The notes below the pieces were generated by a model. It did not search any database and was not told the DNA's origin. It was given only the letters and a program-made list of their open reading frames with translations. Shown here piece by piece: positions 1 to 64,000 of a DNA stretch of 64,000 nucleotides. The DNA lies in assembly GCA_029964075.1 (NCBI GenBank), contig CM057138.1, positions 9,418,932-9,482,931 on the forward strand, given 5' to 3'. Both the position numbers and the translations under genes were made by a program. The stretch comes from Patiria pectinifera. Its lineage: Eukaryota; Echinodermata; Asteroidea; Valvatida; Asterinidae. Position 1 is the first letter of the stretch, and each line of letters begins with the position of its first letter.

Positions 1-618
1 AATTGAAGAGTTGAAGACCAGTGAAAATCACGTGATTTATTCAGAGGAGAATGTAACATTATTTGTTTGGTATTTCTTGGTGTTTTGTTTTGGGTTTGAT
101 TTTGTTCCTCGTTATTCCGTTTACTTGATTCATACCCAGTTAAGTGTTTATTTGTTTACTTTTCATTTAACATTTTGATTGGTTTATTTTCTTGCTTATT
201 TGGTTTAATTGTTTATTTGATTAAATTCTTTTTTGAACTCTAGTACTAAGTTTTACAGTGTTTTCTTCATAGTATTTTTGTTTGTTGGTGACAAACGGCC
301 CGAAATTTTAAGTTTCGCCGCAGCCTTTAATTGCGCGCGTGACACTTGTTTTTGACTTTTTGACCAAAAGAGCTAAATGCACCGCTATCAGCGTCCAAGC
401 CACTTATAACCTACAAGGCACATATTTATTCCCTAATAAGAAAAAAATGTTTGCCAAATTTGATTTCTTTTCTTTTAATGATATTATGGGGGTCAGATTA
501 ATTTGTTCGTAATACTAGTTGTGACCTTGCTCAGTAGTGTAAAACAGCCTGCAAAACATGCATACAAAAAAGTTAAACGTTGCCACCACATCGGATATTG
601 AACACATATTCTACTTAC

Positions 619-674
619 GCTTGTGCAGTAACCAGCATCTGCAAGGCTGCAAAGAAAATCAGGAAGGCTTGCAT
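619..674 (-). CDS. First coding exon with signal peptide, unknown secreted protein (S1 paralogue)
   Basis: On the minus strand an ATG at 674 opens MQAFLIFFAALQMLVTAQ and then a split codon (GC), followed immediately by a perfect GTAAGT donor at 618-613. The peptide is a textbook signal sequence: a hydrophobic core with small residues (A, T, A) before a likely cleavage at the exon end. The exon is conserved at 39643-39698 with three silent third-position changes and only F8C and V15A, which looks like protein-level constraint. Later exons would lie at lower coordinates, outside the window. The protein family is not recognised. What is seen is the start, the signal peptide and the donor; that it is a secreted-protein gene is inference. 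Confidence 0.6.
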
Positions 675-915
675 GATGATACGTGTCCTTCCTGTCCTGG
701 TTCAGGTCCACGTAGGGTCCGAAAGATTTTGGTTCGAAGCTTTTCAATGTGACTTTTAATCTTCAGCAGACCGTATCAAACCAAGAAGAGGTGAGACTTG
801 GCGTCGTTGCGTGCCTCGATCACTTTAAGCACGAATTATCCCCTCAACAGCTCAGCGTAACAAAATGTTCACCGGGCTACTGCGCTGTGGTAGCAACACC
901 GCAAAGCAGCTGCGG

Positions 916-922
916 TCTTATA
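916..922 (-). promoter_or_regulatory. TATA box of the S1 signal-peptide gene
   Basis: The minus strand reads TATAAGA within GGCATATAAGACC, about 240 bases upstream of the ATG at 674. The same TATATAAGACCCC-like block stands at the equivalent place in copy S2 (39951-39957), about 250 bases upstream of its ATG. Conservation of spacing and sequence supports a core promoter with a leader of roughly 200 bases. The transcription start itself is not seen. Confidence 0.45.
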
Positions 923-977
923 TGCCATCGAAGTGCAGTCGCATCGCCTCTGGGTTGTGATCTTTCCCGGATCTTCC

Positions 978-987
978 GGGAAAATCT
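978..987 (+). promoter_or_regulatory. Candidate kappaB-like site (S1)
   Basis: GGGAAAATCT matches the GGGRNWYYCC consensus at nine of ten positions and lies about 56 bases upstream of the TATA box. Copy S2 has TGGAAAATCC at the equivalent place (40014-40023). Short matches occur by chance; only the conserved position makes it worth listing. Confidence 0.2.
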
Positions 988-2130
988 TGGGCTGTACCAA
1001 GTTAATGAAAGGGGCTGGAAATGCTCTCGGAGGGGAATATGATGAGACCCTTGGCAAAACAATACGTGGCACAATTGCAGAATACCCCACCACTCAATCT
1101 ATCCACCTCGTAGCCGGCTACGGAGTCACGGTTGATTGCCCTCAATAAACCTTCTCAGCGCTACTTTTATGTACTATGCGCCATGCTCCACTGCACTCCC
1201 ACTCCGTGGGGTAGTTGGTTTGGACTCGCTGCTGATATTATGATTTGATTGTTTCATGAAGCCCCTTGGGTTATAGTTACAGAGTAATGATTTGCATCAT
1301 TTCAATTTAACCGACTCAAACACTAACACACATTAAAGGTATATGTTGGGGTCCACTGTTCCTTCCTCCATCGTTGCATTATAGTCTTTACAAAAACCTC
1401 AACAAATCATATTTCATACTTCACAGAAAAACAGTTTGCGGTATATTTTTTTTCTGGAAAGTATATTTGTATATAGTGGCTCCCGCATCCCTGGGCGTGT
1501 TCAGCATCATCTCTAAAGAAGCCATTTTAATCCATTCTTGATTTGGTGAACCTGCTTGATTTAATCCAATATTAAACAAAGCGTATTGACCTTTTCATCA
1601 TTTAAAAAGCATGCTACTTTCTACGAATGATCTGTAGAGTATATTCCCTTTGAACTACTTAAAAAAGTTCGTTTTAAACATGGCGTCAAATGCCGAATTT
1701 CGAGATCACTTTCAAAAGTTAACATATGTGGAAATCAAGGTTTTCCTCGTGTCAAGACCCCGGACCCTACCTTATAGGGGAAATCCCATGCAGCAACATT
1801 TAACGATAAACCCATGCAGAGCCTTGAAATGACATCCGGGAGAGTTGGAATCGGCGCGTGTTCTCCATGGTATGGCCAAGTACCCCCTAGTTGAATAAAC
1901 ATCTGTACAAGCAACTATAGGGGAGGCCAGTTACCTTGGGAAATAAGTTGATCCAAGGTTATTGGGGCTGCTTGCCGCACGTGCTGCTCGTAAACCCATC
2001 GTGTCATTGGTCACGAAGTGAACATCAACATCAGTTTGCCGGATCGAGTTTCAAAACCAAAACCACATGTTCAAGTGGGTGTATGATAACATTTCGGGGG
2101 CTACATTTTATCAGAATGAACAGAAGTGGA

Positions 2131-4107
2131 AAAAGTAACATTCTATGATGAGCTATCCACATGAATTGACTAGCAATATTTTCATATACAATTGGCTTTA
2201 CGGCCGACATTTCGCTGCTTTTCAATGAAATTGTTACACAGGATAGGTTGAGGGTAAATAGAGACGTGGTTTCAGTTACTTATACCAGAATGGTTACATA
2301 TATAAGATAATAATATTCTATCACAGACCCCGTGCAAACCCCTGAACTAGCTGGTGGAGATGCATGGATGACGTCTTTCTTATTTGGACACAGGATAAAG
2401 ACACATTTAACACATTCATAGAGTTCTGTAATTTCTTTGCATCCCACAATCAAATTCACGCACCCGATGATCCCGTTCCTTCCTTGATGTTCTCGTCCAC
2501 TTAAATCAAGGTTTCCTATCAACGGACAATATATTCTCCAAACCCACAGACAGTCATCAATATCTCTCCTTCAATTCATGCAACCATTTTAAACCAACAT
2601 ACAAAAAAAAGCCTACCCCTAAGCTTGCTCACCGACTTAGGAGAATATGCTCAGATCCTGTTTTTCCAAACCCCCATGGTCTCTTTTAGAAACAGGCCCG
2701 TCACTCAAAAACATGCTCGTCTCCTCCTCTCTCAAACCCTACTCCACACCCGAAAGGCTTTTTGAAATGTTCAGCCAATTAAATGATGCATAACCTGCTA
2801 ACATGCAAAAAATGACAACCACATCAGCAGACAGCAGTACTTGAACGGGAGAAACATTTCCCATTAATAATTATGCCAAAGTGCCGAAAACAGAATTTAC
2901 CATCATCACTTCTCCCCCACCGAAAATTCGATCCGCCCTGGCTTCCACATAGTTTCTTTTGAATATTTTACACCTCAATTTTCACAAAGACAATGTTTTT
3001 CTGTACACCGTAATTCAATTGTTGCCTTTCGGAGGCGGGCCGGGTGTGGGGTGGAAAATGATAAGTTATTAAAAAGAAGAAGAAAAAAGGACAGATAAAG
3101 CTATTGTCCATCACTTGCAGCCATCCGAAAAAGTAACTGGCGTATTATTGTTGAAAAACATACTTGGATGAAAGATAGTAAGTGCACTAAACTCCCTGTG
3201 AAATTAATCTTTCTGGCGATTAGCTATCATTTTGAAGTAATCAACGAAAGAAAGCCTTTCCAACGGTGCGTCTTAAGACGCACCGTAGGATAATTTAAAT
3301 TAGTAGTTCGTTTGGTTATTCGGCGCACTGAGCGCGCGCAAGCATTGGCACGACACACAGGCGCGCGCGGTTGCTATAATTCGTCGGATCAGTGCGCGAC
3401 ATCGCGTATAGCTGCAATTCAAAACAATTCAAAACATGATTCATCAACTTTTGATTTGAAATTGAGATCCTAGAATATGCTGTTTTTTCTCGGAATATAC
3501 AGCTGAAGCTGAACTGAAGCTTCATCAGGTTAGTTAAGTATCCTTCATTAGATTTTGAACACGTTTGTTGCTTCAAACGAACAAAAGGCACAAATTACAA
3601 ATGATGGACTATATCTTTAAAAAATAACTACAAAAAATATGGATAATCGCTACATTCTGCAGGGGCACATTCATCGAGCTGCGTATTAATGTTAGTTTTA
3701 TGAAATGGGTGAAGGATTTTATCACCAGTGCATCATGTGTACGCATTGTACTCGCTGCTTAACCTACAGCTGAAAAACATGAACAAGGGACGAATTTCGA
3801 ATTCCAAGTCTGTGGTTCGGCCAATGGTTTCCCTTTAGAAAACACATGTCCCTAGCCTGCACATAAAGTAAAAACAAATGACAACACGTTCACATGCCAA
3901 AAGAAAATGGAAGGGGGAAAAAACCGTCTCTCTTCCAAAATGTACTTTTTACTTAGAGAATTGCATGTACCTAATTCTCTCTTAGAATTCCAAAATTGTT
4001 CTTTCTATAGGGCTCCCGGTTTCGAATAGGCCTATACTCTTCGCTCGGCACATGCATGAACTCTCATTTCAAGGACCTTCGTGTGATAAGACCGCCAACC
4101 TGTTGCT
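2131..4107. other. Intergenic, no gene recognised
   Basis: Only short open frames are present and none shows a recognisable domain or splice-consistent structure. AT-rich stretches and a GA-rich tract near 3075 are the only texture noted. Confidence 0.5.
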
Positions 4108-4258
4108 CTTAGACCGGGAGCCAGAGGGGGTCAGCCTAGCTGGAAAGTTAACCAATTTTCATGTATGTAGAAATGTTCCACATGCATACCAATGTAAGGA
4201 AATGGACGTCTGCCGGGCACACTGTGGTGGGTATGGTCAGGAGGGCCATGAGAAAGGG
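4108..4258. repeat. Outer inverted arm, left
   Basis: About 150 bases from CTTAGACCGGGAGCC to GGCCATGAGAAAGGG are the near-exact reverse complement of 11979-12130. Because the two arms translate almost identically in opposite directions they could be mistaken for a gene. They are more simply the ends of a large palindromic element that contains everything between them. Confidence 0.75.
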
Positions 4259-7200
4259 GCCACAAAATTGAGCTAGATCAGCTGGTGAGTTAACCCAATG
4301 AAACCTACTGGAAAATGTTGGGCCTAGTCCCAGGTATCATGAATGGCCACTGCCAGACATTTTCAGTGGTGGAAAGTGCCCGCCAGACATGAAAAACCTG
4401 TATAGGAGGGGGCGTGGCCATAACCCCCTCCCATTCCTTTTCACCGATAAAGTAGCAATGCAGCGATATAGAAAAATGTAAAACCAGTTTCTATATGTGC
4501 CCTGACTCTTGTAGAATACAAAAATATAACTTACGAGTAATTTAAGATCTGACTAATTAACTTAAAAGCGGCGCGAATAGCTTGGAGGGGGCGGGGCTAC
4601 CACCCCTCCAAGCATATTTTTGCTTATATCATTGCAATGCATTCTATTAATCCTGTCAAGTTTTCCTGGCATGTTTGCCGATGCCTTTTGGCTATTTTGT
4701 ACCCATTTCTAAAAAAAAAGAACACTGTTCTCATCAAATGTCTATTTCCCGAAACAAATACCGTAGGCTTTTGACCAGGTTAGCAGTACATGTACATTAG
4801 ATTACCCGTGCTGGCGGCTGGAGTCGGAGCTTATAGAAAAGGGTACAGATAATAAACACTTAAAAGCTTACAAAAACAGGGTTTTTTTTCACCTTTTCCC
4901 CTGTTCAGTTATGCTTTAAAATACATTTGGGCACAATGTAAAATATTCCCACGTTATAGCACTTGTTATTTTACCCTTTTGTGGGCGTGGCCTAAGTATG
5001 TAAATCAGGGTGTGATTAAGAGCACTCTGATTCAAACGAGGTTAATTTGTAATTTTGCTGACAAATGACAGTGGTACTGGTATGTATATAAAGAAACACT
5101 TGCCATTGGGGACACACGGGCATGTAGGGATGGATGGAGAAACATATGAGAGAGATAAAGAGTAAGGAGGGGGAGATACATAGGGTATTAATATGCTTGG
5201 GTAAGAATGGAGGGGAGGGGGTTGGGAAGGAGGGGGCACAGAAGGAAAACAATACCCAATTTTTAAGTCTCCTATGATCCCACTTCTTGCCACTCTCTTT
5301 GTCCCCCAGCCTGATATCTCTCTCAACCCCCACCCATTTCGTTTATCCTCGCCCAAACAAATTTCTTTTGTCCGTTGCCGGTCGTTTCTTCTTTATATGA
5401 TGTTCACCTGTGGATCTCTCCTCAAATCCAATAATCCCTCTTTTGTGTGCTTGCCCCACACATTTTTCTTGTAAATGCCATTTTGAGTTTTAATAATATT
5501 GTATTTATAAACGCTGTGTACTCACACGAATTTAATACACCTGCCACTTTAATACGTCCCTTCTTCCTTTCTATTCTCTTCGGTTCCGATAGAAATATTT
5601 AACTAAATACATGTAGCGTTTTCCTCGTCAGGTCGAATTTCTATAAACTGACTTGTTGGGTACCATTGCCCCTAATTTCTCTTTTGCTCCCGGTGCGTTC
5701 AAATGCACCTTTCTTGTTCCGTAGTGATGGAGACAAACACTTGTTGCTAGGATGTATTTGTAGGGACAGAAAACTGTGGGGACAGCAGGAAGTCGACATA
5801 TCTCATTCCTAAAATGTGCATAAAAAATTAAAAAGAAACTTCTCCATAACGTGGTGACGTCCCGCCCGAAGTGTGTATTTACGTGCAATCGTCAAAATTG
5901 TCCCTCTGTTATTGTTTTTACTTTTTAGGAAGACATCCCATTTGTTTTGTATTTGTTGAACCCAATAATGTTCAACGTCCCCTATTGAATGCAGAAACAA
6001 AAAAGTTTGTCTAGTTGGAATATGATGTACGGCACCAGCAGGCAGGGACGGTGGAATGCTTTCCATACTGGGGGGGGGGGACACCAAAAAGGGGCAACTG
6101 CTCAGAAAATGGGGCACCTTCAGTTGGTGTGAAAGTGAGAGCTATTCGGCCTCCGCAACGGCCGATCTGAAACTCATTTTTTTTTTTGGCAGGAAAATGT
6201 GGTCCCCCAATAAGTGAGTCCACAAAATTACAGCACATTGGGTTCAGGGCCCGCTTAAGGGCCCGGAATAAAATGGATTCTAGATGCTCTGTGGTGAGAT
6301 CTGAGGCAATTTCTGACCACTGTAACCAATTTGTTTTTAGGAAAAGATGGTGGTGTAGGTAGTGTCTGCCTTTTTGTGACATCACTAAAAACACAATTGG
6401 GTTTGTTATTGTATTTTATTATCACTAAAAGTACAATTGGGTTCGTTATTGTGGGGGGAGGCATGGGCCCATTGCCCCTCATCCTCTTGGATCCGCCCTT
6501 GGACCTTCGGCAAACGGCACATTATACGTCCTCCGCCCCCGCCAGTAACCTCTGTGGGTCCCCCCATGAATTTGACTATTGTTATGTAGAGAGACCAATT
6601 TGTTTGGGTGGAGGGGCACTTTTGATGACCTGGAAATATCTGGAGGGGGGGGGGGGGACAAGTGTCCGTCTCCCCCCCCCCCCCCCGTTCCGTGGCCCCT
6701 GCGAGCTGGGACTGCACCAAAACTATTGAAGCGATGGAATTGCATCGGAGTGATGTAAATCAAACTTGGGGTTTTGCCCTTCATCAACGTTTTATTTACT
6801 TTATAACAGACATTATTTACAGTACGCCCACACAGGCCCCAGAGTATAATATCACAGTTATTTACCAAAATACGTGCCTATTTCAAAACATAACTCCAGT
6901 TTATTTTGTTGATTTATATGAAATGACTAAAAATGAAAGTAACAATGCACAATAATCATTATTTAATAATGCAGACTCTGTGTTTGGCCAGCAAAATGAT
7001 ACATTTTCCTCGTTTCATTCAGAATGCAATTATTCACACCCTGATTTAAATATTTAGGCCACGCCCACAAAAGAGTGAAAATAATATGTATTTTCATGTA
7101 TGAGTATATTAACCAGTGTCAAAGTGTCTGTCAAAGCATACAAACACAAGGGAAATGGACCCCCAAAAAAAACAGGTTTTGTAAGTTTTCATTTTCTGTA

Positions 7201-7784
7201 CCCTTTTTAAACTACATATGAGCTCCGACCCAGCACATGTAATGTACATGTACATGTACTGTTCATATTGAACATAACCTACTTCTTTTGACAATGAAAT
7301 TTGATGAGAACAGTGTGCTTTGTTTTGTTAAAAATGGATACACAATAGCCAAAAGGCATCGGCAAACATGCCAGAAAAATTTGACAGAATTAATAGAATG
7401 CGTTGCAATGATATAAGCGAAAATATGCTTGGAGGGGTGGTAGCCCCGCCCCCTCCAAGCTATTCGCGCCGCTTTTAAGTTAATTAGTCAGATCTTAAAT
7501 TACTCGTAAGTTACATTTTTTATTCTGCAAGAGTCAGGGCACACATAGAAACTGGTTTTACATTTTTCTATATCGATGCGTTGCTACTTTATCGGCGAAA
7601 AGGAATGGGAGGGGGTTATGGCCACGCCCCCTCCTATACAGGTTTTTCATGTCTGGCGGGCACTTTCCACCACTGAAAATGTCTGGCAGTGGCTATTCAT
7701 GGTACCTGGGACTAGGCCCAACATTTTCCAGTAGGTTTCATTGGGTTAACTCACCAGCTGATCTAGCTCAATTTTGTGGCCCCC
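4259..7784. mobile_element. DNA element with very long terminal inverted repeats
   Basis: 4259-5064 is the inverted copy of about 6990-7784: both start from GCCACAAAATTGAGCTAGAT, pass through AGGAGGGGGCGTGGCC and GTGGGCGTGGCCTAA, and fade near CAAACGAGG. Arms of roughly 800 bases around a 1.9-kb centre suggest a foldback or non-autonomous DNA transposon. It lies exactly at the junction between the outer arm and the left end of the ACGTC element, which on the other side (11979) is uninterrupted, so it inserted later. No transposase is visible. The target duplication cannot be settled because the junction is a G/C run. Confidence 0.65.
6155..6502. mobile_element. hAT-like MITE copy, degraded
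   Basis: It contains the block shared with 24063-24362, 47765-48093 and 54100-54415: GGGCCCGCTTAAGG, ATTCTAGATGCTCTGTGGTG, TGAGGCAATTTCTGACCA, GAAAAGATGGTGGTGTA, then a G run and GGATCCGCCCTTGG. The left end is worn. It lies inside the centre of the long-TIR element. Confidence 0.6.
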
Positions 7785-8376
7785 CAGCAGGCATTTTTGG
7801 TCGGTTTAACGTCTATCTGACGTCAGATTCCGACCAACTCCGACGTTGTTTTTTGGTTGCCGCCGTGGTTGTAAATGTAAGTTTTTTAGACGTTGAAAAC
7901 CTGACTAAACTCTAACGTCGGTATGTGGTCAAAATTATGACGTCAGTCTGACCATGATTAACTGCTAATCCTGACCGAAATCTAACGTCCGTATATAGTC
8001 AAATTATGACGTCAGTCTGACCATGATTAACTGGTTACATGGACGTCAACAGGACGTCAGATTGTTGGTTGAATTTATGTCAGAATATGGTTGAAAGTGT
8101 AAGTTATTTAGACGTCGAAAACCTGACCGAAATCTAACGTCCGTTTATAGCCAAATTATGACGTCAGTCTGACCGTGATTTGACTGGTTATATGGACGTC
8201 GACAGGACGTCGCGGTTGAAGTTATTTAGACGTCGAAAAATGACCAAATTATAACGTCTGCGTGAGGTCAAAATTGACGTCTATCTGACCGTCGTAATAA
8301 CGTCCTTTCAACGTTCGGATTTCATGGTTGAAGTTAGGTCAGTACATGGTTGCAAATGTAATTTTTGTAGACGTTG

Positions 8377-8550
8377 AACACTGTTATTTCGGTTGTGTAA
8401 AAATCAAACGGTTGTGTACTATATGAACCTAGCAACCTGTTGTGTAAACTGTTGTTTACACAACAGTGTAAAAATATTACACAATGTGTTCATTTTTTTA
8501 CACAACTGGTTGGCTAGGTTCATATAGTACACAACCGAAATAACAGTGTT
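8377..8550. mobile_element. Palindromic mini-element (MITE) within the ACGTC element
   Basis: The left end AACACTGTTATTTCGGTTGT and the right end ACAACCGAAATAACAGTGTT are exact inverted copies. An inner block, TACTATATGAACCTAGC, pairs with GCTAGGTTCATATAGTA. The 174-base unit could fold on itself almost completely. It interrupts the ACGTC array. The target duplication is unclear. Confidence 0.7.
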
Positions 8551-9360
8551 AAGTTTTCTAACGTTAGTAAATACAGGCATGCAACTGAATATTTAGAAAA
8601 AAACGAGGAAATTCCAAACCACACAAGACTTTGTACAGTGTTTTTCAATTTGTAATGGCATTCATGAGAAGTAAAAAACGAAGAAATCAGCAGATCCGAG
8701 GAAAAGTTGCATGCCTGTAAATAGTCAAATTAGTGGCGTCAGTCTGACAGGTTTAAATAATGTCAATTAGAAACTTCAAATGTTCAATGTTGATGGGCCG
8801 ATCAATTTTGGCATCAGATTTCATTACCACAATTCAACTTAATTTCGACATGAAATAAAAAAATAGACGTCGGTCTGAGCCTTTGAATCAAACACTGAAT
8901 CACAACCAACGCAGACATGATCTCTAATCTCTTTTGTGAATATTTGTGCAGGTATAGAAGACATCAGGCGGTCGATGTTGATCCTGATGGTGCATGGTGC
9001 CACGTAAAGTAGGGCTTAGGTAGCGTATTCGTCTCCCTCAACTGACCAAAGCAGAGAGCTGGAAAAGGGAAAAAAATGAACAACATTGTCAATTTTTTTG
9101 GATACCAACACATTTTTTAAATAATGGTGACTCGTAAATAATTAAAACAAAACAGATTTTTTTGAAGTGCAGCAGTAGTTTAATTTTCAGAAATCCAAAA
9201 AAAGTATTAAAAATAATTCTTATGAAGAAGAAAAGTCGAAGCATAGGCCTATTTTAAGTCTAATGGGCAATTTCATGCGATGCTAAGAAACGAATATTAC
9301 TGAAATTAATTAATGAAAAATTTGAAATCGCAAGCACCGTAACTTTCTTTATAATTACAA

Positions 9361-9440
9361 AAAATAATTAACATTTATTTAGCGCTTCATACGCCGTGTT
9401 TCTAAGCGCTTTGCAAAGACTATAACAAACCAATTATTAT
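9361..9440. repeat. AGCGCTT hairpin repeat fragment
   Basis: The stretch ATTTAGCGCTTCATACGCCG..TTTCTAAGCGCTTTGCAAAG has AGCGCTT words facing AAGCGCTTTG and resembles a dispersed repeat end. No further assignment is made. Confidence 0.3.
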
Positions 9441-10569
9441 AGTAAATACTGGTATTAACAAAACATGACATAGAGTACACAACAAAAGGAAAGTGGCATA
9501 ATGTATCGTCATACGTGATTCCCAAACTCTGAACACTTTCAAAACTAGATTGAAAGCGTATAAAAATATCTGTATCAAAATAAAAGAGACATTCCGATCG
9601 TTTGAGTTAGGCCAGATGCGGAATATGTTGCGGTGCAGTTAAATTCACAATAAATTGAATATTCTAAATCTTCAATCAATACAGTACGTGGGGGAAACTC
9701 GTCTCATGTTGAGATATGCTTTAAAATGACCATTTTTCCTAGGCCTAAATAAAGATTGGACATGATGATGGAAGGCGGGCAGAACATGCATGACTGCTAA
9801 ATAGTTTGGATTTTCTACTTCTTCAATGTTTAAATAAAGGGCACCGTTATATAGTGTAACTTTGTTTTTAAAATAAGAAATGACAATAGCATCCAACATG
9901 TCTAGTCTTATAACTTTCTACAATGAAGTTGAGGTACTTTCCATGGAATTTTAATGTTACAACTGACATGACTGATAGGGAACATAATATAGATATAATA
10001 AAGATACAATTTCCAAACTATTGACCTTCAAAGAAATTGCAAATCCCTAACTCGGAAACATTCGCGTTTGAAACTTACCATTTTCAGACATTGCAAAATC
10101 AGATCATCTTGCTTGTGGTTCAATCGAAATCTTGACTTGTGCTTGTCCTATACATCTTGATGTCGTATCTTGACTTGAAGTTAAGATCAGGGGTGGGAAC
10201 ATCTCCAATGTGTACAGTACTCCATCGCAGAACCAAATCTTGACAATATTGTTGAAAGGTGCACAAAACTTGTTCATTTTGGGCCAATATGTCTCTTCCC
10301 AAAGCTGCTTCAGTTATGACTGTTGTTTTAACGGATATTCAAACTGGCCAGACTAGTCGTACAGCATAGCAGTCCGGAGTTCGTTGGAATGCAAGAGGTC
10401 ACACACAGGGCACATATGCTTACGTGTAATACGTTTGGGCTATACGGTTTTCGCGCGCGCGGCACTTGGCTCTGGGCCAAGACAATTATAATTGGCGCGC
10501 GCCGCGGCTATTGTGAAAAAGTCGTCAAAACCAACGATATATTTTGGTTGAAACAATGATGATAACGAC

Positions 10570-11960
10570 CGGACATCAATTTTATAACCATCAGCTAGCT
10601 GACCACAATTCAACGTCTTTTTTAGTCGTTCAAATTAATAAGGCGTCTGATTATTTCGTTTGGGAATTACGACGTTGCACATGCATTCTTTAATGACTTT
10701 TTAATTTTATTACGTGAAAAACGGACGTTATATTTTGGTCGAAACTATGACACACTATCGACGTAATGTAAATAACCAACAGCCGACCACAATTCAACGT
10801 CATTTTTGAGTTGCTGAAAAGACGTCAGAAAACGGACGTTTTATTTTGGGTAAAACCATGACATAACGATATAGTAACCATGCACTGACCAGAAATCAAC
10901 GTCGTTAATTGATTCGTTGAAATGACGTTAGAAAACGGACGTAATATCATGGTTGAAAACATGACCTAATAACGACGTCAATATTATAACCAGCAGCCGA
11001 CCACAATTCAACGTCGCTTTTTAAGATGTTGAAATGACGTCAGATAATGGACGTTGTGTTTTGGTTGAAAGCATGACATAAGTACGACGTCAGTTATTAT
11101 AACCAACAGCCAACCACAATACAACGTCGATTTTGAGTCATTTGAACGACGTTAGAAAACGAACGTAATATCATGGTTGAAAACATGACTTAATAACGAC
11201 GTCAAATATTATAACCAGCGGCCGACCATAATCCAACGTCATTTTTGAGTCGCTGAAAAGACGTCAGAGAACGGACGTTATATTTTAGGTAAAACCGTGA
11301 CTTAATAATGACGTTAAATATTTTAACCATCAAACGACCAGAAATCAACGTCGTTATTTGATTCGTTGACACGACGTTAGAATACGGACGTAAAATCATG
11401 GTTAAAAACATGACCAAATAACGACGTCATATATTATAACCAGCAGCCGACCATAATTCAACGTCACATTTTGAGTCGTTGAAAAAACGTCAAAAACTGA
11501 CGTTGCATTTTAGTTAAAAGCATGACATAAGTACGACGTCGGATATGAAAACCAACGGCCAACCACAATTCAACGTCGTTTTTTGAGTTGTTGAAACGAC
11601 GTTAGAAAGCAAACGTCATATCTTGGTTGAAAACATGACATAATTGCGACGTCGCGAAAGGAAACACAAAAATAACAATAATACAACGTTGTTTTTCAGG
11701 CCGTTGTAAAGACGTTGACAAAACAACGTCATACCATGGTTGAAATTACGTTTGGTAATATTCCCGACCAAATTCCAACTACATTTCGACGTTGTTGTTA
11801 TGTAAAATTCTGACGTTAAATTGTCGACACTAAAGCAACGTCCGGCAGACGTTATAATGGCAACGTCGTCTTTTGGTCGACTAAAACAACGTTGATTTTC
11901 GGTTAGGTATGGTTGATCCGACGTTGCGACCATAATACAACCGTTAAACAACGTCAGTCT
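10570..11960. repeat. Degenerate minisatellite, period about 112 bases
   Basis: The phrase GACCACAATTCAACGTC (with variants) recurs near 10785, 10890, 10995, 11110, 11222, 11335, 11445 and 11557, spaced about 105-115 bases. Each unit carries a GACGTYAGAAAACGGACGT-like half, TTTTGGTTGAAA, CATGACATAA and ATTATAACCA. This is subterminal DNA of the ACGTC element. Confidence 0.75.
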
Positions 11961-11978
11961 GACGGTCGGTGCCTGCTG

Positions 11979-12130
11979 GGCCCTTTCTCATGGCCCTCCT
12001 GACCATACCCACCACAGTGTGCCCGGCAGACGTCCATTTCCTTACATTGGTGTACATGTGGGACATTGCTGCATACATGAAAATTGGTTAACTTTCCAGC
12101 TAGGCTGACCCCCCTGGCTCCCGGTCTAAG
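11979..12130. repeat. Outer inverted arm, right
   Basis: Reverse complement of 4108-4258. Here the arm abuts the ACGTC element directly (GGGCC then CAGCAGG on the complementary strand), which gives the uninterrupted junction. Confidence 0.75.
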
Positions 12131-12875
12131 ATGTTTACACACTCGTGGGACTTGGAAGACATCTGGTTTACCACTTAAATTACACTGGGGTCTATTTAAA
12201 CAAACATAAAGTAGCACATTGAAATTCGAAACCAGAGCGAATAGCCCTGTTTCAGTCTTGGCTTTTGCCTGCTTGAATTAACTTGTGCCTGTTTTTCAAT
12301 AAGGTCGGATTTGGTTAAGTAGTATAGGTACCGGGATGTGTCACAAATTAATACAAATCTTATCAATTTGATCGTTTAATTAGTCCATATATCTCTTCAG
12401 CTTCAATGCAATGTTAATATGTTGATCACTGAGGGTCAATGCCAAAGAAATATACACGTTATTTTTCCTTCCAATTATGGCGTTATGTCTGATTGACTTG
12501 AGACCACCACCCTAAGATCAATCTTTTGTTGATTCATGGCGCCATCACGTGTCATGACCTCAGATTAAAGGGGCAACTAAAGGTCCGATTCAGTTGTAAC
12601 ACATACTGTTATCTATATATATAAGAGAGAAGTTTACTCGGCCTGCGAGACGATGTTTGCTCATGAAAGGATCCGAGACCGCGGGCTCACGCGGCGCCAA
12701 AATCGCTCCACGTCCGTGGAAAAATGCGGAGGGTGTCTTCCGCCGGGTCGGACGCTTCGGGTCGTCCTTATTTTCCCGTACGGACCGGCGATCCGTTTCG
12801 TCGATTTTTCGTGACTGCATTTTGCACAGGAATTTGCCGTCGTGTGCGCTTTCACGTTGACTGCCTGGTCGCCCC

Positions 12876-13542
12876 TAGCCTTTTGCCCAGGCCTTCGTGG
12901 CGTAGAGCGGCGGAGTTGCGAAGACCCGAAGCGACAGGAGCAAAGATTAAGTCAGCACGCACGAGTGGCAAAGCCACGAGGCCTTTTGCAACTTGATTTT
13001 GTTGAATTATTCATAGTTTTTATGCAAATAAGAAGCGTGCTGAAGGTTAACCAATCACAACGCAGATTTTGCCTAGTCGCTTCCATTTAAAAAAAAGGGT
13101 GAGTAAGGAAACCGTAAGAGCAAATAACTGTAAGTTCAGATGAAAAATAAGTTCAAACCTTCAAATAATTTGTTGAAATACCTTTATAAGTAAAGTTAAA
13201 GTAAGATAATGTAATAACAATTACGCAGTCACGATCTCGTGGAAAACTAGACTCGCATTTTTTGTTTTTAAATTTTGTGCAAGCATCCGACGTGACGCGT
13301 CGACGAGTCCGCATCCGGGTGGTAGCACGCACGCACGAAAAGGCTGATGATTGGTTGGAATTTTGCTACCCTGTTGGGGTAGCAAAAATCGAGATTATAA
13401 AGAGAAACATAAGAATCACGACAAGTTGCAAAAGGCCCTCGTGGCTTCGCCACTCGCATGTGTGGTCTCCATCTCCAGTCGCTTCGCGTTCGCCGCTTTG
13501 AATGCGGGCAAGTTAAGCCACGATGGCGTTGGTGAAAGGCTA
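12876..13542. mobile_element. Long-TIR DNA element nested in the Helitron
   Basis: The termini are TAGCCTTTTGCC and GGTGAAAGGCTA, inverted, and the inverted similarity extends inwards past GAGTGGCAAAGCCACGAGG to GCAACTTG (about 120 bases each side). It is flanked by the 9-bp direct repeat GGTCGCCCC at 12867-12875 and 13543-13551. The second Helitron copy has the empty site (GGCCGCCCC, 38307-38315). Nine-base duplications and long TIRs fit Mutator-like elements; no transposase is present. Confidence 0.8.
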
Positions 13543-14901
13543 GGTCGCCCCCCGTGCTGGCTTTTTCTGCGTGTCTAGACTGTGCGAGGTCAGCGAGGCC
13601 AACGTAGGGGTTTCGTTTATGTGTTCTACTCGGCCGTTCGGCAAAAGCGTTCACCAAACGTTAGTATGGGGTGACCTTGGTAAAATATTTTTGTCCATGG
13701 TGCGTGGCCACCAAGTGTCCCTATTCTTTCATATGCTTCGCTTGCCGCCCGTGCGCCGAGTGCAACGAATACTCAGAAGGACTATACATTAGTATGCCTA
13801 GCGCGGTCTGACCAATCGAAAGTCTACACTGCGTGGCACTTCCCGGCTATGCGTAAAACCGTCACTGGCAACGCGCACTGCAGCCTGCTCCACACCCTAG
13901 AAACGAGGTTGAGTCTACGGTGCTCGCTATTTGAAGCGCAAGCATGTGACGTCGCGTGAAAGAGTGCTGTTGCTTCCATAATGTGTTTACAGCTCCATGC
14001 TTCCACCACCAAGGCTGAGCGTTGTGAGTTCGCTGCCCGCACGTATAATTCAGTGTCGCGTTATAATTTCGGGGGCCTGTTTGGGGTCAACGAAGGATCG
14101 ATGCATTGCTTCAAATATCACGATAAAGTTGAATCGACTTCTTCCTCGCAGACGGTGTCGCAAATTGTAAGAAGTCAAGTTTACGTTTGTTGAAGAGTCC
14201 AATACTGAAACTTAATTGTGATCGACCTTCCTCCATGATTCAGACCGAATTTTATGGTAACACTCAACATTTTCATTTCAAATGACACCTTCACGTTTTA
14301 TTGCATTACTAATTTATTGTCAAAATTGTACCTACAATCAGCCTTCGCCTGTGTACTACAGTAACCTTTTCACTACGTTTTCCAAATGCGACTGCCTCAC
14401 AAAATGCCAATTTAACAGACCAACGGGAACATTTACAGACAGTTGCCATGGTACATAATTATCATGTGTGTAAATCGACGGGGGATAGGGGAAACCCATG
14501 CACCCCCCCCCCCCATTTTAAAGCGGGGGACATTGTTTGGTCCCCCGCCCCACCCCACCCCCACTTTTTCTTCCCCGAAAAAAATCGTAGCCTACAATAA
14601 TGATTATATTGCTCAGAATGCATGTGGCTGATTCAATTACTCCAAACTCAAAACTTTAAAAGATGACCTTTTGCTCAAATTGGTTTTAGTGGTCAGAAAT
14701 TGCCTCAGATCACACCACAGAAATTGCTTTTCTATAACTGCATGTTCTCCCCAACTATAATCTCCACATTTTCATCCACAGCACTACGCCCTACCCGATC
14801 TACGATCGGGTAAATCAGCTTGTACATGATATTTAGTGACATGACGAATTTCGTCATCACGTCACAGAGCAATTGAAAAACCCCCCAGACAAAGCAGCTT
14901 C

Positions 14902-14919
14902 GTGTTCGTACACGAACAC
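14902..14919 (+). other. Helitron 3' hairpin
   Basis: A seven-base stem GTGTTCG/CGAACAC with loop TACA precedes the CTAG terminus by four bases. Confidence 0.85.
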
Positions 14920-14927
14920 ATTTCTAG

Positions 14928-16110
14928 TTTTCTCCGGTTTTGTACGTTATATGAGAGAAAAATGAATTGCTACAACCATTCAGTTTACGGGCAAAGATAC
15001 AGCCTGGTCCTTTGTTGAGGGGTCATTACATTTATGAAAGTTTCAAAGACATTCCCAAGTTCACAAACATCTGGTATGTTTGTGTATTAGGTAGCATGAC
15101 GCAAACTAGAGATGGGTTTGTGTACGAGCACAAGCTGCATGCTTCGTGGGTTTGTGGAAGGGTGAAATGAGTCTTCGTTATGTCAATATCGTATAGCACA
15201 CAATGTAACATTTAGAATTTGGCTAAAGTCTTTAGGATTTGACTATACTGTTATAATACGGTAGCTGTGGCTATTATAAAGAGCGCGATGAACGATGAAC
15301 ACAAAGAATACAAAGATACTCTGGTATGAGCTCAGCTTTATGGAGTAACTTTTTTATTCTCAAGAACTCAATTCTACTGGGCCTTGTGTAAATACAGCAT
15401 TATTTGAGACAGAAGACAATAAGTCACAGAAGACGACTGGCCCGAGCATAGGGCTGAGTCAGCTTATGGCTATGCCTCTGGTTTTCCAGGGAGAAGAAGG
15501 AGACCTCAATGAAAGTGGGAAAATGTGGACATTTTATACAATTTCTGAGGGGCAACTTTGAGTGAAAATAGGATATGATGTTATTTAAGGAAAACATAGC
15601 TTATATGACATCATTTCTGAGTAAAGGTAGATTGACCATGGAGTGGACTGACGTAATGGTCAGTCTGGGGGAGTACCCTTAGGCCTATGAGGTAGTTTTT
15701 CCCTGCACAAGGGTGAAATCACAACCTTGGTATGCTGTGGGTGCTTGCTTGGAAAAGAGTGACGTGTAAGACCTTGGGGTGTAATGTGGAACACCCGTTG
15801 TGAGAGTGGTATAGTGTGGGTGCTCAGGAAGATTCGAAATTTCGGTCTTAACTGTGTGGCCTAGCTTTCGGGGGGAAAAAACACAGCAAATGAAAGCAAA
15901 AATAGAACAAACTGAGATATTGTACGTCGGGAGAACCATGCATTTAAGTGCATGTTGGGTACTTTGCTCGCATTCCATTTTCAGGAAACAAATTATTGAC
16001 TTCTTATGAATCAAGGGATGAAAAAAAAATCGGAATACCTCATCTAGTCAAAAACAATGTATAAAATAAGTTTAAAACAAACTTGGATTGGAAAAAACGG
16101 TCAATAAACA
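14928..16110. other. Intergenic, no gene recognised
   Basis: Short open frames only. The minus frame at 15685-16014 has no recognisable domain and no splice context that would support it. Confidence 0.45.
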
Positions 16111-16119
16111 AGGTTTTAA

Positions 16120-16640
16120 TAAAAACAATTACAGTTCGTTTGTGCAAAAAGCTAAATATCGTGCAAATGGGGAGGGGGTGGGGGTTGTTAGTTAGCCGTC
16201 CTTCAGTAAAAAAAAAACCCAATAATTTAAACTGTACTATGCCCGCCATCGCGCATCCCCAGTTTGTTTACCTTTTTCACCCGGATTACTCCCGGGTACC
16301 ATGTGTTCATTATCGGATAAAAATGGCATAACAATTTAATTACTGGAATCAAGTCCAATTTTGTGCTAAAAACTAAACATCGTGCAAATGGGAAGGAGCT
16401 AGGGTGGGGGTGTTAGTCAGCTGTCCTTCAGTTCATACCTTATATTGGGTTATTAAACACGTAAACAATTTTTGCCCGACATCATGCATCCCATTGCTTT
16501 TACCTTTTTCACCTCCTTACAAATCCAATTCCTCCACCCCCAGAACAACTGTTCACAAGACCCATCCTTAACCACCACAAACAGTACAATGTGTTCATTA
16601 TTGGGAACAAATGGCATAACAATTTAATTACTGAAATCAA
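16120..16640. repeat. Two-copy tandem duplication
   Basis: About 16135-16350 recurs at about 16368-16645. Shared blocks are TCGTGCAAATGGG, GTTAGT(T/C)AG, CTGTCCTTCAGT-like, TTGTTTACCTTTTTCACC-like, TGTGTTCATTAT and ATGGCATAACAATTTAATTACTG. Confidence 0.7.
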
Positions 16641-17092
16641 ATCGAATCCACAACAATTATTATTTCATTCTCTGATGCAAAATAACCGCAAAGGACAAAA
16701 CCGTTGATAGTCTCTCTTTTTGGGACCGTAGCGAAAATCTCATTTGAACCCGTATACAGTATAGCTGTTCTTGTACACGGTCGATTGTGCACACGTGTAA
16801 AGTGAGACACTGGCGATCTGGAAAATCGCCCGTCTGGCCATATCCTTCCATCATTCCTGCACACATTAACTTGCACGTTTGTTTATGGTGTAAATCGAGG
16901 ATTTTCATTTGTTCCTCTTCCCTTTTCCTTTGTTTGTAGTTCGCAACAGCTCTCATTGGTTTGTACACGTTTTCTAATCGAGGTCGAGCGTCCTCGATTT
17001 GGATCCTGTCCTCGATTCACCGATGATGTTGCACATGTGTGTCCTCGACTTTACGCCCTAAACAAACGCCATTGCGCACATACACCACGTTA

Positions 17093-17280
17093 TAGACTTG
17101 GATAAGTAATAAGTCTGGGTTGCGCTCGGTCTTTATCTAAATGTGAGCATATATAGCGCATACGTACGTACGTACACTAGTACAACCGTACCATATAACG
17201 CACCCTCATGCGTCAAATCCAGACCAACATGTTAAAAACGTACATGTACATGTTATTTTTATGTGATGCAGCAACCCCAT
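17093..17280. repeat. Truncated relative of the 34202-35377 element
   Basis: TAGACTTGGATAAG..AAGTCTGGGTTGCGCTCGGTCT, CCTCATGCGTC, ATGTTAAAAACGTACATGTACA and GCAGCAACC appear in the same order as at 34203-34380. The matching right end is not seen, so this looks like a left-end fragment or diverged copy. Confidence 0.6.
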
Positions 17281-18208
17281 AGAGCTGTATTAAATTACTA
17301 GAGCGCTAACTTCGTGAACAAAGTAATGCCTGCTGGGTGCATCCATCTTTGTGCACAAACCTATGGAGACCTAGAAATTTTGTACGGCTTTTGTACGGCT
17401 ATTTGCATATCTGCGTTTGTATTCCAAACCGGTGCGTTATCGAAGCCAATCCGGTTCGTTAGTAAAAACGTCATACACGCACACGCACCACTGATTACTA
17501 GCGCCCATTGGCTACAAACACTCGAGCTGCGTTAACTTCCGGTTCCAATCGTGCAGAAAGTGTTGGAGGTGACGTCACACTAACGAACCGGATACGCCCA
17601 AATCCGAAACGCACGATCAGCAAATGGGCGTGTCATTTTGCTCTACGCAAACAGCGCAACGCGTGCGCGTATTCACTGCAGATGCTTTTTGCCGTCACGT
17701 TTTTTGAACCGTCAATGACGCGCTTAAGTTGTTTGCGTATGTTCTACTTGCGCGTTGCATGTAGAGTACACTTTCAAAATTCAATCCATTTAATTTCATT
17801 ATGTTCTACAAACACGCACATAAATTCAAAATGTCTGCGCCCAGGCCGGCTTCAATTAAAGCGTCTCTGCGCGCAGAATGAGGAAAGATGCTTGGTTTAG
17901 GAAAGGTAAATATGTCGATGGGCGAAGTGTTTAAAGAAAATAAATCGTAGATCTACGCTTTCGTCGTAAACATCCTCAGTATACAATACTGCACTGCTGT
18001 ACTGTTACTGTTAATTGTTACAAGCTGCCGTATGACTGTTGTAAATTTGGCCAATCATTGCCTTCCATGGGGCTGGATCAATGCTGGTTCAGGGACCATT
18101 TTTTCGCTTGTTCTTTGACTGAAGCCGGTCTTTATATCACCGTTAATACACCCCCACGTGATCGAGTCTCGACCAATCAGGAACCATCAACTCTCCAAGG
18201 TATTTATT
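17281..18208. other. Intergenic, no gene recognised
   Basis: A plus open frame of 130 codons (17508-17900) has no recognisable domain and low plausibility. Nothing else is supported. Confidence 0.4.
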
Positions 18209-18238
18209 AGCTGTTTCGGTGTACACGTCGAAACAGCT
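18209..18238. repeat. Perfect hairpin
   Basis: AGCTGTTTCG, ten bases, CGAAACAGCT: a ten-base perfect stem just outside the 3' end of the broken gene on the minus strand. It may be the terminus of a mobile element; no partner end is seen. Confidence 0.5.
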
Positions 18239-18413
18239 CTTGTTTTTGTTATTTCTTTTTTCTATTTTTTTTTCTTCACTTTTTCCCCCCATATGATATT
18301 ACGTATAGTGGACCTCTGAAGAACACGGGGAGAAGTGCATCATCCCTTTTTCCCCATCCATGTTGATCTGGCGAGCCAAGGTGTGGTTGAGGTATGTGTG
18401 AAGACATCCATAT

Positions 18414-21400
18414 CTATGTCTGCCATGACGCCCTTCCGACGTGTTCTACGAAGCTGGCTTCACAGGGTGGAAGATTGGCAAGAGGCCTGTCCGTCGTAGC
18501 CAGCTTGAGCCGCAGATGGTTGATGAGGTATCCTTGTGCATCCTTGTCTTTCTCGCCCTGGTAATACATAATTGCCACAAACTTTCTTGCTGCATCTATT
18601 ACTCCCTTTTTCTCAGTTTCTGCCAGTTTGGAAAGATCGGTAAAGCGCTTAGCTCCCTTGGACTTCAGAGGATTGAACACTTTCTTCTTGCCGATCCCAA
18701 ATAGGGAAGAAACAGAATCACATCCGGTCAGTGAGTGTACTGCAGGAAGAATTCGGCAGAAGTCAGAATCGAGTGATTCGCATATTGCGTGTACGGGAAT
18801 GAATCGGCGCCTGTCTGTTGTCCTTGTTATGATACCTGTTTCAATCCACATCACAGGAATGTGTTCCATTCTAGAATGTGTCCGGAGACTTGATTATCAC
18901 CTGTTCTTTCAAACCACTGGAGCCAAAAGTTGCATTCGCGGATGAAACGTGCAAAAACAGTCTTGTATCAGCTTCTTCTTGTGTACTAAACATATCTGTC
19001 GCATCTTCAACACCACTGCTGGTGATGAACTTTGTCAGCATTTCATCAGAGAAACTTCCAGCAATGATAATAAGTGTTTGTGATGGATGAGGTCTCAGGG
19101 CAGTTGGGGTATTGTGAACCATGTACTTACAGATGGCTGTACAAGTGACTGTTTGTTCACTGTAACATTCAGGAATTTCTTCCAAGGAGGTACTGGACGG
19201 CCACCGATCACCTGGTATATCCAACCCTGGATCCTGTGCGATGATGCCTTTCTGCTGTCTTCACGGAACTGCTACAGTCATATCTGTCAAAGACTTCTGT
19301 TACCGTGTCTGCTTTGTCAAATCCTTTCAGGACCTGCCTCAAGTATGCCGCAGCTAAGTCATCAAATGTACGGAACTTGTCTCCTGCCATCATCTGAATG
19401 ACAGCCATGGCATCTCTGATGTAAACTGTGCTAGATGTTGCGCTAGCAGGTAACTCTGTCACCTTTTCTGCTTGAGATTCTAGCCGGTGGCCTAATTCGG
19501 CCTTGTTTGTTTTCCTCATTATACCATCAGGGTGGAAGATGGACACTGGAACAGCTCCTATTGGGTGACTCAGTACAGTTGTCAGTGAGACATCATCTCT
19601 GCATCTCGCCAACGTCAATGCTCAACGGAAGACAATTTCTGGACTAATGGTCCCTGCATTTGTTCTACCATCCCCGGACCGGAATGTGGTCTTCATACAC
19701 ATGTCAGCAAATGTCTTGATGCCAGATTTCGTAATAGGACTGTATAGAACCCCCGTGTCCCACCGGAAGTCAAAGCTCCTGTCACAAACCTCTCCATGTT
19801 GTCTTTGCCAACCTTTGCAATATTCAGAAGAGACTCTTGTACTTCTTGTGTTGCATGAAGTCCAGATGTGATTCAGGTTCAAATGGGTTGGTCATGTTGT
19901 TGATTACATGGTCGATAATGGCTGTAACGTGCTCTTCATCTTTCTTCCGTCTGGAGGGCAGATTCTGTTTATGATCTGTGTCTTCTCTACTGGTTGCCAA
20001 TCCACTTCTTTCACTCATAGCCTTTGCATACTCGTTCATCATGTGCCTCGTTAGAGTCCATCGGATAACGGCTTGCTTTTTCCTGGTCAGACCAACAATT
20101 CCACCATTGCTTTTTGAGTCTTTGATGACGGTTTTCTCAACTGCCATGTCACTCCTAACTCCATTAAATGAACCAGGATTCTGATGAATTGCAGACTCTC
20201 CAGACTAAAAGGCATTCTGAACATCACTAGGAAGATCTACCATGTCAAGGCTGTAGACTGGGCTCCATCTAGCATAGTTTGGTCTGCTGGCAGCGAAGAA
20301 ATAAGGAATCATGGCACGCTGTGAATGGAGGTGAAGTTTCAAGTTGTCTTCTCGCTCAGCACGGCTATTGAGAAGCAGTATATCTGTATGACTTGCAAGA
20401 AGTGACCCCAGAACTTAAATGTAACAGACTGAAGACGTCCCCAGCTCTGGAATTGTTTCACCGAGGGAAGAATATGCTTGGCCACATCATCCTCAAGCTC
20501 TCTCACAGAACACTTTACAAGCTCACTGTCGTCAGACTCAGAAAATGTCTGTTGAACATCTGACATTTGCTGCCAAACACATTCCGGGATGGGACAGCTA
20601 TCTTCTCTATTTTCACACCATTTCACCATTGCAGACAGTTGAAGAGCAGTAAGAGCCTCATAGACTAGGGTCAATCCACGTACGGCACGATTGAACTGCT
20701 TTCCAGCAAGCATTTGATCTGCAGTACATGCTGCGTAGACGTCTGACTCAACAAGAAGATCCAATAATCCCGCATCTCCCCAGAACTTCCCTATGCATGC
20801 AATATAGCAGCAAAGTTGGTGGAAACCACCAAGGCTAAGTATGTAGGTACCAAATTCATTCGGAAAGTTCCATTTCACTTGTTGAGCGACAGCATATAAT
20901 TGCTGGTCCATAGTTTGAATGGCATGTAGTTGTCCTAAAGCTGCTGACATTTCTTTGCATTTCAGCATGGTAGTGTAATCTGTGGCTACATCAGCTGGTT
21001 TTGCATCCACAATAGCGGCAAATGCCACTGCTGTGTAAGTGGGCTTTCTTGTAGCAAGCTTGTGGTTGAATCCGGACCAAAACGGAATCACCTGAGAATC
21101 AACAGGTGATTCTCTTTCCCACGCTTCACAGCTGTTTCTGAAACACTACTCTGGTCATGGAATGTGCGTTGATATCAATATTATCATCCCCTTCTTGAAT
21201 TCGACTTCCACCTCTAGGAAGTGGTATGATTCCATTTGGAATGAACACGCCTTCTTGAAGAGTTTGTACTTTTAGCTGCGCTTGTAAAGAAACGACCATC
21301 ATCCCATTATAGGTGATACATGTATCACCTATGATGAGCCAGAAGCCATTGTTACTAAGGATGTCAATTAGCCTTCGAGATCCAAACTCATGATGTTTTG

Positions 21401-21500
21401 TGCAGCAAGACCTACTTAGAGTGGAGTGATTACATTGGAGCTGTTGAATACTAGTACTGCACTCAGCTATTGATAGAGTGCGTCTTCGGATACTTTCTGT
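18414..21500 (-). pseudogene. Broken copy of a large uncharacterised invertebrate protein family (TGCD family)
   Basis: Reading the minus strand from 21500 down, the frames give in order: HHEFGSRRLIDIL (about 21400), FIPNGIIPLPRGG and DNIDINA (about 21200), [19 protein letters not shown] and LVYEAL (20770-20650), YFFAASRPNYARWSPVY (about 20290), GGIVGLTRKKQAVIRWTLTR (about 20080), STQEEADTRLFLHVSS and IIKSPDT (about 18930), and HSLTGCDSVSSLFGIGKKK (about 18700). This is the order of an abundant invertebrate family of unknown function. The EADTR..DTD and TGCD segments recall FEN1/PIN-type nuclease motifs, but that is inference. Stops (for example after VQNAF near 20215) and frame changes make it a pseudogene. 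The N-terminal part is disrupted by a palindrome (21309-21332), and LINE DNA begins at about 21655. Confidence 0.7.
21309..21332. repeat. 24-base perfect palindrome inside the broken gene
   Basis: ATAGGTGATACA faces TGTATCACCTAT. The inverted copy of the gene carries a 23-base version at 43719-43741. It replaces the expected coding sequence right after the RRLIDIL segment, so it is probably an old small insertion that predates the duplication. Confidence 0.7.
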
Positions 21501-21689
21501 AGGAGGTAGTAGGTGCCAACAGATTCATAGGCCTTTGCATAGGACTTTCTGCACAAAATGAAACTAGGGGGTGAAGTTGAATGTATCTACATAATTCTTC
21601 AAATTTGTTGTGTATGAGAAATTGATTGATATTGCATTTTGTTGGCCCAATCATCAGCTTTTAAATCATGTATAGTTTGTTTGGAACTT

Positions 21690-23086
21690 TACCCACTCCA
21701 GCAGAAAGGCCTGGCGCACAATAAACTGACTGACTGGTCGAGGAAAAGCAGCCCCAGGCAAGTGCCCGGTCTCAGCCAACAACATTGCCTCGCAACTCGT
21801 GAAGAATGGCCGGCACAACCATAGTGATAGGTCATTCCAGAGGGAACTGAGAAAGAGTCTGTCAGAGCTGTGGAATCCCCCGGCGTCGACACTAATCTGT
21901 CCTCTGACTTCACACCATCTGAAGTCCGAGACGCCATCCGCCAGCTAAAATGTGGTAAAGCTCCGGGTCCAGACCTCGTCCATCCTGAATTCATCCTGCA
22001 CTCTGGGAAAACTGCCCTCACATGGCTCGGAAGATTTTTCTCCTCATGCATGCGGCGACTCAGAATCCCTAAGATCTGGAGAATTAGAGTGACGGTAATT
22101 GCCATTCCGAAGCTGAACAAGCCAACTGATGACGTTAAGAGTTACAGACGTCAGACCGATATCCCTGCTGTGCGTACCATATACGATCTTGGACCGCATG
22201 ATCCACAGCCGCCTGGAGCCTGTTATCGAGCCTCAATTACCACCAGAGCACGCAGGTTTCAGGCGCAGCAGGCAGTTGACCAAGTAACCCTTTTGACGCA
22301 GGACATTGAAGATGATTTCCAGACCAACTCGAAGGCGGGTGCAGTTTTCCTTGACCTCACAGCCGCCTATGATACCGTGTGGCACCGAGGTCTGGCATAC
22401 AAGCTGCTGAGGACTGTTCCTGACAAGCACGTGGTCCGGTTCATCACGGAGCTGATTTCCGACAGGGGCTTCATCCTGCCGCGGACCAGTGATGGTCAAT
22501 AAAGTCGCCTGCGGCGTTTGAGGAATGGTGTTCCAGAGGGCTCGGTGCTATCGCCAATGCTATTCAACATCTACCTGCATGACATCCCCCTCGAGCAAAT
22601 ACACCTATGCCGATGACCTTGCCATCCGGTCGTCTAGCAAGAGATGGGATCAGAGAGCAATCTCAACCGGGATGTAGCTACATTGTCGTCTTACCTGAAT
22701 AAGTGGAGACTCCTGCTCAGCGGCACAAAGACTGTCTCGGCAGCATTCCACCTCAACAACCGGGAAACTTCCCGCGAACTGAACATCGAGCTCAATGGAA
22801 CACGCTGACCCTGCCCCACAAGGGAAACATCTAGAAAAACTGAGGGACAAAGTGTCATCCTGCGCTGCCCTCCTCCGGCGGCTAGTTGGCATTTCCTGGG
22901 GCGCAAACACAAAAGTGCTTCGGACTACAGCACTAGCACTGGTGTATGCACCAGCAGAATACTGATGTGCTGCCACATGGTGCCGCAGTGCACACACGTA
23001 CTCGACTTGTTGATGTGCCTTTTAACAACTGCCTCCGCACTATCACTGGATGTCTACGACCAGTCCTTGCCGGTATTCTGCTATTA
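21690..23086 (+). pseudogene. Non-LTR retrotransposon (LINE) reverse transcriptase remnant
   Basis: The plus frames show CGKAPGPDLVHPEF, RIRVTVIAIPKLNKP, VDQVTLLTQDIEDDF, AVFLDLTAAYDTVWHRGL and, in another frame, TYADDLAIRS at about 22600. These are the order and motifs of a LINE reverse transcriptase (fingers, the DLTAAYDTVWH block, YADD). The linker upstream (VSANNIASQLV-like) matches the downstream part of the LINE at 62.2-63.9 kb, so it is the same family. Frameshifts near the DDVKSYR region and again after TSDGQ break it. Clade is uncertain (Jockey/CR1-like). Confidence 0.85.
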
Positions 23087-23400
23087 CCATAGGCTTGAAC
23101 ACCTTTGACCACTGTTATCAAGTGAGGCAAACTGAAGTGGTACGCGCATGTTTCAAGATTGTAAGGCAACGTGCGAAGACGTTCCAGCAATGCACAATTC
23201 AACGAGAAAGACAAAAAGAGCCAGACAGAAGAAGGACTGGGAGGACATAACCGAGAGGGCAGGCCAGCCCTGTACTTTGAAAGCTCCCACAGAGACATAC
23301 AGAGGACCGGTAGAGATGAAGTAAACTCGTGCATGGAGAGATGAAGTAAACTCGTGTATGGAGAGATGAAGGAAACTCGGTGGACGGGTGTTCCTATGTT
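23087..23400 (+). pseudogene. Possible LINE 3' tail plus short tandem repeat
   Basis: A frame reading RQKKDWEDITERAGQ resembles the C-terminal tail of some LINE ORF2 proteins. At 23311-23384 a unit of about 25 bases (GAGATGAAGTAAACTCGTG plus a few) is repeated three times. Weak support. Confidence 0.3.
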
Positions 23401-23804
23401 ACTTCCTACTACCAGCAGGATTACGGGATTAATGATGCTGTAAACTTGTTTTAATTTGTGCTAGTTTAAAAGCAACATTTCTTAGTACATGAGCTAGATC
23501 TAAGTAATATTTTGTCGAATCGATATTATAACTTATAAATAATAATCTGCCAATCAAAGGGACATTATTTTTTGTTTCCGTAGTCACATTTACATAACAT
23601 GAAGCCTAAATGTGCATTTGTAACCTGTTGATCTGAAATTTACGCGTACGTGAGAGCGCATGTTTTACACAGCTTAGACTGGTTCCCGGTCTTTCCAATG
23701 TCTTTCGAACTTGAATAGGATAGGATAATATATTTATTGGCAACCATTACTATCAACTGAAATGTTAGGCAAATTGGCTGAATGAGATGGGTCCTTACAA
23801 AAAC

Positions 23805-24010
23805 AAATAAGGAGTTCTTTGGTCTTTGAAGCGTTGATTTTCATGTCACTCCTCAGAGACCACTGGGAAGCAATGTCTGCAGATTCTTGAAGTGCTGACG
23901 CAGACCCCTTCTTGCAGATTTAAAATATAGTGCTGTCATCCACGTACTTGTACACAGGTTTCCAGGTCGTTAATCTGGACCAGGAAATCTTTTGGTCCAG
24001 ATAATGTTCC
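23805..24010 (-). pseudogene. Second LINE family, reverse transcriptase fragment
   Basis: The minus strand reads TTWKPVYKYVDDSTIF, a stop, then ICKKGSASALQESADIAS, QWSLRSDMKINASKTKELL. The KYVDDST block followed by the W..ENDM.IN.SKT-type segment is the palm region of a different LINE from the one at 21.7-23.1 kb. It is truncated on both sides, and an hAT-like MITE lies just beyond its 5' side. Confidence 0.75.
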
Positions 24011-24062
24011 CAGCGACCAAACTCTGACAGCACAGGCCCAATTTCGACGCGTTGAGCTCTAT

Positions 24063-24362
24063 CCACCAGCAAGGGCGGATCCAGAACACAATTCTTTTTT
24101 TTTTGGGGGGGGGGGCCAACAAAAAAAATTTGGTCCCCTCAAAAAGTGGGTCAAAAAAATTACGGCGTGGGGTTCGGGGCCCGCTTAAGGCCCCGAATTT
24201 TTTTTGGACTCTAGATGCTCTGTGGTGCGATCTGAGGCAATTTCTGACCACTTTAACCAATTTTTTTTAGGAAAAGATGGTGGTGTACTCATTGCCTGCC
24301 TTTATTGCGATGTCACATAAAAAAAAAAAAAAATGGTTTCGTTTTTTTGGGGGGGGGGGGCA
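24063..24362. mobile_element. hAT-like MITE, right end lost
   Basis: It starts CAAGGGCGGATCCAGAACAC and follows the 54100-54415 copy through the G run, GGGGCCCGCTTAAGG, TCTAGATGCTCTGTGGTG and GGAAAAGATGGTGGTGTA, but stops at CATGGCC. There it joins the tandem array directly. Confidence 0.75.
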
Positions 24363-24529
24363 TGGCCGGTACAAGCCAGCTAGACTGGTTCCCTGACCTT
24401 ACAATTCCCCAATATATGTAAACTGCTCTGTTTCTTCTTAAATGGAGCCAGGGAACCAGACTACAGGAAAATGATTGTTTTTTCTTGGTTTTTATAGCAT
24501 TTTCGAACCCAAAACCTAAAAAAAAGTCA

Positions 24530-24536
24530 GTGTAAC
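24530..24536. repeat. P-element target duplication, left
   Basis: GTGTAAC, repeated at 30655-30661. Uninterrupted sites with a single GTGTAAC are at 32679, 35889 and 62848. Confidence 0.9.
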
Positions 24537-24567
24537 CAAAGATACTAGAGAGGGGAAGATAGGACAG
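24537..24567. repeat. P-element terminal inverted repeat, left
   Basis: 31 bases, identical in reverse complement to 30624-30654. Confidence 0.95.
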
Positions 24568-24682
24568 TCCGCGCAAAACGGTGAAACCGGAAGTACTTGC
24601 TCAAAGGTCACGCTGGGGAAGGCGCCTCCTACGGCGGGTAGGTAAAACTTGCGACCAATAGCACAGCGCCATACAGTTTACA

Positions 24683-24783
24683 ATGGGGAAGTCGAAGATT
24701 TGGTGCGCTGCAATTAATTGCCAAAATAGCCCCCCAAAAACACCACAACTGTCATTGTACCGTTTTCCAAAAGACAGTGAGAG
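24683..24783 (+). CDS. P transposase exon 1 (THAP domain, N half)
   Basis: The ATG at 24683 opens MGKSKIWCAAINCQNS, then LSLYRFPKDSE and a split codon before the donor GTAAGG at 24784. C-x4-C followed by FP is the start of a THAP zinc finger (C2CH), the DNA-binding module of P transposases. The start is chosen because THAP domains begin within a few residues of the N terminus. It ends in phase 2. Confidence 0.85.
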
Positions 24784-25969
24784 GTAAGGCAAAAGCTTTT
24801 GGTTAAAAAATATTGATAAAAGTCCTGGTAAAGTAGGGATAGGATTTCAATTTGTTGTCTATATATATGGCGCCAACCGAAGGGGAAAATTAATGCATGT
24901 TGCTATGGACAGGAATGGACGAGCTAAGTTGTGTCCTGCCGACTGCGAGAATGAGATGAGGGGTCTATTTTATTGAATTTGCAGGACTAATAATGGAGAC
25001 CAGTCGTGAGTGTGCCCATGCTAGGCCTGATGAGCAGAGTACTAGAATGAATGGGCCTAGCTTTTTAGATAAATTAAAAATAGGAAATATGCTCCTACTC
25101 CTGTACTCCTAGTCATGCAGTAGTGTTTTTAGGTGAAATTTTATAGTGCTCCCAACTTCATCACAAATTACATTATTGGAAAGGTCACTTCACAATGGAG
25201 GACTTCAGACTTTGTTTGAAGAAAATCGGACTTTCTGTTCTAAAGATATGAATTTTCTAAAGTTTTAAAAATGTGGTTTTTTTTCGGATGACCAATTGCA
25301 TTATGATATAGGGAAGGAAGTGGCCCCATTTTGCAGTAAATTTAGTAGAAAAAACTAAGAAAAGGTTGAATATCTTCAGAACAATTTATCCGATTCCCAC
25401 CAAATTTTCAACATTTGATAAACATACAAATGCCCACAATTTTTTTTTTTTTTACTTCTGGATTCTAACCGTTGCCATGGAAACCCAACATTTATGTATT
25501 ATTCGCAATATATTATTACTAGTTAGCTGCCATTTACTAGACATCACTTTACATCCAGCACCCTGTGCACAAATCCCAGGCCATGGACTGGTCTGAAAAA
25601 TTCCAAGTGATTTTTCTTTCAGTAAATGCATCAATATTTTCCTTGCTATATGAATTTTAAGGAAATGTTATTCTGCTGATAGCTGCTGTGTTAGGTCACA
25701 GTAGGGAAAATAAGTGTTGTCCATTAGGCCTATAGGCCTGCAATGCCATGGAACTTTTCCCTTCATATAAATACCATTATCATTTTAATTTAAGGCCTAG
25801 GCCTACATCCTGTTGTAACCTGCTTGCTAGCTAAGTGTGTGCTCCTAATCTGCAAGTTTCTGTTTTATCTTTATGGTCTAGTTAAATACCGGGGATAGAA
25901 CTAGTAAGCCCTATTAATTGATGAAAATATGAATGAATCATGTATATGCCTTTTTTTCTTTGGTCACAG

Positions 25970-26213
25970 ATCAGCGAAGTGGGTGCAAGCCACAGGCGAG
26001 ATGATTTGCAGGACAAGTCAGCAGACTACCTCAATAGAAACTGTAGAATATGTTCAGAACATTTTGAGAAATCTCAAATCCTGTGTGGAAGGCTAGTGTG
26101 GAATGCTATACCCACTTTGTTTAACATTCCTAACCCACCACCAAGCATTTCTCTGAAGCGCAAACGACCAAGTAGGGACACTAGTACCAGCAGTACAGAA
26201 AAGAGATGTAAAG
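25970..26213 (+). pseudogene. P transposase exon 2 (THAP domain, C half), one frame change
   Basis: After the CACAG acceptor, phase 2 reads on as SAKWVQATG, with the conserved THAP tryptophan. The frame then has to move by one base near 26005 (ACAGGCGAGATG) to read RDDLQDKSADYLNRNCRIC, SEHFEKSQ and WNAIPTLFNIP. C-x2-H and the AVPTLF-like end complete the THAP finger. A lysine/arginine-rich stretch (LKRKRP) may be a nuclear localisation signal. The donor is GTATGA, phase 1, consistent with exon 3 only if the one-base shift is allowed for. Confidence 0.8.
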
Positions 26214-26692
26214 GTATGAAATCAGAGATATTGAAGTCCATTCAAGTGAATAAATGAAATGCCAAAAGTGTCCAAGGAAGCTTCAATCCCATCATTATTA
26301 CAAAATGTTGGGCCTACATACACAAGTGTTTACATGAAAGTGTGTGGGCCTTTGGATGCACACTGAATACTGCATGGACAAAACAGTTCCTAAATGGTTG
26401 ACTGTTAAAACTCACTTCTTCATCTAGAAGCATATTTCTCAAAATCTCTTGTAACATGCCCAGGCATGAAGTGTTTCAGATTTTGATTTGTCTGAAATCA
26501 CAATTTTCAGACATTTAGTCAACATTCAGATTGTTTCAATCGATTGAAGAAAAACCACATTTTACAGTATCAATGGTTGCTTCTCTAATGATATCATCTT
26601 TCTTGAATTTTGTATTAAATGGATCTTGTGGATCTATAATGTTCAGCAGGTTTTGCTTAAGTCCCTTGTATTGTTATAATTTAATATTTTAG

Positions 26693-26854
26693 ATAGCAGT
26701 ATGGCTACGCATCCTGAGGGAGACCACACTTATGCAAAGATCAAACCCACTGCCAGTGAAGTTTCTGAACCACAAGAGCCAAGCAGTGTATACAATGATG
26801 ACAATGCAGACCCAGAGTCTGATGTACAAACACAGCCTACACAAAATGAACCTG
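26693..26854 (+). CDS. P transposase exon 3 (linker)
   Basis: After a TTTTAG acceptor the frame reads SSMATHPEGDHTYAKIKP and an acidic, Q/E/P-rich stretch, ending at GTAAGG. Phase 1 in and phase 1 out match the neighbouring exons. Low-complexity linker between the THAP finger and the coiled coil. Confidence 0.7.
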
Positions 26855-26934
26855 GTAAGGAAAGTCTTTAATTTCTCTGTTTATTGCCAAAGAAAACATA
26901 ACTGCACATGAACTGTTTGCAGGAAGAATTGTTG

Positions 26935-27030
26935 ACCATCTCCCACAATGCAGGGGAGAATGGACTCTCTGCAGCAAACTCTTGGTGGTATATTGCATTG
27001 TGTGAATATCCTGAATTCACTCCTGTGGGA
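26935..27030. mobile_element. MITE fragment in P-element intron 3
   Basis: The sequence GACCATCTCCCACAATGCA..GAATGGACTCTC..GCAAACTCTTGGTGG matches the reverse complement of the inverted repeats at 58818-58900 and its partner at 59100-59173 in a C3 intron. Confidence 0.6.
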
Positions 27031-27131
27031 CCCAAGTGTGGGCACTTGGATTGAAATTATGTGCCTTATTATGTGCAGTAAAACATCCTTTTTAAAATGA
27101 TATTTTTTTTTTTTTACTTTTGTCTTTGTAG

Positions 27132-29336
27132 AGAGTGCACAAGCTTCTGCAGGCACTTCAAAGGCTGCTACAACCAGCAAAGATCAGGTTAAGTCTACAG
27201 AAAGGGTCAAAATACACAGACTAAGAAATAAAGTAAAACACATAAAGGCTAATCTAGAAAAGATACCCAAACAATGTGGTTCAGTCAAAAACATCATACA
27301 AGATGCTTCTAAATTCTTAGATGAAACTGCCTTGCATTTCTTTGCAAGTCAGCTTCGAATTGGGAAAAGGAGAATGAAAGGTAGACGATATACAAGTAAT
27401 GAGAAACTTATGGCCTTTGCTTTGCACTACCAGAGCCCTGCAGCATACAGGTTTTGTCGCAAGATTAAGCTTTTTGCCTTACCAAGTGAACGGTCCTTAA
27501 GAAGATGGTTAGAGAGAGTACAAGTTCAACCAGGGTTTAATGACACTAGTTTTGAAATCCTGAAGCAGAAGGCTGAGACCATGTCCGAAAGAGAGAGGGT
27601 TTGTGTTTTAACACTGGATGAGATGAGCCTAAAGGCTGGGCTGTATTATGACTTGCATAAGGATGTCATAGAAGGAATGGAGGACTTTGGGTCACTTGTT
27701 AGGACAAAAAACTTGGCAACTCAAGCACTTGTATTTATGGTAAGGGGCCTCAGCTCAAAGTGGAAGCAACCTGTGGGGTACTTCCTTTCCAATGGAGCTA
27801 CCCCAGGTAACACACAGAAGGTGTTGTTATTGGAATGTTTGCAAAAAGTGCAGGATGCGGGTTTCATAGTGAAAGTTGTTATCGGTGACCAGGGCTCTAC
27901 CAATCAAAAGATGTTTAAAGAGCTGAATGTTTGTGCAGACAAACCTTACATTGAGTTAAAATCTGAGGATGGACGTACAAACAAAGTCTTCTTCATGTTC
28001 GACCCCCCACATCTTCTCAAAAATGTTCGAAACAATTTGAAGAGACACATCTTTGTAGTGGAGGGACATGAAGTAAAGTGGAACTATATTGTTGAGTTCT
28101 ACAAGCATGATTCCACTCTTCCCTTGAGGATGGCACCAAAGCTGAAATCAAAGCACATAGAACTCCCTCCATTTGCCAATATGAGGGTTAACCTTGCAGC
28201 ACAAGTCATGAGCCACAGTGTGGCATCTGGTATCTTAACATATGCATCCTTGGGAAAATTACCCTCGGAAGCTGTGTACACAGCTCAGTTTTGGAGCGTA
28301 TGGATCACCTATTTGATTCTTTCAATGCTAGATCTTTAAAGTGTACAAAAGTATACAGAAGAGGAGTAAGAGTTGGGTCGCCCCATGTGCAGTTTTGGAA
28401 AGATTGCATACAATGGATTAAGAAATGGCAAATCAAGGATGGGTCAACAGAAAGAGTTGCCTGTTTTAGTGGGTGGGTTCTGACCATAAGTGCTGTTGTC
28501 CAGTTGTTTGATGAACTTACTACCAGCGGCCTGTTCAGATTCCTGTTCACAAACAGGTTGAATCAGGACTGTCTAGAAAATCTGTTCTCTATCATAAGGG
28601 GTAGGGGAGGACATAGAGATAACCCTTCGGCAAATGAGTTCAGGGCTGCTTTGAAGCAAGTAATGTGTAGTAAGATGATGGTGCCTTTGGGACGTCAAAA
28701 CTGTGAGGAAGATGGCTCAGTTTTCTTCAATTTCACAGTGTCAGGTGCCAGTCACTCTGAAAATAGGAACGTGGCATCATTGGAGCAATCTGATAGTGTG
28801 TTTCAAGGTTTATGTGATGACCTAAGTGAAAGTTCAGACCAACTTCAAATGAACGCCATTGTGTATGTTGCAGGATATTTGGCCAAAAAACACTAGCAAA
28901 GCACAATTGTCAAACATGTAAAAATGCATTGCTGAATGAAATAAATGTCATGGTAGATCAATCTCAACTATTGACCAGCTTTAAAGCATACAGCAGTCAC
29001 CAGTCCGACTTTGGAGGTTTGACAGTGCCTAGTGAAAATCTTGTCAAATTTGTTGAGGTGTGTGAGAAAGTGTTTGTCAAATGTTTTAACAACTTCTTTC
29101 ACATCAAACACATTGGGAAACGAATTGTGGACAGAATTCTTGCAGTTACAGGTAAAACTGTCTGTTTGAGTTTGTGTCAAAGAGATCAAGAAATTAAATT
29201 TGTCTCATTTCTTGTAAGATTCAGATTGCATGCTGCAGTGAAGTTCTACAACAAGGACTTGACCAAAAGAAAGACTGACCAAAAAGGAAAGAGAAAAAAC
29301 AGAAAGTTGATCAAAATATCCCATGTGTCTGCATAG
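27132..29336 (+). pseudogene. P transposase exon 4 (coiled coil and catalytic core), two frame changes
   Basis: After TTTGTAG, phase 1 continues into a Lys/Leu-rich coiled coil (VKIHRLRNKVKHIKANLEK), then the RNase H-like core: VCVLTLDEMSLKAGLYYD (first Asp), VVIGDQGSTNQKMF (second Asp), FDPPHLLKNVRNNL, and RLNQDCLENLFSIIRGRGG, whose D-x2-E pair matches the GTP-contact Asp and catalytic Glu of P/THAP9 enzymes. NAIVYVAGYLAKK and a C-terminal NCQTCKNALL finger-like segment follow, ending ISHVSA at 29336. One-base shifts are needed in the T run near 28291 and the A run near 28887. Expected total is about 900 residues, the THAP9 size. Confidence 0.9.
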
Positions 29337-29845
29337 TTTGCCACTTGTCCAATTACTGAAGAAAACAGGCACCGATGTAAATGATGCCCAAAATTTCATG
29401 CAAAATGACAACAATCTCTCAAAAGAGATATCCTTCATAGTGATTAGTTGATTGATTAAAATTCAACTGTTGAGGCCTACCATTGTTCAATGAAAACGAA
29501 ATACTTATGACAGAGCAACTGAATTTGTTTAAGAGGATTTCGTATTTAAAAGTTTTCATTGATCATTTACAATGAAAAAATTGATATTGCATATTCATTT
29601 GTAGAATATATGTATGTTATTTATAAGAGTATTTAAAGTTGATCAAAACATTCCATATGTCTGCATTTGCAATTTGCCCATTTGCTGAAGAAAATAAGCA
29701 CAAATGTAAATGATCTTTTGATGCCCAAAGGTTCATTACACAATCTCCAAACAGCTATCCTGTATATTGATTGCTTGCTTGATTTCAAAATCCAACTGCA
29801 AAGACCTACTATTCATCAAAAACAAAAGGAATGAACAGTTATGAC
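29306..29845 (+). repeat. Tandem duplication around the transposase stop codon
   Basis: 29306-29523 is similar to 29637-29845 (GTTGATCAAAA..CCATGTGTCTGCAT, TGAAGAAAA, TGTAAATGAT, TTATGACA). It therefore repeats the stop-codon region and the 3' leader. Confidence 0.7.
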
Positions 29846-30052
29846 ACAGGAACTTTAATTGTTCGGGAGGCTTTTGTAATTAAAACTACCGGTATTCATG
29901 AAGTATTTAAAGTGAAATATCCCTATAATTATTGTATTATTTATTGATTATATTTATGAAAATCGATTTAAGAAAGATATGTAATATAAGAAAAAAATGT
30001 GGAGGTTTTAGAAATTACTTGTTATTGATTATTTATGTGAAGTATTTAATGA

Positions 30053-30058
30053 AATAAA
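30053..30058 (+). terminator. Polyadenylation signal of the P transposase
   Basis: AATAAA in GAAATAAAAACAG about 720 bases after the stop and inside the element. Other A/T-rich candidates exist nearby. Confidence 0.4.
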
Positions 30059-30623
30059 AACAGTTGACAGAAGTTTGGTCAAGTTTTCAGGTCTTTGACT
30101 GATTTTCTTTTCATTTTTATCACTTTCTTCATTTTATTTACAAATCATCCAACTGTTACAAGAATTTCTCATCATAAAAATAAAGGGCTATTTTTTGAGG
30201 ATAGAGTCCTCATTTTAAAAACAAATGTACTTCAATGAAAAACGTTAAAATGGATGTATACAATCAGAAAACAGAGGAGTGTGATATCACAATTGATCTT
30301 GATTCCATTTCAACTTCAGAAAAATATAGTTGAAATGATATGGTTGGATTTACTTCCTCTCATCCCTCAATAACGAAATGTATTGTGACGTATAAACATG
30401 ACAAAATCTTCATCTGCTGCTTTTATCATGTCATTCATTGCTTTCTTTTTGGATTCATTTCTCGTTGTATTTGTCTTTAACGGTTATTTCGTCATATAGT
30501 TCACGCGTACGATCTGCATAGCCGAGAGCACGTTTACTTACCTACCGTAAGCGTCTCCCTTTCCCATAGCGCATTTTGATGACGTCATGGCGTTTCATAG
30601 GTCACCGTACAATTAGATACGCG

Positions 30624-30654
30624 CTGTCCTATCTTCCCCTCTCTAGTATCTTTG
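30624..30654. repeat. P-element terminal inverted repeat, right
   Basis: 31 bases, perfect reverse complement of 24537-24567, followed by the target duplication GTGTAAC (30655-30661). Confidence 0.95.
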
Positions 30655-30779
30655 GTGTAACTATATTTGCTATATATTTCCAACCCCCCAATTCCATCCA
30701 TTTCTGAAAATTACAGCAAAAGCAAATGATGTATATTCCCTTTAATAATAATAATGGTCCCACCAGCATTGTTCATACT

Positions 30780-31047
30780 GTCTAGATTTACGTCACGGTG
30801 ACACAAACACACCCGCTGTGACCCGGGTTCGATTCCCGCTTGGGCCATTGTGGATTGGGTTTTCAGTCCCTGCCTGATTCCGTGGGTTTTCCCCAGAATA
30901 TTCTTCATGGCTTTTCCTTCCACCTCTAAAAACTGTAATTTATTCTCATTGTCTCCTCTCTACGGGTTTTGTCAGGCTTTCGGGCCACAGTGCTATAGGG
31001 CACTTTTGAAGAATCCTTGGTTTCATAACCAGACAGAAATAAAATGC
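30780..31047 (+). mobile_element. tRNA-like SINE, array copy 1
   Basis: It contains a clean polymerase III B box, GGGTTCGATTCCC (about 30824-30836), then GTGGGTTTTCCCCAGAA and CTTCCACCTCTAAAAACTG, resembling the conserved core of invertebrate SINEs, and an A-rich end GAAATAAAAT. The A box is not recognisable, so the 5' half is truncated or degenerate. Copies: 32804-33072 and 36014-36284. Confidence 0.65.
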
Positions 31048-32245
31048 AGTTGAAGTGCTTGAAAGTTGCCCTCGTGGAGATAATGACGATTTTGCCTACT
31101 GGTTATGGTAAGAGTCACATTTTGATAGCCATGTATTCATGTGTCATCCATGCAAAAAGAAGTAAACATTAAATTTTGTTTTCAAAGATTACAAATCACG
31201 CGGCGCACGCGCAGAGGCGATCCAATCAATGGCTTTTAAATGGGAACAAGCTACCGATCCCCATATTTTTATGGGTGCGGTGACCAGTCTATATACACAG
31301 CTCATATCTTGACAGTGTGTACGCATGTAATGTACAAATGAAGTTGTACGTTTATTGAACAGACCAAGCGAAACCCAGACGTGGGCCAAGTCTGATGATG
31401 ATGATGATGATGAAATCCCAAATCGATTTTAGATATCTTGAAATATTTTTGAATTCATCATTTTATGTAGCATACTGTGTTTTTGAAAAACAGAAAATTT
31501 ATTTTCAAAAAATGAAGAAACCATTTTAAAGGAACTTGCAAGTCATATTGAAAGGTGTCATCTAACCGTTCGATGTCTGCTTCGTCTATCGAGGTAGCCC
31601 CGAATCTCCCTAAATCCCCTCGAACCTTTTTATGATTTAACCTTCAGTTGTTTTGTCAATAATGTCTTGATATTCAAAGGTGATTATCTATATCTCGAAA
31701 CGTGCTCACGGACATCTGAAAATGTCTCTCAGACCAACTTTGAAACAGCTCCAAGTCTGACTTTGTTCAATATTTTCAATTTAAAATTTGAAAATGCATA
31801 ATAACAAACACCTTGACATAGGCTATAGCAAAGAAATCTCTGGAGACCTACGTGTGGGTCTCAAGTGATCACGCGATGTTTATGTAAGCCATTTCAAACA
31901 TAAGATAAGTATGCATCAGAATTTGGATCTTTTTCAAGTAGGCCATCTTGAACCAAGGCAAAATCGACCGTATTCACTGAAGTCACGTATCTAGAACAGC
32001 TGCGGTAACTATCCCAGAGCGGCTTCAGGGTGACAATATGGTCCTGAGTAATTTTCCATCTTTTTTTCTCTGCACCTTTGTGTTTTTTCCCTTCATATTT
32101 TTCCCATATGTTTCTTTTCCCCCCAAAAAAGCCGACAGGTAGATTTGCGTTGGGAACGTTCTCTGTCATGGTTATAGCGCGCGGTGACGGCTTCTCACGC
32201 GGAGAAAGATCAGAAATAGACAGTTTAAACATTAAGGCAAAAACT
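31048..32245. other. Anonymous part of the tandem unit
   Basis: Repeated at about 33073-35457 (with an insertion). It contains a (TGA)n microsatellite (about 31393-31412), also present in the next copy. Open frames of about 66-125 codons are conserved between copies merely because the copies are nearly identical; no domain is seen. Confidence 0.6.
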
Positions 32246-32249
32246 TTAA

Positions 32250-32765
32250 AGGGAAAATACAACATTTGCAAAAATCAAAAAATAAAACTACCAAAATCAT
32301 TTTGAAATACCTTGCTGGACTGTAAGTGAATGACAATGTAAAGCATTCTGTAAAATCATGGCACCTGGTATACTGTCATTTTCAAGAAAAGTGGTATTTT
32401 TGTATCAATTTCCAACGCTGATCGGCCGATCAGCGTTGGAAAAAACTGGCTTTTTTTCAAATACTGGCCCCAGTTGACCATCGCACTTGTTTGCAATCGA
32501 TTACACACCTATGAACGGGTACAAGCCAGCTAGACTGGTTCCCTGACCTTACAATTCCCCAATATATGTAAACTGCTCTGTTTCTTCTTAAATGGAGCCA
32601 GGGAACCAGACTACAGGAAAATGATTGTTTTTTCTTGGTTTTTATAGCATTTTCGAACCCAAAACCTAAAAAAAGTCAGTGTAACTATATTTGCTATATA
32701 TTTCCAACCCCCCAATTCCATCCATTTCTGAAAATTACAGCAAAAGCAAATGATGTATATTCCCT
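32250..32765. mobile_element. TTAA MITE, copy b
   Basis: The ends are AGGGAAAATACAACATTTGC and its imperfect inverse GCAAATGATGTATATTCCCT, flanked by TTAA on both sides (32246-32249, 32766-32769). TTAA duplications are typical of piggyBac and Kolobok families; the AGGG start fits Kolobok better. A central palindrome, CAACGCTGATCGGCCGATCA, is present. Other copies are 35458-35975, 62420-62934 and the P-interrupted one ending at 30741. Confidence 0.8.
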
Positions 32766-32803
32766 TTAATAATAATAATGGTCCCACCAGCATTGTTCAT
32801 ACT

Positions 32804-33072
32804 GTCTAGATTTACGTCACGGTGACACAAACACACCCGCTGTGACCCGGGTTCGATTCCCGCTTGGGCCATTGTGGATTGGGTTTTCAGTCCCTAACCT
32901 GATTCCGTGGGTTTTCCCCAGAATATTCTTCATGGCTTTTCCTTCCACCTCTAAAAACTGTAATTTATTCTCATTGTCTCCTCTCTACGGGTTTTGTCAG
33001 GCTTTCGGGCTACAGTGCTATAGGGCACTTTTGAAGAATCCTTGGTTTCATAACCAGACAGAAATAAAATGC
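32804..33072 (+). mobile_element. tRNA-like SINE, array copy 2
   Basis: Near-identical to 30780-31047, with the B box intact. Confidence 0.65.
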
Positions 33073-34201
33073 AGTTGAAGTGCTTGAAAGTTGCCCTCGT
33101 GGAGACAATGACGATTTTGTCTACTGGTTATGGTAAGAGTCACATTTTGATAGCCATGTTTTCATGTGTCATCCATGCAAAAAGAAGTAAACATTAAATT
33201 TTGTTTTCAAAGATTACAAATCACGCGGCGCACGCGCAGAGGCGATCCAATCAATGGCTTTTAAATGGGAACAAGCTACCGATCCCCATATTTTTATGGG
33301 TGCGGTGACCAGTCTATATACACGGCTCATATCTTGACAGTGTGTACGCATGTAATGTACAAATGAAGTTGTACGTTTATTGAACAGACCAAGCGAAACC
33401 CAGACGTGGGCCAAGTCTGATGATGATGATGATGATGAAATCCCAAATCGATTTTAGATATCTTGAAATATTTTTGAATACATCATTTTATGTAGCATAC
33501 TGTGTTTTTGAAAAACAGAAAATTTATTTTCAAAAAATGAAGAAGCCATTTTAAAGAAACTTGCAAGTCATATTGAAAGGTGTCATCTAACCGTTCGATG
33601 TCTGCTTTGTCTATCGAGGTAGCCCCGAATCTCCTAAATCCCCTCGAACCTTTTTATGATTTAACCTTCAGTTGTTTTGTCAATAATGTCTTGATATTCA
33701 AAGGTGATTATCTATATCTCGAAACGTGCTCACGGACATCTGAAAATGTCTCTCAGACCAACTTTGAAACAGCTCCAAGTCTGACTTTGTTCAATATTTT
33801 CAATTTAAAATTTGAAAATGCATAATAACAAACACCTTGACATAGGCTATAGCAAAGAAATCTCTGGAGACCTACGTGTGGGTCTCAAGTGATCACGCGA
33901 TGTTTATGTAAGCCATTTTAAACATAAGATAAGTATGCATCAGAATTTGGATCTTTTTCAAGTAGGCCATCTTGAACCAAGGCAAAATCGACCGTATTCA
34001 CTGAAGTCACGTATCTAGAACAGCTGCGGTAACTATCCCAGAGCGGCTTCAGGGTGACAATATGGTCCTGAGTAATTTTCCATCTTTTTTTCTCTGCACC
34101 TTTGTGTTTTTTCCCTTCATATTTTTCCCATATGTTTCTTTTCCCCCCAAAAAAGCCGACAGGTAGATTTGCGTTGGGGACGTTCTCTGTCATGGTTATA
34201 G

Positions 34202-35377
34202 CTAGACTTGGCCAAGTCTGGGTTGCGCTCGGTCTGTGCCTTTAGTAAATCCACCAGTGAAATCCACTCACAGCGCATATCGCATGTACATAACGCGCGC
34301 CCTCATGCGTCGAATCTGGACCATCATGTTAAAAACGTACATGTACATTGTACATGTTATTTTCAAGTCATGCAGCAACCATTGATCTCCATATACACAG
34401 ACTGTGTATATGGAGATCAATGGCAGCAACCCAGACTTGGTCAATCTGCCAAGCGTACGCGCTGGTTTGTTCCACGTTTGTACACAGTCTATGGAAATTA
34501 ATTCTCGATGTGATTGGCTTCCACCGATTTCGGTAGAAGCCAATCATATCACAATATTTCAGGTAATGAGCGTTTTTATTCTTAAAAACGCGCGCAGGTT
34601 GTTTTGATATTATTCCTAACACGCAATTAGCCTTGTCTGCGTGTATTCGCGCTCGCGCAGCCAAAGTTTTGCGGAGAACGCACACGCATCCCATTGGTGA
34701 GGAGTAGAAACAGATACACGCACGCGTACGTTCGAATGCTTTGAAACGGCTGTGGGTACGCACAACACAAAGCGGTATCAATGGATCTCAACATTTTTTG
34801 CAGGTTAAACCCAATAAAAATTCCATTTTGTTTCGAATAACATTTGAATGTCGTGTTGTTTATAAATTCAATCCAAGAGCAGCTGATTTTAGCATTATCA
34901 TCCAAATATACTGTGTTAGAAATCTACATATTAAGTTTATGTTTTTAATACTTTTGCAGATTGTTATCCAGCCTTCCATACCTACTGAAAGTAATAAACG
35001 AGTCTTCAAAAATTGGTTACTTTGATTGGTCAAGCGATGTTGCTGCATATGCATTTTGATGGTGTTGGATATGCATTGATGAATACAGGCGCGTACACGC
35101 GAGGAGGTGCTGATGGCAGATTGATCAAGTCGGAATTGCTAACTTTTGCACCACATGTATGCACATGCTCTGCAATACATACACACACATGTACGTGTAA
35201 TACGCGTGCTGTACAATGTACATACATGAACAGTGTGTGCGCATTGTTATACGGCATTGAAGTGGAACGCGCGCTGAAGTGTACCTTGTCGGGCATCTGG
35301 AAAGACGTAAACTAAGTGATGTTTGCTACTTTTTTTAAGATACCGACTTAACGCAATTCCGACTTGAGTCAAGTCTA
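34202..35377. mobile_element. 1.18-kb DNA element with CTAGACTTG ends
   Basis: It interrupts the second array unit. The ends CTAGACTTGGCCAAG and GAGTCAAGTCTA(G) are inverted. The flanking direct repeat is GGTTATAG (34194-34201 and 35378-35385). The first unit has the single empty site at 32170-32177. With an 8-base duplication the ends are offset by one base; with 7 bases (GTTATAG) they match exactly. No transposase is seen. A related fragment lies at 17093. Confidence 0.85.
34379..34423. repeat. Perfect 45-base palindrome
   Basis: Two 22-base arms, CCATTGATCTCC... and its exact inverse, are separated by a single A at 34401. It lies inside the 1.18-kb element. Confidence 0.9.
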
Positions 35378-35457
35378 GGTTATAGCGCGCGGTGACGGCT
35401 TCTCACGCGGAGAAAGATCAGAAATAGACAGTTTAAACATTAAGGCAAAAACTTCAA

Positions 35458-35975
35458 AGGGAAAATACAACATTTGCAAACATCAAAAAATAAAACTATC
35501 AAATCATTTTGAAATACCTTGCCGGACTGTTAGTGAATGACAGTGTAAAGCATCCTGTAAAATCATGGCACCTGGTATACTGCCATTTTCAAGAAAAGTG
35601 GTATTTTTGTATCAATTTTCAACGCTGATCGGCCGATCAGCGTTGGAAAAAAAACTGTTTTTTTTTCAAATACTGGCCCCAGTTGACCATCGCACTTCTT
35701 TGCAATCGATTACACACCTATGAACGGGTACAAGCCAGCTAGACTGGTTCTCTGACCTTACAATTCCACAATATATGTAAACTGCTCTGTTTCTTCTTAA
35801 ATGGAGCCAGGGAACCAGACTACAGGAAAATGATTGTTTTTTCTTGGTTTTTATAGCATTTTCGAACCCAAAACCTAAAAAAAAGTCAGTGTAACTATAT
35901 TTGCTATATATTTCCAACCCCCCAATTCCATCCATTTCTGAAAATTACAGCAAAAGCAAATGATGTATATTCCCT
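35458..35975. mobile_element. TTAA MITE, copy c
   Basis: Same family as 32250-32765. The left flank is mutated (TTCA), the right flank is TTAA. Confidence 0.75.
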
Positions 35976-36013
35976 TTAATAATAATAATGGTCCCACCAG
36001 CATTGTTCATACT

Positions 36014-36284
36014 GTCTAGATTTACGTCACGGTGACACAAACACACCCGCTGTGACCCGGGTTCGATTCCCGCTTGGGCCATTGTGGATTGGGTTTTCAG
36101 TCCCTAACCTGATTCCGTGGGTTTTCCCCAGAATATTATTCATGGCTTTTCCTTCCACCTCTAAAAACTGTAATTTATTCTCATTGTCTCCTCTCTACGG
36201 GTTTTGTCAGGCGTTCGGGCTACAGTGCTATAGGGCACTTTTGAAGAATCCTTGGTTTCATAACCAGACAGAAATAAAATAAAA
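36014..36284 (+). mobile_element. tRNA-like SINE, array copy 3, ends the array
   Basis: The same SINE, but here it ends in GAAATAAAATAAAAT and the neighbouring sequence is no longer array DNA. Confidence 0.65.
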
Positions 36285-37619
36285 TCTCTAACCATTTCCC
36301 CCATGGAATGCATAAACTATAATTCTCGGAGGGACTAATGTGGCAGAGAATGATTCATCACACTTGTCAATTTTGTTGGTATATGTTTTGGTCTCTTTCG
36401 TTTCTTGCCTTGGTAAAAGACGGCATCGTATTAAGGGTTGAATGGAATGCGGTAAGGTTGGAAGAGAGTGAATTTGGCAGGGTGAGGGAGTCGAACAATA
36501 ACCTCCGTCACATTTTGTAAACTTTCCCACTGTTAATATTTTTGACGACGAATTTTCAAAACAAGTTGACACAGAAAATGACTGAAGTGAAGACAGTCAA
36601 ACGACAGTCAATTTTTTTGTTCAACTTTTAGATTATACAATGCACCCAGTCAGCTTCCATTTGTTGTGAATTAAAAAGAAAAATATGATTTTTATGCAGG
36701 GTAAATAAACTCTCAGGGTCGGATATGCTGAACAATTGTATCATTAGTATGTTCAAGACCAAAACCTGAAATCGTTAAAACTTTCATAATGTAAAACCAA
36801 CAAATTAAGCGGTAAGGGTGACAATCAAATCAAAACAAATATATTAAAACTGTAACTTTAATCATTTGAATAAATTGTATTTATTTACTCTTTTTTATTC
36901 GGTAGTTGAAACAATTTCTGAAAATACCTTTTGAGAGGACATTTTTTCGACGATCACTTCCCACTGAAAAAATCACGTAGCATTACATTTCCTCCTGAAT
37001 GATGAAGTGTTTTCTCGTACCTTATGTGTTCGAATGTTTGTAGATAATATTGTTCTTTCCCCTCGTGCACTTTATTGTAAAGTTGCTATACCTGTGCTCT
37101 TCAGCATATTCGATTTATATTCAACTAACGAATTATCAATTTCATTTTGTATACTGTACTTATACGGGGAAAAAAACATATATATTTTTTTCTATTTGGA
37201 GGCTTTCAATCCTCTTAAATAACGCAGTAAGTTTGGCTTGCTGTTGCGCCTAAAAATATACGCCTGAATAATTGTAGGTCCGCAAATAAATTCGAAATAA
37301 AAAAAATTAATATTCAATAACTTGTGGGCGGATTTCATTTTGTTCCATGTCTTTTTCAAAATTGTATAAACATTTGCCTGAAATACAATTCATATAAGTT
37401 CCTGAGACAGTTTGTTCATTTCCATTGGTCGAGAACTCGTAAAGTGGGTGGTTTTAAACGGTTGATACAACAACGATTGGTTTTAAACACTGAATTCCTG
37501 CACTACTGCGTTCTGTGCCACATCGCACCAATCTCCTTACGCGCTGAGGCACTTAGTATAGACTTGACAAGAGGGGTGTTAAAAAAAACATGAGGTCAAA
37601 TTGTTATACAAAGTCGTTG
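36285..37619. other. Intergenic, no gene supported
   Basis: A minus frame of 94 codons (36288-36572) has several cysteines and a fair acceptor upstream, but its phase does not fit the signal-peptide exon at 39643. Otherwise AT-rich sequence. Confidence 0.4.
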
Positions 37620-37969
37620 AAATTTTTTTACTTTTTGACTTGTTTTGACTTTTGACGGAAATGTATTGATGAATGGAATTAAGTACGCGCTTGGCTTCGG
37701 ACCATTATCAGCGTCCACATACTTTTTTTTCCAGGCGACTCTCGAGAGTATAGCACGGAAACAGACAATTTAAGGCCGATGTTATGATATAGAATATATT
37801 TTTCCCAAACACTTTTTATAAAACCGATATTAAGTAATTTAATTTGATTTCTTTTTAAAACAAAAAAATTATGGGAAGGACTGAATTATTTGTAATATCA
37901 ATTTTGCCTTGCTCAGTGGTTTAAGAGAGCTTGCAAAACCTAATTTTGGGTTGTTGTTTTTTTACTTAC

Positions 37970-38011
37970 GTTTGTGCAGTAGCCAGCATCTGCAAGGCCG
38001 CACAGAAGATC
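37970..38011 (-). pseudogene. Partial duplicate of the signal-peptide exon
   Basis: The minus strand reads IFCAALQMLATAQ then a GTAAGT donor, identical in layout to 39643-39698, but the ATG and first residues are lost at a T run. It flanks the Helitron on the other side from the intact exon. Confidence 0.7.
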
Positions 38012-38051
38012 TTTTTTTTTTAATGAAGATCATTTTTTAATGTTGCCAACA

Positions 38052-39609
38052 TCTATATATATAAGAGAGAAGTTTACTCGGCCTGCGAGACGATGTTTGC
38101 TCATGAAAGGATCCGAGACCGCGGGCTCACGCGGCACCAAAATCGCTCCACGTCCGTGGAAAAATGCGGAGGGTGTCTTCCGCCGGGTCGGACGCTTCGG
38201 GTCGTCCTTATTTTCCCGTACGGACCGGCGACCCGTTTCGTCGATTTTTCGTGACTGCATTTTGCACAGGAATTTGCCGTCGTGTGCGCTTTCACGTTGA
38301 CTGCCTGGCCGCCCCCCGTGCTGGCTTTTCTGCGTGTCTAGACTGTGCGAGGTCAGCGAGGCCAACGTAGGGGTTTCGTTTACGTGTTCTACTCGGCCGT
38401 TCGGCAAAAGCGTTCACCAAACGTTAGTATGGGGTGACCTTGGTAAAATATTTTTTGTCCATGGTGCGTGGCCACCAAGTGTCCCTATTCTTTTATATGC
38501 TTCGCTTGCCGCCCCTGCGCCGAGTGCAACGAATACTCAGAAGGACTACACATTAGTATGCCTTGCGCGGTCTGACCAATCGAAAGTCTACACTGCGTGG
38601 CACTTCCCGGCTATGCGTAAAACCGTCACAGGTAACGCGTACTGCAGCCTGCTCCACACCCTGGAAACGAGGTTGAGTCTACGGTGCTCGCTATTTGAAG
38701 CGCAAGCATGTGACGTCGCGTGATAGAGTGCTGTTGCTTCCATAATGTGTTTACAGCTCCATGCTTCCACCACCAAGGCTGAGCGTTGTGAGTTCGCTGC
38801 CCGCCACGTATAATTCAGTGTCGCGTTATAATTTCGGGGGCCTGTTTGGGGTCAACGAAGGATCGATGCATTGCTTCAAATATCGCGATAAAGTTGAATC
38901 GACTTCTTCCTCGCAGACGGTGTAGCAAATTGTAAGAAATCAAGTTTACGTTTGTTGAAGAGTCCAATACTGAAACTTAATTGTGATCGACCTTCCTCCA
39001 TGATTCAGACCGAATTTTATGGTAATACTCAACATTTTCATTTCAAATGACACCTTCACGTTTAATTGCATTATGATTTATTGTCAAAATTGTACATACA
39101 ATCAGCCTTCGCCTGTGTACTACAGTAACCTTTTCACTACGTTTTCCAAATGCGACTGCCTCACAAAATGCCAATTTAACAGACCAACGGGAACATTTAC
39201 AGACAGTTGCCATGGTACATAATTATCATGTGTGTAAATCGACGGGGGATAGGGGGAACCCATGCACCCCCCCCCTCCCACATTTTAAAGCGGGGGGACA
39301 TTGTTTGGTCCCCCCCCCCCCCCCCCCCCCACTTTTTTTTCCCCCCAAAAAAATCGTAGCCTGCAAGAATGATTATATTGCTCAGAATGCATGTGGCTGA
39401 TTCAAATACTCCAAACTCAAAACTTTACAAGATGAGCTTTTGCTCAAATTGGTTTTAGTGGTCAGAAATTGCCTCAGATCACACCACAGAAATTGCTTTT
39501 CTATAACTGCATGTCTCCCCAACTATATCCCCCATTTACATTTAACTCTCCACATTTTCATCCACAACACTACGCCCTACCCGATCTATGATCGGGTAAA
39601 TCAGCTTGT
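38052..39609 (+). mobile_element. Helitron copy 2, 3' end missing
   Basis: It starts A then TCTATATATATAAGAGAG, the same 5' terminus as 12612, and follows copy 1 without the nested 667-bp element. Similarity stops at ATCAGCTTGT (39609) before the hairpin and CTAG. Confidence 0.8.
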
Positions 39610-39642
39610 CTCAGATATTGAAAAACATATATATTTACTTAC

Positions 39643-39698
39643 GCTTGTGCAGTGGCCAGCATCTGCAAGGCCGCACAGAAGATCAGGAAGGCCTGCAT
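39643..39698 (-). CDS. First coding exon with signal peptide, unknown secreted protein (S2 paralogue)
   Basis: The minus-strand ATG at 39698 opens MQAFLIFCAALQMLATAQ and a split codon before the GTAAGT donor (39642-39637). It has the same length and phase as the S1 exon. The 5' leader and TATA region upstream are also conserved. The Helitron copy lies in what would be the first intron. Downstream exons have not been identified. A secreted, possibly lineage-specific protein is inferred from the signal sequence only. Confidence 0.6.
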
Positions 39699-39950
39699 GA
39701 CGATACGCGTCCTTCAGGTCTTAGTTCAGGCCCACGTGAGGTCCAGAAGATTCTTTTTGAAAGATGTTTAAGACGGTGTGACTTTCAATCTTCACCAAAT
39801 CCTATGCTTGGTCCGATCAAAGCAAGAAGGGGTAAGACTTAGCGTCGGTGAGTGCCTCACTTAGCACGAATTCCCTCGAACAGTCTATTCAGTGTTCACC
39901 CGGCCTGTTGCGCTTGGGTGTAGCTATTGACAAATGCAAAGGAGCTGGGG

Positions 39951-39957
39951 TCTTATA
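39951..39957 (-). promoter_or_regulatory. TATA box of the S2 signal-peptide gene
   Basis: The minus strand reads TATAAGA in GGGCATATAAGACCCC, about 250 bases from the ATG, in the same setting as 916-922. Confidence 0.45.
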
Positions 39958-40013
39958 TGCCCTCCAAGTGCGCAGTAACAACGCCTCTAGGTTGTGACCT
40001 TTCCCGGATCTTC

Positions 40014-40023
40014 TGGAAAATCC
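40014..40023 (+). promoter_or_regulatory. Candidate kappaB-like site (S2)
   Basis: TGGAAAATCC, aligned with GGGAAAATCT at 978-987 relative to the TATA box. Confidence 0.2.
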
Positions 40024-41210
40024 TATCCTGGGCTATACCAAGTAAATGAAAGGGAAGATACTTCCAGAGGGGAATACGATGAGACCGTTGGCAAAACAAT
40101 ACGTTGCCTTGAAACAGCAAACAAAATGCCACAAACAAAATAGGCCTATTTAATAAAGAAAACCGTAACTCTTTGAACTCTAGAATGCTGCACATACGCA
40201 TTGTGATTTGATTGATTTATGAAGGCCCCATAATAGGGTGAGTTACAGAAGTTTCAATTTGACCGACTTAAACACTAACACCAAAATATATATGTTGAGG
40301 TCCACTAGTGCTCTTTCCTTCATTATTGTATATACCTTGCTGCCATCCTTTTTTCTTCTGGGAAGTATTTTTGTGTTGAGTAGCTCGAGCTCGCATCCCT
40401 GGACTGAGTTCAGCACCATATCAACTCTAAGGAATTCCATTTATGATCCATCCTTGATTTAGTATAGTGCACCTGCTTAATTAAATCCAATATTAAACAA
40501 AGTGCATTGTTATTTTCATAATTTACAAATTCATCCTACTTTGCTACGTAATTTCAACGAATGACCTATATACTATTTTCCCTGTGCAATACTTCACGAG
40601 AAAATGTTCATGTAAAAAAGCGTAGGCTTAATTGACGTGTGCGCAAGACACGAACAGATACAAAACTCATGAAGGCTAGCTCCGGGCGATATGCAAATGC
40701 GTTCCGGTGATATCGCAGTAAAGGGACGGATTATATTGTTTATTGGTACCATTTAGCCTTTATCACAGCCACAATCGCGAATCGCGAATGGATCCGATTA
40801 AACATATCGCCATAACTTGAATTTTGGGACACTCTTAAAAGGTGAAAATTCCGATAAGCAAGTGTTTTTTTCGTGTCAACGAAATCCCCAGCAGCAAAAT
40901 CTAACAATAAATCCAGGCAAGCTAGCCTAACACTCGAGAGAGTCGGAATTGGCGCGTGTATGGCCATAGACCCCTTTGAATAAACATCTGTACAGGCAAT
41001 CTAGGGAGGCCAGTTACCTTCGAAAATTTGTCAGAGGTTTTCGGCTGCTTGCCGCACGTGCTGCTCGTTAAGTTTTGGCATCGGTTACGAAGTAAACATC
41101 AGCATCGGTTTGAGCGAGTTTAAAATACAAAACCACATATGTTCAAGTGGTTTTAGATAACACTTCGGGGGCAACAGTTTATCAGAATGAACCGAAGTTA
41201 AAATAAATAG

Positions 41211-41340
41211 AAATGTGTTCGTGTAAGAACACAAGCTGTTTAGTCAGTTTTTTGTAATGGCTCTGTGACGTGTGATATGACAAAATTTTTATCATGAATT
41301 CATGATGTCACTAAATATCATATAAAATACATAACACCCA
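41211..41340 (-). mobile_element. Helitron 3' end, inverted orientation
   Basis: GAAATGTGTTCG..GAACACAAGCTG is the reverse complement of the Helitron 3' hairpin region at 14895-14924, with related sequence behind it. The CTAG has become CTAT. One TGACGTCA-type repeat unit like those at 46.0-46.7 kb follows. Confidence 0.6.
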
Positions 41341-41499
41341 GTACATCTGAATCGGACCTTTAGTTCTCTAGATATAGTCATCAGCAAAATGTCCATTTAA
41401 TGTGAGGTCAAATGACACGAGATGGCGTCATCATGACGTCACTTAAATTCATATCTCTAACGTTTTGATCTATCTACCAACTAGTCTTCTTCTTCTTTC

Positions 41500-43395
41500 G
41501 AATTTTTGCTCATATATCAGGGCAACCATTTAACAGCCATCTTCTTAAAGGTGGATCTAGAGACTCCAGTCCAGTTCGCCCGTTTGTACGGGGGCAGTGG
41601 TCTATCTATATGTGGTCGGCCGTCTGTGTCTCTCCGCATTCACATGGGGGAGGTGCCAACTTCCACTGATGCATACAGGATGCAAATCGGCCGAGTTCTC
41701 CCGTCATCGGGCGATTAATGCGAACTGACTCTGTTCTATTGAGGAGTCCAGGAGGGTTGTCCGACGGCGAGTCCATGAACCTGTGGAGCGGTGATTGCAT
41801 GGTTGCCCATGCAGTTTCCCACTTCCACTGTCTCAGCTCGCTTCCAGTTTCTCCATCCAGTATTGGCTGGAGGGCATCAAGCGCTGCCGCCTTGAATGGA
41901 TGACGTCATTTCAGCTGTGGCCCAATATTTCCACTGCTGGTAACAATATACCATGGAGGGCATGATCCGATCAGAGGACTGCTTTGCGACTGCTTTGCTC
42001 CCTCGCGTCTGATAATAGCAGAATACCGGCAAGGACTGGTCGTAGACATCCAGTGATAGTGCGGAGGCAGTTGTTAAAAGGCACATCAACAAGTCGAGTA
42101 CGTGTGTGCACTGCGGCACCATGTGGCAGCACATCAGTATTCTGCTGGTGCATACACCAGTGCTAGTGCTGTAGTCCGCAGCACTTTTGTGTTTGCGCCC
42201 CAGGAAATGCCAACTAGCCGTCGGAGGAGGGCAGTGCAGGATGACACTTTGTCCCTCAGTTTTTCTAGATGTTTCCCTTGTGGGGCAGGGTCAGCGTGTT
42301 CCATTGAGCTCGATGTTCAGTTCGCGGGAAGTTTCCCGGTTGTTGAGGTGGAATGTTGCCGAGACAGTCTTTGTGCCGCTGAGCAGGAGTCTCCACTTAT
42401 TCAGGTAAGACGACAATGTAGCTACATCCCGGTTGAGATTGCTCTCTGATCCCATCTCTTGCTAGACGACCGGATGGCAAGGTCATCGGCATAGGTGTAT
42501 TTGCTCGAGGGGGATGTCATGCAGGTAGATGTTGAATAGCATTGGCGCTAGCACCGAGCCCTCTGGAACACCATTCCTCAAACGCCGCAGGCGACTTTAT
42601 TGACCATCGCTGGTCCGCGGCAGGATGAAGCCCCTGTCGGAAATCAGCTCCGTGATGAACCGGACCACGTGCTTGTCAGGAACAGTCCTCAGCAGCTTGT
42701 ATGCCAGCTCATAGGCGGCTGTGAGGTCCAGAAAACTGCACCCGCCTTCGAGTTGGTCTGGAAATCATCTTCGATGTCCTGCGTCAAAAGGGTTACTTGG
42801 TCCACTGTTGACCTGCTGCGCCTGAAACCTGCGTGCTCTGGTGGTAATTGAGGCTCGATAACAGGCTCCAAGCGGCTGTGGATCATGCGGTCCAAGATCG
42901 TATATGGTACGCACAGCAGGGATATCGGTCTGACGTCTGTAACTCTTGACGTCATCAGTTGGCTTGTTCAGCTTCGGAATGGCAATTACCGTCACTCTAA
43001 TTCTCCAGATCTTAGGGATTCTGAGTCGCCGCATGCATGAGGAGAACAATCTCCCGAGCCATGTGAGGGCAGTTTTCCCAGAGTGCAGGATGAATTCAGG
43101 ATGGACGAGGTCTGGACCGTCTCGGATGACGTCTCTGACTTCAGATGGTGTGAAGTCAGAGGACAGATTAGTGTCGACGCCGGGGGATTTCCACAGCTCT
43201 GACAGACTCTTTCTCAGTTGACCTATCACGATGGTTGTGCCGGCCATTCTTCACGAGTTGCGAGGCAATGTTGTTGGCTGAGACCGGGCACTTGCCTGGG
43301 GCTGCTTTTCCTCGACCAGTCAGTCAGTTTATTGTGCGCCAGACCTTTCTGCTGGAGTGGGTAAAGTTCCAAACAAACTATACATGATTTAAAAG
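41500..43395 (-). pseudogene. LINE ORF2 remnant, inverted copy
   Basis: Same family as 21690-23086 but on the minus strand and longer at the 3' end. The minus strand shows DVRPISLLCVPYTILDRM, PPEHAGFRRSRSTVDQV, LLTQDIEDDFQTNSKAG and, at 41800-41606, a C-terminal RINRPMTGELGRFASCMHQW with CECGETQTADHI (the Cys/His-rich LINE tail). Several frameshifts and a small deletion near 43125 (the KAPGPD region) break it. Confidence 0.8.
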
Positions 43396-44488
43396 CTGAT
43401 GAGTGGGCCAACAAAATGCAATATCAATCAATTTCTCATACACAACAAATTTGAAGAATTATGTAGATACATTCAACTTCACCCCCTAGTTTCATTTCGT
43501 GCAGAAAGTCCTATGCAAAGGCCTATGAATCTGTTGGCACCTACTACCTCCCTACAGAAGACATCCGAAGACGCACTCTATCAATAGCTGAGTGCATAGT
43601 ATTCAACAGCTCCAATGTAATCACTCCACTCCAAGTAGGTCTTGCTGCACAAATACATCATGAGTTTGGATCTCGAAGGCTAATTGACATCCTTAGTAAC
43701 AATGGCTTCTGGCTCATCATAGGTGATACAGTATCACCTATGGTGAGCTGATAGGCGTTTCCTAGCTGACAAGCGCAGCTAAAAGTACAAACTCTTCAAG
43801 AAGGCGTGTTCATTCCAAATGGAATCATACCACTTCCTAGAGGTGGAAGTCGAATTCAAGAAGGGGATGATAATATTGATATCAACGCTGAGACATTGAT
43901 GGGAAGCATACCCTACATTCCATAGCCAGAGTAGTGTTTCAGAAACAGTCTCCGGGCGATGCAGTATCAACAGACACAGCTGTGAAGCGTGGGAAAGAGA
44001 AGTCTTTGAATATTTCTGGGCAAGCAGAGTCTCTTATGCAGTGTGTGGCATGTGAAAAACCAAAAGCCCGTCCAGAACCTCCGCGCAAGGACAATGTACT
44101 AGAGAAAATCAACTGCTGTAAGATGGAAGTCACACCTGTGCGAGATCTCACCTGGTGCCTTCTGCGACTTCTACCAAGAAGTATCCTACCAGTGAAAACC
44201 ACGACTGTTGACAACTACATGCCATTCAAACTATGGACCAGCAATTATATGCTGTCGCTCAACAAGTGAAATTTCCGAATGAATTTGGTACCCACATACT
44301 TCGCCTTGGTGGTTTCCACCAACTTTGCTGCTATATTGCATGCATAGGGAAGTTCTGGGCAGATGCGGGATAATTGGATCTTCTTGTTGAGTCAGACGTC
44401 TACGCAGCATGTACTGCAGATCAAATGCTTGCTGGAAAGCAGTTCAATCGTGCCGTACGTGGATTGACCCTAGTATATGAGGCTCTTA
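42013..44488. repeat. Large inverted duplication, arm 2
   Basis: Inverted counterpart of 20650-23086. Its outer end coincides exactly with the start of the N gap. Confidence 0.85.
43400..44488 (+). pseudogene. Broken TGCD-family gene, inverted copy, cut by the gap
   Basis: The plus strand carries the N-terminal half of the gene found at 18414-21500 (minus): HHEFGSRRLIDIL, FIPNGIIPLPRGG, DNIDINA, then [20 protein letters not shown] and [18 protein letters not shown] just before the N run. It keeps about 230 bases (near 43990-44210; SLNISGQAESLMQC) that copy 1 lacks, while it has lost a different segment that copy 1 retains, so the two copies decayed independently. Confidence 0.7.
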
Positions 44489-44988
44489 NNNNNNNNNNNN
44501 NNNNNNNNNNNNNNNNNNNNNNNNNNNNNNNNNNNNNNNNNNNNNNNNNNNNNNNNNNNNNNNNNNNNNNNNNNNNNNNNNNNNNNNNNNNNNNNNNNNN
44601 NNNNNNNNNNNNNNNNNNNNNNNNNNNNNNNNNNNNNNNNNNNNNNNNNNNNNNNNNNNNNNNNNNNNNNNNNNNNNNNNNNNNNNNNNNNNNNNNNNNN
44701 NNNNNNNNNNNNNNNNNNNNNNNNNNNNNNNNNNNNNNNNNNNNNNNNNNNNNNNNNNNNNNNNNNNNNNNNNNNNNNNNNNNNNNNNNNNNNNNNNNNN
44801 NNNNNNNNNNNNNNNNNNNNNNNNNNNNNNNNNNNNNNNNNNNNNNNNNNNNNNNNNNNNNNNNNNNNNNNNNNNNNNNNNNNNNNNNNNNNNNNNNNNN
44901 NNNNNNNNNNNNNNNNNNNNNNNNNNNNNNNNNNNNNNNNNNNNNNNNNNNNNNNNNNNNNNNNNNNNNNNNNNNNNNNNNNNNNNNN
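44489..44988. other. Assembly gap (500 N)
   Basis: Exactly 500 N, a usual placeholder length. It separates the repeat-only left part from the C3-like gene. Confidence 1.
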
Positions 44989-45061
44989 GGAAGTACATTG
45001 CTTTATCTTTAACATCATGTTAATTAATTCCTCATATGAATTTGCCAATGTGTTTGCCAAG

Positions 45062-45235
45062 ATCGGACTAAGTTTCCTGGGCCTGCCAAGCGAGGGCAAC
45101 ACGTACAAGTGCGAACGCAGCGGCCAGAATGTTCAGTTGGAGATCCTTGCTAAAGAGGGAACAAATGTCGGCCTCGTGGCTGTGGACGAAGCCGTCTTCA
45201 AGCTTCGTAACTATCATCGACTCACACAGAAGAAG
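45062..45235 (+). CDS. C3-like exon a: MG6 region
   Basis: SGQNVQLEILAKEGTNVGLV then AVDEAVFKLRNYHRLTQKK, ending at AAG|GTACAG in phase 0. The VAVD..VF.L....LTQ motif is the C3/C4/C5 MG6 signature. The acceptor is uncertain: 45062 (after CCAAG) keeps the frame, 45091 is an alternative. Confidence 0.85.
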
Positions 45236-48200
45236 GTACAGAAAAGGAAAGCTCTTCAGTTTTATGATGTACTCTATGATCGAAGGAAATTCCAAGTTGT
45301 TTATTGGACTGAGACCGGTATACTAGTGACATGTACATTTTTAGCGCATATACATTGTTGAGTCCTTCATTTTCTTGATTGATGTGTCTGCCAAAGGAGC
45401 GATCCATGATATAGTGCGCCGGCAAGCGTTTGCCATTTTTTACTTTACGGTCGACGTATTATACAAATTCTCCAGCTGAAAATTAATACGTGATGTATTG
45501 CTGCAATATTATCATGGTCGCTAGCTATTGCAAATTGGCATTGTCAAGAAAATGTAATTTTGACTACCCAACCGTGAACCTGCATGTTCCTTGCTTCTTA
45601 CAGTAAAGTAGAAGCTGTGTGGTAACAGCGAGAAACATATTGGTCGACCTTTCCCAGAATGCACTGCAAAGGTCTCTCTGCACAATTTTGATTTGCTCTT
45701 TTTCATAAAATTGGAGCTATACGGCCCCTTTTATTTCTATTTCACGACAAATTCACAATTATTGTACAGATACATTTACTTTACGAAGGACAAACACTAT
45801 TATACAGTTAAAAAGAGACACATCAGCAAATGAAAACAAAAGTAAGAAATAAACAAGAGATCTATGTCTGTTTGAAAACAGAACATAAGGCTTTTCCGCT
45901 TATGTTATTTTGTATGACTGTATGCTTTTTTGCCAACGTGGAGTCATATAAATTATATTTTTTGGTTCAAAGTTCATAAAAAGTTATATTGAGCTAGTAT
46001 AGCCAACAGATATAAAATGTATTGAAATTAGTTGATGGCGTCATGTTGACATCACTTCGGATTTGGCATATGATGACTCGCATACTCTACTATGACATCA
46101 TCATCATGGTGATGACGTCATCATGACGTCACTTCAGATTTTGCATACTTTTAACAGTATCTACCTATCCACCAAGTTTCGTGACGATCGGACCTTCCCT
46201 TATATGTGTTTTCAAAAATCACTTTTTGATGACGTCATAAAGACGTCACACATATTTCAAAATTTTGTGCATATTCCTATCACCTAACAAACATAATACG
46301 AAAAGAATTTTGAATTTTGCATGTTGCGTTCCTGAGATATGGCTTAAAGGTCCAAAATTCCAAAAATTCATATAAAATCACACGATGACGTCATGATGAC
46401 GTCACGTAATTTTTTGCCTATAACACATCCCGGTCTACTCACATACCAAGTTTCAACCCAATCGGACTTACAGTTCTCTAGATATAGGACTTTACAATAT
46501 GAACTTTTAGGATGACGTCACGTAACCCATGATGACGTCATCATGACGTCACCTCAATTTTCATCTACCTACATACCAAGTTTCAACCCAATCGGACTGA
46601 CAGTTCTGTAGATATAGGACTTTGTAATATGCACATGAATTATGACGTCACGTGACTGATGATGATGTCACCATGACGTCACTCTTCGGGGCACATCTAT
46701 GCTATAGGGACTATGCCTGTACTGAATTTGAATGATGTATGACAAAGATAAATGGCAAAAGTGAAGGCCGGAAAAGACGTGTACAAAGTCTATGGGATTT
46801 TGAGGCGACAAAAAGAAGAGGAAGAAGAAAGAAAAAAATCAGAACAAAAACAAAGGCTTTTCCGCACTATGCGGAAAAGCCAATAACAGCTAGGCAAAAA
46901 ACTTTGAAATTTTGAATAATTAATCTCTTAGACAAATAAACGATTACAAGTAAATAGACATACACAATTTCACCAACTCTTGATTAACACGAAACTTAGG
47001 ACACTACTGGTTAATATACAGGAGTCTAAAAAGACTGATGGATCAACGAATATTAGAAGACAAATCTCAGTGCATTTTCTTCGAGGACACATACGGCTGA
47101 GTTTTTAGTATAAATTAAACAAAATATGCTGGTGTCTAATCTAATTCTTTCAAGACAATGAAATTTTTCAAATTCGCTTTGAACACGTGCAGGGTGTTAC
47201 AGTAATCTATACCATTGCTAAGGGTAACATATTTACATGTTGTCTGACAAATCACTCTGTGAAGGCGCCCAGTAAGAAATAAACACAAGTTGTTCTTGAT
47301 TCCGGTCAATAAGATTCTCATCTTATCAAATAGACAACAATTGCAATCATTCGTGTATTTGCGAATAATATTCTCGACAAACAATTAGGTGTCAAATATG
47401 ACTAATATACAATTAATAAAGAGATGCTCTAAATTTTCACTGCGAGTGTTACATAATGAACAGGTGTCGTCTAATGAGCTGTACTGTTTTAATCTACTTT
47501 TGGTAGGAAGGATTCTGTGCTTCAATTAACACCAGATATTTTTATCATCAGCATCAAGAATATTACATTTTCCATGGGTCCAAATGTTACCTCAATCCAA
47601 GTTGTTTGTTTAAAACAATTTTTCCCAATGATTCTGAGCGCTGGGGGGGGGGGGGCTGGAATTATCTAAAACCATGCTACCATGAATAAGTTTAACAGTA
47701 ACACATGATTGTTCTCGTCTTTGAGGGTGACATTATAAAAAAAAAATGGTTCAAAGGCCCTTCAAAGGGTGGATCCGGGGGAAGAACAAGGGCCATGGCT
47801 CCTCCCCTCCCCCAATAAAAAAAAATGAACCCATTTTTTTATATTTTTTATTTTAAGCGACGTCGCAGTAAAGGCAGGCACTGTGTACACCACCATCTTT
47901 TTCTCAAAAAAATCTGGTTAAAGTGGTCAAAATTGCCTCAGATCGCACTACAGAGCATCTAGAAACCCAAAAAAAATTTGGGGCCCTTGAGCGGGCCTCG
48001 AACCCCACACCCTTATTTTTTGACCCACTTTTTGGGGGACCAAATTTTTTTGGGCCACCCAAAAAAATGTGTTCTGAATCCGCCCTTCGGCCAGTCATGT
48101 GCTTCACTGATATAATCGTCTTTCATATTTCTTCTAAGACTCGCTGTGATGCGACCAGTGTTAATGCGCAAAATGTTACAAAGACTCCCTAATCTGGTGA

Positions 48201-51200
48201 AGGAAATAATTTGGCCATTATCTGAAATTTTCTCAAGGTAAACAATGCCCCGATGTTTAAGAACCGATATACTGTCCATGAAAGTGTCGCCAATGCCGGT
48301 ATTTTTCTGAAGGGGTAACTTACGAGTTTAACACAAGAAAACAATGGCTGACCTTGGCAAAGAGAAATTTACGTGATTGTTTTGTTTTTGTTTTGTTTTG
48401 TGTTTGTATGTTGTGATGAAAATTAGATCAAAATTGCCAACGGCGGTTTCTACTCCTCAAGTTACTTTTAATTTCATGGGTTTTTTCGCAGGTGTTTAAA
48501 AGAATGGCCGGGTATGATTTGGGCTGTGGACCGGGTGGTGGACAGACGTCTGCAACCATCTTCAAGGTACGGCTTGTTAATCCCTGAAATGTCCATTCGT
48601 TTCTTGTCACAATTCGGGCCTAATAATTATCACAGTGAAAAATGCGTTCTTGGGAATTCATGGCTAAACAGCAAAAATGTTTGTGTAATAAAACAACTCA
48701 ACAGGAATGGGAAACGGCTTGCTTGGTGTAAGCAGTTTCTGTAGAACGTTATGTTATGAATTGATGTAAACTGCTTCCCTGTATGTAAAGTCTATCGACT
48801 ACATGTACAGCGTGTGTCAATAAAAACGCAGGATTAGAAACAAAAATATTAAGAATATAAACCACCCCTATTCATCATAATGTTAACCCTCTTTTCAAAG
48901 TACCTTTCCTTCTCTTCACTATGCTTTTTATCCCATCTCATTTGGACTGTCCAGAGATAGAGTACATTGAAGAAGGGTTATAAATTCCAAGCTGGTCTGA
49001 TTTGTGAAATCACACATACCTAATGAAAGGTTTGAATTCAGTACAGGTGAAAGTATTTGTGGATCACAAAGAAGGACATGACGTGTGGCAGGATTAGGCT
49101 TACATAATCCTTTAGTCCACAATCAATGTTATTAGTCAATAATTCATGATGCTTTGAAACAATGATAGTCCAGTTATTAAATTTAAGTGATACTTATCAT
49201 CAGTTGTTTCAAAGAAAGTTTTGTTCTGGTTTAATTGTCTTCAATGCATACCTGCATTGTACATAACTGGTCGTTGTGCTAAGGTCATTGAATCAGACCA
49301 ACCCGCTTCAGAAGGGCTTCACAAAACTTGTCATAACTTTTGAACCAAAAGTCCAAATTCCACCAAACAAAAATCGTGTCAAAGATGAAATTATGGACAA
49401 TCAAATCCTTATCAAATTAGGCACACCAGTAGCATAATTTTCTCAGGAAAAAAGTCGCTTTGAATCCTGCGTTTTTATTGACACACGCTGTATGTACTGA
49501 GTTTCATGCCGTCCAAATGAAATTCTCTTAATAATTACATCAAAATGAATGGTGGGCCTTTCAGCGATAAGTAATATATACATACAATGAGTCCACATTC
49601 ATTGTAGGGGTCTTAATGTGAATCGGATCATCTTATGACGACGTCATGTATATAAACTCATGGGAAATTTTGTTAGCTACATTTTGATACCCCGTTTGCT
49701 ACCAAATACTGTAAATCATCTGAGATTGACAAGGGTTTATGAAAAATGATGCAGTTTGAAAAGTTGCAAATTTAAAGATACGCCAGGAGAATTTGCTAAG
49801 CGCACACCCATGCACATGCCCTATCGACTGCACAGTGCCTGAACAAAGCGCAGCATATTTAATTTCATGTGCTCCCATGCATGCAAGCACGGTGCGATGG
49901 ACATTCCCTGCCGTTGGTTTCGGGCAGTGTCACATTGTCACGCAGCAATTTCCACTCGACTCGCGTACTCTTTTAGTTTGCAACTTTACCAACTGCGTCA
50001 TTTTTCATAAACCGTTGTCAGTGTTGGACAATTTACAGTCTTCGGTAGCAAACAGGGTATCAAAATGTAGCTAACAACATTCCCCAAAGGTGTATATAAA
50101 TGATGTTATCATAAGACGATCAGATTCAAAATTGTGGCCCCTCCAATGCAATGAGTGGGGACTTTCTTTTTGGGGTATATTTATATACATTGATGTTGAT
50201 GCATGGGCTGAATGATTGTCAAATTTTGAAGTCTCAGGGTTCATTCTAAAGTCTACTACGTTAGCCGTTACAATAAAATAGCAACCTTTTGACCAAATAA
50301 TAAATAAACAAAATAAAAAACTTTGTGTCCACTTGAGATTTTTGTATATATTTTCTTACTCCCCTCAGAGCGCAGGAGTTACTGTGATGACAAACGCCCA
50401 GCTTGATGTTCCGCATAGAGAAGGTGTAATATTGTGCTTGCTTTATTGGCGCAATCAACTTATTTTCTAAACTTTTTCAAACGGTTAAATGTAGCAGGCC
50501 AATTCATATTCCGCAAGTTGATCAAGCCTTTGCTGTATAAATTTTGGCAATAACTGACTATAGATACCCATGCATGTAGACTTAGTACTGTCGTATTTCT
50601 ATTGAATGAAAACTCTCTCTATGCGGGTAAACATTCACTCCAACCGACTGAAACGAGAGACAAGATGAGTGAAATGCTGTCAATTGAACATATCCAGTTT
50701 TTGACTGGACTGACACTTTAATATTTCAATTGATAATGACAGTTCATTTAACGTAATCTTATTCCGATGGTTCCTAGTTTGAAATAAGAGATTGAATAGA
50801 GTACAGAAAACAATTGCTTAGAGTATTTCATGAGTCTATACGAATTGTCATTTAACACATCATGAGGGAAAACCTGAGATAATGTTCGCACTTTTTCTTC
50901 TGTTTTTCTTTTTCGATGAAGCTCTTGGATGTCCTGAGCCTGTGAGGAGAGCCCGAAGATCAGTAAACGACACCGAAAAAGAACAAATCCGTAAGAATTT
51001 GTTATCATGGGCGTCGCGAGGGGGGGGTGGGGGTGGGGTTGGCAAGAGGGGCGCTTGCCCCCCCCCCAAAAAAAAACCCCAACAAAGGCGCGAAATCATA
51101 TTGTTAATTTAATGGGTTGGAAGGGGGAAATGTCCCTGCCACCCTCGGAAAAAATGATCATTTGGGAAAATGCTGGAAAATATAATGATTTGGGGGGAAT

Positions 51201-54200
51201 GTGCTTTGCCCCGGCCCCTCTAAAAAAATCCTGGCGTAACCCATGTTTGTTATTATTACATTTTCGTATCCATTGTGTCTCCTTACTATAATTACAATCC
51301 CCAAAACAAGAAATAAATGTCCACAGAACCGCAGATAATGCCGGGATTCCAAAACATTTCCGGTTCCTGTAAGAGTGTAATGAGTACAGTGTATGTTAAT
51401 TATTAATTCCCAAGATGGAATTTGCATCAAGGTGGTGCACATTCAATATCGCCCTCCACCGAAATATGTTAATATACACTGTAAACTTCGGTGAAGGGCA
51501 AAACCGAATATTGAATTTACATCACCCCGACGCAAATTCCATCTTATGAATAGTTTGATTGCGGTACCCGCTGCTATATCAGATTGGAACCAGCCAGCCG
51601 ACCCAGCCAAACACTCGGGACAACACTGAGTATACAGTGTTTATACAAACGCGTCAGTGAAGGGCAAAACCCAATTTCGAAATTCTGTATTTATCAACTT
51701 TCTAATTGTTATATAATTGCGAATCATTTGTATTCGTGTCAGCACTGCTCAATATTTGATGGATTGGAGTGGCTAGCCTATATTCCTGTGACTGACAGTG
51801 TCACTGAGTATAACATATTTTTCAATTGAGTATAAATAATGGACACCATGGCCAAAGACCATTCACGGATAGCGCCATATCTTTGTGGTCACGTGGTCAT
51901 CTTTGGGGGCAATTGATTGAAAATATGTCCCATCATGTACAAGATACAATGCCGTGATGGGACGTATTTTCGGTTACAGCCCGATAGTCCGAAGGTTCTT
52001 TAGTCCGAAGGTTCTTTAGTCCGAAGGTTCAATAGTCCAAAGGTTCGATAATCCGAAGGTTCGATAGCCCGAAGGGCCCATTAGTCCGAAAATAGATTTA
52101 GGTTAATTAATCTGAAGGTTCGATAGTCCGAATAGACGATAGGGATCGATAGTCCGAATTGACAATAAGGTTTGATAGTCCGAATAGATGATAAGGTTCG
52201 ACAGTCCGAATTTACGGTAGGGTTCGATAGTCCGAATTGAGAATAGGTTCAATAATCAGAATTGACAATAAGGTTCGATAGTCCGAATTGATAATAAGGT
52301 TCGATAGTCCGAATGGGCAATACGGTTCGTCAGTATGATACTTCGGACCATCGGACCTTACTGATGATTCAGACTTTCGGGCCTTATTGTCGATTCGGAC
52401 TACCGGACCTTATTGTCGATTCGGACTATCGGAACTTATAGTCAATTCGGAATAATGAACCTTCGCACTATTGAACCTTCAGACTGATTAACCTTATTCT
52501 AAATTCCGACTATCGAACCTTCGGATAAATGAAGCTTTGGACTAATGAACCTTCGGATTAATGAACCTTCGGACTATTACATCAAATGTTCGGATTAACA
52601 AACCTTAATTATATCATTTTCGGACTAACGAACCCCCTCTTATGGAAATTTTGTGCATTCGGACTATCGAACCTTCGGGCTAAAGAACCTTCGGACTATC
52701 GGACCTTTGGACTATCGGGGGGCCCCCGTATTTTCAATGAAATAAACACTAAAGATTACCGCATGATCACCAAGTTGTATCCGTAACTGTCTATATACAA
52801 AGCCGTTCCTATACACGCATTTCAAATTGGAACCGAAACCGAGAGCCCAGCACTCTCTTGTGTTGAGAGGATAACCAAGGTGCTAAACTCATACAGTGAC
52901 TTAACACTCAGAGCCTCGGTTTCAATGCTCATTTGAAATTCGTCTATTAACTGAGACTTCTGGGTTCAGCTCGATTAGGCAAGCCTCGTCTTATTTTATC
53001 TTGGTGTGTGTATGTTTCAGTGAGTAAATACAAGGGCGTTCAGCGTGAGTACTGTGAGAAGGGCCTGAGGCGATTGTCCGGGTCGGTGCAGCTGACCTGC
53101 GCCAAGCGGGCCCGGCTCATGGCTGGAAGGAAGGGCCTTCAGATAGAATCGCCGGAGATCGTGGCCTTTTTCGACTGCTGCCGTGTACTAGAGAGCTCAT
53201 CCGACCGGGGACGGGTCGACGCCGGGGCCGGGGGCGTCAACCTTGACACCGTCTTGGTGCGATCTAACTTCCCGGAGAGCTGGCTGTTCGACAATGTCAT
53301 AACTCAGTAAGCTGTAACCTAAATCAAGTCTAACCTAACAGCCAAACAAGTCACCAAAAAAGGGCTCGGTAAAGTTTGAGAAAACTTTGGTACCATCTAA
53401 TATATTAACCACTCAAAGGCTTCTGTTGTTACAGCTGTCTTCATTTATATCTGAAGCAAGAATAATGAATGCATACTACTTTTTTAGTAAATGTATCCGT
53501 GGCAACCTAAAGGCCCATCTAAAATCTAGGAAAGTAGGAAACAGATTGCACAGCAAACCGCTTGTTTCGTTTGAAGGATAGATACATCAAGAAGGCAGAC
53601 TTACTTCTTTAATTTCTGTGCATCATTCTTGCAATCAATTGCCACTTACTGTCACACCGTCACTGTTGGTGACTCCATCGGACAAAATAGAATTATAAAA
53701 CATGCCATACACTCCCACTTCTCACTATTCTATATACAATATATATATCCAATGAAATCGTCTTCTATCACAATTCACAGTGCTCGATACATCTCTGTAG
53801 AGCTATAAACATGCAATAAATTCAGAATGTGAGTTAAACAAACTTTGGTAGCGCGCGTAACGCGTGCGCGCGCTTGATTCGAAATAAGGTAAGATGCAGT
53901 GTTGGAGCAAAGGCTTTGACCCTCAAGGCCAAGGCCAAGGCTTTGACCCTCAAGGCCAAGGCCAAGGCCAAGGCTTTGACCCTCAAGCCTCGAGGCCAAG
54001 GCCAAGGCTTAACCCTCAAGGCCAAGGCCAAGGCCCTGTTTTATTAAATAACCACTGATATAGAACTTATTATAGTTACATGAGTGACACATCATCACGC
54101 AAGGGCGGATCCAGAACACATTTGGGGGGGGGGGCAAATAAATTTTGGTCCCCCCCAAAAAAGTGGGTCCACAAATTACGGCTTGGGCTTCGGGGCCTGC

Positions 54201-55256
54201 TTTAGGGCCCCGAAAAATTTTTGGATTCGAGATGCTCTGTGATGCGATTTGAGGCAATTTCTGACCATTTTAACCGATGTTTTTTGAGGAAAAGATGGTG
54301 GTGTACTCATTGCCTGCTTTTATTACGACGTCACATAAAACAAATGGTTTCGTTGGTTTTGGGTTTTTTTTGGGGGGTGGGGGCATGGCCCCTTTGGCCC
54401 CCCTGAACCGCCCTTATCATCACGAATTGCTCATTACGAAGAACAACATTTCTTTAATTGCAATCAACATGCTCGCATAGGCCTACACCGTTTTATGACT
54501 GCACTGTACCTATTAAAGTATAAGTTCAGGTCTTCAATATGGTTTAACTAAACAAAATAATGATTTACTTCTATATTGACACACAATTCTCCCAAGTGTA
54601 ACAAAAGGGGGATCCAAGAGACTGATTTGGGAATTTTTTATTTGCTGGCCCAACATGGTCAGAAATATCAGCATTATCTAAAACAGATACATGCAAATCT
54701 TTAGCACTTATCAGGGAGACATATACAACCAATCAGATCTATTCCATAGTTATATGCAATTAAAGTGATCATCTCATTAGCCTCACAAGTGTACGGAATA
54801 TTTTTGCAGCAAATCTACTACAATGGTAACAAAATGTGATGCCACAAAAATGGAAGTGTGCGCAACACACAAACCTATAGGGTGTTTCCCTCCTCCATGG
54901 TAATACGATTAAAATGGTAACAGCAAAATTTCGAACAGATTTATCTGGAAAATGCAAAAATCTATGGGCCTTGAAGAGCCTTGACTCAAAATTGCAAGGC
55001 CCTGAACCCTCAAGGCCAAGGCCAAGGCCAAGGCTTTTGCCCTCAAGCCTCGAGGCCAAGGCCAAGGCCCTAAAATCCAGCCTTAAGGCAGCCTTAAGGC
55101 CAAGGCCCAGCATCAAGGCACTACATCACTGGTAAGATGCTACTTGTATTCTATTTTTTCGTCATTCTGCTGATGAGTGCCTTATGGTACGAAACAGTCT
55201 GTCCAGAAGAGAGATATGCCAAAGTTTGTTTAACTCATATTCTGAATTTATTGCAT

Positions 55257-55344
<88 letters not shown>

Positions 55345-58300
55345 AGCAAATTTATTTACACAAAATCCCAAAACAATCCGAAATGTCGTAAAATTACAAA
55401 TGTACAAATCCACACAATTTCTATGGAATCACTTATACAATTTCACTTACAAATGTCCTTCAATTCCAATCAATTCTCAATCTGCCAAATTCTTCAAATT
55501 TGGTATTTCTCAAAGCTTCAAAAAATTATCTATCTCCAGAACAAAATCACTTCCAACTTCAGCTATGAGAATTTCCAATTTCAGTCAAGGCTCAACTAAT
55601 TCTCTATTTCTAAAATTGTCAAAATTTGGAAATTCCTCAAACCTTCAATAAATTCACAATCTCCAAAATCAGGTGTTCTCAAAACATCCAATAACTCCAA
55701 AATTTACCAAATTCACTTGCAAATCGCATGCATTAGAACAAATCCCATCTATGGATTCTGTTCTGTATCTTGCCAGAGCTGGATCTGTCTCATTCAATGT
55801 TGAAATGAAGCTTATACTTTTTAGTTGGTACCATCTCCAAATGCAACACAAATGCAACATCTCCTTTTGAACTCTACTTTGCATTTTGTCAATCCATAGA
55901 CCACCCCGTGGTGATGATGAAGATGGTAGAGTGCTGTACCCAACTACCCTTCCCGATAGCGTCACCACATGGGTTATTGAGGCCGTAGGCGTGCATATGA
56001 GGGAAGTCCACGAGATGTGCGTGGCCGAGCCCATCAAGCTGGAAGTCCGCCCGCCGTTCTTCCTGGATATTGGTATGCCGTATTCGGTGCAACGGTTCGA
56101 GCAGATCGAAATCGTCGCCTCCGTGTTCAACTATGGCGACGATGAGTTAGAGGCAAGCAAATCTTCTTTGATAACCTTTTGAGAGAGATAGAAAGAAAGC
56201 AGGAGCTCACAGTGTTGTTTTCCACAGCATAAGAAAACTCAGATAGATCCAGACTACCTTTCAGAGTTGCGCCAAAACAAACTAGAACCTTTTGAGAGAG
56301 ATAGAAAGAAAGCATAAGCTCGATTCCACAGAATCAGAAAACGCAGACCGATTCAGACTACGTTTCAGAGTTGCGCCAAAACAAACTAGAAATTTGGCAG
56401 TCTGAAAAAAAAATTACGAAATCATGATTAGCGGGTTCAACATCAAATTCCTTTTTTTCACATTTTACATTTATTTTGGCGAAAACCCTGTTTTTCGCAT
56501 TTGCTGTTTATTTGAAGTCCCGTGGAACGCATATAGCGATACCTATTGTCTGACAATTACCATGAATTGGGTTTTGAACAGCGCCCCCATTAAAAGATGG
56601 TGTCCAGTCGTCCCCCCCCCCCACCACTATTTGACCTTATGCCGGCTGCTTGTCCCATAAAAAAAAATCAACCGTAGAGCACGGAGAAATTGGGCACCCA
56701 TCCACTGTATCATCCAGCCTCCCCCCCCCCCCACCACCACTCCCTAGGATGAGAACCCTGGCTATGCCGCAGAAGCCAGGTCCACACAAGGTTTCATTGG
56801 CATTTGGGGGGCTAGGGGTATTTGTTGAAATGAAGAGGAACACTCAAGGAGATCATGATAAATAATTTGGGTTGAAAGAGTGTTCACAGCACGGGTAAAA
56901 TTAGTTTCATTACGTGAAACTCCCATTTGCCAAAACCCCTGAACTGTACCTACCGATTTCACTGTGACTCTTATCAGCTGTTATCAGTAAAGTAATTATA
57001 AGATAAACACTTTACCCTGGCACCCACTTCCCCAGGGCCAGTGACCATGAGCTGGTGGTGTCAAATAACGGAAACCTTGAAGAGCATGGCTGAAGTCGGA
57101 CTGTTTCTTATTTGATATCTCGAGATATATTTGATCGATTTTTATGATTCAAAGTTGCTCACATTATAACTTTTGACACTTTTCCAAATACTTTACATTA
57201 TAAACAAGAACCTAGTAGACTTTGGTAGATATTTTTTGTCAGTAAGCTCACAGGCAGAGGCACCATACACCACCTGTTCACGGCTCGTTAACTCTTGATC
57301 AGATAAGAGAGATCGCGTTGAAAGCTGCTGAATCTGAAATCGGTAGGTACGACCCGAGTTTGTCATAGGCAAACTCGGGTCTAGCTCAAATGGGAGATTC
57401 ACGTAATGTTCCCCCACGGTTCTCTTAACTACACAAAAACAAAGAAATGTCCACATTAGGTATGTAAGGTATAGGCCTGTGTGTGTGTGTTAGAGTGATT
57501 CTAAACACCACTTAGAAACAAAATAATGTAACTCTACCTATTGTTGACGATGCACATGTAGGTGACTGTCTACTTGAGGGGAAAGGAGGGGCTCTGCTCA
57601 ATTGCACAACCCGGGGAATACTCGGAAGGAATAACCATCCAGGTTGAAGCCAAGAAGCCTGCCTCCGTCAAGTTTGTCATTGTTCCTCTTGAAGTCAAGG
57701 ACATACCGATAGAGATTGTTGCAGTAGATGCGTCGGGACAGCACAGGGATGCAATCGAAAAGGACTTGACTGTTCGCGTGAGTTGAATTTGTCAGTACTT
57801 TTTGTTCGCTTGTGTTACCTCTTTAGAATGCTTGTAGGACAGTGCGGCAGATTTTGAATAATTGCAATATTATTTATAGTATTAAAAGTGACGAAATCTG
57901 AAGAAAAATAGGACACTTGCAACAGGAATACATATAGAGGAGAAATAATCCAGGAGAAAATCCTTCGTAAAAGGTTGATTTATATTAAAAATGATGTAAC
58001 CAAAATTGGCCCTTCGTGTGCATCCCCATGCTTTGGATCTACTTTGAAACCTTTTGAAAACGTGTCCAAAATAATATTTTGTCAAGACAATTCGGAATTT
58101 GACTGCTTATTCCATTTGGCTCGGTTGTGTGATCAACACGCTCCTTTTGCAGAGCTTCACATGATATTTAAAATTCATTTTATTTGATTCATGTCACAGC
58201 CAGAAGGATACGAGAAAAAGATTTCTGTGCCGGTAACGCTGGATCCTGCAAACTACCGGGGCTCGCCACCAAACCAGGACGGAGGCCCGGATCAGTTCTA

Positions 58301-61300
58301 TTTTCATAGCCGTAAGATATATCGCTACACTTTATAAACATTTACGAGGCTAACAATGATATAAAGTGTTACATTTGTCGATCTTAGTTTAACAACATGT
58401 TCCAGAACACTCCGTATGTATAGAACTTTAGTTCTCTATGTATGAAAACTCTCTAACTCCCGGACGTGCGACGAGCCGAAAGCGGTTGGTCGAAGAATTT
58501 GCTGAACTCGCACCAAAGACACTGTAGGTTGTTGCCCATTCAGATGGTCTTACATTCTTTGTTTCATACGCGTGTGAACTATAGTGCCTCGCGGTTTGTG
58601 CAGCATGGAGCTCTTGAGAGTGGCGTCATCTACTGCTTGCATGCTAAACATACCTAATCGCGGCCACGTGCAAAGAAGTGAAACCAGATTCGGTACCATA
58701 TCCACAATCGAAACCAACTCCAGTGTATCACAAACATTTCAGTGAAAATGTCATCAAGAAGATATTGAACTTCAGAAAGATCAATTTGAAGAGTGGATGG
58801 TCGGTTTGGTCAATTCGGGCGATTCACAATGCAGTGCGCCACCAAGAGTTTGCCACGGAGAGTTCATTTTCCCTAGTGCATTGTGGGAGATGGTCGACAA
58901 AGTCACAGCGCGGGGCATTTGAAATTGTTAGTTTTTCCGGTCAGAAAGTTCGTAAGCGTATGATTCGAGAATATGCTTGAACTTTTCTTTTCTTTTTAAC
59001 AAAATGGAGTTTTTTGTTAGGCGTCAGAATGCTATGTCCTAATCTATAACATATTAGCTCAAGTTGTCTAGTAACACCTATTCAAATGGACCATGCTTTG
59101 TCGACCGTAAACTTGAAAAATGGACTCTCCATGGCAAACTCCTAGTGGCGCACTGCATTGTGAATTGCCTGAATTAAATTTCATTCATGGTCTCTATTTC
59201 TTAAAGAAAATTGGGGCGACGAAGGCGAGGAGAAGCAAATAGATTTCATCCGATACTCAGTCAACGGAAATGCAATTCCAGGCAGCCACAAAGCTCGAAT
59301 GAGTCTCGTGGGTAAGAACATCATTCTAGTAATTGCACCCAACCAACACTCATCACCTGCACCCACAACATTCTTTCTCTGCATTTCCCCAAGACACGGT
59401 GTGTAATACTACATAATCAAAAAGAAATCCAAGTGATGTGAGTAAAACGTGCTTCGTTACTTGAACACGGAATTTTTTATATAGGCCATGCAATCTTTGC
59501 ATTTCAAGCTTTCAATTGCTGCTAGCTTCAAAGTTACACGGCTGGTAGTGGGAATTTGCAACCAACTTTCCCAAAGGGAGTTGGGTTATTTTCAAGGAAC
59601 TGCTACGCACAGAAATACTTATTTTGTCCAAAACTAGTCATGTTTAAAAGGCTAGGATTTCATGCGATTGTTCTTGCGTCTGACAATTGATATTTTGATT
59701 ACAGCGGGCCTACATTTGATAAGCAAACAATTCTGCTCAGCAGCCCATAGGCCCAGTTAATAAAATGTCTACTCGGGGGCGGATCCAGGAATTTTTGCAG
59801 GGGGTGGGGTTTCATCAGCTAAAAATTCTGAAAATGTAGACAAGTTTTTCTCCAGACACTTGGCCTTCGTAAAATCATAAACTTGGAGGGGGGGGCGGGG
59901 GGGGGGCTGGTACCATATTTCCATTGGGGGAGCTGTTCAAGTTTGACGATTATTAACACTATATTACAGAATGGTGTACAAATACCCCTTATCTATCTAA
60001 AGCTGCCTCTGTCGGTATTTTGAACAGGCGGACATTATACAAGTATAATTTTTTTCGGGTGTCCGGGGGAGGGGATTGTATTATTTTGTAGGCATTTCTA
60101 TGGAAAAAAAATTACAGAGCTGGGGGGTTTGTACCCCCAAGGCCCCCCCCCCCTCCGGATCCGCGCCAGCTACTATACATGTATCACTTTGTAGGCAATG
60201 TGCTGGGAAGCGTCATCGACACAGTAATTGGAGGCCTTGATAAGCTGTTGAGAATCCCCGGAGGTTGCGGGGAGCAAACCATGCTGGGTTTGGCACCGAA
60301 TGTCTACGTCTACACATATCTCAAGCACACTGATCAGTTCACGGCTGCCTTAGAGACCTCTTCAGAGCGGTACGTCTTTAATGGTGAGTATGCTCCATTC
60401 GTCGTTAACTGGCAAAATACAATATGTTTATATGAACATGTTGCGTTATATGATGAGACAGTTTTTTTTTAGGCGGTAAGGCTGTATTGTTCTTCGTTTC
60501 AGGCGTCAAACGTGAGCTGACGTTCCGTAAGAATGATGGATCGTATGCTGCATTTACGAGCCGGCCAAGCAGCACATGGTGAGTCCAGTTGTAAAGCTAT
60601 TTTAAATTAGAACATCTTTTTTACATTACGAGGGTAAGCATGAGTTCAGTTTTCCTCTTGGAAACTCCTCATTTGCGTGTCAGTGATTTGCCGGTTGGTT
60701 ACTGAAGCAGTTTTTAGTTCAGTTTCTGTCAGGGTCCTGCCTGGCTGCTGTCTTGGCAGAAAATTACAAATCGTTTAAAATGAAGCACAACAGCTGAAAG
60801 ATATATCATGATGTCATGATATAGCATGAATTCGCGAATATTTCAGGAGACACTGCACCGCTGTGATATTAGATTTTAAGTTTGGTTTATCCAATCCTGA
60901 TAAACCTGTGTCAACTAAAATAATATCCCTTTCAACAAGCGTTGAGTAGGGCTGAACCCAACCTCGTCCCCAGTGCTATACTTTATTTCCAACCTCCTTT
61001 CCAATAGTAAGCCCTGGATATGAAACTTTCTTCCTGTATCCTGATTTGATGGATTTATATCATGTACTTGGTGTTGTTATTTCCAACGTGCATTACGTGT
61101 TTTCACGATCATTGTAATTATACGTCCACGCATTCTAAAAAATACTCCAATCTTTTCCAATTTGCTCATATTAACATAAAATGTGATACTGCATATTGTC
61201 GGGATAAGATGGTAACATTTTAACTTCAAAAATAATCGTGTTTTCGTATTACTCTGGGCGCAACAAATTGATTCTGTGTTTACCCCAGGCACCGTATACA

Positions 61301-61855
61301 TAAACATACGCTAATGTAACGCACATGCAGGAACCAGACTATTCCTCATTTGCATTCATGTTAAAAATTGTGCACGTATGCAAATGCTGGAATACTAGGT
61401 TGAGAGAGCAGGTAATACTGCTCGAAACCCTGGGGACGAGATTGGGCCGATCAAAACTATTCTGAAGATTTGAATTAACTACATAAAAACAGCGAAATCC
61501 TGTCCAAAACCAACTTCAGATGAATCAGCATGATTCGTTCCTAGTACGTTTTTGTTCAGCATCACTCCAAAATGCCTGTCTTAAACGGGTGTTATCTTCA
61601 GTCAAAGTCAGATTTGTGTTTTTATTTCGTTCACTCTCACTGTCCGGTTTACTAATATGCTTTTTTTTCGTTTCTGTTTTTGTGGGAGGAAGGTTGACGG
61701 CTTTTGTCGCGAAGATATTCTGTAAGGCTAAGGACTTTGCCTTTGTTGATGACTCCAATATATGCAAGGCAATGGAATGGCTTATAACTCGGACACAGAG
61801 CCAAGACGATGGTTCGTTCACAGAACATAATGCGGTTATCCACAAAGAAATGTCG
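45062..61855 (+). CDS. Complement C3/C4/C5-like gene, 3' partial (twelve exons visible)
   Basis: Thioester complement proteins are secreted, cut into chains, and attach covalently to targets through a Cys-Gln thioester. Exons seen: 45062-45235, 48492-48566, 50369-50423, 50922-50990, 53021-53306, 55900-56152, 57562-57777, 58200-58311, 59207-59311, 60195-60383, 60503-60578 and 61693-61855. Every junction is phase-compatible. They cover MG6, the RRARR beta/alpha cleavage site, anaphylatoxin, MG7/CUB-side segments and the first part of the thioester domain. An anaphylatoxin domain preceded by a tetrabasic-like site and a His in the VIH motif separate it from alpha-2-macroglobulins. The N-terminal MG1-MG5 exons and the C-terminal rest (TED end, MG8, C345C) are not in the window. 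Confidence 0.95.
45868..46882. repeat. TGACGTCA-rich repeat block with terminal hairpin
   Basis: ATACCAAGTTTCAACCCAAT and CAGTTCTSTAGATATAGGAC phrases, each followed by GATGACGTCATCATGACGTC, recur about every 128 bases between 46040 and 46700. The block ends in the hairpin GGCTTTTCCGC-ACTAT-GCGGAAAAGCC (46855-46881) and starts near another GGCTTTTCCGC word (45890). One related unit lies next to the inverted Helitron end at 41340-41460. It may be an unrecognised Helitron or foldback element in C3 intron a. Confidence 0.6.
47765..48093. mobile_element. hAT-like MITE, inverted orientation
   Basis: Between CAAAGGGTGGATCCGGGGGA and TGTGTTCTGAATCCGCCCTT lies the reverse complement of the family block (TGCCTCAGATCGCAC, AGAGCATCTAGAA, GACCCACTTTTTGGGGGACC). 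Confidence 0.7.
48492..48566 (+). CDS. C3-like exon b: GC-x-PG-x-G microexon
   Basis: 25 codons, VFKRMAGYDLGCGPGGG then QTSATIFK, between TTTTTTCGCAG and GTACGG, phase 0 at both ends. It matches the DIGCTPGSG-like segment that follows LTQ-K in C3. Confidence 0.9.
48808..49490. mobile_element. Tc1/mariner-type non-autonomous element
   Basis: The ends CAGCGTGTGTCAATAAAAAC and GTTTTTATTGACACACGCTG are exact inverted repeats (about 28 bases with GCAGGAT), flanked by TA on both sides. 683 bases, no transposase. Located in C3 intron b. Confidence 0.85.
49570..50200. mobile_element. Foldback element, arms about 240 bases
   Basis: GTTAGCTACATTTTGATACC..GTTTGCTACC.. on the left pairs with GGTAGCAAAC..GGTATCAAAATGTAGCTAAC on the right, and similarity runs out to ATATAT..CATTGTAGGGG/CCCCTCCAATG. 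The arms are imperfect. In C3 intron b. Confidence 0.75.
50369..50423 (+). CDS. C3-like exon c
   Basis: SAGVTVMTNAQLDVPHRE plus one base, between ACTCCCCTCAG and GTGTAA. Corresponds to the DAGLTF-like segment before the chain junction. Phase 0 in, phase 1 out. Confidence 0.85.
50922..50990 (+). CDS. C3-like exon d: beta/alpha chain processing site
   Basis: ALGCPEPVRRARRSVNDTEK then EQI, ending at GTAAGA. RRARR is a furin-type site at the place where C3 has its tetra-arginine linker, preceded by the Cys-Pro pair typical of the beta-chain end and followed by the start of the anaphylatoxin (SV..TEK). Phase 1 in and out. Confidence 0.9.
51405..51548. repeat. Long imperfect hairpin
   Basis: AAGATGGAATTTGCATCAAG..ATTCAATATCGCCCTCCACCGAA faces TTCGGTGAAGGGCAAAACCGAATATTGAAT..GCAAATTCCATCTT, centred near 51477; probably a MITE. 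A related word (CAGTGAAGGGCAAAACC) recurs at 51654. The arms are given only in part here. Confidence 0.7.
51917..51972. repeat. Imperfect palindrome beside the foldback satellite
   Basis: GAAAATATGTCCCATCA and TGATGGGACGTATTTTC frame a 22-base loop. The word GTATTTTC also follows the satellite at 52728. Confidence 0.7.
51983..52722. repeat. Foldback satellite of TTCGGACTATCG units
   Basis: Left half (51983-52325): repeated GGTTCGATAGTCCGAA words with TTGACAATAA spacers, about 26-33 bases apart. Right half (52340-52722): the reverse complement, TTCGGACTATCGAACCTT. The two halves could pair along about 350 bases. In C3 intron d. Confidence 0.85.
53021..53306 (+). CDS. C3-like exon e: anaphylatoxin domain and alpha-chain start
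   Basis: After TGTATGTTTCAG the frame reads REYCEKGLRRLSGSVQLTCA, KRARLMAGRKG, VAFFDCCRVLE and, further on, LVRSNFPESWLF (the SEFPESWLW motif of the C3 alpha chain). Only four of the six usual anaphylatoxin cysteines are present: the first of the CC pair is Tyr and the fifth-helix Cys seven residues before the last CC is Glu. No LGxAR end is seen; SDRGR is the likeliest Arg terminus. Donor GTAAGC, phase 2. Confidence 0.9.
53912..54036. repeat. CAAGGC satellite, array 1
   Basis: AAGGCCAAGGCCAAGGCTTTGACCCTC-type units of 6 and about 30 bases. Array 2 is in the same orientation at 55008-55120. Confidence 0.85.
54100..54415. mobile_element. hAT-like MITE with perfect target duplication
   Basis: It starts CAAGGGCGGATCCAGAACAC and ends CCTGAACCGCCCTT, flanked by the 9-base direct repeat ATCATCACG (54091-54099 and 54416-54424). 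The GGGCGGATCC end is typical of hAT MITEs, whose duplications are usually eight bases. Best-preserved copy of the family in the window. Confidence 0.85.
55008..55120. repeat. CAAGGC satellite, array 2
   Basis: Same units as 53912-54036, then CCAGCCTTAAGGCAGCCTTAAGGCC. Confidence 0.8.
55259..55341. repeat. (TA)n microsatellite
   Basis: About 41 uninterrupted TA dinucleotides. Long ORFs reading IYIYIY across it are artefacts. Confidence 0.98.
55900..56152 (+). CDS. C3-like exon f: alpha-chain MG7 side
   Basis: PDSVTTWVIEAVGVHMREVH then EMCVAEPIKLEVRPPFFLD, IGMPYSVQRFEQIEIVASVF and NYGDDELE. This is the (L/K)DSITTWE..CVA.P..V...FFIDL.LPYSV.R.EQ.E run of the C3 family. The acceptor is ATCCATAG (phase 2). 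The donor is GAG|GCAAGC, a GC donor, phase 0, and the next exon begins in phase 0 with VTVYL. Confidence 0.9.
56177..56393. repeat. Two-copy tandem repeat beside the GC donor
   Basis: CCTTTTGAGAGAGATAGAAA..TTCAGAGTTGCGCCAAAACA occurs twice, about 108 bases apart. Confidence 0.85.
57562..57777 (+). CDS. C3-like exon g
   Basis: VTVYLRGKEGLCSIAQPGEY, ITIQVEAKKPASVKFVIVPL, EIVAVDASGQHRDAIEKDL, ending VR at GTGAGT. Matches the V.VEL....CS......TI....S..VP.VIVPL block of the C3 MG7/CUB boundary. Phase 0 at both ends; the acceptor is ACATGTAG. Confidence 0.9.
58200..58311 (+). CDS. C3-like exon h
   Basis: PEGYEKKISVPVTLDPANYR and a Gly/Asp-rich end, FYFHS, then a split codon. The VVPEG....TV....LDP run is the C3 CUB-segment motif. 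Phase 0 in, phase 1 out (GTAAGA). Confidence 0.9.
58818..59173. mobile_element. Inverted pair of MITE-like sequences
   Basis: 58818-58885 (GATTCACAATGCAGTGCGCC..AGAGTTTGCCACGGAGAGTT) is the inverse of 59100-59170. A third relative lies in the P-element intron at 26935-27030. Confidence 0.65.
59207..59311 (+). CDS. C3-like exon i
   Basis: NWGDEGEEKQIDFIRYSVNG and NAIPGSHKARMSLV, phase 1 at both ends. Acceptor TTCTTAAAG, donor GTAAGA. It occupies the CUB segment just before the thioester domain and is the least conserved exon here. Confidence 0.8.
59774..60168. mobile_element. hAT-like MITE (second family)
   Basis: GGGGGCGGATCCAGGAATTT at the left and CTCCGGATCCGCGCC at the right are inverted ends around G-rich filler. 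It ends only 27 bases before the thioester exon. Confidence 0.65.
60195..60383 (+). CDS. C3-like exon j: thioester exon
   Basis: IDTVIGGLDKLLRIPGGCGE then QTMLGLAPNVYVYTYLKHT. GCGEQ is the thioester (Cys and Gln form the bond). Phase 1 at both ends, acceptor TTTGTAG, donor GTGAGT. The ...L..L...P.GCGEQ.M....P run is diagnostic for active thioester proteins. Confidence 0.97.
60503..60578 (+). CDS. C3-like exon k
   Basis: GVKRELTFRKNDGSYAAF then TSRPSSTW, corresponding to G....L.FR...S.AAF..R..STW in the thioester domain. The Trp codon is split by the intron (TG|G). Confidence 0.95.
61693..61855 (+). CDS. C3-like exon l: thioester domain with catalytic His
   Basis: LTAFVAKIFCKAKDFAFVDD, ICKAMEWLITRTQSQDDGSF and TEHNAVIHKEMS, donor GTGAGT, phase 0. 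The VIH..M His aligns with the residue that gives C3 and C4B hydroxyl-directed reactivity. Confidence 0.95.
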
Positions 61856-62159
61856 GTGAGTAGAAAATTACTCTCAAAAAGTCTCTGTTTTGGATTAGAC
61901 TGATGACCCTTCTCATTGACTGAATCTCATTTGCGAAAATGGATTTCTCATTTCCACCATGTTACCACCACCGCTTATTCTCAAATATTTAAGTCACTCT
62001 GAATCAGTTAACCGTACTAGGGTAATGACAGAAGCCTCCTCGTTGCAATCCCTGGAAACGACGCCACGGTGCTTTTTGTAACGCGTCGGGCGACTGATTC
62101 TGTCAACATGTTAGACGACGATAATTGTCAAGAGCGAGCTACAGCTTAGACAAAGGAAG

Positions 62160-63870
62160 ACAGACGGCGGAGGAGACCCCACATCCCTAGATTGACCACA
62201 ATCGCGGATGGATCTTTGTCAAGACAGGCCCTCTCCGTCTTGTCATGGAACAGTGAAGGCATATCCGGTGCCAAGGCAACGTTAATTGGAGCGATAGTTT
62301 CTGAAGGAAAGTGGGATGTTCTGTGTCTACAGGAAACCCACCATACCAGGCATGCTACTTGTAGCAGAACGCAAACATGAGAAACATGGAAGTGCTGTCT
62401 ACATCAGCCCAGACCTTAAAGGGAAAATACAACATTTGCAAACATCAAAAAATAAAACTACCAAATCATTTTGAAATACCTTGCTGGACTGTTAGTGAAT
62501 GACAGTGTAAAGCATCCTGTAAAATCATGGCACCTGGTATACTGTCATTTTCAAGAAAAGTGGTATTTTTGTATCAATTTCCAACGCTGATCGGCCGACC
62601 AGCGTTGGAAAAAACTGGCTTTTTTTTCAAATACTGGCCCCAGTTGACCATCGCACTTGTTTGCAATCGATCACACACCTATGAACGGGTACAAGCCAGC
62701 TAGACTGGTTCCCTGACCTAACAATTCCCCAATATATGTAAACTGCTCTGTTTCTTCTTAAATGGAGTCAGGGAGCCAGACTACAGGAAAATGATTGTTT
62801 TTCTTCGTTTTTATAGCATTTTCGAACCCAAAACCTAAAAAAAGTCAGTGTAACTATATTTGCTATATATTTCCAACCCCCCAATTCCATCCATTTCTGA
62901 AAATAACAGCAAAAGCAAATGATGTATATTCCCTTTAATCCTGAGCTAAAAAGTAAGCACCGGTCCCTATGTCTCTGACGATGAAGGTATTGAGACCATC
63001 ACAATCAGCTTTACACCAGTGGCCATGAGTATATAAGTCACCACAAACGCCACTGCATTTGCCATCCCCAATGCAAGTCTCATCTGCTGCATCCCACATC
63101 TGGATTGGTGTTTTCAACTGACATCACACCCAATGGGGCTACAATGAAAGCAACGATGGTGGTGAGGCAGCTTGCATGTGGGCGGAAACCTGCGAACTGA
63201 AGCTGCTTCATGATGCAAAACTTCCAAAATCCTTCAACAGCTGCAGATGGAAGAAAAGCAACAACCTTTACAAGAAATGTCACCAACTGCCACAAAACGA
63301 TTGAACAACCAATCCCAAGCTCTCAGCATCGACCAATCGGAATCCACGTCACAGCCGCAGTTACTCCAAAACGCCCTCCCGTATTTCAACGGCGATATAA
63401 TTTCAGAAAGGCAGACTGGGAATCTTTTGCCAGGTCTACTGATGAACTTGTGCAGGGAATAGAAAGCTCTCCACACAACTACAACCAATTTGTCGATGCA
63501 ACCCACACAGCAGCACGCAAGACCATTCCGCGGGGCTGCTGAATTACTCTCTACCTGTGAAGAACTGTATGATGAAGTCCCTTTCGCTGACAATACAGCT
63601 GAGATTGGGAACAGGTCACAGACGCGCTCAATGTGGCAAAACGCAGACAATGGCCGGAGCTGATAGAAACAACAGACGTACGACACAGCAGTAGGAAGGC
63701 ATGGGCCACGCTGCGACGCCTCAGTAATGACCCTACCCAAAGTAAACCACGAGGTTACGTCACTGCTAACCAGGCTGCTCACCAACTGTTGCTAAACGGC
63801 AAGAGCAGTGGTAAGAGACCCCCACCCTCAAAGGCTGCTGGCGACAACAACCGAAGCAACAGATGTTAAA
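62160..63870 (+). pseudogene. LINE endonuclease-to-linker region, split by a MITE
   Basis: LSRQALSVLSWNSEGIS and WDVLCLQETHH (62220-62345) are the start of an APE-type endonuclease. After the MITE come DDEGIETITI, then in other frames ACMWAETCELKLLHDAKLPK, SFNSCRWKK, QHRPIGI, YNFRKADWESFARSTDELV, ARKTIPRGC and RHSSRKAWATLRRLSNDP. This is the part of ORF2 upstream of the reverse transcriptase seen at 21.7-23.1 kb. Several frameshifts. It lies in the C3 intron after exon l. Confidence 0.8.
62420..62934. mobile_element. TTAA MITE, copy d
   Basis: Same 515-base element as 32250-32765, flanked by TTAA at 62416-62419 and 62935-62938, inserted in the LINE endonuclease. It is complete and single, outside the tandem array. 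Confidence 0.9.
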
Positions 63871-64000
63871 ATCAACCAGTCTACTTCATTCACTTACCCA
63901 AATAGCTACTACATATGCATATTTATTCAGCCGACAGGCTCAAACGCTAAAAGATTTAATCAACCACCGAGCGCCCTCTCGGGGCCTACCCATTATGCTA

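What the first reader, a model, noticed from the sequence alone, without database searches (positions are those of the whole stretch)
619..39698. Paralogous signal-peptide first exons with conserved TATA promoters: an undescribed secreted-protein pair
Two segments 39 kb apart each hold, on the minus strand, TATAAGACC, a leader of about 240 bases, an ATG, an 18-residue hydrophobic signal sequence and a GTAAGT donor in the same phase. Three of the codon differences are silent, only F8C and V15A change the protein, and both changes keep a signal peptide. A third, ATG-less copy is at 37970-38011. A short first exon such as this is easily missed by gene finders. The family is not recognised; an immune effector is a guess.
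Basis: partly seen in the sequence, partly recalled or inferred. Interest (0 to 1): 0.75.

Follow-up and report, generated by a model that had tools for sequence, protein, structure and literature searches.

The report
Sea star complement C3 signal exons
The two matching first exons look like the secretion-signal starts of complement C3 immune genes in a sea star, a known family, although the rest of those two genes is not in this stretch of DNA.

Summary
Both minus-strand copies have TATAAGACC, no ATG in the roughly 250 bases before the start codon, a signal peptide and a GC|GTAAGT donor in one phase. They lie in a wider 5' duplication (A 457-2127, in blocks). "Undescribed family" does not hold. 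A neighbouring plus-strand exon led to complement C3-like proteins of the sea stars Patiria miniata and Acanthaster planci. The N-termini of the three A. planci proteins each rank B first and A second among about 50,000 six-frame positions (53 and 48 for the best leader; third place 22). The plus strand at 45062-61855 carries 12 C3-like exons, 555 of 591 residues identical to P. miniata. So A and B are most likely signal-peptide first exons of C3-like genes. No exon for the following 550 or so residues was found in the window, so neither is tied to a gene body here. B is most likely the 5' end of a second C3 copy cut off from its body; an alternative first exon or a dead remnant are the rivals. 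The third copy is a partial exon duplicate inside B's intron 1, beside a repeat insert. C3 duplications in this order of sea stars are already published.

The parts
619..674 (-). Exon A: 56-base coding part of first exon, signal peptide MQAFLIFFAALQMLVTAQ + GC; donor GTAAGT at 618-613
   Evidence: matches A. planci C3-like N-termini
675..922 (-). TATA-to-ATG stretch of A, no upstream ATG
912..1070 (-). Promoter A: TATAAGACC plus conserved box CGTATTGTTTTGCCAA; 133 of 155 aligned bases identical to B
39643..39698 (-). Exon B: 56-base coding part of first exon, signal peptide MQAFLIFCAALQMLATAQ + GC; donor GTAAGT at 39642-39637
   Evidence: best match of three of three A. planci C3-like N-termini
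39699..39957 (-). TATA-to-ATG stretch of B, no upstream ATG
39958..40109 (-). Promoter B upstream of the TATA box, homologous to A
457..2127 (-). A side of the A/B 5' duplication, similar in blocks; B counterpart 37841-41198 with inserts
38052..39610 (-). Repeat-element insert in B's intron 1; a longer copy at 12611-14823 (95.3% and 98.9% in two blocks)
37963..38011 (-). Third, ATG-less copy: partial exon-1 duplicate inside B's intron 1
   Evidence: 49 nt; 51-base match to B
45062..61855 (+). Twelve exons of a complement C3-like gene (gene R), residues 551-1141 of P0121, thioester motif GCGEQ; open in frame, AG acceptors, 11 GT and 1 GC donor
44489..44988 (.). Run of 500 N between the part with A and B and the C3-like exons

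Best explanation
A and B are the 5' ends (TATA promoter, leader, signal-peptide exon 1, start of intron 1) of complement C3-like genes of an asterinid sea star, probably Patiria miniata or a close relative. Exon 1 encodes a signal peptide ending in AQA. Splicing from the GC|GTAAGT donor to an exon 2 that starts with the third codon base would give ...AQ-A-AQYF..., the form of the A. planci C3-like proteins, and the product would be a secreted C3-like opsonin. Shown: the anatomy, the match to C3 leaders, C3-like exons in the same window. Inferred: transcription, the splice to exon 2, secretion, the species. A most likely serves a C3 gene running off the left edge of the window. B most likely is the 5' end of a second C3 copy, now apart from its body through an inversion, repeat-driven rearrangement or assembly gap (about 0.5 for this detail).
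For:: for 3 of 3 A. planci leaders, B and A rank first and second of 46,468-50,853 scored positions (53/48, 46/44, 46/38; third place 22, 25, 27); in 12 residue shuffles per leader the best score anywhere was 33, 30 and 36. For P0122 and P0123 the match starts at the ATG and ends at the residue split by the donor; 12 C3-like exons on the plus strand, 555/591 identical to P0121 without gaps or stops; the nearest proteins of the neighbouring exon are 4 sea star C3-likes among 115 candidates (that score came from the A2M exon, not from the signal peptide); promoter 85.8% and exon 89.3% identical between A and B, against 69.5% for the 5' part of the leader (911-725); dN 0.05, dS 0.44; no ATG in either leader.
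Against: The match is 19 residues, 11 of 19 identical at best; as plain tblastn hits the E-values are 0.34-7.3, and a 13-residue match of P0124 inside a repeat at 48090 scores slightly better (25.4 bits, E 0.26). A's score for the third leader (38) is only just above the shuffles (36). P0121 has no signal peptide, so no protein of the nearest species confirms it. No C3 exon 2 or other N-terminal exon was found on either strand, and the C3-like gene in the window is on the other strand. Constraint on the exon is uncertain: p = 0.23 in one alignment, 0.003 in another; the start of the intron is 89.3% identical too, and far-upstream DNA 83-85%. No transcript data.
Confidence: 0.92

Rival explanations
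1. B is an alternative first exon and promoter of the same C3 gene as A: transcripts from B skip A and splice to the same exon 2 left of the window, giving nearly the same protein under a second promoter.
For: Same strand and donor phase; no ATG in either leader; promoter and exon kept in both; no C3 exon on the minus strand between B and A.
Against: Needs an intron of more than 39 kb. B's intron 1 carries a repeat insert and a partial exon copy with its own donor. A duplicated gene would leave the same picture.
Confidence: 0.25
2. B is a dead 5' remnant of a C3 duplicate whose body was lost; only A (or neither) is still used.
For: No C3 exon in the 37 kb downstream of B on its strand; repeat insert and partial exon copy in intron 1.
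Against: B's exon has no indel, an intact donor and only 2 amino-acid differences from A; Ala15 of B is shared with P0122.
Confidence: 0.28
3. Assembly error: the contig holding A and B is wrongly placed or turned next to gene R across the 500-N gap, and one of A or B is gene R's own first exon. (Overlaps with the 'cut off from its body' detail of the best explanation.)
For: 500-N gap with repeat DNA on its left flank (44210-44488 matches 20934-20650); gene R lacks its N-terminal half just at the gap.
Against: No N between A and B; nothing in the window itself shows a wrong join.
Confidence: 0.2
4. A and B belong to a secreted-protein family that is not C3.
For: No body attached in the window; Pfam finds no domain above its cut-off in the minus-strand frames of 1-38020 (one hit below cut-off).
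Against: Match to 3 of 3 A. planci C3-like leaders, beside a C3-like gene.
Confidence: 0.06
5. The unit is part of a high-copy transposon.
For: The region is rich in repeats and holds a transposase.
Against: Two full copies and one partial in 64 kb; the insert in B's intron lies inside the unit and is absent from A.
Confidence: 0.03

Closest known systems
Complement C3-like proteins of Acanthaster planci (P0122, P0123, P0124; names as given by the database)
   Same: 19-21 residue N-terminus ending AQA, followed by AQYF or AHYF; P0122 and P0123 align ungapped with A and B from the ATG.
   Different: At most 11 of 19 identical in the signal peptide; P0124 is two residues longer; gene structures in A. 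planci not seen here.
Complement C3-like isoform X2 of Patiria miniata (P0121)
   Same: 555 of 591 residues of gene R, no gaps.
   Different: This model starts at MAQYFIV, without a signal peptide; 6% different from gene R, so a paralogue or a related species' copy.
Starfish complement C3 homologue of Mogilenko et al. 2010
   Same: A starfish C3 gene already in print (seen only as a reference-list entry).
   Different: Its sequence was not seen here.
Vertebrate complement C3, C4 and C5
   Same: The A2M exon of gene R matches C3, C5 and C4 chains ahead of CD109 and alpha-2-macroglobulin; GCGEQ kept.
   Different: Distant; no vertebrate leader was compared.

Membership tests
Complement C3-like (exons A and B) | Signal peptide like that of sea star C3-like proteins | tested here: met
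   B first and A second for 3 of 3 A. planci leaders
Complement C3-like (exons A and B) | Splice from exon 1 to an exon 2 coding AQYFIVAPN... | tested here: inconclusive
   Phase fits; no such exon in the window; no transcripts available
Complement C3-like (exons A and B) | MG, TED and C345C/NTR body on the same strand | tested here: inconclusive
   None found downstream of B in the window; A's downstream lies outside it
Complement C3-like (gene R, 45062-61855 +) | Bait-region, A2M and TED domains in order | tested here: met
   (all three above cut-off)
Complement C3-like (gene R, 45062-61855 +) | Thioester motif GCGEQ | tested here: met
   translation
Complement C3-like (gene R, 45062-61855 +) | Basic beta-alpha cleavage site and C-terminal C345C domain | tested here: inconclusive
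   RRARR present translation; the C-terminus lies outside the window
High-copy transposon | Many copies of the unit in the genome | not testable with these tools
   The genome search did not answer in nine tries; 2 full copies and 1 partial in the window

The most novel reading that the evidence does not exclude
One sea star C3 gene is driven by two duplicated promoters 39 kb apart, each with its own signal-peptide exon, so that expression of the central complement protein can be switched between promoters while the protein stays nearly the same.
Probability: 0.2. Interest if true: 0.5.

Novelty: new member of a known kind. Interest (0 to 1): 0.3.

Why it matters
It gives 5' ends and candidate promoters for sea star C3-like genes, where the one P. 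miniata model seen lacks a signal peptide. Sea star wasting studies report C3 changes: PMC4503460 names two C3-like contigs among differentially expressed complement transcripts (passages), and PMC10320347 reports higher C3 in asymptomatic than in wasting animals (passages). Correct first exons would help assign such reads to paralogues. The identification also removes the claim of a new family.

Tried and rejected
Undescribed family: rejected. Exon 2 directly after A's donor (acceptor near 550, ten codons, then TAG): rejected, since the aligned stretch in B has no matching frame. Unknown minus-strand domains as B's body: Pfam scans of the three minus frames of 1-38020 gave one hit, SPIDER, E = 0.0058, below its cut-off. 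Plus-strand frames were scanned only from 34500 on; the plus strand of 1-34499 had single open frames tested, not whole frames. Rfam and tRNA scans of the window were empty. The repeated minus ORF at 31894-32274: no Pfam or PDB match. The SP-only protein search (candidates about 154-490 aa) found nothing; other lengths were covered only (about 540-1720 aa). Literature: eight searches ran. Searches returned no paper; one search listed 6, one search listed 2, one search listed 6, one search found 11 and listed 10. Passages only were seen of PMC5460417, PMC8960428, PMC11312191, PMC4503460 and PMC10320347; the rest were seen as listings. None of what I saw describes these 5' ends; that claim reaches no further than those searches.

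Full report
Observation. A: TATAAGACC 922-914, ATG 674, donor from 618. B: TATAAGACC 39957-39949, ATG 39698, donor from 39642. The coding parts are 56 bases, 50 of 56 identical, no gap; five codons differ, three silently. The TATA-to-ATG stretches (248 and 259 bases) hold no ATG; 193 and 235 of 5000 Markov-1 sequences hold none either, so each is about a 4-5% event, and the two are not independent. A scan for ATG, hydrophobic stretch and GTAAGT found A and B only; 30 simulated windows gave 0.53 hits on average, three of them two or more.

Extent. The A/B similarity covers A from 2127 to 457 in blocks. B's intron 1 is interrupted by an insert at 39610-38052, a longer copy of which lies at 12611-14823. 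Aligning A's intron with B's flanks joined shows the intron going on after the insert; the third copy (38011-37963) then sits inside that intron as a partial exon duplicate. It is not a third gene start.

Constraint. In a MAFFT alignment the promoter (A 1070-912) has 133 of 155 aligned bases identical (85.8%), the exon 50 of 56 (89.3%), the leader 911-725 121 of 174 (69.5%), its last part 724-675 39 of 50 (78.0%), and the start of the intron 25 of 28 (89.3%). Fisher p on substitutions against leader 911-725: promoter 0.0006, exon 0.003. In a gappier global alignment the whole leader was 188 of 229 (82.1%), exon against leader p = 0.23, and two far-upstream blocks were 249 of 300 and 271 of 320. 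dN/dS rests on six substitutions. Constraint is therefore likely, not proven.

Identity. Pfam showed bait-region, A2M and TED exons on the plus strand, and PDB ranked C3 first for the A2M exon. A query joining B's signal peptide to that exon gave four proteins, all sea star C3-likes, matched through the exon. The A. planci proteins start MQVFLVLSAAFHLLAAAQA, MQVRLIFALALHILTVAQA and MVKVCLLVVCAVVQLLVAAQA, each followed by A(Q/H)YFI. Scored without gaps against all stop-free six-frame positions of the window, each ranks B first and A second. B stands well clear of 12 shuffles in all three cases; A does in two and only just in the third (38 against 36). For the two 19-residue leaders the match starts at the ATG; the third leader is two residues longer. 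The protein database holds metazoan proteins, so the empty search reflects its word and length limits or missing annotation.

Gene R. Twelve exons at 45062-61855 join in frame to 591 residues: 555 identical to P0121 (93.9%), 417 of 586 to P0123, 377 of 572 to P0122, 336 of 534 to P0124. Exon edges were chosen by hand from the protein match and splice signals. One donor is GC (56153). The N-terminal half of C3 is 65-71% identical between P0121 and the A. planci proteins over 536-544 residues, so it should be findable, yet it has no credible match on either strand; the best is 13 residues at 48090 in a repeat. Gene R therefore lacks its 5' half here, next to a 500-N gap.

How it works. The promoter and exon 1 most likely start a secreted C3-like protein; the AQA end fits signal-peptidase cleavage (established knowledge, not tested). 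P0121's first M stands where the leader proteins have the Ala split by the donor; an exon 2 starting with G, joined to another first exon ending in AT, would explain it (inference). Whether B has a working body is open: separate copy apart from its body, alternative first exon, or remnant.

Known or new. PMC8960428 (passages) reports species-specific C3-like duplications in Valvatida, the order of Patiria. PMC11312191 (passages) lists C3 in echinoderms. PMC5460417 (passages) has a Complement C3 in a table of P. miniata skeletal proteins. A starfish C3 homologue was published in 2010 (reference entry only). So the family and its duplication in sea stars are known; these 5' ends are a new piece of it.

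Noticed in passing
27101-29336 +: Decayed P-element/THAP9-like transposase in three overlapping frames; Pfam TNP-like domains in the first frame, relatives in many animals.
   Followed up: partly
21132-23089 and 42010-43948: Inverted repeat pair, 93% identical; reads like a reverse-transcriptase element to me, but no call showed that. A further piece (44210-44488) abuts the 500-N gap.
   Followed up: no
30655-32178 and 32679-34202: 1.5-kb tandem duplication, 99% identical, with a repeated open frame on the minus strand; no Pfam or PDB match for the copy tested.
   Followed up: partly
51980-52719 and 49596-50153: Large imperfect palindromes, the first built of 16-base TTCGGACTATCGAACC-like repeats.
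   Followed up: no
10772-11653: Minisatellite of 112/225-base units.
   Followed up: no
56153: GC-AG intron donor (GCAAGC) in the C3-like gene R.
   Followed up: no
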